A program made the position numbers and the translations under genes. DNA of 64,000 nucleotides, taken from assembly GCA_022843845.1 (NCBI GenBank), contig JALHMW010000008.1:62001-126000 (forward strand), read 5' to 3'. Of the stretch, positions 1 to 64,000 are shown piece by piece; the first letter of the stretch is position 1; every line of letters begins with the position of its first letter. This DNA is from Archangium sp. (GTDB taxonomy: Bacteria > Myxococcota > Myxococcia > Myxococcales > Myxococcaceae). The notes under the pieces are model-generated. The model worked only from the letters and a program-made list of their open reading frames with translations, did no database searches and had not been told where the DNA came from.

Positions 1-925
1 CGGCCTGCTCGAGGCGCTGAAGAAGCGGAGCTGGACCAATCGGCCGGTGTTCCTGCTCCCTGGCAACCACGACCCCATCGAGCCCGACTCGGTGTGGCTC
101 GACGCGCGCTTCCGCAAGAACCTGCCTGAGGGCGTGCACGTCGTCGAAGCAGCAAAGGAGTATCCGCTCGCGAACGGCTGTGTGCTCTGGGCCGTGCCGT
201 GTGAATCGAGGGCCGGACAGCTCGATCCGACGTCGCGTATTCCGAAACGCGCGCCCGGCGATGAACGGGTGCGGGTCGGCCTCGTGCACGGCAGCACGTT
301 CGACGCGCCCAACGCACAGACGAACTTCCCGATCGCGCGCGACGCGGTGCTCGAGCGCGGCCTCGACTACCTCGCGATCGGTGACACGCACGGGTTCCGC
401 TTCATTCCTCCGGAGCGGAAGCAGCCGCCGACGATCTATCCAGGCGCTCCCGAGGCGACGGCGTTCGACGAGAAGGACCCCGGCTCGGTGGCGGTCGTCT
501 TCATCACCCGGCAGCGGCGCGCGATGGTGAACCAGCGCCGGGTCGCGACGTGGGACTGGGAAGAGGTGTCGGTGACGACGATCGCTGAGCTGCGGCAGCT
601 GGCGACCCGGCAGGATCTCAAGTCGCGCGTGCTCCGGCTGCATGTCGACCTGCGGCTCCCGGCGCCTGAACTCGACGAGGCGGAGCAGCTGCTCGAGCGG
701 CTCGCTGGCACCGAGGCGAGGCACGGCGCAGTCGGGGTGCTCGATCTCCAGCGGCACTGCCTCGAACTCGACGTCTCGAACGTCGAAGCGTGGAGCCGCG
801 CGTTGCCCTCCGTTCTTCAGGCGACGGTGACGAAGCTGCGGACCGCTGCTGAAGATCCGCTCCGCCGCCCGGCCGCGCAGCGCGCGTTGTTTCATCTGTT
901 CCGCAGCACCCGGAAGGCGTCCTGA
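1..925 (+). CDS. SbcD/Mre11-like metallophosphoesterase, 3' part
   Basis: The reading frame is open from the window edge, so the start and the first metal-binding motifs lie upstream. The visible part opens with a GNHDP motif (residues GNH at about 62-70), the phosphoesterase metal site, followed by a histidine-rich region (VGLVHGSTFD, then AIGDTHG) that fits the later metal ligands. The roughly 120 C-terminal residues resemble the capping region of DNA-repair exonucleases of the SbcD type. The next gene starts 3 bases after the stop and encodes an SbcC-like ATPase, which is the usual partner. Together they would process DNA ends or hairpins. The family call is firm; whether it is true SbcD or a YhaO/YhaN-like variant is not settled. 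Confidence 0.8.
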   Translation, partial: GLLEALKKRSWTNRPVFLLPGNHDPIEPDSVWLDARFRKNLPEGVHVVEAAKEYPLANGCVLWAVPCESRAGQLDPTSRIPKRAPGDERVRVGLVHGSTFDAPNAQTNFPIARDAVLERGLDYLAIGDTHGFRFIPPERKQPPTIYPGAPEATAFDEKDPGSVAVVFITRQRRAMVNQRRVATWDWEEVSVTTIAELRQLATRQDLKSRVLRLHVDLRLPAPELDEAEQLLERLAGTEARHGAVGVLDLQRHCLELDVSNVEAWSRALPSVLQATVTKLRTAAEDPLRRPAAQRALFHLFRSTRKAS

Positions 926-928
926 CGC

Positions 929-3900
929 ATGCGTTTCGTTGATCTCGAGGTGACGGCCTTTCAGGCAATCGCTTCCGCCCGGGTGGAGTTCGCGCCGGGC
1001 CTCAACGTGCTCTACGGCCCGAACGATCTCGGCAAATCGACGCTGGTGACGGCGCTCCGTGCCGCGCTGCTGATTCCCGCGAAGTCGAGCGAGGGCAACG
1101 CGTTCAGGCCGTGGTTCCGCGACGCGATTCCGCGCGTGGTGCTCACCTTCGAAGCTGACGACGGCCGGTTCTGGCGCGTCACCAAGGAGTTCGGAGACGG
1201 CAGCGCCGAGCTCAAGTCGTCGAAGGACGGCACGAACTTCACGATGGAAGCCAAGGCGCGCGAGGTCGACGCGAAGCTCCGGTCGCTGCTCGAGTGGGGT
1301 GTGCCGTCGCCTGGAGGAAAGAGCGGTCCGCGCGGCGCGCCTGACTCGTTCCTCGTCAACGCGCTGCTCGCCGGGCAGGCCGAGGTCGAGACGATTCTCG
1401 GGAAGAGTCTTGAGGGTGACCTGGCTGACACCGGCAAGGTTCGGCTGACGCGCGCCCTCTCGGCCCTCGCGCAGGATCCGCTCTTCAAGAAGGTGCTGCA
1501 GACCGCGCAGGCCGAGGTCGACGCGTTCTTCACGACGACAGGTCGAAAGAAGTCCGGTGCGAAGTCGCGCTTCACGGTCGTCGGCGAACGGGTGAAGGCG
1601 TTGCAAGACGAGCTGGCGCACGTTCGAACGCAGCTCGAACAGTCGGCTTCGACTGAGGCCATGGTGAACGAGCTGCGAGAGCGCTCCGAGGCGGCGCACA
1701 GCCGTGAGCGTGAGGCGCTCTCGCTCGTCGAGGTCTCGCGTCGCGGTGTGGAGCAGTCGCGTGCGCGTGTCGCTGCCGAAGCGAAGGTGCACGAGGCACG
1801 CGTCAGGCTCCAGAAGATCGATGAGGTGCTCGCGCGAGGTGCGGCCCTCGCAAGGGAGCTGAAGCAGCTCGAGCTGGCCTCCGCGCATGACGAGGCCGCG
1901 AAGACGAAGGCCGAAGCGCTGGCGACGGAGTGCGCCAACGCCGTGAGGGCGGCCGAAGAGGCGCTCCAGCGGGTGAGTAGCGAGGCTGGCGCTCGGGAGC
2001 GGGAACTCAAGCGCGCGACGCTCTCGAGTCGACTGTCAGAACTCGGCGCGACGATCGCCCGCCTCGAGGCGCAACGCGACAAGGCGCTCGCCGCCGCCGA
2101 ACGACGCAAGACGCTCGACGCCGCGAACGCCGAGCACCTCGCGCTCACGAAGGAACTCGCGGCGCTCGACGCGAAGTTCGCGGGAGCGCAGCAGAGCGCA
2201 GACCTGGCGCACTCCATCCTCGACTACGGGCGCTGGCGTGATGCGGTCCGTGGCTCCGAGCGGGTGATCCAGTCTCGACGTGAAGCGACCGAACTCGAGA
2301 ACAAGGCGAAGGCGCTGCTCGAGAAGGTCTCCGCGAATGAGGTGGTCCTCGGAAAAGCCGAACGCGCCATCCTCGACACGTTCCCATCGTCCGCAGAGAT
2401 CTCGAAGCTCGCGACCCTCGAGCAGGATCTCAAGCTCGCCGAAGCGCGCATCGGTGGCGGCCTCACCGTCGCGGTCCGGCCGAGAGACGAACTCCGGCTG
2501 CACCTCGAGATCGACGACGAGGCGCCCATCGACGAAGTGGCCCGCGCTGACAAGGAGCGGACCTTCGAGGCGGAGCGAAAGCTGGCGCTGACGATCGGTC
2601 AGATGGTCGAGATCGAGGTCACCGCCGGCTCGAAGCAGGATCGCCAGACGCGCGACGCGCTCTCGAAGCGGTGGCGGACCGAGTCGCGAGAACTCTTCGC
2701 GCGCGCCGAGGTGAACTCGGTCGTGGCGCTGCAGGCCCGGCAGCAGGAACTCGAACGGGAACGCGACGCGCTGAAAGTCCTGCGAACCGAGACCGATCGA
2801 TTGAAGGCCGACGCCGCGAGCGCTTCGCAGCAGGCGCAGTTGCTCCTGCGAGACGTCACCAGTGGCGTGTCGGCGGAAGAACTCCAGCGGCGGCGCGACC
2901 GGATTCCCGAGGCGCAGCTGGCTTTGCTCGCGAAGGCGTTCGAGTCGATGGGCGCCGAGTGGGAGAGCGAAGCCGAGTCGCTCGAGGCTGGCGCGAAGAA
3001 GGAGCTCGCCGCGCTGAACGAGTCGGTCTCGAAGAAGCGCGGACTCCTGGCTGCTGCCGAGGAACGCCGGAAGGCCTCGATGCCGGCGAAAGACGAGCCG
3101 ACCGAAGCCACGCTGCAGGCAACCCAGAAGGAACTCGCGAGCTGCGCCACTGAGCGTTCGACGGTCGAAGCGGCGCTGAAGGCACTCGAAGCCGAGCAGG
3201 GGGCCGAGGTGAAGTCGGCCCAACGCGCGCTCGATGAGACCAAGCAGAAGGCGCTCGCGGCCGAGCAGGCGAAGAGCGCTGCGACGAAGCAGCTCGAGCT
3301 CAGTCGTGCGTCACTGAATGAGAAGCGCGGTCAGGTCTCTGCGCAGCAGGCCGAGGCCGATCGGCTCGATCGCCCCGGAGCGCAGCGTGCGTTCGATGAG
3401 GCGCAGGCCGTTCTGAAGCCGTTGCTCTCGACGCCGCTCGTGACGCCCGAACAGCTCGCCGAGACCGAGCGGATTCTCGCCGCGATTCACGCCGAGACCG
3501 TCGAGGCCGACGCTGAGTTCAACAAGGCCGATGGTGCGCTCTCGAAGGTGGGCGGGCCGCAGGTCCGTGAACAGGTGCAGAACCTCGAAGAAGCGCTCGC
3601 GGCCGCTCGGGCCCAGGAGGCCGAAGTCGAGCTCGACGCCGAGTCGTGGAGGCTGCTGCAGGAGACCCTCCGAGAAGCCGAGAACGCCGAGGGCGGTCAC
3701 CTGGGCCGCGCGCTCTCGGGCCCGGTCGCCGAGCAGTTTCAGGAGCTCACTCGCGGTCGGTACGGTGCCGTTGAGCTCGGGCCTGGGCTCACGACTGCGT
3801 CCATCACTGCGAGCGGTGCGTCCACCGATGGCACCGAGGTGCTGAAAGCACTCTCGGTCGGAACGCGCGATCAGCTCGCCAGCCTCGTCCGCGTCGCCAT

Positions 3901-4156
3901 CGCCCGGCAGCTCAAGTCGGCCCTGGTGCTCGACGATCACCTCGTTCACACCGACGCCGCCCGCATGGGCTGGTTCGTCGACGTCTTGCGAAAGACCGCC
4001 TTGGACGCCCAGGTGCTCGTCTTCACCTGCCGGCCGCTCGACTACGTCACCGCCGATGTCCTTCCAGGCGAGGTGACGAAGGATCTGGCCGGCGGCAGCC
4101 TGCGGCTCGTCGATCTCGGGCGCTCCATCGAAGGCTGGCCGGAGCGAAACCGGTAA
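929..4156 (+). CDS. SbcC/RecN-like coiled-coil ATPase
   Basis: Protein of 1075 residues. The N-terminus has a Walker A loop GPNDLGKST at about residues 31-39 after a short beta-rich start. The middle, about residues 180-900, is highly charged and Glu/Ala/Lys/Arg-rich, as expected for a long antiparallel coiled coil. The C-terminus has an ABC signature-like LSVGTRDQL near 965 and a Walker B-like strand ALVLDDH near 990. This is the SMC/Rad50 arrangement. It starts 3 bases after the SbcD-like gene, so the two form an operon and probably one complex. No clear CxxC zinc hook is seen in the middle. That makes it more like the YhaN type of AAA ATPase than classical Rad50/SbcC. Confidence 0.85.
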   Translation: MRFVDLEVTAFQAIASARVEFAPGLNVLYGPNDLGKSTLVTALRAALLIPAKSSEGNAFRPWFRDAIPRVVLTFEADDGRFWRVTKEFGDGSAELKSSKDGTNFTMEAKAREVDAKLRSLLEWGVPSPGGKSGPRGAPDSFLVNALLAGQAEVETILGKSLEGDLADTGKVRLTRALSALAQDPLFKKVLQTAQAEVDAFFTTTGRKKSGAKSRFTVVGERVKALQDELAHVRTQLEQSASTEAMVNELRERSEAAHSREREALSLVEVSRRGVEQSRARVAAEAKVHEARVRLQKIDEVLARGAALARELKQLELASAHDEAAKTKAEALATECANAVRAAEEALQRVSSEAGARERELKRATLSSRLSELGATIARLEAQRDKALAAAERRKTLDAANAEHLALTKELAALDAKFAGAQQSADLAHSILDYGRWRDAVRGSERVIQSRREATELENKAKALLEKVSANEVVLGKAERAILDTFPSSAEISKLATLEQDLKLAEARIGGGLTVAVRPRDELRLHLEIDDEAPIDEVARADKERTFEAERKLALTIGQMVEIEVTAGSKQDRQTRDALSKRWRTESRELFARAEVNSVVALQARQQELERERDALKVLRTETDRLKADAASASQQAQLLLRDVTSGVSAEELQRRRDRIPEAQLALLAKAFESMGAEWESEAESLEAGAKKELAALNESVSKKRGLLAAAEERRKASMPAKDEPTEATLQATQKELASCATERSTVEAALKALEAEQGAEVKSAQRALDETKQKALAAEQAKSAATKQLELSRASLNEKRGQVSAQQAEADRLDRPGAQRAFDEAQAVLKPLLSTPLVTPEQLAETERILAAIHAETVEADAEFNKADGALSKVGGPQVREQVQNLEEALAAARAQEAEVELDAESWRLLQETLREAENAEGGHLGRALSGPVAEQFQELTRGRYGAVELGPGLTTASITASGASTDGTEVLKALSVGTRDQLASLVRVAIARQLKSALVLDDHLVHTDAARMGWFVDVLRKTALDAQVLVFTCRPLDYVTADVLPGEVTKDLAGGSLRLVDLGRSIEGWPERNR

Positions 4157-4209
4157 CGCGTCGAAAGCAGGCCGTCAGTCAGGCGTGTCGATTGGCGTCG
4201 TCGAACCTG

Positions 4210-4237
4210 TTGACAGTCGTGCGGCCCTCACATAGTT
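4210..4237 (+). promoter_or_regulatory. Sigma-70-like promoter of tRNA-Glu
   Basis: A perfect TTGACA lies at 4210-4215. A CATAGT hexamer at 4231-4236 (4 of 6 matches to TATAAT) follows at 15-base spacing. The predicted start of transcription falls about 12-15 bases before the tRNA. No other gene start lies close downstream. Confidence 0.45.
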
Positions 4238-4256
4238 CCGCCCGGCTTTTGCAGTT

Positions 4257-4329
4257 GGCCCTGTCGTCTAGTGGCCTAGGACGGAGCCCTCTCACGGCTT
4301 AAACCCGGGTTCGAATCCCGGCAGGGTCA
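4257..4329 (+). tRNA. tRNA-Glu (anticodon CTC)
   Basis: The cloverleaf folds fully: acceptor stem GGCCCTG with CAGGGTC (one G-U pair), anticodon stem GAGCC/GGCTT around the loop CTCTCAC, and T arm CCGGG-TTCGAAT-CCCGG. The anticodon is CTC, reading GAG. The 3' CCA is not encoded. A second Glu tRNA with anticodon TTC lies at 30997-31069. Confidence 0.96.
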
Positions 4330-4356
4330 CAAAGCCTGGACGTCCCCAGGTACGAA

Positions 4357-4383
4357 GGCCCCGAGGGAAACCTCGGGGCCTTT
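4357..4383 (+). terminator. Intrinsic terminator after tRNA-Glu
   Basis: A perfect 10-bp stem, GGCCCCGAGG with CCTCGGGGCC, closes on a GAAA tetraloop and is followed by TTTGT. Two more A-T pairs extend the base of the stem. It lies 27 bases past the tRNA and before the next gene. Confidence 0.8.
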
Positions 4384-4439
4384 GTCGTATCCACCAGCCC
4401 ACGTCGCAATCGGCCGTTCCGGCTATCGTCCCGCTCTCG

Positions 4440-5282
4440 ATGGCCGACACCCGCACCAGACCCCAGCGCATCGACGGTGACGCCGAGGTGCAGGATCTCG
4501 CGCCGGTCGATCTCGACGCATCGGCGCACCGCCTCGACACGTTTCCCGAGATTCTGCAGGCCCTCAACGCCGTGCCCGATTCGGCGCGCCCCGACATCGC
4601 CACGCGCCTCAACGACGTGCTCATCGCGATGCGCGAGCCAGGGGACGAGAGCGAAGAGGCCGAGCTGGTGATGGAGGCGCTCTCGTCGAAGGAGCTTCAC
4701 GACGTCATCGACACCCGTGGCCGCAGCTGTCGCAAAGAGGCCGTGCAGACGATGATGGCGTGCGGGTTTCCCCACGCGCTGATGCTCGACCCCGATGACA
4801 TGGCCTTCGCGCGGAGCTTCGTCCAGGTGAGAAAGGCGCCGTCAGCCACGAGTTCTCAAGAGAACACCATCGACGACGACGCCCTCGAGCCCTGGGAATC
4901 CGGCATGCGGGGAAACCGTCGGCTCGGGGCTGCCGTGATGAGCGCGCTCCAGATTTTCTCGGCCATTCTGTCGCTGATTGAGGTGCCCGGTGCCATGGCG
5001 CTCGCCGCTGTGGGGTTGTCTTTTGTCGGCTTGTTCGCAGCCTCCGCGCTCGCGTTCAGCCGGCCCCGCGACTTCAACATCGCCACCTTCGGAGCGTTCG
5101 CCACGATCCTGGCCCTGGTCGGCTTCATCGTCGCGCTCGCCGCCAAGTCATGGCTGATCGCCATCGCTCCGATTGGCGTCGCGGTCGGGCTCTACGTCTC
5201 GATCGCGGCGCTCTATGAAGAGCTCACTGACCCTCCGAGTCCCGACGAGAGCGGCAGCTTCTGGGACGTCAACGGGTTCTGA
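4440..5282 (+). CDS. Hypothetical protein with C-terminal membrane domain
   Basis: Protein of 280 residues, not recognised as a named family. Residues 1-155 are soluble and acidic, with helices that could form a small repeat domain (for example around TFPEILQALNAVPDSARP). The segment at about 155-270 carries four hydrophobic stretches long enough to cross the membrane. The final residues are acidic again. The ATG at 4440 is the first start after the tRNA terminator. A small cysteine-rich gene follows 14 bases after the stop, so the two may be co-transcribed. No function can be assigned. Confidence 0.75.
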   Translation: MADTRTRPQRIDGDAEVQDLAPVDLDASAHRLDTFPEILQALNAVPDSARPDIATRLNDVLIAMREPGDESEEAELVMEALSSKELHDVIDTRGRSCRKEAVQTMMACGFPHALMLDPDDMAFARSFVQVRKAPSATSSQENTIDDDALEPWESGMRGNRRLGAAVMSALQIFSAILSLIEVPGAMALAAVGLSFVGLFAASALAFSRPRDFNIATFGAFATILALVGFIVALAAKSWLIAIAPIGVAVGLYVSIAALYEELTDPPSPDESGSFWDVNGF

Positions 5283-5296
5283 GCGAGGACTCGGCG

Positions 5297-5512
5297 GTGA
5301 CGACTCCCAATCCGAAGACGTGCCCACTGTGCGGCGAGCCCAATTCGTGCGGCATGGCGGCCGGAGAACAGGCCTGCTGGTGCTTCGCTGTGACGATGGA
5401 TCCCGACGCGCTCGCCCGCATTCCCGAGGCCGCGAAGGGCAAGGCGTGCGTGTGCCAGCGGTGTGGCGTGAAGGCAGCGCTCCCCGAAGCGCCAAAGCCC
5501 GAGAAACAGTGA
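5297..5512 (+). CDS. Small cysteine-rich CWC-type protein
   Basis: Protein of 71 residues from a GTG start. It has two cysteine clusters, CPLCGEPNSCG near the N-terminus and CVCQRCG near residue 52, with a central QACWCF motif that gives the family its CWC name. The paired CxxC units suggest a small metal-binding (probably zinc) fold. Proteins of this family are widespread and have no established role. It follows the membrane-protein gene closely and ends 99 bases before the PUFA synthase operon. Confidence 0.75.
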   Translation: MTTPNPKTCPLCGEPNSCGMAAGEQACWCFAVTMDPDALARIPEAAKGKACVCQRCGVKAALPEAPKPEKQ

Positions 5513-5611
5513 CTGGATCGGCTGCAATTCCCCGCGAGGAAACGCTGCCGCGCATTGTGACTGCAGGGGTCGACTGTTAGAGCAAACGCTCTGCTTTCGG
5601 GAGCCCCCGCC

Positions 5612-8600
5612 GTGACTCGTCCCAGCCTCGCTGCGCATTCTCTTGGAGCCTTCACCCCCGGTGACTTCACGCCCCGGACGGGCCCGGACGCCTTCAAGCA
5701 ACTCCTCGCGCAGGTGGGCTCGCCGGTCAGCATCGTCGACGCCGGTGGCCGGCCCGCGATCGCTCGTGGCGGCGTGGCGTCGATCGGCCCGGTTCCGTCC
5801 GAAGGGCAGCTCCCGTTGCTCGGTCACGCGCCAGCGCTGACGCCCGATCGACTTGGTGATCGATCGTTCTGCGAGACGTACGGAATCGACGCGGCGCTCA
5901 TCGCTGGAGAGATGGCGAACGGCATCGCGTCGGAGGCGCTGGTCGAGGCCGTCGCGCGTGCCGGGTTTCTCGGAGTCTTCGGGGCTGCAGGGCTGTCACA
6001 CGCTCGCGTCACCGCGGCCATCGATCGACTGTCGAGCTCGCTGAAGGACACGCCGTGGGGCATCAACCTCATCCACTCGCCTGACGATCAGAAGCTCGAG
6101 GCGGCGCTGGTGGAGCTGTTCCTGTCGCGAGGGCTGCGCATCGTGAGCGCGTCGGCATACCTCGATCTCACCTTGCCGGTCGTGAAGTGGCGCGTGGCCG
6201 GAATTCACCGTGCGGCCGATGGCTCGATCGTCGTTCCGAATCGGCTGATCGCGAAGATCTCGCGCGTCGAGGTGGCCCGGAAGTTCCTCGAGCCCGCGCC
6301 GGAGCGCTTCCTCTCGGAGCTCGTTGCCTCAGGCGCCATCACCCGCGAACAGGCCGAGCTGGCCGCGCAGGTGCCGATGGCTGACGACGTGACGGCCGAG
6401 GCAGACTCGGGCGGGCACACCGACAATCGGCCGCTGGTGCTGTTGCTCCCCGCGATTCAGGCGCTGCGCGACGAGGTGTCGTCGGCTCGAGGGTACGCCG
6501 TTCGTCCGCGCGTCGGAGCTGCAGGTGGCATCGCGACGCCGGCGTCGGTCGCGTCAGCGTTCTCGATGGGCGCGGCGTACGTCGTGACGGGATCGATCAA
6601 CCAGGCGACGCGAGAAGCGGGCACCTCCGACGCCGTGCGCGAGCTGTTGGCGCAGGCGGGGCCGACCGACGTGGCGATGGCTCCCGCCGCCGACATGTTC
6701 GAGATGGGCGTGAAGGTGCAGGTGCTCACGCGCGGCACGCTCTTCGCGGTTCGCGCGCAGCGGCTGTACGAGCTGTACCGGGCGCACGAGAGCATCGCGG
6801 CGTTGCCTGTCGCCATTCGTGCGGAGCTCGAGTCGAAGTATTTTCGCACGACGCTCGAGGAGGCCTGGGCCGGCTGCGAGCGTTTCTTCTCCGAGCGAGA
6901 TCCCGCGCAGCTCGAGCGCGCGAAGAAGGACCCGAAGCACCAGCTCGCGTTGCTGTTCCGTGCGTACCTTGGTCAGGCCTCGCGCTGGGCGAACGATGGC
7001 GTGGCCGATCGCAAGCTCGACTTTCAGGTGTGGTGTGGCCCGGCGATGGGCGCGTTCAACGCGTGGGTGAAGGGCAGCCTGCTCGAGTCGTGGAGCGCGC
7101 GCGACGCGGTGACGATCTCGAAGAACCTGCTGGTCGGCGCGTGCGTGCTCACGCGAACTGCCGCGCTGCGGGCGCAAGGGGTCGTGCTCCCGGCGGACGT
7201 CGAGGCGTTCTCGCCGCGATCGATCGATGAGCTCTCGACGTTGACCCGTCGCGATGAACCCGTGCGGACGGCGACGCCGTCGGCGAAGACGCACACCACC
7301 GACGTCACCACCGGCCCTCGCCGCAAGGAGCCCATCGCCATCGTCGGCATCGGCGCGATGTTCCCGAAGGCCGAGAACGCGCAGGCGCTGTGGCGGCTGC
7401 TCCGCACGGGGCAGGACGCCGTCGGTGACGTGCCCGCGACGCACTTCTCGGTCGCCGACTACTTCGACGCCGATCAGAAGGCGCCGGACATGACGTACGC
7501 GAAGCGCGGCGCGTTCCTCTCGTCGACGCCCTTCGATCCGACCGAGTTCGGCATTCCGCCCTCCATCCTCGAGGCGACTGATACCTCGCAGTTGCTCTCA
7601 CTCGTCGTCGCGAAGATGGCGCTCGACGACGCGGGCTACCCTGACGATGGCGGGTGGGATCGTTCGCGCACCAGCGTGCTGCTCGGCGTGACCGGCACGC
7701 AGGAACTCGTGATCTCGCTCGGCGCGCGGCTCGGGCACCCGCACTGGAAGAAGGCGCTCAAGGACGCAGGCGTCGACGAGACCACCGCGAAGGACGTCGT
7801 CGATCGTATCGGCGCCTCGTACGTCGGCTGGCAGGAGAACTCGTTCCCCGGGCTGCTCGGCAACGTCGTCGCCGGCCGCATCGCGAACCGCTTCGATCTC
7901 GGCGGCACCAACTGTGTCGTCGACGCGGCGTGCGCGAGCTCGCTTGGCGCGCTCCACCTCGGCATCGCGGAGCTCGAGTCGGGCCGCACCGACATGGTGC
8001 TCACGGGAGGTGTCGACACGCTGAACGACATCTTCATGCACATGTGCTTCTCGAAGACGCCGGCGCTCTCGGCGACGGGAGACGCACGGCCGTTCTCGGA
8101 CAAGGCCGACGGCACGCTGCTCGGTGAAGGCATCGGCATGGTGGTGCTCAAGCGCCTGGCCGACGCGGAGCGTGATGGCGATCGCGTCTACGCGGTGATT
8201 CGCGGGCTCGGCACCTCGAGCGATGGACGCGCGAAGTCGATCTACGCGCCGCTGTCGAAGGGGCAGGCGAGGGCGCTCAAGGCGGCGTACCTGGACGCGA
8301 ACGTGCGGCCGCGCGACATCGCGCTGCTCGAGGCGCACGGCACGGGCACGAAGGCCGGAGACGCCGCCGAGTTCGAGGCGCTCCAGACCGTCTACCGCGA
8401 AGACTCGAGCGATCCGCAGTGGTGCGTGCTCGGCTCCGTGAAGTCGCAGGTGGGCCACACCAAGGCAGCTGCAGGTGCGGCGGGGCTCATCAAGGCAGCG
8501 CTCGCGCTGCATCACCGCGTGCTTCCGCCGACGCTGAAGGTCGATCGCCCGAACCCTTCGCTCCAGCTCGCCGAAAGTCCTTTCGCGATCTCAGGTCTGG

Positions 8601-11600
8601 CGCGCCCGTGGTTGCCGTCAGCGCGTGGCCCGCGGCTCGCTGGCGTGAGCTCGTTCGGGTTCGGCGGCAGCAACTTCCACACGGTGCTCGAAGAGTACGG
8701 CGATCGTCGGCTTGCTCCGGCGTGGGACGGCTCAGTCGAGCTCGTCGCGTTGTCGGCGAAGGATCTGCCGTCGCTGACCGCCCGGTTGCAGGAGGCGATG
8801 AAGGCCGAGGGTCTGGCGTCGTTCGCGGCAGCGTCACGCGCGTCGTTCCGCGCTGATGATGCGCAGCGCCTGGTGATCGTGGTCGAGGCCGGAAAGACGC
8901 TCTCGGCGGTCGTGACTCCGGTGCTCGCGAAGGTGCAGGCCGGTCAGCCGTTCCAGTCGCCCGAGGGCCTGGCGTACGGGGTCGGCGCTCCAGCAGGAAA
9001 GCTCGCGTTCGTGTTCCCGGGTCAGGGCTCGCAACACGTCGACATGCTGCGCGAGCTCGCGTGCGTGTTCCCGGAAGTCCTCGAGTCCGTCGCGGCGATG
9101 CCCGACGTGGCGGCGCGCGTGTACCCGCTGCCGACGTTCGATGACGCGGAGCAGAAGCGTCGTGAAGGTGAGCTGACGAAGACGAACGTCGCGCAGCCCG
9201 CGATCGGTGCCGTGAGCCGTGGCCTGCTCCAGGTGCTCGCGCGCTTCGGGGTGAAGCCTGCGCTCGTCGCAGGCCACTCTTACGGCGAGTTGGTCGCGCT
9301 CCATGCGGCCGGTGTGCTGTCGAGTGCCGTGTTCGAGGCGGCGTCACGTCGACGCGGTGAGCTGATGGCTGGCGATGGCTCCGATCGCGGAACGATGCTG
9401 GCCGTGCTCGCGCCGATCGCCGATGTCGAGAAGCTGCTGAGCGACGAGAAGCTCGAGCTGGTGCTCGCCAATCGGAATGGTCCCGCGCAGGCGGTGCTGT
9501 CGGGTTCTCGCGCCGAGATCGATCGTGCCGAAGCAGCCTGCAAGGCGAAGGGCCTGCGTGCCACGCGCTTGAACGTCGGAGCTGCGTTCCACAGCCCGCT
9601 CGTGTCAGGCGCCGCAGCGGACTTCGAGAAGTCGCTCTCGTCGATGGAGTTTGGCGCCGCGAGCATTCCCGTCGTCGCGAACACGACCGCCGAGCCGTAC
9701 CCGGCCGACGCCACGGCTGCGCGCTCGCTGCTCGCGAATCAGCTGGCGCGTCCCGTGCGGTTCGATGGCGTGATCGAGAAGCTCCACTCGCTCGGCGCGC
9801 GCACCTTCCTCGAGGTCGGTCCGAAGACGGCGCTGACGGGCATGGTGAAGGCGATCCTCGGAGAGCGCACTCACGCCGCGATGGCGATCGACGGTCAGAC
9901 TCGCCGTGGCGCGATGTTCGAGTTCGCGATGGTGCTGGCGCGACTCTCGGCCGAGGGCCACGCAGCACGTTTGACCGAGTGGCAGAAGGTCGCGCCGCCG
10001 CCTCGCTTGGTCGCGAAGCCTGCGCGCAAGCCGAAAATGGTCGTCCCGCTCACCGGAGCGAACTACCGCTCGCCGGTGGCGCCGAAGCCGGCCGTCGCGG
10101 CGAAGCCGCTCAGCGTGCCGAAGAATGGAGTCTCAGTGAACGGGAAGAACGGGACGAACGGCGTGCACACGAGGCAGGTGCCGGTGGCGACGCCGCAGCC
10201 GACGTCAGACGCGCTCAGGCTGTACCAGGAGAACTTGCGCGCGCTGCAGGCGTTGCAGGAACAGACCGCGAAGGTGCATCAGCTCTTCCTCGAAGGGCAG
10301 TTGGCAGCACAGCAGAACGTCGCTGCGCTGTTGACGGGACAGACGGTTGCGCCGAGGGCGTACGTGACGATGCCCGCGCCCGTCGCGATGCCTGCGATCG
10401 CAGCGCCGGTCGCGATTCCAGCGTTTGCTGCACCGGTCGCGAACCCTGCGCTCGTGGCGGCGATCCCAGTGCCTGTCGTGAGCGCTCCGTCAGTGGCTCC
10501 GGTTGCCGCTGCGCCTGTCGATGTCGTGCCGCTCCTGATGCAGGTCGTCTCGGAGGCGACCGGCTACCCTATCGAGACGCTCGCGCTCGGCATGGATCTC
10601 GAGGCCGACCTCGGCATCGACTCGATCAAGCGCGTGGAAATCCTCTCGATGTTGTCGCGTCGGGTTCCTGGCGCGCCCTCGGTGAACCCCGAGAAGCTCG
10701 GGAGCCTGCGCACGCTGCAACAGGTCGCGGAGTTCGTCCGTGGCGCTGCGGTCGCGCCCGTTGCCGTCGTTGCGCCCGTCGCCGCAGGCCCCGCTGTCGA
10801 CACGCGGGCAACGTTGCTCGCGACGGTCTCGGAGCTCACCGGCTACCCGGTCGAGACGCTCTCGCTCGAGATGGATCTGGAAGCCGATCTCGGTATCGAC
10901 TCCATCAAGCGCGTCGAGATCCTCTCGCTGCTCTCTCGACGCATTCCGGGCGCTCCGTCGGTGAACCCGGAGAAGTTGTCCGGCCTCAAGACGCTCGCGC
11001 AGGTGCACGCGTTCATCTCGGAGTCGGTGCCGTCGGTTTCAGCGCCTGTTCCCACGGTCGTTCAGCCGAAGCCCGTCGCCACACAGGTCGACTTCGGCGG
11101 CGTACTGCTCTCGACGGTCTCCGAGCTGACTGGGTACCCGGTGGAGACGTTGACCCTGTCGATGGATCTCGAGGCCGACCTCGGCATCGATTCGATCAAG
11201 CGCGTCGAGATTCTCTCGTTGTTGTCGCGCCGCATTCCGAACGCGCCGTCCGTCGATCCCGAGAAGCTGTCGGGCCTGCGCACGCTGGAGCAGGTGCTGC
11301 GTTTCGTCAGCGGCGCTCAAGCTGTCGTCCCTGTTCCGGCCGCGAAGCCGCAGCTTGTCGCCGCGCCCATCATCGTATCGTCGGAAGTCACGAGGCGCGT
11401 GGTCGTCCCCGTGCGAGCCAAGCCGTCGTCGGCTGCTCCCGTGAAGCTGGCGGCTGGTCGCGTCGTGATCTCGGGTGCCGATGAAGACCTCGGCAGAGCG
11501 CTCGTTCGCGTTTTCGAGCGAGTCGGTCAGCCCTGCGAACTGCTCTCGCCCGGCGCCGCGCTCTCCGGCTCCGTGGCTGGACTGGTCCTGACGGCCCCAC

Positions 11601-13684
11601 ACGGCTCCGCCTGGGACGAGAAGTCCGAGGTGTGGCTCAAGCACGCGCTCCTCGTTGCCCGCGCTTCAGCCTCAGCACTGCGCGCGAACCCCGGCTCCTT
11701 CGTCGTCGCCGTCAGCCGCCGCGATGGCGCGTTCGGCTTTGGGCGCTCGACGGTCGAGTCGCACCCGCTGTCTGGTGCGCTCACCGGTCTCGTGAAGACG
11801 CTCGCGCTCGAGTGGCCCGAGGTGAAGTGCCGTGCGCTCGACGTCTCGTCGCTCTGGGCTGTCGACGACGCGGCGCAGGCGATCGTTGACGAGCTCACCA
11901 ACGATGGCCCGTCGGAGCTCGGCCTCGGACCTGCTGGCCGCGTGACGCTCGCGCTGCGGGACGCGAAGGTGCACGGAGGTCTGCTGCCCTTGAAGTCGGG
12001 CGACGTCGTCGTCGTGACTGGCGGCGCGCGTGGGGTGACCGCCGATTGTGCGCGTGAACTCGCGAAGGCGTCAGGCGCGACGGTGCTGCTGCTGGGACGT
12101 TCTCCCGCGCCTGTGGTCGAGCCGACGTGGCTGGCCGCGGTGAAGGACGAAGCCTCGATCAAGCGCGTGCTGCTCGAGCAGGCTGGAGCTGCGCGCCCGA
12201 GCCCGAAGCAGCTCGCCGAGTCGTGCCGTCAGGTCTTCGCCTCCCGTGACATTCGCGCGACCCTCGAGGCCGCGCGGTCGGCTGGCGTGACGGCTGAGTA
12301 CCGGCAGGTCGACGTGCGTGACGTCGAGAGCGTCAAGGCCGTGCTCGCTGAGGCGCGGCAGACGCTCGGGCCCATTCGTGGCCTCGTGCACGGCGCAGGC
12401 GTGCTCCGTGACAAGCGCATCGAAGACAAACGAGACGACGACTTCGATCAGGTGCTCGACCCGAAGATCGCTGGGCTGCGCTCGGTGCTGGAGGCGACCC
12501 GCGCTGATGACCTCGCCGTCGTCGGGCTCTTCTCGTCGGTGAGTGGACGTTTTGGGCGCAAGGGCCAGACCGACTACGCGCTCGCGAATCAGGCGCTGGT
12601 GTCGATCGCACAAGCCGAGTCGATGAAGCGTCCTGCGTGCCGTGTGGTGGCGCTCGATTGGGGTCCTTGGGCTGGTGGCATGGTGACGCCTTCGCTCGAG
12701 GCGACGTTCAAGGCCGAGGGCATCTCGCTCATTCCGTTGTCGACCGGTGCGAAGGCCTTCGTCGATGAGCTGCGCGTGAGCCCGTCTGGACCGCGTGAGG
12801 TCGTCCTCGGTGCTGGTTTTGGTGAAGCAGCGGAAGCCGGCTGGGCGTTGGTGCACACCGAGCGCGTCGAGCGTTCGTGGCCGGTGCTCGCCGATCACCG
12901 CCTCAACGGGAAAGAGGTGCTCCCGCTGGCGATGACGCTCGAGTGGTTCGTGCAGGCCGCGCGTGCGTTGAGCGATGGCCTTGGCGCGATCGAGCTCGAA
13001 GACGTGCGCGTGCTGCGCGGCGTGACGTTCGATGGCGAGCGCGAGGAGCTGTCGGTCTGGGCTGGTCGCCCCGAGTCGCGTGGAGAGAAGACGGTCGTCT
13101 CGCTCGAGCTTCGAAACCGCAAAGACGTCGTGCACGTGCGTGGGCTCGCCGTGCTCCAGAGCGACGTCACCGCTGTCGAGCGGCTCAAGGGCACGTCGCT
13201 GCCGTCCTTCGTGACGCCGGTGAGCGAGCTCTACGCGAGTCAGCTCTTCCACGGCCCGAGCTTGTGGGCGCTGCGCTCCATCGAAGGTCTCGGTGAGGCC
13301 GGCATGGCGTTGACGCTCAAGACGCACGCGACCTCGGAGCGGTTGATGCCCGGCCCGACCCAGTCGTGGGCGCTCGACCCGCTGTGTGTCGACGGCGTCT
13401 TCCAGGCGATGATCGTGTGGGCTCGTGCGCAGCTGGGCGCTCCGTCGTTGCCGTCGAGGCTGGGGTCGGTTCGAGTGCTGCGGCCATTCTCGGCAGGTGA
13501 CGTGAAGGCGATCGTTCGGGTTCGCGCGATCGATGGCGCGATCGTCACCTCGGACATCGATCTCGTCGACGCCTCTGGCGCGCTCGCGGTGCAGCTCGAA
13601 GGCTACGAGTGCACGGTCAGCAACAGCCTCTCTCGCGCGTTCACTGCCGAGCCGCAGCCGCTCCACTCGACGCCGCTGGCATGA
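5612..13684 (+). CDS. PUFA synthase, ER-KS-MAT-ACP-ACP-ACP-KR-DH (PfaD-PfaA fusion)
   Basis: Giant protein of 2690 residues that elongates and modifies an acyl chain on its own carrier domains. Domains in order: a PfaD-type enoyl reductase of the nitropropane dioxygenase fold (about 1-545, flavin motif VGAAGGIATP near 300); ketosynthase (about 572-1010, Cys774, His909, His949); malonyl acyltransferase (about 1130-1430, GHSYGE with Ser1223); three acyl carrier domains, each with LGIDSIK and phosphopantetheine serines at 1671, 1764 and 1861; ketoreductase (glycine-rich TGGARG near 2138, Tyr2322); and a C-terminal PS-DH-like dehydratase (His2429). KS-MAT-ACPn-KR-DH is the PfaA order. PfaD is normally a separate protein, so the N-terminal reductase is a fusion. 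A GGGAG sits 8-9 bases before the GTG start. The stop overlaps the next start as ATGA. Confidence 0.92.
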   Translation: MTRPSLAAHSLGAFTPGDFTPRTGPDAFKQLLAQVGSPVSIVDAGGRPAIARGGVASIGPVPSEGQLPLLGHAPALTPDRLGDRSFCETYGIDAALIAGEMANGIASEALVEAVARAGFLGVFGAAGLSHARVTAAIDRLSSSLKDTPWGINLIHSPDDQKLEAALVELFLSRGLRIVSASAYLDLTLPVVKWRVAGIHRAADGSIVVPNRLIAKISRVEVARKFLEPAPERFLSELVASGAITREQAELAAQVPMADDVTAEADSGGHTDNRPLVLLLPAIQALRDEVSSARGYAVRPRVGAAGGIATPASVASAFSMGAAYVVTGSINQATREAGTSDAVRELLAQAGPTDVAMAPAADMFEMGVKVQVLTRGTLFAVRAQRLYELYRAHESIAALPVAIRAELESKYFRTTLEEAWAGCERFFSERDPAQLERAKKDPKHQLALLFRAYLGQASRWANDGVADRKLDFQVWCGPAMGAFNAWVKGSLLESWSARDAVTISKNLLVGACVLTRTAALRAQGVVLPADVEAFSPRSIDELSTLTRRDEPVRTATPSAKTHTTDVTTGPRRKEPIAIVGIGAMFPKAENAQALWRLLRTGQDAVGDVPATHFSVADYFDADQKAPDMTYAKRGAFLSSTPFDPTEFGIPPSILEATDTSQLLSLVVAKMALDDAGYPDDGGWDRSRTSVLLGVTGTQELVISLGARLGHPHWKKALKDAGVDETTAKDVVDRIGASYVGWQENSFPGLLGNVVAGRIANRFDLGGTNCVVDAACASSLGALHLGIAELESGRTDMVLTGGVDTLNDIFMHMCFSKTPALSATGDARPFSDKADGTLLGEGIGMVVLKRLADAERDGDRVYAVIRGLGTSSDGRAKSIYAPLSKGQARALKAAYLDANVRPRDIALLEAHGTGTKAGDAAEFEALQTVYREDSSDPQWCVLGSVKSQVGHTKAAAGAAGLIKAALALHHRVLPPTLKVDRPNPSLQLAESPFAISGLARPWLPSARGPRLAGVSSFGFGGSNFHTVLEEYGDRRLAPAWDGSVELVALSAKDLPSLTARLQEAMKAEGLASFAAASRASFRADDAQRLVIVVEAGKTLSAVVTPVLAKVQAGQPFQSPEGLAYGVGAPAGKLAFVFPGQGSQHVDMLRELACVFPEVLESVAAMPDVAARVYPLPTFDDAEQKRREGELTKTNVAQPAIGAVSRGLLQVLARFGVKPALVAGHSYGELVALHAAGVLSSAVFEAASRRRGELMAGDGSDRGTMLAVLAPIADVEKLLSDEKLELVLANRNGPAQAVLSGSRAEIDRAEAACKAKGLRATRLNVGAAFHSPLVSGAAADFEKSLSSMEFGAASIPVVANTTAEPYPADATAARSLLANQLARPVRFDGVIEKLHSLGARTFLEVGPKTALTGMVKAILGERTHAAMAIDGQTRRGAMFEFAMVLARLSAEGHAARLTEWQKVAPPPRLVAKPARKPKMVVPLTGANYRSPVAPKPAVAAKPLSVPKNGVSVNGKNGTNGVHTRQVPVATPQPTSDALRLYQENLRALQALQEQTAKVHQLFLEGQLAAQQNVAALLTGQTVAPRAYVTMPAPVAMPAIAAPVAIPAFAAPVANPALVAAIPVPVVSAPSVAPVAAAPVDVVPLLMQVVSEATGYPIETLALGMDLEADLGIDSIKRVEILSMLSRRVPGAPSVNPEKLGSLRTLQQVAEFVRGAAVAPVAVVAPVAAGPAVDTRATLLATVSELTGYPVETLSLEMDLEADLGIDSIKRVEILSLLSRRIPGAPSVNPEKLSGLKTLAQVHAFISESVPSVSAPVPTVVQPKPVATQVDFGGVLLSTVSELTGYPVETLTLSMDLEADLGIDSIKRVEILSLLSRRIPNAPSVDPEKLSGLRTLEQVLRFVSGAQAVVPVPAAKPQLVAAPIIVSSEVTRRVVVPVRAKPSSAAPVKLAAGRVVISGADEDLGRALVRVFERVGQPCELLSPGAALSGSVAGLVLTAPHGSAWDEKSEVWLKHALLVARASASALRANPGSFVVAVSRRDGAFGFGRSTVESHPLSGALTGLVKTLALEWPEVKCRALDVSSLWAVDDAAQAIVDELTNDGPSELGLGPAGRVTLALRDAKVHGGLLPLKSGDVVVVTGGARGVTADCARELAKASGATVLLLGRSPAPVVEPTWLAAVKDEASIKRVLLEQAGAARPSPKQLAESCRQVFASRDIRATLEAARSAGVTAEYRQVDVRDVESVKAVLAEARQTLGPIRGLVHGAGVLRDKRIEDKRDDDFDQVLDPKIAGLRSVLEATRADDLAVVGLFSSVSGRFGRKGQTDYALANQALVSIAQAESMKRPACRVVALDWGPWAGGMVTPSLEATFKAEGISLIPLSTGAKAFVDELRVSPSGPREVVLGAGFGEAAEAGWALVHTERVERSWPVLADHRLNGKEVLPLAMTLEWFVQAARALSDGLGAIELEDVRVLRGVTFDGEREELSVWAGRPESRGEKTVVSLELRNRKDVVHVRGLAVLQSDVTAVERLKGTSLPSFVTPVSELYASQLFHGPSLWALRSIEGLGEAGMALTLKTHATSERLMPGPTQSWALDPLCVDGVFQAMIVWARAQLGAPSLPSRLGSVRVLRPFSAGDVKAIVRVRAIDGAIVTSDIDLVDASGALAVQLEGYECTVSNSLSRAFTAEPQPLHSTPLA

Positions 13685-16600
13685 CCGTTCGTCGCGCCAT
13701 CGCCATTGTCGGCCTCGGCGGCCGGTTTCCCGGAGCAGCGTCAGCTGACGCGCTGTGGAACCTCGTCGCCGAAGGCCGTTCGATGGCTCGAGACGTGCCG
13801 GCCTCACGCTGGCCGGTGGACCCGTCGGCCGTCGTGTCGTCGGCGGGTGGCGTCGATCACGCACGCTCGCGTCGGGCGTGTGTCCTCGATGTCTACGAGC
13901 CGGAGCTGCAGGGGCTCGAGCTCGATGCCGGCGCGCTCACGGAGCTCACGAAGCTGACCGTCGACGTCGCCGTGCAGACGTTCCGGAGCGCGGCGAACGC
14001 GAAGATCGATCGGGCCCGTACGGCCGCGATCATCGCGAACATCGCGCTCCCGACCGATGGCGCCTCGACGCTCGCGGAGCAGGTCTTCCTCACGCACCTC
14101 TTCGGTGAGCAGCCGGCGCCGCTCGCTTCGAATGAGGCCTTTCCGTCTGTGCGGCCCATCGGCGTGATGGCGAAGGCGCTGGGGCTCGGCCTGGGCAGCT
14201 ACACGCTCGATGCGGCGTGTGCGTCGTCGCTCTACGCGTTGCATCTCGGTTGTCTCGAGCTCGAGGCGAAGCGCGTCGACGCCGTGCTCGCAGGTGGCGT
14301 CTCACTGCCGCAGCAGCTGTACACGCAGATCGGCTTCACGCAGCTGCAGGCGCTTTCACCCAGCGGTGTCTGCGCGCCGTTCACGTCCCAGGCTGACGGA
14401 CTCGTGGTGGGCGAGGGCGGCGGCATGGTGCTGCTCAAGCGCCTCGATGACGCCGAGCGCGATGGCGATCGCGTGCTGGCGGTCATTCGCGGCATCGGCC
14501 TCTCGAACGACGTCGGTGGAAGTCTGCTGTCGCCGGATTCGGAAGGGCAGCTGCGGGCGATGCGCGCGGCGTACGAGATGGCGGGCTGGTCTCCGTCCGA
14601 GGTGCAGCTGGTCGAGTGTCACGGCACCGGAACGCCGCGCGGCGATCAGGTCGAGCTCGACAGCCTGAAAGCGCTGTTCAGCGGTGCTGCTCCCGTCATC
14701 GGCTCGGTGAAGAGCAACGTCGGCCATCTGCTCACGGCGGCGGGCATGGCGGGGCTGACGAAGGTGCTCGGCGCGATCTCGAACAAGACGCTGCCGCCGA
14801 ACGCGAACGCGACGTCGGTCCTCGGTTCTGCTGCGCCGTTGCAGGTCCTCGAGCGTTCGCGCGCGTGGGAATCGTCGGCGCCCCGTCGTGCCGCAGTCTC
14901 TGGCTTCGGCTTTGGCGGCATCAACGCGCACGTCTTGCTCGAAGAGTACGCGGCTGGAGAACGAGTCGAGACCGAGCAGCCGGCCGCGGAGCCGATCGCG
15001 ATCGTCGGCCTCGGGATTCACGTCGGCGCGCTCGACTCGCTCGAGCGGTTCTCGACGACGGTCTTCAACGGCGGGACGGCGATCGCCCAGCGCCCCGACA
15101 CTCGGTGGAAGACGCCATCGCTTCGTGCGCTCGAAGGCGCGTGGATCGAGGCGCTCGAGCTTCCGATCGGCCGCTTCAAGGTGCCGCCGCTCGAGCTGCC
15201 GTCCGTCCTTCCGCAGCAGTTGCTGATGCTCGAGGTCGCCGCGAACGCGGTCGAAGACGCAGGTGGGCTCGGAGGCGGACCCCACCCACGGGTCGGCGCC
15301 GTCGTGGGCATCAGCCTCGATCTCGAGACGACATCCTTCCATCTGCGCTGGGTGCTGGAGCGTCACGCCCGTCAGGCGCTCGCAAAGGCGGGGCTCGACG
15401 TTACGGAAGCCGAGCTGGGCGCGTGGCTGAAGATGGTCGGCGATGCGGTGTCGGCGCCGCTCGATCCACAGCGGGTGCTTGGTGCGCTCGGAGGCATCGT
15501 CACCAGCCGGCTCGCGCGAGAGCTGTCGCTCGGCGGTCCCAGCTTCGGCGTACAAGCAGAAGAGGGCAGTGGCCTGCGCGCGCTCGAGGTGGCGTCACGG
15601 CTGCTTCAGCGCGGTGAAGTCGACTGCATGATCGTCGGCGCGGTCGAGCTCGGCGGAGACGTGCGGCGTGTGCTGGCCTCGGAAGCGCTGCATCGCAGCG
15701 GCCTGCCCTCTGATGGCGCTGCCGCGGTGGTGCTCAAACGGTTGAGCGATGCGGTGCGCGACGGTGATTCGATCGCGGCGGTCATTCGCGGCTTCGGCGC
15801 TGCGCAGGAACTCGACGCGAACCTGGCCGTCGCGACAGCCTGGCGTGAAGCTGGCGTCACTGCCCCGGAGACGATCCGCCAGCCTTCCGATCTCGATTTG
15901 CAGCTCGGGGTCCCCGGCGCTGCGGCCGGGCTCGTGAGCATCGTCGAGAGCGCGCTCAGTCTTCGTCATCGAGTGCGCGGTCAGGGCAAGGGCGCGCGTG
16001 CAGCGATCTGGAGCGCAGGCTCCTCACCTCGGCGTGTCGGCGTCACGACGCATGGCTTCGATGGCACTGCGCTCCACGTCGCGTTGGAGCAGGGCCCATC
16101 GAGCAGCCCTGACTCCGCCTTCGATGGCTCGCGTGCAGCCGGGATCTTCCTGGTCGATGCCTCGTCGCGCGAGGCGTTGATCGAGCTCGTCAACGGGAAT
16201 CGGAACGCGTCGATCGATCGGCTCGCAGCCACGTGGTTCCGGCGTTCGCCCAGGGCATCCTCGGCGTTCGTTGCCAGCACTGCGGGCGAGCTGCTTCGTC
16301 AGCTCTCCACGCCCCGCCCGCCGACATCACCCGTCGAGGGAGACCTGGCCTTCGTCTTCCCCGGTTCTGGCAGTCACTTCGACGGCATGGGTGAGACGCT
16401 GCCGCTTGCGTTCCCCCGGGTGCTCGAACAGCTCGGTGCCGAGGTGTTCGACTTCTCGCGGCACCTCTTTCCTCCGATCGCCGAAGGGCCCGCTGGTCTC
16501 GCGGAGATCATCGTCCGTCAGGTGACGCACGGTCTCGTGGTGCACGACGCGCTTCGGCTGCTGGGTGTCTCGCCTCAGGCGTACATGGGCTACAGCCTGG

Positions 16601-19600
16601 GTGAGTCTGCGGGCCTCTTTGCATCTCGTGCGTGGCGAGATCGCGACACGATGTTCCAGCGAACGCTCGAGAGCGCGCTCTTCCGAAGTCAGCTGACGAG
16701 CAATGGCTCGATCTTGCGCGCAGCCTGGGGCGACGACGCCGAGTGGGCGGTCGCGCTGGTGATGCGATCGAAGGACGAAATTCAAACCGCGCTCTCGGGC
16801 ACGGCGACGCTCCTGATCGTCAACGCTCCGGGCGAGTGCGTGATCGGCGGCCGGAAGGACGACGTACGCGCGGTCGTGGGTCGGCTCGGCGGCGCGGCTA
16901 TTTTCCTCGACGGCGTGCCGTTCGTTCATCTGCCGGCGATCGCTCCGGTCCAGGAAGACTACCGGGCGCTGCATCTGCTGCCGACGACGCCGCCTGCGGG
17001 CGTGCGCTTCTACAGCGCCGCGTGGGCGCGCTCGTACGAGGTGACGACGGAGAACTGCGCTGCGTCGATCGTCGCCAACGCGATGCACGGCTTCGACTTC
17101 ACGGCGCTGATCGAGCAGGCGTACGCCGATGGAGTCCGCGTCTTCGTCGAGCCCGGTCCCCAGGGCTCGTGCACGCGAATGATCGGTCGCATCCTCGGAA
17201 GCCGTCCGCATCTCGCGGTCGCGGCGTGCCAGCGCGGGCAGGATGGCTACGTATCGGTGTTGAACGCCGTCGCGAAGCTGGCCGAGGCCGGCCGCTCAGT
17301 CGATCTTTCGGCGCTCTACGCGAACTCGAAGACCATCGAGCCGTCGACGTCGACGAAGCGCATTCGGGTCATCGTGGGTGGTGCGCCCATCGATGCGCCG
17401 CCGCTCCCGGGTCGCCCTCCGCGCAAGCCCCTCGTCGAAGCGCCGGCCGTGATGATGGTGCCGACGCTCGTCCCCGCTCCAGAAGGCCGCGTCGCCGTGC
17501 AGGCGGCTCCCGTCATGACCTCCAGCTCACTCACCGATTTCCTCGCGACGCAGACCGCGACCGCGCGCGCACACGAGGTATTCCTTCAGGTCGCGGAGCA
17601 GTCCATCGCCCTGCAGACCCAGGTACTGATGCAGCTGCAGCGGTATGCGGTCGATGGCGCTGGCGGAGGCCCGGTCGTGGCTCCGAGTGTCAGGCTCGCG
17701 CCCCCGCCACGCTTCGATCGTGCGCTCTGCCTCGAGTTCGCGACCGGAAAGCTCTCGAAGGTCCTCGGCCCAGACTTCCTCGCCGTCGATTCGTTCCCGA
17801 CGCGGGTGCGCCTGCCCGCCGAGCCGCTGATGCTGGTCGACCGCATCGTCGAGGTGGAAGGCGAGATCGGCAGCCTCACGACCGGTCGCGTGGTGACGGA
17901 GCACGATGTGCACGCCGGAGCCTGGTACCTCGACGGCGGCCGCGTGCCGGTGTGCATCAGCGTCGAGGCGGGTCAGGCCGATCTCTTCCTCTCGGCGTAC
18001 CTCGGCATCGATCGCCAGACGAAGGGCGAACGCGTCTACCGGCTGCTCGACGCGAAGATCGTCTTCCATCGCGACCTGCCCACCGTCGGCGAGGTGATCC
18101 GCTACGACATTCGCATCGATCGGTTCGTCCGCCAGGGCGACACGTGGCTCTTCTTCTTCCGCTTCGACGGCACCATCGGCGGCGAGCCGTTCATCACGAT
18201 GTACGACGGCTGCGCGGGGTTCTTCAGCGCCGAGCAGCTGGACCAGGGCAAGGGCATCGTCCCCGAGGCGAAGCAGGTGAAGGCCTCGAAAGTGCCGTTC
18301 GTTCCTCCCGCGCCACACGGGACCGCGACGCTCTCGGAGGTGCAGATCGATGCGCTCAGGCGTGGCGAGCTTCGCGCCGCGTTCGACGTCGAGTTCCCTG
18401 TGAAGACGCTGGCGCCCGCGCTCCGTCTGCCGTCCGGCCGCATGCAGCTGGTCGATCGGATTCTCCAGCTCGACACGAAGGGCGGTGCGGCCGGCCTTGG
18501 GCTCGTCCTGGGCGAGCACGACGTCACGCCCGACGCCTGGTACCTGACTTGCCACTTCTCCGACGATCCCGTCATGCCCGGCACGCTGATGTACGAGTGC
18601 TGCCTGCACACGCTGCGAGTGCTGCTGCTGCGCATCGGGTGGATCGACGACGCCACCGACGTCGACCTGCACTACGCGCCGATCCTCGGGCAGCCGAGCC
18701 AGCTGAAGTGCCGCGGCCAGGTGCTCCCGTCGACGAAGAAGGTGCAGTACCGCGTCGAGATCGACGAGATCGGCTACGGCCCTGAGCCGTACGTGATCGC
18801 GACCGCCTCGATGTTCGCCGATGGGAAACACGTCGTGCAGATGGGCGGCATGTCGGTGCGCATCAAGGGCCTGACGAAGGAACGCCTGGACTCGATCTGG
18901 AGCGGCGCGCCGTCGACGCCCGTCTTCTCTCGCGAGCAGATCATCGAGTACTGTGAAGGCACGCCGTCGAAGTGCTTCGGGCCTGCGTACACGCCCTTCG
19001 ATTCCGGTGAACGACGCCTCGCCCGCCTGCCTCGCGATCCGTTCCGATTCATCGACCGCGTGACGGCCTGCGAGCCGAAGCCGCTCGTGATGGAGCCCGG
19101 TGGCTGGCTCACCTGTGAGTACGACGTTCCACCAGACGCCTGGTACTTCGGAGCGAATCGACAGAAGGCGATGCCGTTCTCGGTGCTCCTCGAGGCGGCG
19201 CTGCAGCCGTGCGGCTTCCTCGCGGCGCACGTTGGTTCGGCCCTGACGACGAACGACGTGCTCTCGTTCCGCAACCTCGACGGCTCGGCGACGGTGTCTC
19301 GTGAGGTGTTCGCCGACGTCGGGACGCTGACGATGCGCTCGAGGCTGACGAAGGTGTCACGCGCAGGCGGCATGCTCCTGCAGGAGTTCGACTTCGACGT
19401 GCACGATCGCGCCGGGCTCGTCTACCGCGGGCACACCGGCTTCGGGTTCTTCCCTCCCGCCGCGCTCGCGCAGCAGGTCGGTGTGCGTGGTGGCGCTCCG
19501 TGGCCGCTCGACGGCTCGCGACAGTTCACCTTGCCTCTGGAGTCCGCTGGAAGCAGCCGCGGTCTGGCGCTCCCCGCGAAGGCGTACGCGATGATCGAGA

Positions 19601-20019
19601 CGATCGACGCGCTGCAGCTCGACGGCGGCGCCCACGGCTTTGGCTTCGTGTCAGGCCACAAACGAGTCGACCCCTCCGAGTGGTTCTTCCAGGCGCACTT
19701 CTTCCAGGATCCCGTGATGCCGGGCTCGCTCGGGCTCGAGGCGCTCCAGCAGTTGATGCTGGTCTACGCGCGTGATCGGTTCGTGAACCTGCAGTCGACC
19801 CACCGGCTCCAGTCGATGGCGGTTGGCCACCCGCACGTCTGGCAGTACCGCGGGCAGGTCGTGCCGACGAACTCGCTCGTTCAGGTGCAAGCGCAGGTGA
19901 AGCAGGTGGTCGACGGCCCCTCGCCCTTGATCGTCTGTGACGGTCAGCTGCTCTGCGACGGCAAGGTCATCTACGCGATGAAGGACTTCGCCGTTCGCCT
20001 CGTGCCGGAGGTGGCGTGA
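13681..20019 (+). CDS. PUFA synthase, KS-CLF-AT and four hot-dog dehydratase units
   Basis: Protein of 2112 residues, the PfaC/Pfa3-like partner. The ATG at 13681 overlaps the previous stop as ATGA, so it is preferred over a GTG 72 bases earlier inside that gene. Domains: ketosynthase (about 1-430, Cys180, His314, His349); chain-length factor (about 438-830, where the catalytic cysteine position is Glu628); acyltransferase (about 889-1190, GYSLGES with Ser972); a Pro/Ala linker; then two tandem double hot-dog units of the FabA type (about 1344-1740 and 1748-2112). The second half of each has HF(S/F)xDPVMPG (His1625, His2006) and should be the active dehydratase-isomerase. The first halves lack that histidine motif. 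No AGPAT acyltransferase or thioesterase follows, so chain release is not encoded here. oleA starts at the stop codon. Confidence 0.92.
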   Translation: MTVRRAIAIVGLGGRFPGAASADALWNLVAEGRSMARDVPASRWPVDPSAVVSSAGGVDHARSRRACVLDVYEPELQGLELDAGALTELTKLTVDVAVQTFRSAANAKIDRARTAAIIANIALPTDGASTLAEQVFLTHLFGEQPAPLASNEAFPSVRPIGVMAKALGLGLGSYTLDAACASSLYALHLGCLELEAKRVDAVLAGGVSLPQQLYTQIGFTQLQALSPSGVCAPFTSQADGLVVGEGGGMVLLKRLDDAERDGDRVLAVIRGIGLSNDVGGSLLSPDSEGQLRAMRAAYEMAGWSPSEVQLVECHGTGTPRGDQVELDSLKALFSGAAPVIGSVKSNVGHLLTAAGMAGLTKVLGAISNKTLPPNANATSVLGSAAPLQVLERSRAWESSAPRRAAVSGFGFGGINAHVLLEEYAAGERVETEQPAAEPIAIVGLGIHVGALDSLERFSTTVFNGGTAIAQRPDTRWKTPSLRALEGAWIEALELPIGRFKVPPLELPSVLPQQLLMLEVAANAVEDAGGLGGGPHPRVGAVVGISLDLETTSFHLRWVLERHARQALAKAGLDVTEAELGAWLKMVGDAVSAPLDPQRVLGALGGIVTSRLARELSLGGPSFGVQAEEGSGLRALEVASRLLQRGEVDCMIVGAVELGGDVRRVLASEALHRSGLPSDGAAAVVLKRLSDAVRDGDSIAAVIRGFGAAQELDANLAVATAWREAGVTAPETIRQPSDLDLQLGVPGAAAGLVSIVESALSLRHRVRGQGKGARAAIWSAGSSPRRVGVTTHGFDGTALHVALEQGPSSSPDSAFDGSRAAGIFLVDASSREALIELVNGNRNASIDRLAATWFRRSPRASSAFVASTAGELLRQLSTPRPPTSPVEGDLAFVFPGSGSHFDGMGETLPLAFPRVLEQLGAEVFDFSRHLFPPIAEGPAGLAEIIVRQVTHGLVVHDALRLLGVSPQAYMGYSLGESAGLFASRAWRDRDTMFQRTLESALFRSQLTSNGSILRAAWGDDAEWAVALVMRSKDEIQTALSGTATLLIVNAPGECVIGGRKDDVRAVVGRLGGAAIFLDGVPFVHLPAIAPVQEDYRALHLLPTTPPAGVRFYSAAWARSYEVTTENCAASIVANAMHGFDFTALIEQAYADGVRVFVEPGPQGSCTRMIGRILGSRPHLAVAACQRGQDGYVSVLNAVAKLAEAGRSVDLSALYANSKTIEPSTSTKRIRVIVGGAPIDAPPLPGRPPRKPLVEAPAVMMVPTLVPAPEGRVAVQAAPVMTSSSLTDFLATQTATARAHEVFLQVAEQSIALQTQVLMQLQRYAVDGAGGGPVVAPSVRLAPPPRFDRALCLEFATGKLSKVLGPDFLAVDSFPTRVRLPAEPLMLVDRIVEVEGEIGSLTTGRVVTEHDVHAGAWYLDGGRVPVCISVEAGQADLFLSAYLGIDRQTKGERVYRLLDAKIVFHRDLPTVGEVIRYDIRIDRFVRQGDTWLFFFRFDGTIGGEPFITMYDGCAGFFSAEQLDQGKGIVPEAKQVKASKVPFVPPAPHGTATLSEVQIDALRRGELRAAFDVEFPVKTLAPALRLPSGRMQLVDRILQLDTKGGAAGLGLVLGEHDVTPDAWYLTCHFSDDPVMPGTLMYECCLHTLRVLLLRIGWIDDATDVDLHYAPILGQPSQLKCRGQVLPSTKKVQYRVEIDEIGYGPEPYVIATASMFADGKHVVQMGGMSVRIKGLTKERLDSIWSGAPSTPVFSREQIIEYCEGTPSKCFGPAYTPFDSGERRLARLPRDPFRFIDRVTACEPKPLVMEPGGWLTCEYDVPPDAWYFGANRQKAMPFSVLLEAALQPCGFLAAHVGSALTTNDVLSFRNLDGSATVSREVFADVGTLTMRSRLTKVSRAGGMLLQEFDFDVHDRAGLVYRGHTGFGFFPPAALAQQVGVRGGAPWPLDGSRQFTLPLESAGSSRGLALPAKAYAMIETIDALQLDGGAHGFGFVSGHKRVDPSEWFFQAHFFQDPVMPGSLGLEALQQLMLVYARDRFVNLQSTHRLQSMAVGHPHVWQYRGQVVPTNSLVQVQAQVKQVVDGPSPLIVCDGQLLCDGKVIYAMKDFAVRLVPEVA

Positions 20020-21059
20020 TGCGGTGGTCGAAGGTGAACGTCGAGGCCATCGCGTTCGAGCTCCCGACGGAGTCCGTCACGTCCGCGCAGCTCGACGCGC
20101 GCCTGGGGCCCATTCACGAGGCGCTGAAGATCTCTCCAGGGCAGCTCGAGGCGCTGACGGGCATTCGCGAGCGCCGGCAGTGGCCGCCGAACACCACGAT
20201 GTCATCGGTCGCGGCGCGGGCGGGCCAGAAGGCGCTCGAGCGGGCAGGGGTCTCGGTCGATGACGTCGGCGCGGTGATCTACGCGGGCGTGTGCCGAGAC
20301 AACCTCGAGCCGGCGACGGCCTGCGCGGTGGCCGCCGAGCTGGGGACGGGCGCGGAGACCCTGGTCTTCGACGTCTCCAACGCGTGCCTCGGCGTCCTCA
20401 ACGGCATGGTCGAGCTCGCCAATCGCATCGAGCTGGGCCAGCTGCGCGCGGGCCTGGTCGTCTCGGCGGAGAGCTCACGCGAGATCGTCGACGCGACCAT
20501 CGAGCGCATGAACCGCGAACCCACGATGGAGCGCTATCGCCTCGGGCTCGCCACCATGACGGGCGGCTCGGGCGCGGCGGCGGTGCTGCTGACGGCGTCT
20601 GACTTCTCGGCGAGCGAACACCGCTTGGTCGCGGGCGCGGCGCTGTCGGCTCCGAAACACCACCGCATCTGCCGCTGGGGCCCGTCATCCGGGCTGCTCG
20701 GCGAGCGCGCCAACGTGATGGAGACCGACGCGTCGCAGGTGCTCGAGCACGGCGTCGAGCTCGGCCGCGCCACGTGGGACCGGCTGCTGGCCAACTCGGG
20801 CTGGCGGCGTGACGAGATCGATCGCGTCATCTGCCATCAAGTCGGCTCGGCCAACCGCCGCGACATTCTCTCGACGATCGGCATCTCGGAGTCGAAGGAC
20901 TTCTCGACCTTCGAGCGTCTTGGAAACATGGGCACCGTCTCGTTGCCCATCACGGCCGCCATGGCCGACGACGCTGGTGTTCTTCAGGCCGGCCAGCGCA
21001 TCGCGTTGCTGGGCATCGGCAGCGGCCTCAACTGCCTCATGTTGGGAGTTCAGTGGTGA
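20019..21059 (+). CDS. oleA: OleA, head-to-head Claisen acyl condensing enzyme
   Basis: Protein of 346 residues of the thiolase fold (KAS III-like). OleA joins two long acyl thioesters carboxyl to alpha carbon and gives a 2-alkyl-3-ketoacid. The catalytic set is complete: Cys123 in NACLG, His273 in CHQVG, Asn303 in GNMG, plus Glu97 in NLEP. That Glu lies exactly 26 residues before the Cys and matches the OleA-specific base that FabH lacks. The ending GIGSGLNC is also OleA-like. The ATG overlaps the upstream stop by one base (TGATG); a GTG three bases earlier is possible. oleB, oleC and oleD follow without gaps, and their presence settles OleA over FabH. Confidence 0.92.
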   Translation: MRWSKVNVEAIAFELPTESVTSAQLDARLGPIHEALKISPGQLEALTGIRERRQWPPNTTMSSVAARAGQKALERAGVSVDDVGAVIYAGVCRDNLEPATACAVAAELGTGAETLVFDVSNACLGVLNGMVELANRIELGQLRAGLVVSAESSREIVDATIERMNREPTMERYRLGLATMTGGSGAAAVLLTASDFSASEHRLVAGAALSAPKHHRICRWGPSSGLLGERANVMETDASQVLEHGVELGRATWDRLLANSGWRRDEIDRVICHQVGSANRRDILSTIGISESKDFSTFERLGNMGTVSLPITAAMADDAGVLQAGQRIALLGIGSGLNCLMLGVQW

Positions 21060-21985
21060 ATGACATGACCTTCGACATCTCGCCGTACCGTGAGCTGTAT
21101 CCCTGGCAGGGCCGCTTCTTCGACACCGGCAACGGCGTTCGCATGCACTACCTCGACGAGGGGCAGGGCGAGACGCTGGTGATGCTGCACGGGAACCCGA
21201 CGTGGAGCTTCTACTGGCGCCACCTGGTGAGTGCGTTCGCGAAGCAGTACCGGGTGATCGTCCCCGATCACGTCGGCTGCGGCCTGTCGGACAAGCCGGG
21301 CGACGAGGCGTACCCGTACGTGCTCGAGCGCCGCGTGGCCGATCTCGACGCGCTGCTCAAGTCACTGGGCATCACGAAGAACGTGACGCTCGTGGTTCAT
21401 GACTGGGGCGGGATGATCGGCATGGCGTGGGCGACGAAGAACCCGTCGCTGGTGAAGCGCTTCGTCGTGCTCAACACCGCCGGCTTCGGGCTGCCGCAGG
21501 GTCGAAAGCTGCCGTGGCAGATCGGCGTGGTGCGCTACGCGCCGTTCTTCCCCGTGCCGGTGCGCGCCTTCAACGCCTTCTCACGCGGAGCCAACATGCT
21601 CTGCTCGACGAGGCCCGGCCGCATGACGCCGCTGGTGAAGCAGGCCTACCTCGCGCCGTACGACTCGTGGGCGAACCGCATCGCGGTGCAGCGCTTCGTC
21701 GAGGACATTCCGCTGGCGCCCGGAGATCGCAGCTGGCCCGTCGTGCAGGAGGTCTCGGACAAGCTCGCGCAGTTCGACTCGGTGCCCATGCTCATCTGCT
21801 GGGGCCGCAAGGACTTCGTGTTCGACGACGCCTTCCTCGCCGAGTGGCGCAGGCGCCTGCCGAGCGCCGAGGTTCATGTCTTCGAAGACGCAGGCCACTA
21901 CGTGCTCGAAGACGCGCATGAAGAGATCGTCGCGCTCATGAAGACCTTCCTCGCGAAGCACCCGCTTCCGGGCGCAGCGTCATGA
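21056..21985 (+). CDS. oleB: OleB, cis-beta-lactone decarboxylase (alpha/beta hydrolase)
   Basis: Protein of 309 residues with the haloalkane dehalogenase type of alpha/beta-hydrolase fold. An oxyanion motif HGNPTWSFYW comes first, then HDWGG with nucleophile Asp116, then DAGHY with His281. In the ole pathway the family member decarboxylates the beta-lactone made by OleC to the cis-alkene. Three starts are possible. GTG at 21056 overlaps the oleA stop as GTGA and sits 8 bases after GGAG, so it is preferred over GTG 21053 and ATG 21065. Alone it would be annotated as a haloalkane dehalogenase; the ole context decides the call. Confidence 0.9.
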   Translation: MNDMTFDISPYRELYPWQGRFFDTGNGVRMHYLDEGQGETLVMLHGNPTWSFYWRHLVSAFAKQYRVIVPDHVGCGLSDKPGDEAYPYVLERRVADLDALLKSLGITKNVTLVVHDWGGMIGMAWATKNPSLVKRFVVLNTAGFGLPQGRKLPWQIGVVRYAPFFPVPVRAFNAFSRGANMLCSTRPGRMTPLVKQAYLAPYDSWANRIAVQRFVEDIPLAPGDRSWPVVQEVSDKLAQFDSVPMLICWGRKDFVFDDAFLAEWRRRLPSAEVHVFEDAGHYVLEDAHEEIVALMKTFLAKHPLPGAAS

Positions 21986-23634
21986 GCGCACCAAAGACCA
22001 GCATCAACATCGCCTCGCATCTGCCCGCGATGGCCCGCCTGGACCCGTCGCGTCCTGCGATCATCGCGCCTGACGGCAAGGGAGGCTGGCAGACGATGAC
22101 GTTTGGCGAGCTCGACGCGATGAGCGATCGAATCGCCCACGGCCTCGCAGCGATCGGCGTCCAGCGAGGCTCGCGCACCGTCATCCTCGCGCCGCCAAGC
22201 TTCGAGTTCTTCCCGCTCGTGTTCGCCGTCTTCAAGGTCGGCGCGGTGATGGTGGCGATCGACCCCGGCATCGGCCGCAAGGCGTTGCTGTCGTGCCTCG
22301 ACGAGGTGAAGGCCGACGCGTTCATCGGTATTCCCGCGGCGCACGTCGCGCGCATTCTGTTCCCAAAGCCGTTCCGCACCGTGAAGGCCAACGTCACCGT
22401 CGGCCGACGTCTGTTCTGGGGTGGGCACTCGCTCGACGAGGTGAAGCGCCTGGGCAAGGACGAGCCGTTTCCCATGGTGGAGCCGTCGACGAACGAGACG
22501 GCCGCGATCCTCTTCACCTCGGGGTCGACGGGCATTCCCAAAGGCGCGGTCTACTCGCACGAGATCTTCGACGCTCAGGTGCGGATGATTCGCGACGCGT
22601 ACGGCATTCAGCCGGGAGAGATCGATCTGCCGACGTTCCCGCTGTTCGCGCTCTTCGATCCTGCGCTGGGCATGACGGCGGTGCTCCCCGACATGGACTT
22701 CCGGTTTCCGGCGAAGGCCGACCCAAAGAAGCTGATCGAGGCGATGACGACGCATCGCTGCACGTCGATGTTCGGCTCTCCGGCGCTCATCGACAACCTT
22801 GGCCGCTACGGCGTCGCGAACGGAATCAAGCTTCCGGGCCTCAAGCGCGTGTTGTCGGCAGGCGCTCCGGTTCGGGTCGACGTGCTCGAGAACCTGACGA
22901 AGATGCTGGGCGTCGACGCGCAGATCTTCACGCCTTTCGGCGCCACCGAGTCGCTGCCAGTCGCGAGCATCGGGAGCAAAGAGGTGCTGGCCGACACGGG
23001 CCGGCTCGCGATGCAGGGGAAGGGCGTGTGCGTCGGGAAGCCAGCGGCCGACGTGATGGTGCGCATCATCGAGATCTCCGACGAGCCGATTGCGTCGTGG
23101 GCCGATGCCCGTGAGGTGCCACAGGGGACGATTGGCGAGATCACCGTCGCCGGCACCGTCGTCACCCGCGAGTACTGGGCCCGGCCGGAGCAGACGAAGC
23201 TCGCGAAGATTCAGGACGGCGAGCGGATCGTCCACCGCATGGGCGACGTCGGGTACTTCGACGACTCGGGCCGCTTGTGGATGTGTGGGCGCAAGGGCCA
23301 TCGCGTGGTGACGACGGCTGGCACGTTGTTCACGACGCCGGTCGAAGAGGTCCTCAACCAGCACCCAGCCGTTCGGCGTTCAGCGCTCGTGGCCGTGGGC
23401 TCGAAGGGCTCGCAGGTGCCGGTCGTGCTGCTCGAGCGCGAGCCGATGTCCGGCGCGGCCGACGCCCAACTGGTGCAGGAGATCAAGGAGCTCGCGTCAC
23501 GACACGAGACGACGAAGACGATCAACCATGTGCACGTCTTCCAGGGGGAGTTCCCCGTCGATCGCCGGCACAACGCGAAGATCGAGCGGGAGAAGCTCTC
23601 GGCCTGGGCGACGCAGAAGGGGTTCGGTCGATGA
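21982..23634 (+). CDS. oleC: OleC, beta-lactone synthetase (AMP-ligase fold)
   Basis: Protein of 550 residues of the adenylate-forming superfamily. The ATP loop FTSGSTGIPKG lies at about 178-188 and the C-terminal lysine in HNAKIER is Lys533. OleC uses ATP to cyclise the 2-alkyl-3-hydroxyacid made by OleD into a beta-lactone; it was long annotated as an acyl-CoA synthetase. The start overlaps the oleB stop as ATGA and the stop overlaps the oleD start, giving tight translational coupling. Confidence 0.92.
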   Translation: MSAPKTSINIASHLPAMARLDPSRPAIIAPDGKGGWQTMTFGELDAMSDRIAHGLAAIGVQRGSRTVILAPPSFEFFPLVFAVFKVGAVMVAIDPGIGRKALLSCLDEVKADAFIGIPAAHVARILFPKPFRTVKANVTVGRRLFWGGHSLDEVKRLGKDEPFPMVEPSTNETAAILFTSGSTGIPKGAVYSHEIFDAQVRMIRDAYGIQPGEIDLPTFPLFALFDPALGMTAVLPDMDFRFPAKADPKKLIEAMTTHRCTSMFGSPALIDNLGRYGVANGIKLPGLKRVLSAGAPVRVDVLENLTKMLGVDAQIFTPFGATESLPVASIGSKEVLADTGRLAMQGKGVCVGKPAADVMVRIIEISDEPIASWADAREVPQGTIGEITVAGTVVTREYWARPEQTKLAKIQDGERIVHRMGDVGYFDDSGRLWMCGRKGHRVVTTAGTLFTTPVEEVLNQHPAVRRSALVAVGSKGSQVPVVLLEREPMSGAADAQLVQEIKELASRHETTKTINHVHVFQGEFPVDRRHNAKIEREKLSAWATQKGFGR

Positions 23635-24617
23635 AGACGATGGTGACGGGTGGGGGCGGCTTCCTCGGCAGCAACCTCGTGAAGGCGCTCCTCGCGCGCG
23701 GAGACTCGGTGCGCGTGCTTGCGCGTGGCGATTACCCCGAGCTGCGTGCCCTCGGCGCCGAGACGATTCGTGGCGATATCACCGACGCCGCGACGACCGC
23801 GAAGGCCTGCGAAGGCGTCGACGTCGTCTTCCACACCGCCGCGAAGGCAGGCGGGTGGGGCGACCCGAAAGAGTACGAGGCGATCAACGTCGGCGGCACG
23901 GACAACGTCATCGCCGGCTGCGTCTCGGCGAAGGTGCCAGTGCTGATTCACACCAGCTCTCCGAGCATCGTGCACGGCCACGAAGACATCGAAGGCGCGA
24001 ACGAGTCGCTCCCGTACGCGGCGCACTTCACGGCCCACTACCCACGCACGAAGGCCATCGCGGAGCAGCACGCGCTCGCGGCGTCGAGCGCCACGCTCGA
24101 GGTGATCTCGCTGCGGCCGCACTTCATCTGGGGGCCGGGCGATCGGCACCTGCTCCCGCGGTTGATCGCACGCGCAAAGACGGGTCGGCTGCGGCAGATC
24201 GGCTCGCGAGATCCGAAGTGCGACACCATCTACATCGACAACTGCGTCGACGCGCACCTGCTGGCGGCTGAGAAGCTGCTGGCTGGCGCTGGCCTCGGCG
24301 GGAAGCCGTACTTCGTGAGTGACGACGCGCCGATCGGCGTGTGGACCATGGCCAATCGAATGCTCGCGTGCGCGGGGCAGGGGCCGGTCGGGCGTCCGAT
24401 TCCCGCAGGGCTCGCCTACGCCGTCGGCGCGATGATGGAGGGCACGTACTGGCTCTTCGGCGTCGAGAAGGAGCCGCTCATCACCCGCTTCGGGGCCAGC
24501 GAGCTCTCGTACGCGCAGTGGTTCGACATCAGCGCCGCGAAGCGAGATCTCGGCTACTCGCCGAAGGTGACGATCGACGAAGGCTTGAAGCGCCTCGCGG
24601 AGTCGCTGAAGGCCTGA
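23631..24617 (+). CDS. oleD: OleD, NAD(P)H-dependent 2-alkyl-3-ketoacid reductase
   Basis: Protein of 328 residues, extended short-chain dehydrogenase of the 3-beta-hydroxysteroid dehydrogenase type. The nucleotide-binding loop TGGGGFLGS is at residues 6-14 and the catalytic YPRTK comes after a TSSPS serine motif. OleD reduces the OleA product to the hydroxyacid used by OleC. The ATG at 23631 overlaps the oleC stop as ATGA; open frame upstream of it lies inside oleC and is ignored. It is the last gene of the operon, and its stop is 3 bases from the stop of the convergent phosphopantetheinyl transferase gene. Confidence 0.92.
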   Translation: MKTMVTGGGGFLGSNLVKALLARGDSVRVLARGDYPELRALGAETIRGDITDAATTAKACEGVDVVFHTAAKAGGWGDPKEYEAINVGGTDNVIAGCVSAKVPVLIHTSSPSIVHGHEDIEGANESLPYAAHFTAHYPRTKAIAEQHALAASSATLEVISLRPHFIWGPGDRHLLPRLIARAKTGRLRQIGSRDPKCDTIYIDNCVDAHLLAAEKLLAGAGLGGKPYFVSDDAPIGVWTMANRMLACAGQGPVGRPIPAGLAYAVGAMMEGTYWLFGVEKEPLITRFGASELSYAQWFDISAAKRDLGYSPKVTIDEGLKRLAESLKA

Positions 24618-24620
24618 AGC

Positions 24621-25304
24621 TCAGCGCGCCCGCACCATCGCGACGACGCGATGTTCATCGAGCCACAGCAACTCTGCCTCCAGGTCGAAGCGCGGGTCCG
24701 TCGGTTCCAGGAACAGCTCGATCGCCACTGACTCACGGGAGCGCACGTCGACCCGCGCCGCCTGAAACCCGAAGAACCGTCCCAGCCGCGGGGCGAGCGC
24801 CTTGTAGATGGCCTCCTTCACCGCGAAGCGGAGCATCACGTTCGGCCAGCGCTCGGCCTCGGGCAGCGCCTGCACCTCGACGAGCTCCTCCGGCCGGCAG
24901 ACGCGCGTCATGATCGCCGACCGATCGCGCGCGCCGCCTTCGAGATCGATGCCCACCAGGCCGGCCTCACTCGGCGCGACGAGCGCGAGCGCGAGATCCT
25001 CCTTGTGGGTGAGCGAGACCATCACCCCGGGCGGACACAACGGCGCGCGGGCGGAGTCGGCCAGGAGCGCCCACGACGACACCTCGACCCCCAGGCTCGC
25101 CGCCGCTGTTCTCCATGCGAGGCGGCCGCCTGCCAGCTCGATCTGCCGCCGCCCCCGCTCCGAGCGAGCCAGGGCACGCTCCTTCGGGTGCAATGCCGCG
25201 AGAACGCTCTCGTGCACACGCTCCAGTCCAGCAGGCAGAGGCACCGCCGCCAGCACCCCGAAGCGCACCGTCTTCACCCACGCTGGCACGAACGGTGTCG
25301 TCAC
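24621..25304 (-). CDS. Sfp-type 4'-phosphopantetheinyl transferase (PfaE-like)
   Basis: Protein of 227 residues from the GTG at 25304. It transfers phosphopantetheine from CoA to carrier-domain serines. Family motifs are present: SLTHKED near 97-103, VGIDLE at 117-122 (metal ligands Asp120 and Glu122) and FAVKEAIYKA at 160-169 (Lys163, Glu164). The frame stays open for 74 more codons upstream, but those would overlap the divergent ATPase gene and would exceed the family's usual length. Its position next to a synthase with three carrier domains suggests that it activates them, the job of PfaE. It is convergent with oleD, so it has its own promoter, probably in 25305-25386. Confidence 0.87.
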   Translation of the reverse strand: MTTPFVPAWVKTVRFGVLAAVPLPAGLERVHESVLAALHPKERALARSERGRRQIELAGGRLAWRTAAASLGVEVSSWALLADSARAPLCPPGVMVSLTHKEDLALALVAPSEAGLVGIDLEGGARDRSAIMTRVCRPEELVEVQALPEAERWPNVMLRFAVKEAIYKALAPRLGRFFGFQAARVDVRSRESVAIELFLEPTDPRFDLEAELLWLDEHRVVAMVRAR

Positions 25305-25386
25305 GAGATGGTCATCGTACCCGTCGTGCAGCCCGCCGGTCTGCCTGAGAATTCTCACGGATTCGACGGCGCCTTCGGTAGGTTCG

Positions 25387-26331
25387 ATGACCGAGAGGTC
25401 GCGCCTGGACGAGCTGGTCAACAAACGCGTCGTACTCATCACGGGCAAGGGCGGTGTCGGCCGATCGGTCATGACGGCGGCGCTCGCCAAGCTCGCGGCG
25501 AAGCGCGGCAAGCGGGTGCTGGTCACCGAGGTCGGCGACGAGGGCGACGACTATTCGCCGCTCGCCCGGCACTGGAACCGCGAGCGCCTGCCGAAGCACC
25601 CGGAGCCCCTCGAGACGAACATTCACGGCGCGGTGTTGCTGGCCCGCACCGGCCAGGAGCTCTTCCTCAAGTCGGTGCTGCGCTCGGGCACCATCGCCCG
25701 CGCCGCGTTGAGCAGCGATGCGCTCCGCCGCCTGCTCTCGGCTGGCCCGTCGTTTCGCGAGATGGGCGTGTTCTTCCAGCTGCTGATGGCGCTGCGTGAG
25801 AAGACGGGCACCAACCCGACGCACGAGCTGATCCTCATCGACATGCCGGCGACGGGCCACACGTTGTCATTGACCGGCCTGCCGGAGCTCCTCCTCAAGC
25901 TCGTCCCAGGAGGGCCGATCGCCGCAGCGCTCAAAGAGGGGCAGACGTACCTGAACGATCCGAAGCTGGCGGCCGCGTGGATCGTGACGTTGCCCGAGAC
26001 GCTCCCGGTGAGTGAGTGCCTCGAGCTGATCGACGGCCTCAAGAAGACGAAGATGCCCGTCGGCGGCGTCGTGGTGAACCGTATGCCCGCCGACCCGTTC
26101 ACGAGGGCCGAGCGTGAGGCGCTGGCGCCGCTCGTCGATCAGCACGCCTGGCTGGGCCGTGAGCTCTTCAAGAAGCCGATCGTCGCGCATCGTGAGCTGG
26201 CCCGGCTGCGGAGCCACACGGCGTTGCCGCTCTTCGTGACGCCCGAGCTCCCGCACGAGGGGTTGATCGCGTCGCTCACCACGCTCCTCGACGACGCCAA
26301 CCCGCTCCCGATGCCGAGTGGAGGCGCCTGA
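25387..26331 (+). CDS. Get3/ArsA-like ATPase, subunit with arginine P-loop
   Basis: Protein of 314 residues of the ArsA/Get3 branch of the SIMIBI ATPases. The deviant Walker A reads GKGGVGRSV: the signature lysine (Lys21) is present, but the P-loop lysine is Arg26. A DMPATGHTLSL switch-II-like motif follows near 152. Family members move or sort membrane proteins or anions; the substrate here is unknown. The true start is the ATG at 25387, because the open frame before it runs antisense through the transferase gene. The stop overlaps the start of the second ATPase (TGATG), so the two subunits are co-translated and probably form a heterodimer. Confidence 0.85.
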   Translation: MTERSRLDELVNKRVVLITGKGGVGRSVMTAALAKLAAKRGKRVLVTEVGDEGDDYSPLARHWNRERLPKHPEPLETNIHGAVLLARTGQELFLKSVLRSGTIARAALSSDALRRLLSAGPSFREMGVFFQLLMALREKTGTNPTHELILIDMPATGHTLSLTGLPELLLKLVPGGPIAAALKEGQTYLNDPKLAAAWIVTLPETLPVSECLELIDGLKKTKMPVGGVVVNRMPADPFTRAEREALAPLVDQHAWLGRELFKKPIVAHRELARLRSHTALPLFVTPELPHEGLIASLTTLLDDANPLPMPSGGA

Positions 26332-27434
26332 TGAGCGACGTGCGCGTCGGCGAGCTGTTGCGGACGAAGAAGGTCATCGTCTGCTGCGGGGCGGGTGGGG
26401 TCGGCAAGACGACGACGGCCGCGGCCATCTCGATCGCCGCCGCGAGGGCCGGGCGCCGGGTGTTGGTGCTCACGATCGATCCCTCACGCAGGCTCGCCGA
26501 GACGCTGGGTGTTTCGCGCAACCCGACCGACCCAGTGCGCATTCCGAAAGATCGCTCCGACGCCGCCGGCATCACCACCGGCTCCCTCGACGCGTGGATG
26601 CTCGACATCAAGCTCGTCTCGGACGGCGCGGTCCGGCGCCTGGTGAAGAGCGAGGCCGACGCGCAGCGCATCTTGACCAACCGCATCTACCAGCAGGTCA
26701 GCACCATGGTCGCGGGCATGCACGAGTACACCGCGATGGAGGCGCTCCACCGGCTGGTGCACGCGGGCCAGTACGATCTCGTGGTGCTCGACACGCCGCC
26801 GTCGCGCAACGCCCTCGACTTTCTCGAGGCGCCCAAGCGGCTCTCGGGGCTGGTCGACTCGCGCGCCATCTCGGCGTTCCTGCCGAAGTCGGACAGCCTG
26901 GTCGCGCGCACGGCCTCCCGGGTGATCGAGAAGATCCTCGGCGCCGTCTTCGGCCACGAGTTCGCGCACGAGTTCGTCACCTTCATCGCGACCTTCACGA
27001 GCATCTTCCAGTCGCTCAACGTCGACGTGAACGAGATGCGCCGGTTTCTCTCGGGAGACGACGTGGCGTTCCTGCTGGTGTCATCGCCTGCGCCCGCTGC
27101 GCTCACCGAGGCGTCGTTCTTTCACGACAAGACCCGCGAGCTCTCGCTGCCGTTCCGCGCCTTCGTGCTGAACCGGAGCCACGCCACCGACGCCGGCCGG
27201 CCGATGCCGACGGTGCCTCAGGATGCGTCGGAGGCCGTGCGGAGCGGACTGCCCAAGCTCGCTGGCCTGGCCGAGATCGAGAAGGCCGCGGCGGTGCGCG
27301 ATCTGACGCTGCTGGGAGAGCTCCAGAAGCGCGCAGGGCAGGGCGCCACGGCCATCGCGCTGCCTGATCTGCCGCAGGGTGCCGACGACGTCTCGACGCT
27401 GGTCACGGTGGCCGAAGCGCTCGCCTCGTCGTGA
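26331..27434 (+). CDS. Get3/ArsA-like ATPase, subunit with catalytic P-loop
   Basis: Protein of 367 residues. Walker A reads GAGGVGKTT: the P-loop lysine Lys26 is present but the signature lysine position is Ala21. That is the reverse of its partner. A VVLDTPPSRNALDFL motif (switch II) lies near 149-163. A hydrophobic, Phe-rich helical insertion around 205-230 (EFVTFIATFTSIFQ) is where Get3-type proteins bind hydrophobic client segments. Paired Get3-like ATPases with one degenerate member occur in Actinobacteria and elsewhere. The stop lies 3 bases from the end of a convergent gene. Confidence 0.87.
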   Translation: MSDVRVGELLRTKKVIVCCGAGGVGKTTTAAAISIAAARAGRRVLVLTIDPSRRLAETLGVSRNPTDPVRIPKDRSDAAGITTGSLDAWMLDIKLVSDGAVRRLVKSEADAQRILTNRIYQQVSTMVAGMHEYTAMEALHRLVHAGQYDLVVLDTPPSRNALDFLEAPKRLSGLVDSRAISAFLPKSDSLVARTASRVIEKILGAVFGHEFAHEFVTFIATFTSIFQSLNVDVNEMRRFLSGDDVAFLLVSSPAPAALTEASFFHDKTRELSLPFRAFVLNRSHATDAGRPMPTVPQDASEAVRSGLPKLAGLAEIEKAAAVRDLTLLGELQKRAGQGATAIALPDLPQGADDVSTLVTVAEALASS

Positions 27435-27437
27435 CGC

Positions 27438-28097
27438 CTACTTCACGGCCTGTCCGCCGCGCAGCAGCGTGACCGACTCGTTGGGCTCGCTGACGGTGAC
27501 GACGATCTCGGAGATCACCAGGCTCGACGGTGCCTTCGCGCCTGCGAGATCGAAGAGCACGGCAGGCGAGAGCGCGATGGAGCCACCGTTCGCGTCCATC
27601 TGCGCCAGCGTCGCGCGGTACTGGCCATTCACGAGCACCTCGACGTCTTGCCACGCCTCGAGCGATTCGTTCTTCACGAGGTAGATCGGCTTCGCCGAGT
27701 CACCGCCCACGACGAGCACCGCGTTGATGTCGTTGGTCGGGCCCTGGTTGCCGCACGCGACGCCGACGCTGGTGACCGACAGCATCAGCCACACCACGAG
27801 GACGCCGGCCTTGTATTTGAAGAAGCGATCCGACGTGCGGAAGTCGTCGGCCAGCTCGGAGAGGATCGACACCGAGTTGAGCAGGGTGTCGACGGCGCCC
27901 TCTTTGATCGCGCCCTTGTCGACCTTCTTCTTCGGCGCCGCCTCGAGGGGCAGGTCGCGCATCGCGGAGCGAACGGACCGCATGTTCGGGTTGCTCGGGG
28001 TGCTCGGCGTCGACCGGGTCGGTGGTGGCGGCAGATCGAGCTCGAGGCCCGACGGGTCGAAGCGCTGCTGGTTCGGGTCGTCGTTCTTCTCGTCCAC
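27438..28097 (-). CDS. Hypothetical single-pass membrane protein
   Basis: Protein of 219 residues from the GTG at 28097, with a GGAGG 13 bases before it. Residues 1-60 are Pro/Ser/Thr-rich and probably disordered. One membrane segment (AGVLVVWLMLSVTSVGVAC) lies near 98-116. The remaining 100 residues look beta-rich and would be outside the membrane. No family is recognised. It is the last gene of a minus-strand run that includes two TPR lipoproteins and an acyltransferase, 20 bases after the TPR gene. Confidence 0.7.
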   Translation of the reverse strand: MDEKNDDPNQQRFDPSGLELDLPPPPTRSTPSTPSNPNMRSVRSAMRDLPLEAAPKKKVDKGAIKEGAVDTLLNSVSILSELADDFRTSDRFFKYKAGVLVVWLMLSVTSVGVACGNQGPTNDINAVLVVGGDSAKPIYLVKNESLEAWQDVEVLVNGQYRATLAQMDANGGSIALSPAVLFDLAGAKAPSSLVISEIVVTVSEPNESVTLLRGGQAVK

Positions 28098-28117
28098 GAC
28101 GCTCAGCCTACCTCCAA

Positions 28118-29443
28118 TCAGGGCTGTTTGACGCGCTCGAGCGCACGAGAGGCCAGCGCGTTCTCGGGTTGCTCCTCGAGCACCTTCTCGAGCCACCGGG
28201 AGGCCTCGGCCTGGGCGGCCTGTCGGTCCGCAGCGGGCTTCACCTTCATGTACTTCTCGGTGTGCAGGAGCCCCAGGCGGAGCGCGGCCTCGAGGTTGTC
28301 GGGGCGTTGGCTCAGCTCGGCCTTCAGCTCGCGATCAGCAGCGGGCCAGTTGCCCTCGAGCTGGAACACCATGGCCAGCTTGCCCCGCGCGTACCAGTTC
28401 TCGGGGCGCAGCCGAACGGCGGTGCGAAACGCAGTGCGTGCCTTCTCGAGCTCCTGCCGCTCGATGGCCACGTCGCCCAGCTTGAACCACGCGTCGTCGA
28501 GGGTCGGGTTCTTCTCGAGCGCCTTCTCGTACAGCTCGCGCGCCTGGGTGCTGCGCTGCCGGGCCGTATAGAGATCGGCGAGGTAGAGGTAGGCCTTGCC
28601 GTCTTCGGGAGACAGCTCGATGGCGCGCTTGAGCTCTTCCATGGCGCGGCCCGCGTCGTCGACCCGCGCTGCGGCGAGCCCCAGCAACGCGTGCACGACG
28701 CCGAGATCGGGGTACTCGCGAAGAATGTCCTCCAGCTCGGTGATCGCCTGCTGCGGCACGTCGGCGACCTGGAGCCAGCCCAGCGCCTGATCGAGCCTGG
28801 GCCGCGCCGCCTTGGGGAACCCGGCGAACGGGTCGGCGATCTCGTCCATCAACGCCTTCCCCGTCGCGGCCTCCTGGGCCGTGCAGTCACTCGTCACCAC
28901 CAGGCGAATCGAGGCGATCGCGTCTCTGGAGCGACCGACGCGGTGGAGTGCCTTCGCGTACGGCAGGTGCCACGAGGTGCGTTGAGGCGCACGCTCGAGC
29001 GCGGCGGCGAGGCTCTCTCTCGCGGCCTCGTACTGCTCCGACTCGAGGAGCGCGATGCCGAGGCGGTAGTGCAGCTCGCCCTCCGCCGGGGCCTTCTCGA
29101 CGGCCTTGCGGAACGCCAGCACCGCGCCGCCACCCGCTTCTTTCGCGTTCGCAAACAGGATCAACCCTCGCACGTAGTGGGCGACGGCCGTGTCGGCGGT
29201 GCCCAGCCGGGTCATCACGCCGGCCGACGTCCCGTTCTTCACGTGCGCTTCAGCCCAGCCTCTGGCGATGTCGAGATCGGCCGGCGCTTCGGCGTGCAGG
29301 GCGTCGAACAGCACGACTGCCTGGGCCGTGTCGCCCTTCTGCAGCGCGACCATCGCCTTCTCGCGCGGAGAGAGCACCGCGCCGCCCGACGACGTCGCGC
29401 ACGACGCGCCGAGGAGCAGCGTTGCGACGATGAAGGCCCTCAT
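28118..29443 (-). CDS. TPR-repeat lipoprotein
   Basis: Protein of 441 residues. The N-terminal signal ends in a lipobox (LLGASC, Cys15), so it is probably lipid-anchored in the envelope. The rest is a run of tetratricopeptide repeats with typical spacing, for example AYLYLADLYTARQRSTQA and the units after it, about ten in all. TPR lipoproteins serve as scaffolds for envelope complexes; the partner is not known. Its ATG overlaps the stop of the acyltransferase gene by 4 bases (ATGA), so the two are translationally coupled. Confidence 0.85.
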   Translation of the reverse strand: MRAFIVATLLLGASCATSSGGAVLSPREKAMVALQKGDTAQAVVLFDALHAEAPADLDIARGWAEAHVKNGTSAGVMTRLGTADTAVAHYVRGLILFANAKEAGGGAVLAFRKAVEKAPAEGELHYRLGIALLESEQYEAARESLAAALERAPQRTSWHLPYAKALHRVGRSRDAIASIRLVVTSDCTAQEAATGKALMDEIADPFAGFPKAARPRLDQALGWLQVADVPQQAITELEDILREYPDLGVVHALLGLAAARVDDAGRAMEELKRAIELSPEDGKAYLYLADLYTARQRSTQARELYEKALEKNPTLDDAWFKLGDVAIERQELEKARTAFRTAVRLRPENWYARGKLAMVFQLEGNWPAADRELKAELSQRPDNLEAALRLGLLHTEKYMKVKPAADRQAAQAEASRWLEKVLEEQPENALASRALERVKQP

Positions 29444-30222
29444 GCCGTCGCCTGATCTCGCGGCACGCCTTCGCGGCCCTTCATCGCCACCACGGTGCTC
29501 TTGTCGCCGCCCTTGCCGCCGAGCTCGAGCGAGAGATCGATGATGCGATCTCTCACGGCCTTCATCAGCGCCTCACGATCGTCGCCGAACTGCAGCGGAT
29601 CGATCGGCTCACCCAGCATGACGGTCACCGGGCCAGGCGTGATGTTCCACGAGTTCTTCGGCATCAGCTTGCCCGACCCCTCGATCACCACCGGCACCAC
29701 GGGGACCCCGGCCTTCATCGCGACCGCGAAGGGGCCCTTCTTGAACGGCATCACGGACTGATCGTCGCTGCGCGTGCCCTCGGCGAACATGCCGATCGAG
29801 ATGCCGCCGCGAATGCGCTGCGCCGCCAGCTCCAGCGAGCGCACGGCCTTCTTGTGGTTGCTGCGATCGACGAAGACGAACTTCGCCATCGACATGTACC
29901 AGCCCAGCACCGGCACGTACTTGAGCTGCTCCTTCGCGACGAAGCGGAAGTTCACCGGCAGCGCCGCGAACAGCGCGGGGATGTCGAGGGTCGACTGGTG
30001 ATTGCAGACGTAGATGGCTGGTTTCGTGAAGTCTGCCTTCTCGAGCCCGCGCACCGTGTACTGCGCGCCGCCAGCCCACAGCAGCACCGGCGACCAGATG
30101 CGCCGCACCACGAAGAGCGAGTTCGAGATGTTCAACGTGAAGAGTGACACGAGAATGGTGACCGGGAAGAGCACGGTCGTCCACGTGATGGCGATGAAGA
30201 CACAGAAGAGGTTGCGGAGCAT
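29440..30222 (-). CDS. PlsC-like 1-acylglycerol-3-phosphate acyltransferase
   Basis: Protein of 260 residues. It starts with a long hydrophobic segment (about 5-30), followed by the acceptor motif NHQSTLD (H-x4-D) and the glycerophosphate motif FAEGTRS. Both are required in lysophosphatidate acyltransferases. The reaction adds an acyl chain to position 2 of lysophosphatidic acid at the inner membrane. It lies between two TPR lipoprotein genes. Whether it is the housekeeping PlsC or a specialised copy cannot be told. It is about 5 kb from the PUFA synthase, which itself lacks an AGPAT domain, but on the other strand and in another operon. Confidence 0.88.
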   Translation of the reverse strand: MLRNLFCVFIAITWTTVLFPVTILVSLFTLNISNSLFVVRRIWSPVLLWAGGAQYTVRGLEKADFTKPAIYVCNHQSTLDIPALFAALPVNFRFVAKEQLKYVPVLGWYMSMAKFVFVDRSNHKKAVRSLELAAQRIRGGISIGMFAEGTRSDDQSVMPFKKGPFAVAMKAGVPVVPVVIEGSGKLMPKNSWNITPGPVTVMLGEPIDPLQFGDDREALMKAVRDRIIDLSLELGGKGGDKSTVVAMKGREGVPRDQATA

Positions 30223-30224
30223 GG

Positions 30225-30944
30225 CTACGGTCCAACGACGTCGGTGAAGGCGGAGGAACCCGCAAGAAAGGCGAACGCGGGGTCGGCCGCAACGGCCGGA
30301 GGGCTCCAGGCGCCCTTTGAAGCTGCCCGAGCGGCCTTCAGGTAGAGCAGCACGTCGGTCGATCGGCGCTGGGCTGCGGCGACACGCGCCAGGCCATAGG
30401 GGCCAAAGGCCGACTCCCGGCTGGTGCGCTCGAGGGCCTCGAACGCGGTCTGCGCCTCGGCGAACCGGGTGAGCGCCAGCAACGCGCAGCCCTCGAGGTA
30501 TCGCGCTTCGATCGACGTTGGCTCGAGGGCAATGGCGGCCCGCGCCTCGTTGAGGGCCGCTTCACCGTCACCGGCGCCTGCCCGAAGCAGCAGGGCCCGG
30601 CCCCGAATGACGGTCGCGACCGGCTCGTTCAGCGTGTCGACCCACGACAGCGCGGCGCCAGCGTCGAGGGCGTCGAGCGCGAGGCCTCCGAGCCCCAGCC
30701 TGGCGTCCCGAGAGGCGGAGTCGATCGCGAGCGCCTTGTCGAACGCGGCCGCGGCGAGCGGGCGTTGGTTGAGCCGCAGGTTGGCGACGCCCACGAGCGC
30801 CTGCGCCTGCGCGTTCGCCGGGTCGGCCTTCGAAGCGGCCTCATAGGCCGTGGCAGCCTCGGCCCAGCGGCCCTTCTTCGCCTGCTGGTGGCCTTGCTGG
30901 AGCAGGCGCTCGGCCGTCGACGGGCAGCCCGCGAAGGGGAGCAC
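30225..30944 (-). CDS. TPR-repeat lipoprotein, start codon unresolved
   Basis: The frame encodes a signal-like segment (RYATGLVVFLVLPFAGC) with a lipobox cysteine, then about five TPR-like units to the end, 2 bases before the acyltransferase start. The only ATG/GTG/TTG start downstream of the adjacent tRNA-Glu gene is the GTG at 30944. It leaves just six residues before the cysteine, too few for a signal peptide. The next possible GTG (31043) lies inside the tRNA. The coding part is real; the start may be non-canonical, or a small frame error may hide an ATG at 30970 that is one frame off. Confidence 0.7.
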   Translation of the reverse strand: MLPFAGCPSTAERLLQQGHQQAKKGRWAEAATAYEAASKADPANAQAQALVGVANLRLNQRPLAAAAFDKALAIDSASRDARLGLGGLALDALDAGAALSWVDTLNEPVATVIRGRALLLRAGAGDGEAALNEARAAIALEPTSIEARYLEGCALLALTRFAEAQTAFEALERTSRESAFGPYGLARVAAAQRRSTDVLLYLKAARAASKGAWSPPAVAADPAFAFLAGSSAFTDVVGP

Positions 30945-30996
30945 CAGAAAGACGACGAGCCCGGTGGCATATCTCCACCGGGCTCGTCGGTCCTGT

Positions 30997-31069
30997 TGAC
31001 CCCATCGGGATTCGAACCCGAGTTTTAGCCTTGAAAGGGCCACGTCCTAGGCCTCTAGACGATGGGGCC
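30997..31069 (-). tRNA. tRNA-Glu (anticodon TTC)
   Basis: On the minus strand the acceptor stem GGCCCCA pairs with TGGGGTC (one G-U pair), the anticodon loop is CTTTCAA and the T arm is CTCGGG-TTCGAAT-CCCGA-like. The anticodon TTC reads GAA and GAG. The 3' CCA is not encoded. It lies 5 bases after tRNA-Lys on the same strand, so both are likely cut from one transcript. Confidence 0.95.
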
Positions 31070-31074
31070 GAAAT

Positions 31075-31150
<76 letters not shown>

Positions 31151-31180
31151 GCACCTGTTGTTTTCGGGCTTCGTGTTTCC

Positions 31181-31762
31181 TCACTTCTTCTTCAGCGCTT
31201 TGTCTTCTTCGACCGTCACTTCCAACGACGCGGTGATGCCGTCAACCTGAATGTCGACGGTGGTCTGTCCTACGTCCAGTGGGAGCACGGCGTTTCCACC
31301 GACGATGGCGGCGATCTTCTTGTCGCGAGGCGTGTAGGTGGCTCCCCGCTTGCCGAGGTCGCGGCCCTTGAGGCCCAGGAATTTCAGCTGGATGGGCACC
31401 GACTCGCCGCCCTCCTTGATGGTGATGACCGGGTTGAGGACCTCGACCTTCTCGACGAACGACACTCGCACGGGGATGGCCGACTCGACGTCCTCGTACT
31501 TTGCGATCGCCTCGGTCACGCCGCTCTTTTTCGGTGTGACGACGCCTTTGGGGCTCACCTCGGCGATCTCCGGGTCCTTGCTGCGCCAGGAGACGATCGC
31601 GCGCTCGGCACGGTTTCCCGCGCGGGACATGCACCGCGCCGAGAGGTTCTTCGACTCACCGCGAGACTGGAACTCGACGTCAGCGGGAGCGATCTCGATG
31701 AAGTCGACCTTGTCGCAAGCGGAGGCGACACAGGCGAGCACTGCGAGGCAGAATCGTCGCAT
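31181..31762 (-). CDS. Lipoprotein with Big2-like immunoglobulin domains
   Basis: Protein of 193 residues. A short signal ends in a lipobox (CVASAC, Cys16). The segment near 58-85 (SWRSKDPEIAEVSPKGVV) has the spacing of bacterial Ig-like group 2 domains, and a second, weaker unit follows to the C-terminus (ITASLEVTVEE). Such domains are used on cell surfaces for binding or as spacers. The gene points away from greB, and the 61 bases between them must hold both promoters. Confidence 0.75.
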   Translation of the reverse strand: MRRFCLAVLACVASACDKVDFIEIAPADVEFQSRGESKNLSARCMSRAGNRAERAIVSWRSKDPEIAEVSPKGVVTPKKSGVTEAIAKYEDVESAIPVRVSFVEKVEVLNPVITIKEGGESVPIQLKFLGLKGRDLGKRGATYTPRDKKIAAIVGGNAVLPLDVGQTTVDIQVDGITASLEVTVEEDKALKKK

Positions 31763-31823
31763 TCGGCGCGCATAGCACGACCGGCTGGCTCCACGTCACG
31801 TCTCGCGGTACCTGTGGTGTTCC

Positions 31824-32393
31824 ATGCCGAAGCAACGCGACGACGACGAAGCCGAGCCGACCGAAGACGATGGCCCGATCGAACAGACCGATGACGACGA
31901 AGACGAGCCGAAGCCGAGAGGCCCGCTCTACATCACGCCGGGCGGCGCCGAGAAGCTGCGCTCCGAGCTGCGTCAGCTGCTGACGGTCGAGCGCCCGAAG
32001 GTGACGGCCGAGGTGTCTGCTGCTGCGGCGCTGGGCGATCGCAGCGAGAACGCCGAGTACATCTACGGCAAGCGGCGCCTGCGCGAGATCGATCGCCGCC
32101 TGCGGTTCCTCCAGAAGCGCCTCGAGGGCCTGACCGTCGTCGACCCGAAGGAGCAGAAGGACCCGACGCGGGTCTACTTCGGCGCCACCGTCACGCTGCA
32201 GAACGACGAAGACGAGACGAAGACGACCTACCAGCTGGTGGGGCCCGACGAGACCGAGCTGAAGACCGGCCGCATCTCGATCGACTCTCCGGTGGCGCGC
32301 GCGTTGATCGGCAAGACCGAGGGCGAGACGGTGACGGTGATGCGGCCCAAAGGTGAGGCTGACTTCACGTTGCTCACGATTCGTTACGTCTGA
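31824..32393 (+). CDS. greB: GreB-type transcription elongation factor
   Basis: Protein of 189 residues. After a highly acidic tail (residues 1-30, mainly Asp/Glu) comes the Gre coiled-coil domain with GDRSENAEYIYGKRR near 75. Its tip acids help RNA polymerase cleave backtracked RNA. The FKBP-like C-terminal domain follows (about 115-189). YIYGKRRLREIDRR is typical of GreB rather than GreA. The acidic N-terminal extension is not part of the E. coli protein. Confidence 0.9.
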   Translation: MPKQRDDDEAEPTEDDGPIEQTDDDEDEPKPRGPLYITPGGAEKLRSELRQLLTVERPKVTAEVSAAAALGDRSENAEYIYGKRRLREIDRRLRFLQKRLEGLTVVDPKEQKDPTRVYFGATVTLQNDEDETKTTYQLVGPDETELKTGRISIDSPVARALIGKTEGETVTVMRPKGEADFTLLTIRYV

Positions 32394-32465
32394 CGGGCGG
32401 TTCGCGCCTATGTTGCCGGTGCTGGATCTCGCTGCACAGCACTCCATTCCTTCCCAGGGGGCCGT

Positions 32466-33782
32466 TTGTCGCGGAAGAACTTCGTTCTCGACACCAACGT
32501 TCTGCTGCATGACCCGCGGTCGATTTACAGCTTCGATGACAACACGGTCGTCATTCCGATCTACGTCATCGAAGAACTCGACCAATTCAAGAAGGACATG
32601 AGCGAGCTGGGCCGCAACGCCCGGCAGATCGCCCGCTACCTCGACTCCCACCGCGCCGAAGGCACCCTCGCCGAGGGCGTGCCGATGCCCAACGGCGGCC
32701 TGCTGAAGGTCAGCTTCGTCGAGCGCGACCTGCCGAAGTCGATGGCCGACGGCAACCTGATGGACAACCGCATTCTCGCGGTCGCCATCGAGGTGCGTCA
32801 GCGCGACCCGAACGCGCAGACCGTCTTCATCACCAAGGACACGAACCTTCGTATTCGCGCCGATGCCCTGGGCCTGCTTGCCCAGGACTACGAGCCCGAG
32901 CGCGTCGAGATCAGCGAGCTGTACTCCGGCGTCTCGGAGCACACCGTCTCGGCCGAGGTGATCAACGAGCTCTACAAGCCCGGCGCGCAGGTGCAGCTCG
33001 AGGCGACGCTGTCGGCGAACGAGTTCGTGCTCCTCAAGGACGCCGCCAACGGCTCGCACACCGCGATGGGCCGCTACGATCTCGCGCAGAAGAAGATCGT
33101 GCCGCTCAACCGGGCCGTGAAGGACGGCACCTGGGGCATCCGGCCGCGCAACATGGAGCAGGGCTTCCTGCTCGATCTGCTCCTCAACGACGACATCAAG
33201 CTGGTCACCATCGTCGGCAAGGCCGGCACCGGCAAGACGCTGCTGGCGATCGCCGCGGGCCTGCAGAAGGTCACCGAAGAGACGGCGTACCAGAAGCTGT
33301 TGGTGAGCCGGCCGATCTTCCCGCTCGGCAAAGACATCGGCTACCTGCCCGGTGACGTGGAGCAGAAGCTCAACCCGTGGATGCAGCCGATCTTCGACAA
33401 CGTCGAGTACCTGCTCAACCTCTCGCGCACCGACAAGAAGGCCGGTCGCGGGCACCACGAGCTGATGGATCTCGGCATCGTCGAGATCGAGCCGCTCACC
33501 TACATCCGCGGCCGCTCGATCCCCAACCAGTTCATCATCGTCGACGAGGCGCAGAACCTGACGCCGCACGAGGTGAAGACGATCATCACGCGCGTGGGTG
33601 ACGGCACGAAGATCGTGCTGACCGGCGACCCGTACCAGATCGACAACCCCTACGTGGACTCGACCAACAACGGCCTGGTGCACGTGGTGAACCGGTTCCG
33701 CAACGAGCGCATCGCCGGCCACATCACCATGACCAAGGGCGAGCGGAGCGCGCTGGCCGAGCTGGCGACCAACCTCCTGTGA
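32466..33782 (+). CDS. PIN-PhoH family protein (PhoH2-like)
   Basis: Protein of 438 residues. The N-terminal PIN nuclease domain (about 1-140) has LDTN (Asp9) and the later acids of the fold. The C-terminal PhoH ATPase domain has Walker A GKAGTGKT at 251-258 and a Walker B IIVDEAQNL near 358. This combination is linked to RNA cleavage and helicase activity in PhoH2 proteins. The TTG start at 32466 follows an AGGGGG 5 bases upstream, and no in-frame ATG or GTG precedes the PIN motif. The stop overlaps the next start as GTGA. Confidence 0.9.
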   Translation: MSRKNFVLDTNVLLHDPRSIYSFDDNTVVIPIYVIEELDQFKKDMSELGRNARQIARYLDSHRAEGTLAEGVPMPNGGLLKVSFVERDLPKSMADGNLMDNRILAVAIEVRQRDPNAQTVFITKDTNLRIRADALGLLAQDYEPERVEISELYSGVSEHTVSAEVINELYKPGAQVQLEATLSANEFVLLKDAANGSHTAMGRYDLAQKKIVPLNRAVKDGTWGIRPRNMEQGFLLDLLLNDDIKLVTIVGKAGTGKTLLAIAAGLQKVTEETAYQKLLVSRPIFPLGKDIGYLPGDVEQKLNPWMQPIFDNVEYLLNLSRTDKKAGRGHHELMDLGIVEIEPLTYIRGRSIPNQFIIVDEAQNLTPHEVKTIITRVGDGTKIVLTGDPYQIDNPYVDSTNNGLVHVVNRFRNERIAGHITMTKGERSALAELATNLL

Positions 33783-34072
33783 GCGAACCGAAGCCCCCTT
33801 CGACCGAGCAGCCGCCGCCCCTCATCGAGTACCCGACCGTCTACGCCTTCAAGGTCATGGGCAAGCAGGAGCACGGCTTCTCGGAGTACGTGCGCCTGCT
33901 CTTCACCAGGCTGATGGGGACCGAGATCTCGCGGGACTCGATCTCGATCCAGCCCTCGTCGAAGGGCACCTACGTCTCGCTGACCGTCTCGGTGTACCTG
34001 CTCAGCGAAGAGCACCGCCGGAGCATCTATCTGCAGCTCCATCAGGAGAAACGAATCGTCTACTACCTCTGA
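33779..34072 (+). CDS. DUF493 (YbeD-like) small protein
   Basis: Protein of 97 residues from a GTG that overlaps the PhoH-like gene by 4 bases. After a Pro-rich start, the sequence YPTVYAFKVMG and later SKGTYVSLTVSVYL matches the DUF493 ferredoxin-like fold. The E. coli member YbeD is thought to have a regulatory role linked to lipoate metabolism, but function is not settled. Translational coupling suggests a link with the PhoH-like protein. Confidence 0.8.
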   Translation: MSEPKPPSTEQPPPLIEYPTVYAFKVMGKQEHGFSEYVRLLFTRLMGTEISRDSISIQPSSKGTYVSLTVSVYLLSEEHRRSIYLQLHQEKRIVYYL

Positions 34073-34149
34073 TCCAACCGCCCTCCGCACCCCCGCCGCG
34101 TCGGCGCATGACAGCCGCGTGGAGAGTGTGTAAGGGCCTGCGTGAGCCC

Positions 34150-34902
34150 ATGGTCGATCCGTTCCCGCTGTATCTTCCCAGTGAAGCCCGCCGCCTGTTT
34201 CAGAGCGAGTCGCTCTTGCGCCGATTCGCGCAGGCCGCCCACTTCACGGGCGGGTCGCGGCTCCTCGAAGTGCACGCGAGCCTCGGCGGCCTCGCGCTCG
34301 CCCGTGCGCTGAACTGCACGCTCACTGTGATTGAGCCTGATGCGAAGGTCGCCGACACGCTCAAGGAGCGCGCACGCCTCGCAGGCCTCGGCGACAAGGT
34401 GACGTGGCTGGTGCAGCCGCTCTCGACCGTGTCGTTTCCTGGGAAGTCGTTCGACGGCATCTTCTCGCTCGGCCGCATCGCAGGGCCGCCGGAGCTGCTC
34501 GCGCGCCTGTTCCGCCCGTGGCTCGATGAGAAGGGTCGCCTCGCGCTGACGTATGTGATGGCCGTTGGACGAACGCCGTCGCCGACCGCGCTGGAGAGCT
34601 GGGCGGAGCGGCTTGGCCGGCCGATCGTGTCGCCGCGAGAGACGCTGCTGAGTGTCGAGCCTGAGGGCTTCGAGCCGGAGATCGTCGAGACCCTCGGTGA
34701 CCCCGAGATGGACGAGTTCTACCGCGAGGTCGAAGCGGCGCTGGTGAAGCAGCCGGTCGAGACCGATGCGATCAAAGCGGTGAAGTCCGAGATCGTCGTG
34801 CACCGTGCGCAGCAGGGGAAAGCTGGAGCCACGTACGGCGTGATCGTCGCGCGTCGCAAAGAGCCTGGTGAGAAGCCTCCGCTCTCTCGCGACGGCGGCT
34901 GA
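34150..34902 (+). CDS. SAM-dependent methyltransferase-like protein
   Basis: Protein of 250 residues from ATG 34150; an in-frame ATG at 34108 would add 14 residues. The centre has a Rossmann-type arrangement: LLEVHASLGGLALARAL (motif I, with fewer glycines than usual), VIEPDAKV (ribose-binding acid) and FDGIFSLGRIAG (motif IV). The substrate is unknown. The weak glycine loop leaves room for a degenerate, non-catalytic member. Confidence 0.65.
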   Translation: MVDPFPLYLPSEARRLFQSESLLRRFAQAAHFTGGSRLLEVHASLGGLALARALNCTLTVIEPDAKVADTLKERARLAGLGDKVTWLVQPLSTVSFPGKSFDGIFSLGRIAGPPELLARLFRPWLDEKGRLALTYVMAVGRTPSPTALESWAERLGRPIVSPRETLLSVEPEGFEPEIVETLGDPEMDEFYREVEAALVKQPVETDAIKAVKSEIVVHRAQQGKAGATYGVIVARRKEPGEKPPLSRDGG

Positions 34903-35001
34903 GCTCATCGCGACGCGCTTCTTCTCTGACCGCGCCTGGGCTGCTCGGTCTTCGGGCCGACCGCCGATCTCTGGGTGCGCTACCGCTTCAGGCCCAGCAC
35001 G

Positions 35002-35739
35002 TCACCGGCCTCGTGAGCGCAGGAACTGGCTCAACAGACTCACATCGATGCCGGTGCCATCAGGACGCCACACGGGCGTTGGCAGACGTTGGCGCGCGCG
35101 CTCGGCGTGGAGCGGGTCGGGTGATCGTCCGGCGAGCCGAACGATGCCGTCACAGGTGATGGGGCAGGCGAGGGCGAACCGTGGGCTGTCCAGGACCTGC
35201 GCCGTCAGCGACTCGCCGATCTGCCAGCCGACGTAGCGCTGGTGGATGCCCGGCTCTGCGAGGTCAGCGATGACGACGGTGTGCGCCACCAGCGTGCGCT
35301 GAACGAGCACGACGCCGCTCGAGACGAGGGTGTCGACGATGAGATCGCCCGCGACGGCCAGCCGCGCCCCGCCGTCGACGATCAGCGAGCGCACCTCGAG
35401 ATCGCCCGCGACGACCAGACTCCGGCCGGGTTCCAGATCGATCAGGCCCGCGTTCGTGATCGATTCGCCGATGAACTGATGGGAGCGCGTGTCGACCCTC
35501 GCAGGCGCTTCGAGGTTCAGACGCACCAGCGCAGCAGCCAGCCACGTTCCGAAGAGCGGCCATGGTTCACTCAAGAGCCAGTCGATGGACGGCGATGAGC
35601 GGAACGCGCGTTCGAGTTGCCGGAGATCGGGCCGGCCGAACGGCGCGAGGAAGCGCAGGAGGGCAGGCTGCTCCTGCGCCTCGTCCCAGAGAATGGGGAT
35701 CGCGTTGGCGACGGCCTGGAGCAGCTCACGATCGGTCAC
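35002..35739 (-). CDS. Hypothetical protein with beta-helix-like repeats
   Basis: Protein of 245 residues from the GTG at 35739. The N-terminal 80 residues are helical. Residues about 95-160 hold short repeating strands (LVVAGDLEVRSLIVDGGARL and the next unit LAVAGDLIVDTLVSSG), a pattern seen in bactofilin-like and other small beta-helix folds. No family is named with confidence. It runs in the same direction as, and 28 bases after, the beta-barrel gene. Confidence 0.65.
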   Translation of the reverse strand: MTDRELLQAVANAIPILWDEAQEQPALLRFLAPFGRPDLRQLERAFRSSPSIDWLLSEPWPLFGTWLAAALVRLNLEAPARVDTRSHQFIGESITNAGLIDLEPGRSLVVAGDLEVRSLIVDGGARLAVAGDLIVDTLVSSGVVLVQRTLVAHTVVIADLAEPGIHQRYVGWQIGESLTAQVLDSPRFALACPITCDGIVRLAGRSPDPLHAERARQRLPTPVWRPDGTGIDVSLLSQFLRSRGR

Positions 35740-35767
35740 GGGATGGCCTGTTCTCCCGATTCAACCA

Positions 35768-36454
35768 TCAGAGGTACAGGCGCAGCTCGATCGACGGCGA
35801 AGGAATGAAGCTCGCCCCAACCACCACCTGGCTGAATCCGATGAGGCCGGAGGCAGTCGTGGATGTCGAGAGCGACAGCCTCGCGAGGTTCGCTTGCACG
35901 CGGAGCGAGAGCCGCTCGAGGAGTCGCAACTCGAGCGCGATGCCGCCGCCCACGCCGACCGACAGTGCGTTGCTGAAGACGACGCTATTCCCCAGAGCGC
36001 TGGGAACGCCTGCGTTGTAGCCGGCGAAGAGCGTCGAGAAGAGGGTGAACGACACCGGCGCGTCGGCGCTTGTCAGGATGAAGCGTGGGCTGACGCCAAA
36101 CCCGATCGTTCCCGTGAGCAAGCTCGTCACACTCCCCTGATTGACGCTGATGCTCTGCACCGACGCTTCCAAGCCAAGGCCGAGCGCGAATCGAGGCGAG
36201 AACAGGCGCTCCACCGAGACGCTTGGTGTGACGGGCGTGGTGAGCGGAGCCAGACCGTTGGGTGTGGTCGCCGCGATTCCTCCGGACACTCCTGAGGCGA
36301 AGAAGGACAGACCCGCGCCGAGGGACCAGGTCGGAGTGGCGATCGGGGGCAGCGCTGCAGCTTGAGCGACAGGCGGCGATGGTGGCGGGGACTCCTCGGA
36401 GCCGAGCGCGCTGGAGGCGAAGAGGGAGACGGCGATCGTGCACGCGATGCGCAT
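35768..36454 (-). CDS. Secreted, probable outer-membrane beta-barrel protein
   Basis: Protein of 228 residues. The ATG at 36454 follows a GAAAGGAAA ribosome site and starts a clear signal peptide (MRIACTIAVSLFASSALG). The mature part has alternating hydrophobic strands separated by Gly/Ser/Asn turns and ends in the aromatic-rich strand IELRLYL, as outer-membrane barrels do. About eight strands can be counted. Earlier in-frame codons overlap the divergent recombinase gene and are rejected. Confidence 0.7.
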   Translation of the reverse strand: MRIACTIAVSLFASSALGSEESPPPSPPVAQAAALPPIATPTWSLGAGLSFFASGVSGGIAATTPNGLAPLTTPVTPSVSVERLFSPRFALGLGLEASVQSISVNQGSVTSLLTGTIGFGVSPRFILTSADAPVSFTLFSTLFAGYNAGVPSALGNSVVFSNALSVGVGGGIALELRLLERLSLRVQANLARLSLSTSTTASGLIGFSQVVVGASFIPSPSIELRLYL

Positions 36455-36530
36455 GGATTTCCTTTCGAGCGATCGGCCGCGTAGCACGGGAACTTGGGGC
36501 AGGTGACAAGGTGGAGGACACTGACCGCCA

Positions 36531-37439
<909 letters not shown>

Positions 37440-37490
37440 GTCGTCAGCGAGAGTGGACATCGCGCGTCGGCTTCGCCACAAAGGCACCCG

Positions 37491-38516
37491 ATGGCACAGC
37501 GCATTCTCAGTGGTGTTCAGTCGTCCGGCAGGCTCCATCTCGGCAACTACTACGGCGCGATTCGGGAGTTCGTTCGCCTGCAGGATCAAGGCGAGGCCCT
37601 GTATTTCATCGCCAACTACCACGCGCTCAACACCGTTCGTGACGGCACACTCGCGAGGCAGCTGACCCTCGAGACCGCCGTCGCGTACCTCGCGCTCGGG
37701 CTCGATCCCACGAAGGCGACGCTGTTCCGCCAGTCCGACATCATCGAGCTCGGCGAGCTGTACTGGATCCTCGGCACCGTGATCCCCATGACCAACCTCG
37801 AGCGCGCGACCAGCTACCGCGACAAGATCGAGAACGGGCAGTCGGCCGACTTCGGGCTCTTCGCGTACCCGGTGCTGATGGCCGCTGACATCCTGATCTA
37901 CGACTCCGACGTGGTGCCGGTGGGCCGCGATCAACGCCAGCACCTCGAGTTCGCGCGCGACTGGGCCACCAAGTTCAACGTGCAGTACGTCGAGAAGTAC
38001 GACCCGAAGGATCCGCTCGGCGAGAAGTCGAAGCGCCCGGGGCTCTTCAAGCTGCCCCAGGCCTTCACGCGCGACGAGACGGCAGTCGTGCCGGGCCGCG
38101 ACGGCCAGAAGATGTCGAAGAGCTACGGCAACACGATCGATCTGTTCGCCCCGGACAAAGAGGTCGAGAAGCAGATCAAGTCGGTGAAGACCGACTCCAC
38201 GCCGCCCGAGCAGCCCAAGCCCGTCGACAACCAGCCGCTCTACCAGCTGCTCAAGGTCGTGCTGCCGCCCGCCGCGTTCGCCGACGCCGACAAGGCCTGG
38301 AGGACCGGTGGAGACCCGAAGACGAACGGCTACGGCTACTTCAAGAACCTGCTCCTCGAGGCCTACCAGCAGGAGTTCGGCCCGGCTCGGAAGCGCTACG
38401 CCGAGCTGATGAACGACCAGGCCGAGGTCGAGCGCATCTTGAAGGCCGGGGCGGAGAAGGCCCGGGGCTACGCGGCGCCCGTGATTCAACGGGTTCGGCA
38501 GGCCGTCGGGCTGTAA
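37491..38516 (+). CDS. trpS: Tryptophanyl-tRNA synthetase
   Basis: Protein of 341 residues, normal length for class Ic TrpRS. The HIGH-type motif reads GRLHLGNYYG at 13-22 and the KMSKS loop is exact at 207-211. The enzyme charges tRNA-Trp, whose gene is at 62233-62308. The ATG at 37491 gives the conserved start RILSGVQSSG. Confidence 0.97.
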   Translation: MAQRILSGVQSSGRLHLGNYYGAIREFVRLQDQGEALYFIANYHALNTVRDGTLARQLTLETAVAYLALGLDPTKATLFRQSDIIELGELYWILGTVIPMTNLERATSYRDKIENGQSADFGLFAYPVLMAADILIYDSDVVPVGRDQRQHLEFARDWATKFNVQYVEKYDPKDPLGEKSKRPGLFKLPQAFTRDETAVVPGRDGQKMSKSYGNTIDLFAPDKEVEKQIKSVKTDSTPPEQPKPVDNQPLYQLLKVVLPPAAFADADKAWRTGGDPKTNGYGYFKNLLLEAYQQEFGPARKRYAELMNDQAEVERILKAGAEKARGYAAPVIQRVRQAVGL

Positions 38517-38596
38517 TTTCGGGTCTGAAGATCGCCTTTCTTCGAGGTTGAGCTATAGCGCTGCGAGGCCGATTTCCCGGCCTCTGGAGCGATTCC

Positions 38597-39469
38597 TTGG
38601 CCAACGTGAAGGACGTGAGTCCTGCACCTGACGACGGGCTTGGCGAGGTGATGGCGCCACGTGATGCGTTTCGCATCGCGCTGCCCAACTTCGAAGGTCC
38701 GCTCGACCTGCTCCTGCACCTGATCCGCGAGCACAAGGTCGACATCCTCGACATCCCGATCGCGCTGATCACCGAGAAGTACCTCGGCCACCTCGAGCGC
38801 ATGCGGGAGATCGATCTCGACATCGCCGGCGAGTTCCTGGTGATGGCGTCGACGCTGTTGCACCTCAAGTCGCGCATGTTGTTGCCGCGTGAAGAGCGGG
38901 CGCCGGGTCCTGAAGGCCTCGAGGCTGCGCAGGACGCGCTCGACCCCCGCGCGGAGTTGGTGCGACGGCTCCTCGAGTACCAGAAGTACAAGTACTCGGC
39001 CGAGCAGCTCGCCACGAACGATCTGCTCGATCGCGACGTCTTCCCTCGGCGCGTGTCGACGCACGAGATCCCGCTCGATGCCGAAGAGGTCGGCCTGCAA
39101 GAGGTGAGCGTCTACAAGCTCATCGAGGCGCTCGATCGGGTGCTCGAGAAGCTGATTCCCCAGAAGCAGCACGAGGTCACCCGCGAGGTGATGTCGCTGT
39201 CGGCGGCCATGCGCCGCGTCGCCGACCAGGTGCTCGCGAACGGGAAGGGCGCGTCGGTCGGCTTCTTCACGCTCTTCGAGGGCATGCGTCGTCGCAGCGA
39301 GGTGATCATCACCTTCCTCGCCATGCTCGAGATGTGCAAACACCGCTTCCTGCGCGTCTTTCAGGCAGAGGCCGGTGGCGAAATTCTGATCAGCGAACGT
39401 GATGACGCGTTGTCGTCGCCCGCTGCGCAGGCCCTGGGTTCAGAGGAGATCGACCGTGAGTACCAGTAA
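38597..39469 (+). CDS. scpA: Segregation and condensation protein A
   Basis: Protein of 290 residues, the kleisin of the SMC-ScpAB condensin. The N-terminal motif FEGPLDLLLHLIREHKVDIL is typical. The middle is charged, and the C-terminus has the winged-helix part (SVGFFTLFEGMRRRSEVII). The TTG at 38597 sits 8 bases after GGAG and is preferred; a GTG at 38606 is possible. It overlaps scpB by 14 bases. Confidence 0.94.
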   Translation: MANVKDVSPAPDDGLGEVMAPRDAFRIALPNFEGPLDLLLHLIREHKVDILDIPIALITEKYLGHLERMREIDLDIAGEFLVMASTLLHLKSRMLLPREERAPGPEGLEAAQDALDPRAELVRRLLEYQKYKYSAEQLATNDLLDRDVFPRRVSTHEIPLDAEEVGLQEVSVYKLIEALDRVLEKLIPQKQHEVTREVMSLSAAMRRVADQVLANGKGASVGFFTLFEGMRRRSEVIITFLAMLEMCKHRFLRVFQAEAGGEILISERDDALSSPAAQALGSEEIDREYQ

Positions 39470-40439
39470 GTCAGGCGGCCCTTCGCCGTTCTCCGAAGAA
39501 GAGGTCGCCGCCGTCACCGCCGGTCCCTCGACCGATCCGGAGCTCGATGAAGTCGAGGCCGCCACCATCGACGCGCCCGATCTCGAGACGCCGTTCGAGA
39601 AGGTCGTCGCCAAGGCCCGGCGCCTCACCGAGCAACAGGTCCGCAACGTGATCGAGAGCGTGCTCTTCGTCGCGCCCGAGCCGCAGACACTCGACCAGCT
39701 GTTCGACGCCACCGGCATCGATCGCGAGAAGCTGCAGAAGAGCCTCGAGGAGCTGCAGGGCCACCGGCGAGACGGGCTCTCAGGCGTCGTGCTCCACGAG
39801 GTGGCGGGCGGCTGGCAGCTGCGCACGGCTCCGGAGTCGAGCGACTTCGTGAAGCGGTTCTTGAAGGTGAAGCCGCAGCGGCTCACCCGCGCCGCCCTCG
39901 AGACCCTGGCCATCTGTGCCTACCGCCAGCCCGTCACCCGCCCCGAGATCGAAGACATTCGCGGCGTCGACTCCGGCGCGGTGCTCAAGGCGCTGCTCGA
40001 TCGCAGGCTCATCAAGATCGTCGGGAAGAAGGAAGAGGTCGGGCGCCCGATTCTGTACGGCACCACGCGCGAGTTCCTCGAGTTCTTCGCGCTGAAGGAT
40101 CTCAACGCGCTGCCGACCTTGCGTGAGTTCCACGAGCTCACCGAAGAGCACCAGGAGATCGTCGAGAAGGAAGCCCCCCGCCCGACCGCTGCAGGCACCG
40201 TCGAGGCCCTCGCCGACCCACTCTTCAAGGAGCGCCTCGCCGAACAGGAGAAGGCCTCCGAAGCGGCCCTCGAGCAGCTGGAGAGCGCGATCGAAACCGC
40301 AGACGTCACCACCAAGGCTGTGTCGAAGGTGCTGGACCCGCCGAAGCCTCCCGACGCCACTGTCGCGGAGCCGCAACCCGATGGCGGAGCGCCGCCGTCG
40401 CCTGCTGGCGGCACCACTCCTCCACCGGCGGGGAGCTAG
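39456..40439 (+). CDS. scpB: Segregation and condensation protein B
   Basis: Protein of 327 residues, longer than usual (about 200) because of acidic N-terminal and Pro/Ala-rich C-terminal tails. The double winged-helix core spans about 60-215 (IESVLFVAPEPQTLDQLF; RAALETLAICAYRQPVTRPE, with the GVDSGAVLKALLDR motif). It binds ScpA in the condensin. The GTG at 39456 lies 8 bases after AGGAG and inside the end of scpA. The pseudouridine synthase gene starts 2 bases after its stop. Confidence 0.94.
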   Translation: MSTSKSGGPSPFSEEEVAAVTAGPSTDPELDEVEAATIDAPDLETPFEKVVAKARRLTEQQVRNVIESVLFVAPEPQTLDQLFDATGIDREKLQKSLEELQGHRRDGLSGVVLHEVAGGWQLRTAPESSDFVKRFLKVKPQRLTRAALETLAICAYRQPVTRPEIEDIRGVDSGAVLKALLDRRLIKIVGKKEEVGRPILYGTTREFLEFFALKDLNALPTLREFHELTEEHQEIVEKEAPRPTAAGTVEALADPLFKERLAEQEKASEAALEQLESAIETADVTTKAVSKVLDPPKPPDATVAEPQPDGGAPPSPAGGTTPPPAGS

Positions 40440-40441
40440 TC

Positions 40442-41323
40442 ATGCAGGAACGTCTTCAGAAGTACCTCGCTCGCGCAGGTCTCGCCTCGCGGCGTGCCGC
40501 CGAGCTGTTGATCACGGCTGGCCGGGTGAAGGTGAACGGGAAGATAGTTCGCGAGCTCGGCACAAAAGTAGACGGCGTGAAGGATCTCGTCGTCGTCGAT
40601 GGCAAGCCGGCGGTCGCTCCCAACGAGAAGACCTGGCTGATGCTCTACAAGCCGACCGGCGTCGTGACGACCTTGTCCGATCCACAGGGCCGGCCCACCG
40701 TCGGCGACTTCCTCAAAGAGGGCGCCTCGCGCGTCTTCCCGGTCGGCCGCCTCGACTACGACGCTGAAGGCGCGCTGCTCCTCACGGACGACGGCGACGT
40801 CGCCAACAAGCTGATGCACCCGCGTCACCAGGTGCGCCGCGTCTACCTCGCCAAGGTGAAGGGCGATCCGACGGACGCGTCGCTCGAGAAGCTGCGCGGT
40901 GGCGTTCGCCTCGAAGATGGCTTCGCCAAGCCGGCCGAGGTCGCCCGCTTCGAGCGCGCCGACAAGAACACCTGGATTCGCCTCGTCGTCACGGAAGGCC
41001 GCCCGCATCTCATCAAGCGCCTGTGCGCCGCCATCGGTCACCCGGTGACGCGGCTCTACCGCCCCAGCCACGCCGGCATCTCGGTCGAGGGGCTTCGTCC
41101 CGGGCAGGTTCGGCAGCTGACGAGCGAAGAGGTGCGTCGCATCGGTGCGGTCGCCGATGGCAAGCCGGGCGTCGAGGCGGTGCAGCTCAAGCTCCCGCCG
41201 CGGCGGCACGGCCACGGCATCGGAAAAGAAGGCCCCGCCGAGGAGACGCCGGAAGAGCTCGCCCCGCCGAAGAAGGCCGAGCCACGTGAACGTCGTGAGC
41301 GACCTGCGCCTTCGCGCTCCTAA
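40442..41323 (+). CDS. rluB: Pseudouridine synthase, RluB/RsuA family
   Basis: Protein of 293 residues. An S4 RNA-binding domain (about 1-60, RLQKYLARAGLASRRAAE) precedes the catalytic domain with GRLDYDAEGALLLT (catalytic Asp near 104) and LKRLCAAIGHPVTRL. The family makes pseudouridine in 23S rRNA (RluB, position 2605 in E. coli) or 16S rRNA (RsuA). The scpA-scpB-rluB order is common and supports RluB. A basic/Glu-rich tail of about 45 residues follows the core. Confidence 0.92.
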   Translation: MQERLQKYLARAGLASRRAAELLITAGRVKVNGKIVRELGTKVDGVKDLVVVDGKPAVAPNEKTWLMLYKPTGVVTTLSDPQGRPTVGDFLKEGASRVFPVGRLDYDAEGALLLTDDGDVANKLMHPRHQVRRVYLAKVKGDPTDASLEKLRGGVRLEDGFAKPAEVARFERADKNTWIRLVVTEGRPHLIKRLCAAIGHPVTRLYRPSHAGISVEGLRPGQVRQLTSEEVRRIGAVADGKPGVEAVQLKLPPRRHGHGIGKEGPAEETPEELAPPKKAEPRERRERPAPSRS

Positions 41324-41364
41324 TGTGCCTGTCATCGCGCCCTGCGCAGGGTAGAACGTCGCTC

Positions 41365-43470
41365 ATGTCCGCACGTTGGACCTGCCTGGCGTTGTCCCTG
41401 TGGCTGGCCGCATGCACTGGCGGGCGTGACAAGTGGCTCGCGCAGCTCCAGAACCCGCGCCCTGACGATCGCGCCATCGCGGTGAAGAAGCTCGCCGAGA
41501 AGTACGACGCCGACGATCTACCCCTGTTTACCCAGGCCGCTCGCGACCCCGTCGGCATGGTGCGGGCTGAAGCCATGAGCGCGCTGGGAAAGAGCAACGA
41601 TCCCCGCGTCGTCGATCTGCTTGGTGAGGCGCTTGGCGATCCCGATGAAGACGTGCAGGCGGCCGCCGCGCGGGCGCTGGCGATCATTCGCAACGACAAG
41701 GCGCGTGGGTACCTGACGCTCCAGTACTCGCGGCGCGGGCGCAGCACCCGGCAGGTGATCGTCGAGGGGCTCAAGAGCGCGAACGTGCCTGGCGCGATGG
41801 CCAGCTGCGTCGCTGCCGAGGCGAACTCGATCTGGGAGCAGAACCTCAAGGCGCTCCAGGACGGCGCGTTGCCGGAGCGCGTGGGCGCGGCGGAAGAGCT
41901 CGGTCGCTCGGGCCGCCCCGAGGCCGTCAATCGCCTGGTGCCGTTGCTCAAGGACAAGCAGGTCGTGCTGGCTGCGGCCGCCGCTCGAGGCCTTGGGTCT
42001 GCGCGCGACGTTCGGGCGGTGCCTGCGTTGACGGCGCTGCTGGCAGAGAACTACCCCGAGCTGCGTGAGGCGGCGTGTGAGGCGCTGCTTCGCCTTCAGG
42101 ATCCATCGGCGCTCGCCAACCTGTCAGCCGTCGCGCTCGAGGGAAGTCCGGCCAGCCCGCTCGCCACCCGCGCGATCATCGCGCTGCCCGCGACGCCCGA
42201 ATCCAACAAGGCCCTCTGTGACGTGGTGAGCTCGGGCGGCGGCGCCGAGGTCGACGCCGCAGGCCGCGAGCTCTCGAAGCGGGGCGGGTGTCCAGCCGAG
42301 CCGCTGCTCGAGAAGCTCAAGAGTGGAACGCCGAACGCGGCCCTCCGCGCCTTCGTCGTGCTCGGCCCGCTGCTGAAGGATCACGCAGCGAAGGTGGCGC
42401 CGCTGCTCGCCTCGTCGGACTCCGGCACGCGGCGGCTGGCCGTCGATGCCGCTGCAGCGCTTGGAGACCCGACGCTCGCGGCCGCGGTCCTCAAGGCGTG
42501 GGAGGCCGAGCTCAAGGCGATCGAGCCCCTGCGGGCCGACTGGGTGCCTGCCGATCTGCCGCTGAAGTACGCGCCTGGCTTCAACCCTGACGAGGCTCCG
42601 AGCGAGAAGGACATCTTTCGCGTCTCGCGGTCGAGGACCTCCGAGATGCTCAAGCGCGTGCAAGCGCTCGACGCGCAACGGTTGAAGGAGCGAGGGAAGG
42701 TGCCGCTCCAGACGCGGGCCCCGCGTGAGCTCGTCGATGACGGCACCGAGGAGCAGTACCAGCTGTTGGCGTCGTTGCTTCGCGCCATGGGGCGGCTGAA
42801 GGTCGACGGCTCCCGCGCGAAGCTCGAGCCCTTCACCGAAGAGCAGAGCCCCACCTTGCGAGCTGCGGCGTTTGCAGGCCTCGCCATGCTCGGGCCCGAG
42901 ACGATCCCCATCGTGAAGCGCGGGCTGCTCGACGCCGAACGCTCGGTGCAGTCCGCGACGGCGCTCGCGCTCGCAGAGGCCTCGGCAGAGGGCAGGGTGG
43001 TGGTGCTCGAAGCGCTGAGCCAGCTGGTCGGCGATCGGTCTCGCCTCGTCGAGCCGCTTCATGGTCGGGAACTCCCGGCGTCGGCCGCCCCCATTCTGCT
43101 CGCGCTCGTGCGGGAAGGTGGCGCCGATGGCTCGACTGCAGCGGCGATTCTCGCGGAGCTCCAGGCGCCCGAGTCGGTCGGCGCGATCGCAGAGCTGCTC
43201 AAGCAGGACACCGTCGTCGGCCGCCGTCAGTTGATCGCGGCGCTGGGGAAGGTGAAGTCCGCCGACGCTGTCGCCGCGCTGGGGCGCGAGCTGTTCAGCG
43301 ACTCTTCGGGCGTTCGGGCTGCTGCGGCCGACGCGCTGGCGCTGCAAGGTGACGAGGGGAAGAGTCAGCTCGAGGCGCTCGATGCCCTCAAGGGTGACTA
43401 CTCGTTCGTCGTGCGTCAGGCGGCGACGGCGGCTGTCACGAAGCTCTCCGCGACCGAGGCCCCGCGCTGA
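41365..43470 (+). CDS. HEAT-repeat lipoprotein
   Basis: Protein of 701 residues from ATG 41365. A signal with lipobox (SLWLAAC, Cys17) predicts a lipid-anchored protein; an earlier in-frame ATG (41323) would spoil that signal. The rest is built from HEAT/PBS-lyase-like helical repeats, for example DPVGMVRAEAMSALG, DPDEDVQAAAARALA and similar units to the C-terminus. Such proteins are scaffolds. The stop overlaps the start of the next gene (TGATG), pointing to a shared task with the cyclic-nucleotide-domain protein. Confidence 0.83.
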   Translation: MSARWTCLALSLWLAACTGGRDKWLAQLQNPRPDDRAIAVKKLAEKYDADDLPLFTQAARDPVGMVRAEAMSALGKSNDPRVVDLLGEALGDPDEDVQAAAARALAIIRNDKARGYLTLQYSRRGRSTRQVIVEGLKSANVPGAMASCVAAEANSIWEQNLKALQDGALPERVGAAEELGRSGRPEAVNRLVPLLKDKQVVLAAAAARGLGSARDVRAVPALTALLAENYPELREAACEALLRLQDPSALANLSAVALEGSPASPLATRAIIALPATPESNKALCDVVSSGGGAEVDAAGRELSKRGGCPAEPLLEKLKSGTPNAALRAFVVLGPLLKDHAAKVAPLLASSDSGTRRLAVDAAAALGDPTLAAAVLKAWEAELKAIEPLRADWVPADLPLKYAPGFNPDEAPSEKDIFRVSRSRTSEMLKRVQALDAQRLKERGKVPLQTRAPRELVDDGTEEQYQLLASLLRAMGRLKVDGSRAKLEPFTEEQSPTLRAAAFAGLAMLGPETIPIVKRGLLDAERSVQSATALALAEASAEGRVVVLEALSQLVGDRSRLVEPLHGRELPASAAPILLALVREGGADGSTAAAILAELQAPESVGAIAELLKQDTVVGRRQLIAALGKVKSADAVAALGRELFSDSSGVRAAAADALALQGDEGKSQLEALDALKGDYSFVVRQAATAAVTKLSATEAPR

Positions 43471-45995
43471 TGGACCCCCGAGCGTTGAAGGACAAAGCCA
43501 CCGAGCTCTTCTCGAAGGGCAAGTTCGCCAGGTCGGCGGAGACCTACGAGCAGTACTGCAAGGCCGACCCGAAGGACCTGCAGGCCAGGCTCCGCATGGG
43601 CGACGCCTGGTCGAAGTCGGGCAAGAAGGACCGCGCGATCATCGCCTACCAGCAGGCCGCCGAGGGCTTTGCCAGAGACGGCTTCCTGCCCCGCGCCATC
43701 GCGGCCTCGAAGCTCGTGCTCGAGCTCGACCCGGCCCACAAGGGCATCGCGCAGATGCTGGCCGATCTGTACGCCCGCAAGAGCGGCGCCAGCCGGCCGT
43801 CGACCGCCCGCACCATCGGCGCGAAGCCCGACCCGGTGGTCGCACCGAAGGCGGCGCCGTCGCCGACGAATCGCGCCGACGCGATCGAGATCAGCGTCGA
43901 GGAGGACGTGCCGACCGCGCCTCTTCCGCCTGCGCCAGCGGCACCTTCGGCGTCGAGCCGGGCCGACGCGATCGAGATCGACGTCGAAGCGGATCGGCCG
44001 GAGCACTCGAAGCCTCCGCCCGAGGCGCTGAACGGCAGTGACGGCATCGAGATCGAGCTGGAGACGCAGTCGGTGACGGGGGAGATCGAGGTGCCGATCG
44101 TCGGCGTCGATCTCACGCCCGCGCCCAGCGAGCTGCCGGCCGAGCTCGAGCTTCCACCACCTCCGCCGCCCTCGTACGAAGTCGAGGTCAGCGAGCCGGC
44201 ACCACCAGCGCCGTCTCCGTTCGAGCTCGATCCACCTCCAGCGCCCGAGAGTCACTTCGAGCTACACCATGTGGTCGAGTCGCCACCGCCTCCGCCGGAG
44301 TCGGTCCAGCGGCCAGTCGCGATGGCACCTCCTCGTGAACCGGTGGAGATGCCGGTCACGCCGGCGCCGGAGCCCCATTTCGAGCTGAGCGACGTGGTGC
44401 AGCCAGCACAGCATCCCGTCGCCCTCGATCCGCCTCCCGAGAACGTGCGTGCGCCCGCCGCGCCTGCTCCTCCGCCCGCCTCCGTTGTCGCCGCTGCACC
44501 ACCGCCTCCGCCACCCGAGGCCGTGCGTGCGCCCGTCGCACCTGCGCCCGAGCCTGCTCGCGCCCCTGTTGTCGCCGCTGCGCCCCCGCCTCCGTTTCCC
44601 GAGGAAGTGCGTGCGCCCGTCGTGCCTGCTCCTCCGCCAGAGCCTGCGCGTGCCCCCGTTGCCGCTGCTGCGCCTGAGGACGACGTCGTCGTCCTCACGA
44701 AGAAGCGCGTCGAGCCGCCAATCTCCAGCAGCCCCTCGGGCGCGACCACCGCGCCTCCCGGCCTGAAGCCGAAGCGTCACGAGCCAGCCGAGCCCCCGAA
44801 GAGCACCCCGAGCGGGGCGCGCATCTGGCTGCCCCCGACCTTCCAGCCGCCGGCTGCCGGCCCGGTGACCCCCGCCGGTCCCACCGCGCCCGCTGCTCCG
44901 AGGGTCGAGGCGATGTCGGCCCAGACCGAGCTCGAGCGCAGCCTCGAGGCCTTCACCCAATTCGACGTCGACCGCCCCGCAGCGCCCGCACCAGCCCAGC
45001 AGCAGAAGACGCCGATCGTCGCGAGCTTCACCGAGCTCGAGCTCGAGGGCGATTCGCTGCTCCAGGCCGTCGAGGCCGCCGCGACGCACGGGCTCGGAGC
45101 GCCGAAGAGCTCGCCGTCGGTGTCCATCGCAGCGGAAGAGATGATGGAGGCGCCCGACGATCTCAAGACAGACCCGGGCGCGCTCCCGAAGATTCCGCTC
45201 TTCTCCGATCTGCCCGAAGACGCCTTCATCGCCCTCTTCGAGCGGTGCCCGCTGCGCCGCGCCGAGCCCGGCGATCGGATCTTCGAGCAGGGCAGCCAGG
45301 GCACCAGCTTCTTCGTCATCTGCGCCGGCAAGGTTCGCGTCCTTCGCACCGATGGCGAGGCCACCCGTGAGCTCGCGACGCTCGAGGAAGGCGCGTTCTT
45401 CGGAGAGATGGCCCTGCTGTCCGATGCGCCGCGCAGCGCGAGCGTCGAGGCGGCGGCCGAAGACACCCAGCTGCTCGAGATCCCCGCGAGCGTGCTGACC
45501 GATCTCTCGAGCCAGCACCCGACGGTGGCGACCGCCCTCAAGAAGTTCTGCCGGCAGCGCCTGTTGGCCAACCTGATGAACAGCGCGTCGCTCTTCAAGC
45601 CGTTCACGAAGTCGGAGCGTCGCGGTCTCGTGCAGCGGTTCCGGGCGCGCGACGCGGTCGCCGGAGAGGTCCTCATTCAGGAGGGGCGCCCGTCAGACGG
45701 GCTCTACGTGGTGCTGACCGGTGAGGTCGCCGTGGTGATGGGGAACCGGCAGGTCGCCACGCTCCGCGAGGGCCAGGTCTTCGGCGAGATGTCGCTGCTC
45801 ACACGTTCGCCGACGAGCGCGACCGTCAAGACGACCCGCCGAACCTCGTTCCTCCGCCTGCCGCGGGAAGACTTCGACGAGCTGATCATGAGCCACCCGC
45901 AGATCCTCGAGCAGGTGGCTGAGCTGACCGACGAGCGCCGCAAGCAGAACGCCTCGCTGCAGGTGCGACCCGACGCGACGGCCGAGATGGTGTGA
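43470..45995 (+). CDS. Protein with TPR region, proline-rich linker and two cyclic-nucleotide-binding domains
   Basis: Protein of 841 residues. Residues 1-105 are TPR-like helices. About 110-500 is a low-complexity Pro/Ala/Glu linker with repeated units such as EIDVEAD and APPPPPPEAVRAP. Two cNMP-binding-fold domains follow (about 575-690 and 700-820). The first has FGEMALLSDAPRSASV, with Glu and the phosphate-binding Arg of the family. The second has FGEMSLLTRSPTSATV, where that Arg is Thr. The first may bind a cyclic nucleotide; the second probably not. No DNA-binding domain is present, so it is not a CRP-type regulator. It is coupled to the HEAT lipoprotein gene and converges on the MshEN-domain gene. 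Confidence 0.82.
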   Translation: MDPRALKDKATELFSKGKFARSAETYEQYCKADPKDLQARLRMGDAWSKSGKKDRAIIAYQQAAEGFARDGFLPRAIAASKLVLELDPAHKGIAQMLADLYARKSGASRPSTARTIGAKPDPVVAPKAAPSPTNRADAIEISVEEDVPTAPLPPAPAAPSASSRADAIEIDVEADRPEHSKPPPEALNGSDGIEIELETQSVTGEIEVPIVGVDLTPAPSELPAELELPPPPPPSYEVEVSEPAPPAPSPFELDPPPAPESHFELHHVVESPPPPPESVQRPVAMAPPREPVEMPVTPAPEPHFELSDVVQPAQHPVALDPPPENVRAPAAPAPPPASVVAAAPPPPPPEAVRAPVAPAPEPARAPVVAAAPPPPFPEEVRAPVVPAPPPEPARAPVAAAAPEDDVVVLTKKRVEPPISSSPSGATTAPPGLKPKRHEPAEPPKSTPSGARIWLPPTFQPPAAGPVTPAGPTAPAAPRVEAMSAQTELERSLEAFTQFDVDRPAAPAPAQQQKTPIVASFTELELEGDSLLQAVEAAATHGLGAPKSSPSVSIAAEEMMEAPDDLKTDPGALPKIPLFSDLPEDAFIALFERCPLRRAEPGDRIFEQGSQGTSFFVICAGKVRVLRTDGEATRELATLEEGAFFGEMALLSDAPRSASVEAAAEDTQLLEIPASVLTDLSSQHPTVATALKKFCRQRLLANLMNSASLFKPFTKSERRGLVQRFRARDAVAGEVLIQEGRPSDGLYVVLTGEVAVVMGNRQVATLREGQVFGEMSLLTRSPTSATVKTTRRTSFLRLPREDFDELIMSHPQILEQVAELTDERRKQNASLQVRPDATAEMV

Positions 45996-46002
45996 GCCGC
46001 CG

Positions 46003-46794
46003 CTACTCGTGGCGGTGAATGCGCTCGAGGTACTCTTCGCGCGTCAGCAGGCCAGCCTCGATCAACAGCTCGAGCAGGCTCCTCAGCGCGCGGACCTGGC
46101 TGCTGATGATGCCCTCCATGCCGTCGACCTGTTCCCTCAAGATGGCGATCTCTTTGCGCAGCGCCTCGGACTCGAGCGGCGCCGGTGGAGCAGGCACGGC
46201 CACTGGGCGCGCTGTGGGTGGCCGGGGAGACGCCGCCGGCGCTGCCATCAGCTGATCGAGCTCGTAGGTCGTCTCGCTGAGCCCGAGCTCTCCAGGCGTC
46301 GCCGCTGAGCTCGAAGAGACGCTCTCACCGAAGTAGTGCCGCCGAATCGCGCGATCGATCGCCGACGCCGTCGCCACCATCGGGGTGATCTTCAGCCCGG
46401 TGGCGAACTCGAGCTCCTGCAGGGCCTCGACGTTCGTTGGATCCGAGCTGGCGACCGAGAGCGTGTTGTTGCCGGTGTCGGCCGCGACCGGAAAGACGCC
46501 GTACCGCTCGGCGAGATCGAGCCGCAGGTGCTCGGTGATGCGCTCGGGCAGCTTGGCGCCGTCGAGCGCGATCGTCTCGAGCCGCAGCTGTTGGGCCAGG
46601 AGCCGGCACATCACGGTCTCGTCGACGAAGCCCATCTCGACGACGACACGCCCCAGCCGGCCGCCCCACTTGCGCTGCTCGGCCAGCGCCGCCTTCAGGC
46701 GCACCTCGTCGAGCACGCCTGCCTCGATCAGCAGCTCACCGAGCCGGCGCCGAACCCGTGATGGAGGTGGAGGAGGTGAAGTCACGCCGGCCAA
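46003..46794 (-). CDS. MshEN (GspE N-terminal) domain protein without ATPase
   Basis: Protein of 263 residues from TTG 46794; a GTG at 46785 is also possible. Residues 10-160 match the type II secretion/type IV pilus ATPase N-terminal domain (RRLGELLIEAGVLDE, LAQQLRLETIAL, NTLSVASSDPTN), a fold that in some proteins binds cyclic di-GMP. A Pro/Ala linker, a short coiled coil (EALRKEIAILREQVDGMEG) and a second small LLIEAGLLTREEYLE element follow. The usual ATPase half is absent. Free-standing MshEN proteins occur in myxobacteria and may regulate pili or secretion. Confidence 0.8.
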   Translation of the reverse strand: MAGVTSPPPPPSRVRRRLGELLIEAGVLDEVRLKAALAEQRKWGGRLGRVVVEMGFVDETVMCRLLAQQLRLETIALDGAKLPERITEHLRLDLAERYGVFPVAADTGNNTLSVASSDPTNVEALQELEFATGLKITPMVATASAIDRAIRRHYFGESVSSSSAATPGELGLSETTYELDQLMAAPAASPRPPTARPVAVPAPPAPLESEALRKEIAILREQVDGMEGIISSQVRALRSLLELLIEAGLLTREEYLERIHRHE

Positions 46795-46868
46795 GGTACC
46801 AGCCGTCTCAGCGGCGGCAATACCCTATCGGCCGAATCTTCAAGTGAGGCTGAAACTGCGGGCAGAAG

Positions 46869-46902
46869 AAAAGCGCCAGCTCCACGAAGGAGCTGGCGCT
46901 TT
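46869..46902 (-). terminator. Intrinsic terminator, minus strand
   Basis: A perfect 12-bp stem (AGCGCCAGCTCC with GGAGCTGGCGCT, five-base loop) is extended by three A-T pairs. Read on the minus strand it is followed by TTTTCTTCT. It lies 20 bases after the stop of the phosphoesterase-like lipoprotein gene. Confidence 0.82.
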
Positions 46903-46921
46903 TGGGCCCTGCACGAGGCGC

Positions 46922-48055
46922 TTACTTGTTCTCGGCGGCTTCGCGAGCGGGCGGGGCGAGCTTCTTGGCTTCGGCCTTCTCACCGGCGGTGAGCGGCTTC
47001 ATGCGGAAGGACTTCCACTGGGCGTCAGCGCCTTTGAGCTTGAAGACGGCGGCCATGCCGACGCTCTTGGTGCCGTCGTTCATCTCCCAGCCGAACGTGT
47101 CAGCCGGGCCGGGGTTGATGAAGAGCGACTTCGAGGCGGTGCCTTCCTTCACGAGGGTGGTGCCGGCGGCATCGGAGGTCGCTCGACCACCCGCCTCCTT
47201 GATGTTCGAGGCGAAGGCGAACGGAATCTTCGCCTCTGCGATCGCCTTGGCGATGGCCTCGTCGCCGACGTTGCCGGCAGCACCCGCGAAGTCGAGGGCC
47301 TGGTTGCCGCTGCCGTGCGGCGGCCCGTGAGCGACCAGCGCCACCGGCGTCTTCGCCTCCTTCGCCTCACGAACGACCTCGTCGACGGTCGTCTGGAAGT
47401 AGCGGCAGCCCGTGCTGCACTTGACGTAGTTCGCGTCGTGGTACCCGGGCAGCGAGATGAGCGTCAGCTCGGGGAACTCGACGACGCGCACCGCGTTCAT
47501 GTTGACGACGTTCGAGGCATCTTTCTGGGCGGTGGTGACGCCATCGGTGAACTCGGCGCGGCACTCCTGGTTGCCGGCGAGCACGAGCACTGGCACCTTC
47601 GCCGAGGCGAGCTCCTTCAGCACCCGGGTGATGCCCGCCGCGATGTCGCCGACGTCGCCGGTGACGACGATGGCGTCGACCTTCTCGTCCTGGAAGAACT
47701 TCACGTAGCGCTTGAGCGCCAGCATGTTCTCGCCCGAGTCCTCATTCACAGGGCCCACCACGCCGAGCGTCAGCTCTCCGTCGGCGTCCTTGTCGGTGAA
47801 CGCGAGGTGCGCACCCCAGAGCTTGGCGGCGCGGTCGCCGATCTTGATGTCGGTCGTCGGGCCGGGGTCGATGGTCGCTGCGCACTCCTTCTCAGCGCGC
47901 TCGGTCGGCGGGGGAGCCACCGCGGGGAGCACGGCAGGAACCGCGACCTTCGGCGGCTCGGGGGGCGGCTTCGGAGCTTCGGTCTTCTTCTCGGGGCAGC
48001 CCGTGAACGCGAGCGCGCCCACAAGCACCACTGCCTTCGACAGCCGGCTGAACAT
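46922..48055 (-). CDS. Metallophosphoesterase-like lipoprotein
   Basis: Protein of 377 residues. The ATG at 48055 begins a signal with lipobox (VGALAFTGC, Cys20), then a Pro-rich spacer to about 55. The central fold is calcineurin-like: VVTGDVGD, LAGNQECRAEF and ALVAHGPPHG occur in the right order. The canonical GNHD metal motif reads GNQE here, so metal binding may be altered. The substrate is unknown. Longer upstream in-frame codons overlap the divergent gene and are rejected. A strong terminator follows. Confidence 0.78.
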   Translation of the reverse strand: MFSRLSKAVVLVGALAFTGCPEKKTEAPKPPPEPPKVAVPAVLPAVAPPPTERAEKECAATIDPGPTTDIKIGDRAAKLWGAHLAFTDKDADGELTLGVVGPVNEDSGENMLALKRYVKFFQDEKVDAIVVTGDVGDIAAGITRVLKELASAKVPVLVLAGNQECRAEFTDGVTTAQKDASNVVNMNAVRVVEFPELTLISLPGYHDANYVKCSTGCRYFQTTVDEVVREAKEAKTPVALVAHGPPHGSGNQALDFAGAAGNVGDEAIAKAIAEAKIPFAFASNIKEAGGRATSDAAGTTLVKEGTASKSLFINPGPADTFGWEMNDGTKSVGMAAVFKLKGADAQWKSFRMKPLTAGEKAEAKKLAPPAREAAENK

Positions 48056-48152
48056 GAGAAGTCCCCTCGTGTGACGTGAAAGGTTGAAAGGCTGCGCGGA
48101 GTTAGCGGAAACGGACTCGCCGGTCCAGCAGGTTCGCGGTAGACCATCGAAC

Positions 48153-48932
48153 ATGCGGAGCACGCTTGGGTTCGTCGCCGTTCTGGCCGTCGGCTGTGCC
48201 CACACCCCGTTGGGCGCTTCCTCTCTCGATTCGCTGGAGCGCCCAGCCTTCATCGCGCGCATCGAAGAGGGCGCGGGGCCGAAGTCGATTGTCTTCCGTG
48301 ACGACTTTGCCAGCTATGCGCCGCGGCTGAAGAAGCTCGACGCGAAGGAAGCCGATCGGCGCCTGACGCTCAAGCTCGAGAAGGGCACCGACACCGAGCG
48401 CTCGATCAACCGGTACCAGGTCGCCGACACCATTCGCGCCAACGTGCTCGCGGAGCTGCCGAAGTCGGCGCCGTGGACTCGCCTCGCCTCGCCCACGCAG
48501 GTCGCGTCACTGCTCGAGTCGTTCCTGGTCGATGAGGTGCCGGCAAACGCGCCCGACATCAGCCGGCTCGCGCCGCTGGGCGTCGACTCGATCATCGAGG
48601 TCGTCGTCGAGGACTACGGGCTGCGGAGCACCGGTGGGAAGGCGGGCATCTATCTGTACGGCTACGCGCAGCTGTATCGGGTCGGCGGCGGCACGCTCTA
48701 TCGCCGCGCCTTCTTCAGTGACGAGCTGCGAGCCGGGCTCCCCGGGCTTGATCCGTTCGAGGTGGCCAAACACCCGGCGATCTTCTCGGAGCGGCTCAAG
48801 ACGATGCTGCAGACGATCGCGCATCAGATCGCGCTCGATCTGTCTCCAGCGACTCGGGCCGCGCAGCGTGACGTGCCTCCGGTGAAGGACGACGACAAGC
48901 CGATCAAGCCGGCCGAAGACGATCCGCTCTGA
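48153..48932 (+). CDS. Hypothetical lipoprotein
   Basis: Protein of 259 residues. The ATG at 48153 starts a short signal (MRSTLGFVAVLAVGC) with a lipobox cysteine at residue 15. The mature part has mixed alpha/beta character, with PDISRLAPLGVDSIIEVVVE and YLYGYAQLYRVGGGTLYRR in the middle. This pattern is seen in envelope lipoproteins that build small beta sheets. No named family is recognised. It diverges from the phosphoesterase-like gene, with 97 bases between. Confidence 0.72.
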   Translation: MRSTLGFVAVLAVGCAHTPLGASSLDSLERPAFIARIEEGAGPKSIVFRDDFASYAPRLKKLDAKEADRRLTLKLEKGTDTERSINRYQVADTIRANVLAELPKSAPWTRLASPTQVASLLESFLVDEVPANAPDISRLAPLGVDSIIEVVVEDYGLRSTGGKAGIYLYGYAQLYRVGGGTLYRRAFFSDELRAGLPGLDPFEVAKHPAIFSERLKTMLQTIAHQIALDLSPATRAAQRDVPPVKDDDKPIKPAEDDPL

Positions 48933-48959
48933 GTTTCGATGGTGCGTTGGTCGCTCGTT

Positions 48960-49340
48960 CTACCCGGCGAAGCGCGGCGCGATGGACTCGAGCAGCGGCG
49001 CGACGATCCACCGCTCCACGACCCACACGAGCGACGCGCCGATCACGCTCCCGATCAGATCCCAGGTCAGATCGCGGAATGACGCCGCACCCAACCCGAG
49101 GCCGTCGACCAGCTCCTTCGCGACGCCGAGCGTGAGGCTCGACACCACCCCGATCGCCGCGCGCTCCAGCGGGTCCTCGATCCACGCGGCTGTCACGGCC
49201 GTTGCTCCAGCGGCCAGTCCGATGCTCACGCCGAGGTGGAGCGCTTTGTCGGGGCCCCACCAGGTGTCGGCCCGGGCCGGCAGCGCCACCAGCACCAACA
49301 GCAGCAACGTTTGTCGCGCGCTCACGAGGACCTCCCGCAT
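48960..49340 (-). CDS. YfiM-like small membrane protein
   Basis: Protein of 126 residues from ATG 49340. After a signal-like hydrophobic start (LLLLVLVALPARADTWW) come GPDKALHLGVSIGLAAGA, LGVAKELVDG and FRDLTWDLIGSVIGA. These DKxxH, KExxD and DxxxNxxG-like elements are spaced as in YfiM/VanZ-like small membrane proteins; Asn is replaced by Asp here. Three membrane segments are likely. Function is unknown. It converges with the upstream lipoprotein gene. Confidence 0.65.
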   Translation of the reverse strand: MREVLVSARQTLLLLVLVALPARADTWWGPDKALHLGVSIGLAAGATAVTAAWIEDPLERAAIGVVSSLTLGVAKELVDGLGLGAASFRDLTWDLIGSVIGASLVWVVERWIVAPLLESIAPRFAG

Positions 49341-49438
49341 CCCGTGCGTCGCAACAGGGTCAAAGCGCACCTGGTGACACAGGACTCCCGCTCACGAGGA
49401 TCCGTCACTCCGCGAAGCCGGGGTCATTTGCTGGCGGC

Positions 49439-49771
49439 CTAGACTCGCTCCGAACGGCGACCGCTTCTTTCTGAGTCTCGCTCCGACACTGCGTCGAGAT
49501 TCTCGCCCCCTGTCGCTGCAATCCACTCCTCCAAGTGCTGATCACACACGACCATCAAGTCGAGGGGATAGCTTTCCACAAAGGCGTCGGATGGAAGCGC
49601 GGCCAGGTACGTCTTCGCAACATCAAGGCAGTTGGGACAGACAACATAGCCGTCCGTGTAGTCGTCGAAGTTGACGTGGAGTCGACAGGGATTGCCCGAG
49701 GCGGCAGCCTCCCGCACATGCAGACAGCACCAACAACATGGTGTCAGGCCGTGCACGGGGCACTCGAGCAT
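49439..49771 (-). CDS. Small cysteine/histidine-rich hypothetical protein
   Basis: Protein of 110 residues from ATG 49771. It has CPVHG and CCWCCLH near the start, VCPNCLD in the middle and VVCDQHLE later: eight cysteines and several histidines, enough for one or two zinc sites. The last 25 residues are charged and probably disordered. No relative is recognised and no operon partner is apparent, so the call rests on coding character only. Confidence 0.5.
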   Translation of the reverse strand: MLECPVHGLTPCCWCCLHVREAAASGNPCRLHVNFDDYTDGYVVCPNCLDVAKTYLAALPSDAFVESYPLDLMVVCDQHLEEWIAATGGENLDAVSERDSERSGRRSERV

Positions 49772-49964
49772 TACCGGCCCCCTTGAGCCCCGGCAGTCTG
49801 AAGCCTCGATAGACGAAGGGCCGGTACTCGGAGCGGTTCGGAGGCACAGGCGCGCAGCACACCTGCTTCAAGTCCCATCCGAGCGTTGCGCAACTGTTCG
49901 CTTGCCATCGTTCAGCTCCAACATGCCTGGTCGCCTGCTTCAGTAAGTCGTTCAGCCTCCAGCG

Positions 49965-52256
49965 TCACCACACGCGACGGCGACGTGCCGCGAGGATCAG
50001 CGCCGCCAGCGCAGAGAACAGCGCGCCGCCGCCGCCCTGGCACGTGCAGCCCATGTTGTTCACCATCACGTTGCCGCCAGCCGCGCCGCCCGCCGCGACG
50101 AAGCCGCCGCCCGTCGAAGGCCGGCCTCCCGCGGAGCCCCCGCCAGTCCCCGCGCTGCCTCCACCTTCGCCGCTGGTGTCGACGGTGCAGTAGAAGTCGT
50201 TCCCCAGAGGCGTGCACACATGGCCCGCCGGGCAGGTCTGCGGGTTCATCGGATCGCAGCGCCCCTGACACACGCCGCTGATGCACCTCGTCCCCGGCTG
50301 ACAGCTCGAGACGTTCGGCAACAGACAGCTGGCTCCCGGCCCGACGACTTGATCGGGGCACGCGCAGACGCCGGCGCCGCTGCCCTGCGGTGGATCAGGT
50401 TGGACCTGCACGCACGTCGCGCACTGGTTCGGGAGCGTCGTCGTGCACGGCGGGTAGCAGCGGTTCGAGTAGCAGACGAGGCCGGCTTCACACTGGCCCT
50501 GGGCGCACACGGCGCACTGCTGGCCCTGGTTGCCTGGAATGCAGACCTGCTGCCCATCGCTCAGCTGGCACGTCGTTCCAGTTGGGCACGAGGTCGGGTC
50601 CGCGATGGTGCAACGCCGTCGGCAGAAGTTGCTGATGCACGAGAGCCCGTTGCGGCAGATCGCCAGCATGGTGCCGGTGCTGCTGCAGGCCTGGTTGGCG
50701 TCGCTGATCTCGGTCGCGCCACACGCGCAGATGCCGCCGTTCACGGTGGGAAGGCATGCCGGGCACGAGCCGGGGCTGGCCGGGTTGCAGCTCGCGCGAC
50801 AGACGCCGCCGAGGCACTGCGCTCCGCCGGAGCACGGCATCGCCGCGCTGCACTGCTGACACGTCGCCGCGCCGGAGCTCGGGTAACACAGCTGCTCGTT
50901 GCGCCCCTGGATCGGCAGGCACGCCGTCATCGCTCCGCCGACGGGGCTGCACGTGGTGGTGGAGCAGCCCGTACACAACGGCCCGCCGCCGTTGCAGCAC
51001 GCGCGACAGAAGGCGATCTGTGCGTTCGACTCGTCGGTCGCGCAGGCGCTGCACGAGTTGCAGACCTCCGACACTTCGCACCGCGACCCGGTGGTCCCGA
51101 GGGGAACGCAGGTTCCGGACGTGCATTGGTAGCCGGGCGCGCAGTTCGTCATCACGTTCGCCATCGTGCACTGGTTGGTGCAGGCCGTGACGGGGTGGCA
51201 GTAGCTGCCCGCAGCCGTGCTCGTGCAGGTGTAGCCGGTGCCGCACTGTCCCATGACGGTCGGGTTGCACGACATCGAGCACCAGTTCCGGCCCATGCCG
51301 TCGGTGAGGCAGAGGCCCGTCGCGCAGTCCTGCCCTGACGTACAGAACTTGCACATGTCGGGTGCGCCGATCTGCGGCAGACACGCGAAGCCGTTCGTCG
51401 AAGCCTGGCAGCTGAAGCCAGTGGGGCAGACATCCATCGGGGCGTTGCAGTCGCGCGTGCAGATGCGCGAGCTTCCACCCGACACGCCCTCACAGACGAG
51501 CATCGTCGCGCACGCGCCGCTGGTGCAGGCCGAGCCCTGGCTGCCCGTGGTGCCGGGGTACACCGTGCACACGTCGGAGATGTCGGGGCCGGCGAGGTTG
51601 CGCTTGATCTCTCCCGTTCCGATGTTCGCGAACATCACCGCGACCGAGTTGGCGGTGTGGGCGAAGCCGATGAAGTGACCGGCCTCGTGGGTGACGACGC
51701 TCTCGTAGTCGTAGTCGCCCGAGGAGATCGTCGAGCCTGCGCCCCAGGTGACGGTCTGGGCGTTCATCTCCATGTCCGAGTCGCTGAGCTCGCCGACCAC
51801 GTACCAGGTGTTCGTGGTGAGCCCGAGCGTCGCCGTCGAGTGGCGCCAGTTCGCTCCCGAGAGCCACATCACGTTGTTGCTGTCGTCAGTGATGGCGATG
51901 GCTGCCAGGCCAGTGGGACTGCTGAAGTTCGGTGACTCGTACGCGAAGGCGATCGACGGCGTGCAGGTGGTGTTCGGCAGCGTCCAGCGCTCGAAGGCCG
52001 TGCGCATCGTCGAGAGGACGGCGGTGTACGAGATCCGCTGCATCCCCGGGAGCGTCATGCCGCCGGTGTTGTCGATGGAGGCCGCGAAGCGCACCTCGGG
52101 CAGGCACCTGTTGTTTCGGCACACCTGATTGCCGCTGGTCGCGCCCGTCTGCAGTGTGCAGGTGTTGGCGCAGTTGTTGAGCAACCAGCGATTGCCGCTC
52201 GGCACCGCGAGGGCCGAGAGCGGAAGGAGACATGACACGACGAAGAGCGCTCTCAC
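49965..52256 (-). CDS. Secreted matrixin-like metalloprotease with MYXO-CTERM-like tail
   Basis: Protein of 763 residues. A signal peptide (MRALFVVSCLLPLSALA) starts at the GTG 52256. The zinc site HEAGHFIGFAH is complete (His190, Glu191, His194, His200), with a downstream Met for the met-turn, as in matrixins. Residues about 240-690 are very cysteine-rich, with small repeated Cys-knot-like units. The C-terminus has a Gly/Ser linker, then GCTC, a hydrophobic helix (ALFSALAALILAA) and RRRR. This is the MYXO-CTERM sorting tail, where the cysteine is the processing site for surface attachment. The start overlaps the stop of the gene before it by 4 bases. Confidence 0.9.
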   Translation of the reverse strand: MRALFVVSCLLPLSALAVPSGNRWLLNNCANTCTLQTGATSGNQVCRNNRCLPEVRFAASIDNTGGMTLPGMQRISYTAVLSTMRTAFERWTLPNTTCTPSIAFAYESPNFSSPTGLAAIAITDDSNNVMWLSGANWRHSTATLGLTTNTWYVVGELSDSDMEMNAQTVTWGAGSTISSGDYDYESVVTHEAGHFIGFAHTANSVAVMFANIGTGEIKRNLAGPDISDVCTVYPGTTGSQGSACTSGACATMLVCEGVSGGSSRICTRDCNAPMDVCPTGFSCQASTNGFACLPQIGAPDMCKFCTSGQDCATGLCLTDGMGRNWCSMSCNPTVMGQCGTGYTCTSTAAGSYCHPVTACTNQCTMANVMTNCAPGYQCTSGTCVPLGTTGSRCEVSEVCNSCSACATDESNAQIAFCRACCNGGGPLCTGCSTTTCSPVGGAMTACLPIQGRNEQLCYPSSGAATCQQCSAAMPCSGGAQCLGGVCRASCNPASPGSCPACLPTVNGGICACGATEISDANQACSSTGTMLAICRNGLSCISNFCRRRCTIADPTSCPTGTTCQLSDGQQVCIPGNQGQQCAVCAQGQCEAGLVCYSNRCYPPCTTTLPNQCATCVQVQPDPPQGSGAGVCACPDQVVGPGASCLLPNVSSCQPGTRCISGVCQGRCDPMNPQTCPAGHVCTPLGNDFYCTVDTSGEGGGSAGTGGGSAGGRPSTGGGFVAAGGAAGGNVMVNNMGCTCQGGGGALFSALAALILAARRRRVW

Positions 52257-52813
52257 TTCGCGCCTCCCTTCGCGGCGGCGCGAATACGAGCGAGGAACGC
52301 CTCGGCCGTGCCCAGGGTCTCGCGCTCGACGACGGGGCCCACAGTGCCAGGGGCTCCGCGGCGCGCGAAGCTCAGGCCCTCGAGGTTGCGTCGCGCCACC
52401 TTCGCGCCCGTCGTCTGCTCGAGCGTCACCTTGCCGGCCGCCATCGCGAGCACGACGTACGCGTTGCGCTCGTCGACGGCCGGCTCGAGGAAGAGCACCA
52501 CCTCTTCACCGTCCTGAAACCGCGCCGCGCCCGAGACGCTCTGCCCGATGCCCTGGAGCACGCCGCCGGGTTGCTTGACGAGCACGGTGGCCGCGCGCGG
52601 ACCCTTGAGCGTCTCGCGCACCGAGACTTCGGTCCACGTCCAGATGCCGCGTTTGTCTTCCGTCCAGTTGGTGACCGACCGCTGCACGGTGCCGTGCACG
52701 ACGACGGGCGCCATGGTGGTGAGCTCCTCCATCGACAGCGCCATCACCACGGTGGCGAGTGCAGTCAGCGGAGCGAGCAGGCAGAGCGTGACGAGACGAC
52801 GAGAGGGGACCAT
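52253..52813 (-). CDS. Secreted hypothetical protein coupled to the metalloprotease
   Basis: Protein of 186 residues. The ATG at 52813 starts a signal-like segment (LVTLCLLAPLTALATVVMA). The mature part is beta-rich (VVVHGTVQRSVTNW; EVVLFLEPAVDERNAYVV). It overlaps the metalloprotease gene by 4 bases (GTGA), which suggests a dedicated partner such as an inhibitor, chaperone or substrate. That role is inference from position only. Confidence 0.7.
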   Translation of the reverse strand: MVPSRRLVTLCLLAPLTALATVVMALSMEELTTMAPVVVHGTVQRSVTNWTEDKRGIWTWTEVSVRETLKGPRAATVLVKQPGGVLQGIGQSVSGAARFQDGEEVVLFLEPAVDERNAYVVLAMAAGKVTLEQTTGAKVARRNLEGLSFARRGAPGTVGPVVERETLGTAEAFLARIRAAAKGGAK

Positions 52814-52899
52814 CGGGGGCGGCTCCAGAAGGCCCCCAGGCCGGGGCCAGAACGAACGACGTACGCGCGAGTCTAGCGGCTCCGCTACAGTCGCGGGCA

Positions 52900-53295
52900 A
52901 TGTCTCGTCTGGTGATCTTCGTGTCGAACGGCGGCTACGAGGCCGCGTGGCAGGCCACCTCACTGGGGCTGACGGCCACCGCGATGGGCGACGAGGTGAT
53001 CTACGTGTTCGCCTTCGACGCGCTACGCGCGCTGTCTCGGGGCACTTTTGGAAAGCCGCTGACCGAGCGTGAGTCCTCAGCGGCGACACGTGGAGAGGGG
53101 CTCGGCGCGCCGCTCGCGGCTCGAATGCTCGACGACGCCCGGCAGCTGGGCGCGCGCGCGATCGCCTGCGACACCACCGTCAAGTTGTGCGGGCTCGACC
53201 CCGTGGAGCTGCTGCACGATCGTCACCTCGACGAGGTGGCCGGGCTCCCCGAGATCTGGAAGCTGACGCTCGAGGCCCGGCTCCTGTCGTTCTGA
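52900..53295 (+). CDS. DsrE-like small protein
   Basis: Protein of 131 residues with an alternating beta-alpha pattern and a first strand LVIFVSNGGYEAAWQATSL that fits the DsrE/DsrF-like fold. Two cysteines lie at IACDTTVKLCG, where related sulfur-relay proteins carry the active cysteine. Family members bind sulfur or act in peroxide-linked chemistry; no role can be assigned. It diverges from the secreted protein gene, with 86 bases between. Confidence 0.65.
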   Translation: MSRLVIFVSNGGYEAAWQATSLGLTATAMGDEVIYVFAFDALRALSRGTFGKPLTERESSAATRGEGLGAPLAARMLDDARQLGARAIACDTTVKLCGLDPVELLHDRHLDEVAGLPEIWKLTLEARLLSF

Positions 53296-53314
53296 AGAGG
53301 CGTCCTCAGCGAGT

Positions 53315-53553
53315 CAGAGCGTGCTGACGATGCGGAACTCGACCTTCAGCGGCTCAGCGGTCGTCGACGACCTCACGCGATCGCACAGCTGACCTGCGAA
53401 CTGCACCGAGCCAGTGGGCAACAGGGACCAGGTGTTCGGCCCTTGGTCGTCGTCTGCCCGTTGATGATCACCGCGAGGAAGCGGTCGTCGGTGGGCTTGT
53501 CAGAGAGCGGAAAGTTGCAGGGGGCTCCCATGCCAATCAGGTATTGGATGTTC
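53315..53553 (-). pseudogene. Frameshifted copy of the 3' end of a VWA lipoprotein gene
   Basis: About 238 bases match 55026-55265, the last 80 codons of the neighbouring VWA lipoprotein gene, in the same orientation and with the same stop. One G is missing (CGGCCC against CGGGCCC of the intact gene at 55150-55156), so the frame breaks after the conserved GQTTTKG. Upstream of 53553 the similarity stops abruptly. There is no start codon or signal, so it cannot make a protein. It is a remnant of duplication or recombination. Confidence 0.85.
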
Positions 53554-53684
53554 CGCGCGCAGCCGCCAGTTGGCGAGAGAGTGCGAAGCACCTGACAGAA
53601 CCGCGTCGGGCATCGCGGCCATGCGCTGCGTCACCGACGCGGGTGACCGCATGGAGCCATCTCGATTGCGATTCACTGCGCCGT

Positions 53685-53709
53685 GCGGGCCGCGGCAGTC
53701 GGCCGCGGC
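53685..53709 (-). terminator. Hairpin after the repeat-regulated gene
   Basis: A perfect 9-bp stem, GGGCCGCGG with CCGCGGCCC, and a 7-base loop sit 21 bases past the stop of the minus-strand gene. There is no clear T run, so it may act as a weak or Rho-assisted terminator or as an mRNA end protector. Confidence 0.4.
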
Positions 53710-53729
53710 CCCTTGCGTTTGCGTTGTTC

Positions 53730-54945
53730 CTACTTCAGCTTCTCGCGAGAAGACTCGTCCCGAGGCGCCGGAGCTTTGACCGCGTACTTCTTCGCAATGA
53801 CGCCATTCGACAGCGGCTGTCCGAAAGCTTCGGGCGTGAGGTAGGTGCCACGCTCGTCTGTAGGCTTGGGTTCATCAACAATGGGCCGGTTCTTTTCCGC
53901 CCATGCGTCATGACGGATACCTGTGATTGCCCACGACACTCGCTGTTTTGGCTTTCCTCCGCCGATCTTGAACTTGCTGTTCGTGAGTTCTTCGGCAACG
54001 TAGAGGGACGATGGCACTCCGAGCGAAGTGAGTTGGTAACGGAAGTCACGATTGAGTGCGCCGAACCACTCAGGCAATTCAACCCAGGCTTCTCCGTTGC
54101 CGTCGACCTGCACGATTCCATCATAGAAGTTCTTCATGTCAGGCGACTCAACGAAGGAATGGTTCAGGAACCGATTTTCGGGGTCGAGCGGGTGATCGAT
54201 GTGGAACCCGCCTCCAGATTTTTGAAGGTACCCGACAACTTGGACCCTTCCGTTGAAGAGTCCAGAATAGCCAATCACGGTGCTGTTGTTGTCGCCGAAC
54301 ACGCCGATCGCTGAGTCAGTTCCTTTCCCGTACACGCCATAGGACGTGATGTTGCTGGTCGGCGAGAAGCCAGCCACCCCGGCGCAGAACTGGCAATCGG
54401 TTTGGCCCTGAACACCGCTGGCGGCGGATCCTCTTCCGAACACGCCGGGACCTGCGTAGATCGACCGCCCGTAAACGCCTGAAGCACCGGATGAGGCCGC
54501 CGCTGAGGTGGCACCATAGACGCCATGACTGCCTACGCTCGAGGCGTTCACGGCCACGCCACCGTTGGTGGCGTTGTTGTATACGTTGATGCCGTAGCCG
54601 GTCGAGGTATTGGAGACGTAGATGGTCTCGCTGCTCGTGTTTGCACTGAAGAACGCTGCGCGACCACTCCCTGTGTTGCCCCATACGAATGTTGTCGACG
54701 CCGACGAACAGGAAACTGAGCTTGGACACGTCTGGCTATGTGCCTCACGTCCGCTCAGCGTCGCGAATAAAGCGACTAGGATCGGAACTGTGGCTGCGAC
54801 GTTAATCCCCCTGAAGCCTGAAGCCTGAAGCCTGAAGCCTGAAGCCTGAAGCCTGAAGCCTGAAGCCTGAAGCCTGAAGCCTGAAGCCTGAAGCCTGAAG
54901 CCTGAAGCCTGAAGCCTGACGCTGAGCGATCACTCTGAGCAACAT
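53730..54945 (-). CDS. Secreted GVYG-repeat protein, start out of frame across a heptamer repeat
   Basis: The body frame is open from 54929 to the stop at 53730 and encodes a hydrophobic signal-like segment (VAATVPILVALFATLSG at about 54800-54750). Then come Gly-rich units (GVYG, GVFGRG, GVYGKG) and a C-terminal domain beginning FHIDHPLDPENRFLNHSFVE, seen in secreted surface proteins. This frame has no ATG, GTG or TTG before residue-level position 54557, which lies well inside the mature protein. The only good start is the ATG at 54945, just after GAGGAGGAAG. It is in another frame and reads 47 codons through the repeats to TAA 54802. Loss of one 7-base unit (or gain of two) would join the frames and give about 402 residues. 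G+C is about 53% in 53941-54000, lower than the neighbours. Confidence 0.65.
54811..54922. repeat. Heptanucleotide tandem repeat (CTGAAGC), 15 perfect copies plus one variant
   Basis: Positions 54811-54915 are 15 exact copies of CTGAAGC (plus strand) and 54916-54922 is CTGACGC. On the coding (minus) strand the unit GCTTCAG gives the cyclic heptapeptide Q-A-S-G-F-R-L in all three frames, because seven is not a multiple of three. It sits between a ribosome-site-plus-ATG and a signal-peptide frame. Such a repeat is expected to gain and lose units by slippage. Confidence 0.97.
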
Positions 54946-55025
54946 GTCTTCCTCCTCGCAACTGGTCTTGGCCAATTCCAAGACCGCACAAGCATCATGA
55001 GCAGCGTGGATCTGCCCAATCGATC

Positions 55026-56258
55026 TCAAAGGGTGCTGACGATGCGGAACTCGACCTTGAGCGGCTCGGCCGTCGTCGAGTTCCTCACGCGATCGCACAG
55101 CTGGCCAGCGAACTGGACTGCACCGGTGGGCAACAGCGACCACGTGTTCGGGCCCTTGGTGGTCGTCTGGCCGTTGATGATCACGGCGAGGAAGCGATCG
55201 TCGGTGGGCCGGTCCGAAAGGCTGAAGTTGCACGGGTCGCCCATGCCGATCAGATCTTGGATGTTTTGGAGCGCTCGAGTGAGGTCAGCGGCATTCGCAG
55301 CCGCGTAGAACTGCTTCTGGCAGATCTTGTTCACGCAACGATTGTTGACGCCCATTGGGTCACCGCACTCGGCATTGCTGTCCATCGGGCATTTGCGCGC
55401 AAAGCCACCTTCCGCTGCCATCGCGTTCAGCACGTCGAGCGCTTCGGGGCTGGCGAAGTCGGCGCCGAAGCCGACGACGATGGTGCTGACGTTGCGAGAG
55501 CGTAGCTGCTGAACGGCCGTCACCACGCCGTCCTTGTCGAGGAAACCGGCGCGGCAGTACTGGCCAACGCAGTTCGCTCCGAGGGTGCAGAGGTTGGCCG
55601 GGGGCGCGGGCATCGAGCTGCACGAGAGCGGGTTGGCCGGGTTGCAGTTCGGCAGACCGTCGGTCAGCAGGAGCACGAAGTCCTGGCGATTGTCGCGATC
55701 GTCCAGCAGCCCCGCGTACGATCCGAGGAACGTGAGCGCGCCGCCGGTCGGCGTGCCGCCCACCACGGGGATCGCCGAGCCGAGCGACTGAAGGCGCTGG
55801 TTGATGATCGTCGCGTTCATCGTCAGCGGCATGGTGTCGGTGTCGCTGGTCGACGGCGCGGGCAGGTCGACGTTGATTTCGCGCGTGGGCGCGCAGCCGG
55901 TAGGGCTGAACGCTGCGTCTTCACCCTTCGGGAAGAAGGCCAGACCCATTCGCGCAACGGTCGACGAGGTGGTGAGGAACTGGCCCATGGCCGTGCGCAG
56001 CTCGCTGATGCGCGTCGGGCAGGTGGCCGGGCATGTCGCGCCGCTGCAGGTGCCGCAGGTCGGCGCGCTCGAGTTGAGCGGCGCGTTCATCGAGCCCGAC
56101 TTGTCGACGAGGATCATCAAGTTCGGCTTGAGGTTTCTCGCCACCACGTTCTTCGTCTGCGTCGTCTGCGAGATCGCGATCGGCGTGACCGGCTCGAAGT
56201 CGTAGGTCTGACAGGCGGCGGTCGCGAGGAGCAGGGCGGGGACGAGGAGTCGGGTCAT
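55026..56258 (-). CDS. VWA-domain lipoprotein A
   Basis: Protein of 410 residues. The signal ends in a lipobox (LLATAAC, Cys16). The von Willebrand A domain starts near 48 with the metal-site motif DKSGSM (MIDAS), followed by the Thr and Asp positions of the fold (PTGGALTF; LLLTDGLPNC). The C-terminal 150 residues are Cys-rich with FAAANAADLTRALQNI-like helices (read FYAAANAADL). Surface VWA proteins bind ligands through the metal site. It is a paralogue of the next gene: both mature parts start Q(T/S)Y(D/Q)FEPV. A broken copy of its 3' end lies at 53315-53553. Confidence 0.85.
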   Translation of the reverse strand: MTRLLVPALLLATAACQTYDFEPVTPIAISQTTQTKNVVARNLKPNLMILVDKSGSMNAPLNSSAPTCGTCSGATCPATCPTRISELRTAMGQFLTTSSTVARMGLAFFPKGEDAAFSPTGCAPTREINVDLPAPSTSDTDTMPLTMNATIINQRLQSLGSAIPVVGGTPTGGALTFLGSYAGLLDDRDNRQDFVLLLTDGLPNCNPANPLSCSSMPAPPANLCTLGANCVGQYCRAGFLDKDGVVTAVQQLRSRNVSTIVVGFGADFASPEALDVLNAMAAEGGFARKCPMDSNAECGDPMGVNNRCVNKICQKQFYAAANAADLTRALQNIQDLIGMGDPCNFSLSDRPTDDRFLAVIINGQTTTKGPNTWSLLPTGAVQFAGQLCDRVRNSTTAEPLKVEFRIVSTL

Positions 56259-56316
56259 CGGGAGTTTCCTTCAGGCAACGGAACGGCAGTGAGAGTCGCT
56301 CAGGAAGCGGAACGGC

Positions 56317-57471
56317 TCAAGGGGAACCAGCGACGCGCAGCTGCAGCGTCGCACCGGTGTTGGCGTCACAGAACTCGGGAACGAGCCGCAGTTCGCGATT
56401 GTCGGGCGAGAGCTCCCAGGTCTGCGGGCCGCGCGCGACGGAGCGGCCATCGACGACCAGCGTGACCGCGCTGCGGTTGACGGGCCGGTCGGGCAGCTCG
56501 CGGATGCACGTGGCAGGCGTGAGGCCGGTCAGCACGGTCGTGAGCACCTGCTCGAGCTCGATGCGGTTCGACGCCTGGAATGACCAACGCCCGCACTGGC
56601 CAGTGGAGCAGCGATCGCCCGCGCCGCACTCCGCGTCCATCGTGCAGCGACGCGCGACGCCGCCTGCACGCGCCAGCCGCTCCAGCACCTCGCGTGCGTC
56701 GGCCTGGTTGGTGTCGGCGCCGAAGCCCACGACGATCGTCTTCACGCCCGCCCGGTTCAGCCCTTCGACCTGCGCCACCGTCGCGTCCGCGTCGAGACAG
56801 CCGCGCCGCCGTGTGTCGAGGCTGCTGCAATCTCCGCCGCCGGTCTGACACCGGCACTGCGCCGCGCTCTGCACGAAGTCGTTCGGGTTGTTCGCGTTGC
56901 AGTTCGGCAGGCCATCGGTGAGCAGCAGCACGAAGTCGTTGCGGAAGTCAGAGGCCCGCAGCTCCGGCAGCGTCGAGAGGAACGCGAGCGTCGCGCCCGT
57001 CGGCGTCCCGCCCGCAGGCTGGAGCGACTGCACCGCGGCGTTCACCTGCATCGTGGTGACCCGGTTGGCCTGGTTCGCCTGCGCGTCATCGGCCCGCGCG
57101 GGGACCGGCAACGGCACGCGGACTTCGGTTGCCGGCTGGCACGAGGCCTCGGCTCCCGACATCGAGGCGGTGGGATCTTTCGGGAAGGTCGTGAGGCCGA
57201 GCCGCACCCGATCGTCGGCCAGCGTCGCGAACGTCGCCACCGCCTGCTTCAGCTCGCTCATGCGTGTCGGGCAGTTCGTCGTGCAGGCCGCATCGAGCTG
57301 CCCGCCCATGGAGCCCGAACGATCGACCGCGAGCATGACGTTGGGTTTGAGCACCGGCGTGAGATCGAACACCTCTTCGGAGATCACGATCGTGACCGGC
57401 ACGACCGGCTCGAACTGGTACGACTGACAGCTCGACAGCGTGAGCGCAGCGATGAAGGACGCGGTTCGCAT
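56317..57471 (-). CDS. VWA-domain lipoprotein B
   Basis: Protein of 384 residues from ATG 57471, with GGAG 6 bases upstream; the longer open frame to 57711 overlaps the divergent gene and is rejected. Lipobox LTLSSC (Cys15). The VWA domain has MIDAS motif DRSGSMGG and LLLTDGLPNCN. The Cys-rich C-terminal part parallels that of lipoprotein A. The two genes are 58 bases apart in the same direction, most likely a tandem duplication and one operon. Confidence 0.85.
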   Translation of the reverse strand: MRTASFIAALTLSSCQSYQFEPVVPVTIVISEEVFDLTPVLKPNVMLAVDRSGSMGGQLDAACTTNCPTRMSELKQAVATFATLADDRVRLGLTTFPKDPTASMSGAEASCQPATEVRVPLPVPARADDAQANQANRVTTMQVNAAVQSLQPAGGTPTGATLAFLSTLPELRASDFRNDFVLLLTDGLPNCNANNPNDFVQSAAQCRCQTGGGDCSSLDTRRRGCLDADATVAQVEGLNRAGVKTIVVGFGADTNQADAREVLERLARAGGVARRCTMDAECGAGDRCSTGQCGRWSFQASNRIELEQVLTTVLTGLTPATCIRELPDRPVNRSAVTLVVDGRSVARGPQTWELSPDNRELRLVPEFCDANTGATLQLRVAGSP

Positions 57472-57679
57472 GAAGAGCTCCCAGAGTGATCGGCGAGGGT
57501 GAAGTGTCGGAGGTCTTCCTCGAGGACCGCAAGGGCTACATCCGTCCGAAGTTGAGTGATTTCGATTGGTTCGTCGGTGCTCCACTGTCACGTGCGCTGA
57601 CAGCCTGCGCGGCTCGTCACGCAAAGCGCCGAAATTTCCGTGAGCCGGGGGCCGTCGCAACCGTGTAAGGGCAAGGTGC

Positions 57680-58573
57680 ATGCGCGTCGTGGTCCTCTCC
57701 CGGTCGAGCAAGATCGCGTCAACCCGGCGGTTGATGGAAGCGGCGCGCGCGCGTGGGCATCACGTCCGGTGCGTCGACCCGACGTCGTTGCAGCTCCAGC
57801 TCGGCGCGCGGCCGGGTCGCCTGGTGCGCGCGTACAAGCTGATGCGCACGCCGGATCTCGTGGTTCCCCGCTTTGCGTCGAACGTCGCGGCGTTCGCGCT
57901 GCCGATGGTGGAGCAGCTGGAAGCCCAGGGCGCGCGCTCGCTCAACGGCGCCGACGCGATCGGCGTGAGCCGGAACCTGCTGCGCTGTCTTCAACGCCTC
58001 TCGAGCCGCGGTGTGCCCGTGCCTCGAACGGTGCTGGCCCGCGATGCGAAGGCGCTCAAGTCGCTCGTCTCGCGCGTGTCGGGGCTGCCCGTCGTCGTGA
58101 AGCTGCTCGCGCAAAGTGATCAACGCCGCGTGATGCTCTGCGAGTCGATGCAGTCGCTCGAGGCCGCGCTCGAAGCCGTGCTGGGACTCGGCCACGACGT
58201 GGTGATGCAGGAGTCGATTCGCCCGGGGCAACGCGATCTGCAGCTTCTGGTCGTGGGCGGAACGGTCGTCGCCGCGGTCAACCGGGTGTCGAAGCCTGGC
58301 CGCGCGGCGCGAAACCTCGGTCAGTTCGATCGCCTCGAGCGCTGCGTTCCTTCGGCCGACGTGCGCGCGCTCGCAGAGAAGGCCGCCCGCGCGTGTTCGC
58401 TCGAGGTCTGCTCGGTCGACGTGATCGAAGGCCGCTGGGCGAGAGTCGCCGACGTCAACGCGGTGCCGTCGATTCCAGAACTCGAGGCCGCGACCGAGCA
58501 GGATCTCGCGAGCCTGATCATCGAGCGGGGCGAGCAGCTCGTCGCCTCGCGTGCGGTACAAAGCAGCTCATGA
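57680..58573 (+). CDS. RimK-like ATP-grasp ligase
   Basis: Protein of 297 residues. The N-terminal domain (about 1-95) starts VVVLSRSSKIASTRRL. The ATP-grasp core has LPVVVKLLAQSDQRRVML near 135-152, a dipeptide-ligase-type MQESI, and a C-terminal metal motif VADVNAVPS near 268 (Asp and Asn ligands). RimK relatives add glutamate or other amino acids to protein or peptide ends. The acceptor is unknown. It lies 13 bases before the start of a small secreted protein gene and may be co-transcribed with it. Confidence 0.85.
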   Translation: MRVVVLSRSSKIASTRRLMEAARARGHHVRCVDPTSLQLQLGARPGRLVRAYKLMRTPDLVVPRFASNVAAFALPMVEQLEAQGARSLNGADAIGVSRNLLRCLQRLSSRGVPVPRTVLARDAKALKSLVSRVSGLPVVVKLLAQSDQRRVMLCESMQSLEAALEAVLGLGHDVVMQESIRPGQRDLQLLVVGGTVVAAVNRVSKPGRAARNLGQFDRLERCVPSADVRALAEKAARACSLEVCSVDVIEGRWARVADVNAVPSIPELEAATEQDLASLIIERGEQLVASRAVQSSS

Positions 58574-58586
58574 AGGTGGGAGAGTG

Positions 58587-59024
58587 ATGAACATGAACCG
58601 ATTGGTGATGCTGGTGGTTTCGATGTGCGCCGCGACCGTGCTCGCGGCTGACCCTGACGTGACGTCGCTCTACGACGTGAAGACCGATGGCTCCTCGACC
58701 GCCCTGAAGGCCGGAGAGAAGGGGAAGATCGTCATCTCGATCAAGGCGAAGAACGGCGCGCACGTGTCCGACGAGGCGCCGCTCCGCATCGATCTCTCGA
58801 GCAAGGACGCGAAGCTCGACAAAGAGAAGATCACCCTCGCTGATTCGGTGGTGAAGAAGGCCGAGGGCTCTGCCGAGTTCCCCGATCCGCGCTTCGAGGT
58901 TGGCTTCACCCCGGCTGGCGCTGGCAAGGCGTCGGTCGACGCGAAGATGACGTTCTTCATCTGCACCGACAAGGTGTGCGCTCGCCAGACGAAGACCCTG
59001 TCGTTCCCGGTGACGATCAATTGA
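58587..59024 (+). CDS. Small secreted protein with CxxxxC motif
   Basis: Protein of 145 residues. The ATG at 58587 follows GGGAGAG, and a signal peptide ends in VLAA. The mature domain is beta-rich (AGEKGKIVISIKAKNGAHVS; RFEVGFTPAGAG) and ends with FFICTDKVCARQTKTLSFPV. The general form recalls the immunoglobulin-like N-terminal domain of DsbD, but that is a weak likeness. The stop overlaps the TTG start of rlmB. Confidence 0.65.
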   Translation: MNMNRLVMLVVSMCAATVLAADPDVTSLYDVKTDGSSTALKAGEKGKIVISIKAKNGAHVSDEAPLRIDLSSKDAKLDKEKITLADSVVKKAEGSAEFPDPRFEVGFTPAGAGKASVDAKMTFFICTDKVCARQTKTLSFPVTIN

Positions 59025-60112
59025 AGCGCTTCGGCAGCAGGACAGAGGGTGGGGCGTCGAAGTTCGGGAAGCGGCCTGCGGGGAAACGGTCGGGGCCTCC
59101 GGGGAAGCGGGCTCCGTTCGAGCGCGTGGCTGGGGCCTTCGGCGCGAAGAAGAAGCCGCCTCGACGTGATGATCGAGGAGAGCGTCGGCCCCCGCGCGGT
59201 GATGATCGCAGGCCGCCGGGTGGTGACGATCGCCGACCGCCGCCGCGAACGTTCGAGCAGTCCGATCGCACGCCGGTCGAGCGCCCGTCACGGCGCGTGG
59301 AGCCTGCGCGTCGCGATGAGCCCACCGACGGCCCCCGCGCGTACGGTGACGATCGCTACGTCTACGGCATCAACCCGGTGCTCGAGCTGCTGCGCGGCAA
59401 GCCCGGGCAGATCGATCGGCTGAGCATTCAGGAGCAGGGCCTCAAGGAGTCGATCGCCGGCGAGATCTTCAGCCGCGCGAGCGCGCACGGCATTCGGGTC
59501 GATCGGGTCGATCGGGTTCGCCTCGATGGCATGGCGCCCAAGTCGGTTCACCAGGGCGTCGTCGCCGAGGTGCGGCAGTTCGACTACTCGACGCTCGAGC
59601 AGATCCTCGCTGCGGCGAAGATGCACGGGCGCCCGGGCTTGATCGTCATGCTCGACGGCATTCAGGACCCGATGAACCTCGGCGCGATCATCCGCTCCGC
59701 GCATGCGCTCGGCGCCGACGGCATCGTCATCGCGAAAGATCGCGCGGCCGCTGTCACGGGCGTCGTCGCGAAGGCGTCTGCTGGCGCGACTGCGCACACG
59801 AAGATTGCGCGCGTCACCAACCTCGCGCGTGCGCTCGAAGAGCTGAAGGCTGCTGGCTACTGGTCGGTCGCTGCCGAGCCCTCCGGAGAAGAGACGTTGT
59901 GGAGCGCTCGCCTCGATGGGCCGATCACCATCGTCGTGGGCGCAGAGGGCGCTGGCGTTCGTCGCGGCATCCTCGAGCACTGCGACTATCTCGTGCGCAT
60001 TCCGATGCTCGGACAGGTCGCCTCGCTCAACGCGTCGGTCTCGGCCGCGGTCCTGCTCGCCGAGGTCATGCGCCGCCGCCAGCCGAAACCGAGTGCCTCC
60101 AGCGCCGAATGA
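59021..60112 (+). CDS. rlmB: RlmB-like 23S rRNA 2'-O-ribose methyltransferase (SpoU family)
   Basis: Protein of 363 residues from TTG 59021, which overlaps the previous stop as TTGA. Residues 1-105 are a low-complexity, basic and Asp/Pro/Gly-rich tail (for example RRPPGGDDRRPPP). The core starts at YVYGINPVLELL. The three SpoU motifs are clear: MLDGIQDPMNLGAIIRSA, IVVGAEGAGVRRG and ASLNASVSAAVLLAEV. The core makes 2'-O-methyl guanosine in the 23S peptidyl-transferase region. The long disordered tail is not in the E. coli protein. TTG is inferred; no ATG or GTG lies near the tail start. Confidence 0.88.
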   Translation: MKRFGSRTEGGASKFGKRPAGKRSGPPGKRAPFERVAGAFGAKKKPPRRDDRGERRPPRGDDRRPPGGDDRRPPPRTFEQSDRTPVERPSRRVEPARRDEPTDGPRAYGDDRYVYGINPVLELLRGKPGQIDRLSIQEQGLKESIAGEIFSRASAHGIRVDRVDRVRLDGMAPKSVHQGVVAEVRQFDYSTLEQILAAAKMHGRPGLIVMLDGIQDPMNLGAIIRSAHALGADGIVIAKDRAAAVTGVVAKASAGATAHTKIARVTNLARALEELKAAGYWSVAAEPSGEETLWSARLDGPITIVVGAEGAGVRRGILEHCDYLVRIPMLGQVASLNASVSAAVLLAEVMRRRQPKPSASSAE

Positions 60113-60149
60113 AACAGTCAGCTGAGCAGCAGGTGCCCGTCTTCAACGC

Positions 60150-60177
60150 TTGACTTGCTCTTTCCCACATGAATAAG
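60150..60177 (+). promoter_or_regulatory. Sigma-70-like promoter of the tRNA-tuf operon
   Basis: TTGACT at 60150-60155 and AATAAG at 60172-60177, 16 bases apart. The first tRNA starts 58 bases later. No other promoter-like pair was seen between rlmB and the tRNA. Confidence 0.5.
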
Positions 60178-60234
60178 GAGCGCCGCCCTCGCAGCCCCGG
60201 GGTGGCAGGTTTTTCCAAGAAGTTCTGGAGCCTT

Positions 60235-60307
60235 GCCGGTGTAGCTCAGCTGGTAGAGCACCTGATTTGTAATCAGTAGGTCGCGGGTTCGAATCCCGCC
60301 GCCGGCC
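60235..60307 (+). tRNA. tRNA-Thr (anticodon TGT)
   Basis: Acceptor GCCGGTG pairs with CGCCGGC (one G-U pair). The anticodon loop is TTTGTAA, giving TGT. T arm GCGGG-TTCGAAT-CCCGC. CCA is not encoded. First of four tRNAs before tuf. Confidence 0.95.
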
Positions 60308-60339
60308 AGATGGGCAAAGACAACTGAATAGTTTCGCTC

Positions 60340-60423
60340 GGAGGGGTAGCCAAGTGGCCAACGGCAACAGACTGTAAATCTGTCGGTCCCAGACCTTCGG
60401 TGGTTCGAATCCACCCCCCTCCA
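60340..60423 (+). tRNA. tRNA-Tyr (anticodon GTA)
   Basis: 84-base tRNA with the long variable arm of tRNA-Tyr. Acceptor GGAGGGG pairs with CCCCTCC, anticodon loop CTGTAAA gives GTA, T arm GGTGG-TTCGAAT-CCACC. Confidence 0.95.
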
Positions 60424-60432
60424 CACCAGCAC

Positions 60433-60505
60433 GCGGGGATAGCTCAGCTGGTAGAGCGTCAGCCTTCCAAGCTGAATGTCGCGGGTTCGAATCCCGTTCC
60501 CCGCT
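60433..60505 (+). tRNA. tRNA-Gly (anticodon TCC)
   Basis: Acceptor GCGGGGA pairs with TCCCCGC; anticodon loop CTTCCAA gives TCC; discriminator base U, as is usual for tRNA-Gly. It lies 9 bases after tRNA-Tyr. Confidence 0.95.
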
Positions 60506-60598
60506 CACGCAGAACGAAGTAGCAGGGCGCAGCACGAGTTGTCGGAAAGCAGTCGCAGCAACCGCAGTTCGAAGCGCAGTCGCAGTGATGCAAGCAGT

Positions 60599-60674
60599 GC
60601 CCAGATAGCTCAGTTGGTAGAGCACATCCTTGGTAAGGATGAGGTCACCGGTTCAATCCCGGTTCTGGGCTCCA
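60599..60674 (+). tRNA. tRNA-Thr (anticodon GGT)
   Basis: Acceptor GCCCAGA pairs with TCTGGGC; anticodon loop TTGGTAA gives GGT; T loop TTCAATC; CCA is encoded at 60672-60674. The 93 bases before it hold no feature. The Thr-Tyr-Gly-Thr-tuf order is the same as thrU-tyrU-glyT-thrT-tufB in E. coli. Confidence 0.95.
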
Positions 60675-60747
60675 TTGGCAGTTCGCAGTCAGCAGCCACC
60701 CACGCGTCGTCGCCTATCCAGCTCAGCACGAACAAAGGAAGAACCAC

Positions 60748-61938
60748 ATGTCGAAGGAGAAGTTCGAAAGAAACAAGCCGCACGTCAACATCGGCACCAT
60801 TGGCCACGTCGACCACGGCAAGACCACGCTCACCGCTGCGATCACGAAGGTGCTCGCGAAGTCCGGTGGCGCCACGTTCCTCGCCTACGACATGATCGAC
60901 AAGGCGCCTGAGGAGCGCGCCCGCGGCATCACGATCTCGACGGCGCACGTCGAGTACCAGACGACGAACCGCCACTACGCGCACGTCGACTGCCCCGGCC
61001 ACGCCGACTACGTGAAGAACATGATCACGGGCGCCGCGCAGATGGACGGCGCGATCCTCGTGGTCTCGGCCGCCGACGGCCCGATGCCCCAGACGCGTGA
61101 GCACATCCTGCTCGCCCGCCAGGTCGGCGTTCCCTACATCGTCGTCTTCCTGAACAAGGTCGACATGCTCGACGACCCGGAGCTCCGTGAGCTCGTCGAG
61201 GTCGAAGTGCGTGACCTCCTCAAGAAGTACGACTTCCCCGGCGACACGACCCCGATCATCCCGGGCTCGGCGCTCAAGGCCCTCGAGGGCGATCAGTCTG
61301 ACATCGGCGAGAAGTCGATCCTCAAGCTGATGGAGGCGGTCGACACCTATATCCCCACGCCGACCCGCATGACCGACAAGCCCTTCCTGATGCCCGTGGA
61401 AGACGTCTTCTCGATCGAAGGCCGCGGCACGGTCGCCACCGGTCGTGTCGAGCGCGGCAAGGTTCGCGTCGGCGAAGAAGTCGAAGTGGTCGGCATTCGT
61501 GCCACCGCGAAGACGGTCGTCACCGGCGTCGAAATGTTCAAGAAGCTCCTCGACGAAGGCATGGCCGGCGACAACATCGGCGCGCTCGTTCGTGGCCTCA
61601 AGCGCGAAGACATCGAGCGTGGCCAGGTGCTCGCCAAGCCCGGCTCGGTGCTCCCGCACACGAAGTTCAAGGCGCAGATCTACGTGCTCACGAAGGAAGA
61701 GGGCGGTCGTCACACGCCGTTCTTCAAGGGCTACCGCCCGCAGTTCTACTTCCGCACCACGGACGTGACGGGCTCGGTCAAGCTGCCCGACGGCGTCGAG
61801 ATGGTGATGCCCGGCGACAACATCGCCATCGAAGTCGAGCTCATCACTCCGGTCGCCATGGAGAAGGAACTCCGGTTCGCGATTCGCGAGGGTGGTCGTA
61901 CGGTCGGCTCCGGCGTCGTCGCCGAAGTCGTCGCCTGA
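60748..61938 (+). CDS. tuf: Translation elongation factor Tu
   Basis: Protein of 396 residues, full family length. GTP-binding motifs: GHVDHGKTT at 18-26, DCPGHADY near 81, NKVD near 136. It carries aminoacyl-tRNA to the ribosome. The ATG at 60748 follows AAGGAAG. It sits 73 bases after tRNA-Thr in the conserved tRNA-tuf transcript. Confidence 0.98.
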
Positions 61939-61956
61939 TTCAGAAGTGATCCTGGG

Positions 61957-62007
61957 GTGCGCCGATGGCGCACACCGCTTGACATGAAGGGGGGGCCTCT
62001 GTCAGAG
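61957..62007 (+). promoter_or_regulatory. Hairpin after tuf and possible promoter before rpmG
   Basis: GTGCGCC-GAT-GGCGCAC (61957-61973) is a perfect 7-bp hairpin without a T run, so a weak terminator at most. A perfect TTGACA (61979-61984) follows; the best -10 at 17-base spacing is only TCAGAG. It may add transcription for rpmG, tRNA-Trp and secE. Confidence 0.35.
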
Positions 62008-62049
62008 CGCCTTCCCTTCTGTCGTCTTTAAGCTTCAAGGAGTTGTCAA

Positions 62050-62217
62050 ATGCCCAAGGGCAACCGCAGCCTGATCTCGCTCGAGTGCACGGTGTGCAAA
62101 GAGCGCAACTACACCACGACCAAGAACCGCCGAAAGCAGCAGGACAAGCTCGAGCTGAGCAAGTTCTGCCCGCGGTGCCGCAAGCACACGGCACACAAAG
62201 AAGGCAAGGTCAGCTGA
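62050..62217 (+). CDS. rpmG: Ribosomal protein L33
   Basis: Protein of 55 residues starting [23 protein letters not shown] 62050 lies after AAGGAG. Two CxxC pairs (CTVC and CPRC) make this the zinc-binding form of L33. It lies between tuf and the tRNA-Trp/secE/nusG group, the usual order. Confidence 0.95.
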
Positions 62218-62232
62218 GTCTTCGTTTCGCGT

Positions 62233-62308
62233 AGGCGAGTAGCTCCAATGGTAGAGCAGCGGTCTCCAAAACCGCCCGTTGTGGGTTCGAATCCCTCCTC
62301 GCCTGCCA
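62233..62308 (+). tRNA. tRNA-Trp (anticodon CCA)
   Basis: Acceptor AGGCGAG pairs with CTCGCCT, discriminator G, CCA encoded at 62306-62308. The anticodon loop CTCCAAA gives CCA. The T stem has one T-T mismatch (GTGGG/CCCTC). It lies 15 bases after rpmG. Confidence 0.94.
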
Positions 62309-62317
62309 CTTTTCTCT

Positions 62318-62359
62318 GACGCCTTCCGACTTCGGTCGTGAGGCGTCGGTCTTTTTTTC
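62318..62359 (+). terminator. Strong intrinsic terminator between tRNA-Trp and secE
   Basis: A 7-bp outer stem GACGCCT/AGGCGTC, one mismatch region, then an inner stem CGAC/GTCG closed by the very stable TTCG tetraloop. Seven T residues (62352-62358) follow after four bases. secE begins only 22 bases later. Confidence 0.8.
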
Positions 62360-62381
62360 TCGTCATCGCCGAAGGTGGAGC

Positions 62382-62822
62382 ATGGCTTCAGAAGCCTCCG
62401 AACAAGCGAATCGCGCCGAGATCGACCCGAAGCGATTCGTGGTCATCTCGTATCTGCTGCTCGGTCTGGTTTTGGCGTTCTTCTTCGCCAACATCCTGAC
62501 CCGGCTCTTCGTCGAGCTGGGCATCGGGCAGAAGCAGCTGATTGCCGGTCTCGAGTTCTCGACCCCCCCGTACCTCATCGGTCTGTTGCTGGCCGTCGGC
62601 ACCGGGGCGTTCTGCTGGACCAACCCGCGCATTCACCAGCTGTCGGTCGAAGTCGCGACCGAGCTGAAGCGGGTGACCTGGCCTTCATGGGAAGAGACCC
62701 GGGTCTCGACCTTCGCGGTCGTGGTCGCGTCCCTGGTCGCGTCGGTGGTGCTCTCTGCCATCGATGCGGTGAGTCTGCGCCTGATGGTCGACTGGCTGCC
62801 CCTGTTCTGGGAGAAGCTGTGA
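62382..62822 (+). CDS. secE: Preprotein translocase subunit SecE
   Basis: Protein of 146 residues. Two extra membrane segments (about 21-43 and 63-82) precede the conserved amphipathic helix and final membrane segment (ELKRVTWPSWEETRVSTFAV, then LVASVVLSAIDAVSL). The three-segment form is common in Proteobacteria. SecE clamps the SecY channel. GGTGGAG precedes the ATG. The stop overlaps the nusG start by one base. Confidence 0.95.
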   Translation: MASEASEQANRAEIDPKRFVVISYLLLGLVLAFFFANILTRLFVELGIGQKQLIAGLEFSTPPYLIGLLLAVGTGAFCWTNPRIHQLSVEVATELKRVTWPSWEETRVSTFAVVVASLVASVVLSAIDAVSLRLMVDWLPLFWEKL

Positions 62823-63376
62823 TGACCGACGCTGCAGATAAAAAGTGGTACGTCGTTCACACCTACTCGGGCTTCGAGAACAAGGTGAAGAAGAGCCTGG
62901 AGGATCTGATCAAGCAGCGGGCGCTCGAGCAGTCCTTCGGCCAGATCTTCATTCCCGTCGAGCAGGTCGTCGAGATGCGCGATGGCCAGAAGCGCCAGAC
63001 GCGCCGCAAGACGATGCCGGGCTACATCCTGGTGCAGATGGAGATGACGCCCATCACCAAGTCGCTGGTGAAGAACACGCCCAAGGTGACCGGCTTCCTC
63101 GGCGCCCAGGGCCAGGACGATCCACCGCCGCTCCGCGAGTCAGAGGTTCAGCGCATCACGACCGCGATGAGCGAAGGCGCGATGAAGCCCAAGCCGAAGG
63201 TGCACTTCGACGATGGCGACACGGTGCGGGTGATCGATGGCCCGTTCGCGAACTTCAACGGCACGGTCGAAGAGGTGAACCCTGAGAAGGGTCGCGTGAA
63301 GGTGCTCGTCAGCATCTTCGGGCGCTCCACGCCGGTCGAGCTCGACTTCATGCAGGTCGAGAAGACGACGGGCTGA
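62822..63376 (+). CDS. nusG: Transcription termination/antitermination factor NusG
   Basis: Protein of 184 residues. The NGN domain starts [20 protein letters not shown], and MPGYILVQM lies near 74. The KOW domain near 130-184 has [20 protein letters not shown]. It binds RNA polymerase, and through KOW it binds Rho or S10. The start overlaps secE (TGATG), the classic secE-nusG arrangement. Confidence 0.97.
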
Positions 63377-63425
63377 TCGAACAGTCTCGAGAGCCGCTCA
63401 CACCAGGGCTCGTTGTTGAGGACGG

Positions 63426-63478
63426 CCGGGGCAATTCCGCTCCGGTCCTTGTGGGAGGCGGGGAGATGTCTCCACGCC
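63426..63478 (+). promoter_or_regulatory. Structured rplK leader, candidate L1 control site
   Basis: Two hairpins lie in the 126-base nusG-rplK gap. One is CCGGGGC/GCTCCGG (63426-63445, one G-U pair). The other is GGCG-G-GGAG/CTCC-A-CGCC with loop ATGT (63457-63478). In E. coli, L1 represses the rplK-rplA message by binding its leader; a similar role here is inference. Confidence 0.35.
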
Positions 63479-63502
63479 GCTTGAACCACGGGAGAAGACG
63501 CA

Positions 63503-63946
63503 ATGAAGAAGATCACAGGCTACGTGAAGTTGCAGATCCCTGCCGGTAAGGCGAACCCGGCACCTCCGATTGGCCCCGCGCTTGGTCAGGCCGGCGTCAA
63601 CATCATGGAGTTCTGCAAGCAGTTCAACGCCAAGACCCAGGCAGCGATGAAGGAAGCGTTGATCATTCCCGTGATCATCACGGTGTATGCCGACCGCTCC
63701 TTCAGCTTCGAGCTCAAGACGCCTCCCGCGTCGGTGCTCCTGAAGAAGGCCGCCGGGCTCCACACCGAGAAGAAGAAGGGCTCGGGCGCGAAGAAGTCGG
63801 GCAAGGAAGTGGTGGGTTCGATCACCCAGAAGCAGCTGCGCGAGGTCGCTGAGCAGAAGATGAGCGACACGACGGCTGCCTCGGTCGAGGCCGCGATGCG
63901 CACCATTGCGGGCACGGCCCGTTCGATGGGCATTCAGGTCAAGTAG
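63503..63946 (+). CDS. rplK: Ribosomal protein L11
   Basis: Protein of 147 residues, usual length. The start [19 protein letters not shown] and [19 protein letters not shown] are diagnostic. It binds the GTPase-associated centre of 23S rRNA. GGGAGAAG precedes the ATG at 63503. Confidence 0.98.
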
Positions 63947-63986
63947 CCACCACCCCAAACCACTTTTTCAAAGAGGACACACTTCC

Positions 63987-64000
63987 ATGGGCAAGAAATT
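63987..64000 (+). CDS. rplA: Ribosomal protein L1, first codons only
   Basis: ATG at 63987 after AAGAGGA, reading M-G-K-K and continuing past the window. The position directly after rplK identifies it; the visible sequence alone would not. Confidence 0.75.

Follow-up and report, generated by a model that had tools for sequence, protein, structure and literature searches.

In the passages that bear on this work, Shulse and Allen (2011; PMC3098273) describe ole genes as 'often linked' with pfa-like clusters, and a 2016 review (PMC4882568) describes Geobacter bemidjiensis as carrying pfaD-A-B-C-oleABCD-pfaE in tandem and as making C31:9; in the scheme of Shulse and Allen this is a Type I secondary lipid synthase. 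The first-pass annotation of the DNA studied here had left open whether such a linkage was already described; in view of these two sources, any claim to its novelty has to be given up. The relevant parts of PMC6463001 report that EPA and hydrocarbon are made together in Shewanella and that in Photobacterium profundum SS9 the pfa and ole operons are adjacent, with no hydrocarbon found in that strain. A literature search, made mostly at title level and with subscription journals outside it, yielded no title on a myxobacterial pfa-ole operon.

The window, that is, the whole stretch of DNA that was analysed, comprises 64,000 nucleotides (G000:C8:62001-126000) of an Archangium sp. genome of 4.95 Mb (54 contigs, 86% complete). 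It has the tandem pfa-ole layout, with pfaDA, pfaBC, oleA, oleB, oleC and oleD following one another on the plus strand from 5612 to 24617 (frames 5612-13684, 13681-20019, 20016 or 20019-21059, 21056-21985, 21982-23634 and 23631-24617). All five junctions are stop/start overlaps of 4 bases each, or of 1 base at oleA should translation begin at the ATG (20019), and both frames and coordinates bear out the overlaps of 1-4 bases that the first-pass annotation had read at every junction from the megasynthases to oleABCD. The overlaps suggest that this operon, which spans about 19 kb and includes two megasynthases, is co-transcribed. A sigma-70 scan of 5300-25250 gave 0 promoter-like sites with 0.6 expected by chance, an uninformative count. 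Upstream of the operon lies a 280-aa frame (4440-5282, plus strand) with a C-terminal half that is hydrophobic by eye; it has no Pfam or NCBIfam match and is conserved in G003 (88%) and G001 (56%).

A phosphopantetheinyl transferase (PPTase) had been placed at the end of the unit. The gene (24621-25526, alternative start 25304) does adjoin oleD, but it lies on the minus strand, convergent and outside the overlapping run, its stop codon separated by 3 bases from that of oleD. It scored 52.6 bits against the NCBIfam PptT model, below the cut-off of 365, and may fill the role of PfaE. Divergent from it are two ArsA-like ATPases of the BagA/BagB kind (25387-27434, plus strand), whose place is kept in several relatives. 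Set beside the G. bemidjiensis cluster as the review describes it, the locus is alike in gene order, in the pfaBC fusion, in having OleABCD directly downstream and in the adjoining PPTase, and differs in the fusion of pfaD to pfaA, the overlap at all junctions, the convergent PPTase and the myxobacterial host; the likeness is drawn from the published description, and the sequences compared were those of Geomonas and Geobacter relatives. The pathway logic is also that of Shewanella and P. profundum SS9, in which, unlike in the window, the operons are separate (adjacent in SS9) and a PfaT thioesterase has been reported.

The first gene (5612-13684, plus strand; Pfam, NCBIfam and motifs by eye) encodes a PfaD-PfaA fusion of 2690 aa with the domain order ER-KS-MAT-ACP-ACP-ACP-KR-DH (ER, residues 77-516; KS, 573-1066; MAT, 1133-1422; KR, 2133-2354; PS-DH, 2414-2670). 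It matched TIGR02814 for PfaD (611 bits) and TIGR02813 for PfaA (1505 bits), both above cut-off, and the enoyl reductase (PfaD) domain fused at its N-terminus lies at 5840-7159 (plus strand; Pfam, NCBIfam). By eye, the MAT has GHSYG, each of the three ACPs LGIDS, the KR its Tyr and Asn, the PS-DH HxxxGxxxxP and the KS, like that of the second megasynthase, Cys-His-His. ER and KS share one uninterrupted frame in 11 of the 145 genomes of the order, the window's own included, and the fusion recurs in G384 elsewhere in the phylum; the ER is a separate frame in G121, G122, G037 and G377 of the phylum and, outside Myxococcota, in 13 of 14 named genomes, the contig of the 14th ending first. Frame lengths had pointed to a fusion in Eth-SRB2 as well, but this was rejected because the frames proved separate on inspection. 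Within the pfa-ole cluster type, the fusion was met only in Myxococcota among the genomes examined. As such it is not novel, since the portions consulted of PMC13291983 report fused pfaDA in hybrid clusters of Ottowia, Aquimarina and Flavobacterium, which are like the window in having pfaD and pfaA in one gene and differ by their neighbouring PKS-NRPS genes; oleA, olefin and hydrocarbon have 0 occurrences in the text of that paper.

The second gene (13681-20019, plus strand; Pfam, NCBIfam and motifs by eye) encodes a PfaBC-type megasynthase of 2112 aa, KS-CLF-AT-DH-DH. Its four hot-dogs were read as pseudo, active, pseudo and active, the second and fourth bearing by eye the FabA-type histidine; the CLF is without the Cys and the AT has GYSLG, again by eye. 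We take the KS, MAT, ACP, KR, PS-DH, CLF and AT motifs to have their active-site meaning here, and those read by eye in both megasynthases are all intact. The domains are those of a PUFA synthase, namely PfaA (KS-MAT-tandem ACP-KR), the PfaD ER and a fused PfaBC (KS-CLF-AT-DH2), with the ER fused rather than separate. Against the NCBIfam PfaB model, the AT scored 55 bits, below the cut-off of 144, and neither Pfam nor NCBIfam gave a match of the second megasynthase to a glycerolipid acyltransferase family. The passages on PfaB in PMC12895367 describe it as the terminal acyltransferase and the Tyr before the AT serine as conserved in PfaB and needed in Moritella PfaB. The PfaB-type acyltransferase of the window looks intact. 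A PfaBC-like protein of a Phycisphaerae genome (L275:8262-13913) has KS, CLF and DH matches and no AT match.

OleA (20016-21059, from GTG 20016 or ATG 20019, plus strand; Pfam, NCBIfam, alignment and AlphaFold model) matched NF006720/PRK09258, named 3-oxoacyl-ACP synthase III by NCBI, with 468 bits (cut-off 285). The catalytic Glu, Cys, His and Asn are all present (E98, C124, H274 and N304); the Glu/Cys spacing is that of E117 and C143 in the structure titles of X. campestris OleA, and the His lies 8 residues further on than X. campestris H285, an offset that fits 9 inserted residues and 1 missing. The AlphaFold model of the protein (36 sequences) has a mean pLDDT of 93, and the best PDB matches are X. 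campestris OleA. Xanthomonas OleA (PDB 3row and 4kti; 3fk5 from X. oryzae) is 34-35% identical to the window OleA and has the fold and catalytic residues in common with it, whereas the X. oryzae homologue lacks the LCxWG motif and has a hairpin 9 residues shorter.

OleB (21056-21985, GTG start 21056 or 21053, plus strand; Pfam, NCBIfam) has a haloalkane-dehalogenase fold with HDWGG present; its NCBIfam matches were haloalkane dehalogenase models only, below cut-off, and no OleB model matched. OleC (21982-23634, plus strand; NCBIfam), of the olefin beta-lactone synthetase type, scored 658 bits against NF045786, below the cut-off of 900, and 714 bits against NF006754, above the cut-off of 478. 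OleD (23631-24617, plus strand; NCBIfam), of the 2-alkyl-3-oxoalkanoate reductase type, scored 378 bits against NF042423 and 376 bits against NF042422, both below the cut-off of 580; the equivalog cut-offs for OleC and OleD are a naming threshold, not a definition, and the models are named for Xanthomonas/Shewanella types. Homologues of OleB, OleC and OleD follow OleA in that order here and in relatives. Two genomes of the genus, G002 and G004, carry a second, divergent pair of OleA and OleD between oleD and the PPTase (L019:13397-15330 and L018:1295-3228; 35-36% and 33% identity), with the four OleA catalytic residues kept and no second OleB or OleC in these two stretches.

The seven nearest named loci, all metagenome-assembled records, have an OleA 69-97% identical to that of the window. 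The gene order recurs in the six further genomes of the genus, within the limits of their contigs. It is also seen in additional genera of the family (G021, G007, G008 and, partly, G014), and G040 shows it in a second family of the order. All measurable junctions in five other loci of the genus fall between -4 and +8 bases, and oleA starts -4 to 0 bases from the synthase stop in the window and in five other genus loci, G005 not among them; gaps are wider in G007, where about 1 kb precedes oleA, and in G040, where they reach 98 bases. Among the 80 best named OleA loci, 63 have a same-strand PfaC-type dehydratase no more than 3 kb upstream; in 44 of the 80, OleB, C and D follow downstream as well, many of the loci being truncated. 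The dehydratase is lacking there in 17 loci: 9 are gammaproteobacterial (Shewanella, Psychromonas and Colwellia), 4 are Planctomycetota loci in which OleA stands alone, and of the remaining 4, three break off less than 1.3 kb upstream of OleA. PfaA-KS distances go with OleA distances, with a Mantel r of 0.91 over 21 loci and of 0.90 over 16 when the order is represented by a single row; in neither set did any of 5000 permutations reach the observed value, and shared species descent can explain part of this. The locus is real, conserved and apparently intact, a putative operon of an already described type with its ER fused.

The hairpin in OleA spans residues 219-237 in GTG numbering (20670-20726, plus strand; alignment and AlphaFold model) and carries ICRWG as its mark. 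The longer hairpin, with CRWG, first stood out when the window OleA was aligned with unlinked OleA proteins from its order. AlphaFold places two strands there, before a long helix (residues 218-222 and 232-236 in ATG numbering; mean pLDDT 75 in the block holding the turn), at a place that in FabH-type enzymes borders the carrier entrance. With its LCxWG-type motif (ICRWG) and long hairpin, the window OleA falls within the PfaA-associated clade as we define it, and a mark of this type occurs in all 80 named OleA loci, Shewanella and Psychromonas included. Twelve further positions set the LCxWG clade apart from other OleA, mostly of planctomycetes, among them A106, 8 residues after the catalytic Glu, G183, before the GSG motif, and T307, 3 after the catalytic Asn. 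The planctomycete OleA of L188-L199 have a hairpin region 24-52 residues longer than that of the window. The words loop and insertion are absent from the one OleA survey searched for them (PMC7064751).

The company that this OleA keeps was counted in three groups. Each has members in common with the discovery set, a set selected by OleA and not by PfaA: in Planctomycetia this is G070, in Desulfuromonadia 11 genomes at the least, with more to judge from their positions, and in Myxococcota most of those with the motif. The motif was read in all 123 of the 148 Planctomycetia genomes that have OleA; with PfaA counted at 52% identity or more, a cut chosen after a gap in the match list had been seen, PfaA was present beside 58 LCxWG OleA and absent beside 3 (in one of these genomes a more remote pfa-type KS was seen), and present beside 1 of 62 other OleA and absent beside 61 (3 with a distant KS). 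In the 146 genomes of Desulfuromonadia, the class of G060, with OleA counted at 50% identity or more, all 96 genomes with OleA have PfaA; of the 50 without OleA, 2 have PfaA only and 48 neither. The motif was found in 30 of 30 OleA read out of these 96. Myxococcota (195 genomes, 34 with OleA) gave PfaA in 12 of 14 with the motif, the exceptions being G008, in which the PfaBC gene is present, and G018, and in 11 of 20 with another OleA; G046 has neither motif nor PfaA. These 11 led us to reject a two-way rule by which LCxWG OleA would occur if and only if PfaA does. In G018, the oleA frame is interrupted (L026:14429-15470) with LCRWG present, and the genome gave no PfaA match; decay or loss of both genes would fit this, and so might an assembly error. 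A gammaproteobacterial sample, with OleA at E 1e-35 in 4 of 185 genomes, was too thin to count.

The first-pass annotation had also proposed tabulating OleA near PfaA-type genes. PfaA and OleA share a contig in 66 of the 96 Desulfuromonadia genomes, and in 63 of these the two genes are co-oriented, with starts separated by 12-23 kb; in 30 of the 96 they are on different contigs, and in 3 (G608, G610 and G685) more than 100 kb apart. PfaA and LCxWG OleA are on one contig in 34 of the 58 Planctomycetia genomes, near each other and on one strand in 31.

An OleA tree of 185 rows was built with the hairpin columns excluded; of the 80 named loci it took in 29, those for which a genome-wide PfaA search had been made, and it left out G018 (interrupted oleA) and L084 (same genome as G070). 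PfaA is present in 99 of 103 rows with the motif, leaving four LCxWG rows without it, and in 12 of 82 rows without the motif. The motif changes only twice on the tree, and PfaA eleven times, so that the association reflects the history of one clade and not many independent events; an independent-pairs test on the tree found 2 pairs only, too few to give it any power. On this tree, LCxWG OleA is one clade over several phyla that keeps company with PfaA. The mark is a correlation, not yet a mechanism.

As to the product, we consider it probable that the locus is a Type I tandem pfa-ole operon that makes a long polyunsaturated alkene, C31:9-like. In the Ole pathway, OleA acts first, followed by OleD, OleC and OleB. 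The two megasynthases would build a polyunsaturated acyl chain iteratively on the tandem ACPs, which the convergent PPTase would activate; head-to-head condensation of two chains by OleA would give a 2-alkyl-3-oxo acid for OleD to reduce, OleC would then close the beta-lactone, and loss of CO2 through OleB would produce a long internal polyene, for which C31:9 is the likeliest type. We infer substrate, chain length and product alike.

A less likely reading is that the synthase mainly makes PUFA for membrane lipids, with the Ole genes drawing off a side branch, the situation in Shewanella. The PfaB-type AT with GYSLG, PfaB being described as the terminal acyltransferase (PMC12895367), is consistent with it, as is a Shewanella OleA bearing the same mark in a genus reported to make EPA beside hydrocarbon; however, the close setting of oleA at the synthase stop in the loci measured, the lack of a glycerolipid acyltransferase family match in the second megasynthase and the C31:9 reported with the G. 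bemidjiensis cluster argue against it. Because the AT looks intact, free or esterified PUFA may also be made, and SS9 indicates that hydrocarbon does not always follow where pfa and ole genes are neighbours. The earlier expectation of an alkene rather than EPA or DHA in phospholipid is thus upheld in part: the unit is kept in relatives, a similar cluster goes with C31:9 in the review's account and the OleA clade goes with PfaA, but the GYSLG of the AT and the mark of the Shewanella OleA leave PUFA as a main product some weight. A long polyunsaturated alkene is a reasonable reading of the locus.

We regard as quite improbable a chain other than a methylene-interrupted polyene (a more saturated one, or one retaining hydroxyls), which OleABCD would turn into another kind of hydrocarbon. 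Pfa-like synthases make other lipids too, as stated in the part of PMC3098273 concerned, and the fused ER could change ER use per cycle; yet the PUFA-synthase domains look intact, including both FabA-type DH and the PS-DH, and the KS shares 56-68% identity with the best PfaA KS in the genomes compared from outside the Gammaproteobacteria. Slightly less probable still is a long-chain ketone or beta-lactone as end product, since none of OleB, OleC and OleD is missing or out of frame and OleB keeps its HDWGG, even though OleA alone with pfa genes in E. coli gave a 31:8 ketone in the account of PMC6463001.

With the alkene as the favoured product, a pathway to long polyunsaturated hydrocarbons that has been little studied outside marine gammaproteobacteria would extend to Myxococcales in compact form. 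The most useful addition is the OleA mark, a cheap and falsifiable marker for an OleA drawing on a PUFA synthase, a dependence for which the genetic tests in the literature, as far as the sources consulted go, have used Shewanella genes only. We tentatively propose, while leaning somewhat towards doubt, that LCxWG OleA might be a distinct subfamily taking chains straight from the PUFA synthase, in which the hairpin together with A106, G183 and T307 might let it dock the tandem ACPs or hold the polyene. If this is true, LCxWG would predict producers of polyunsaturated hydrocarbons from sequence alone, even where pfa and ole genes are unlinked.
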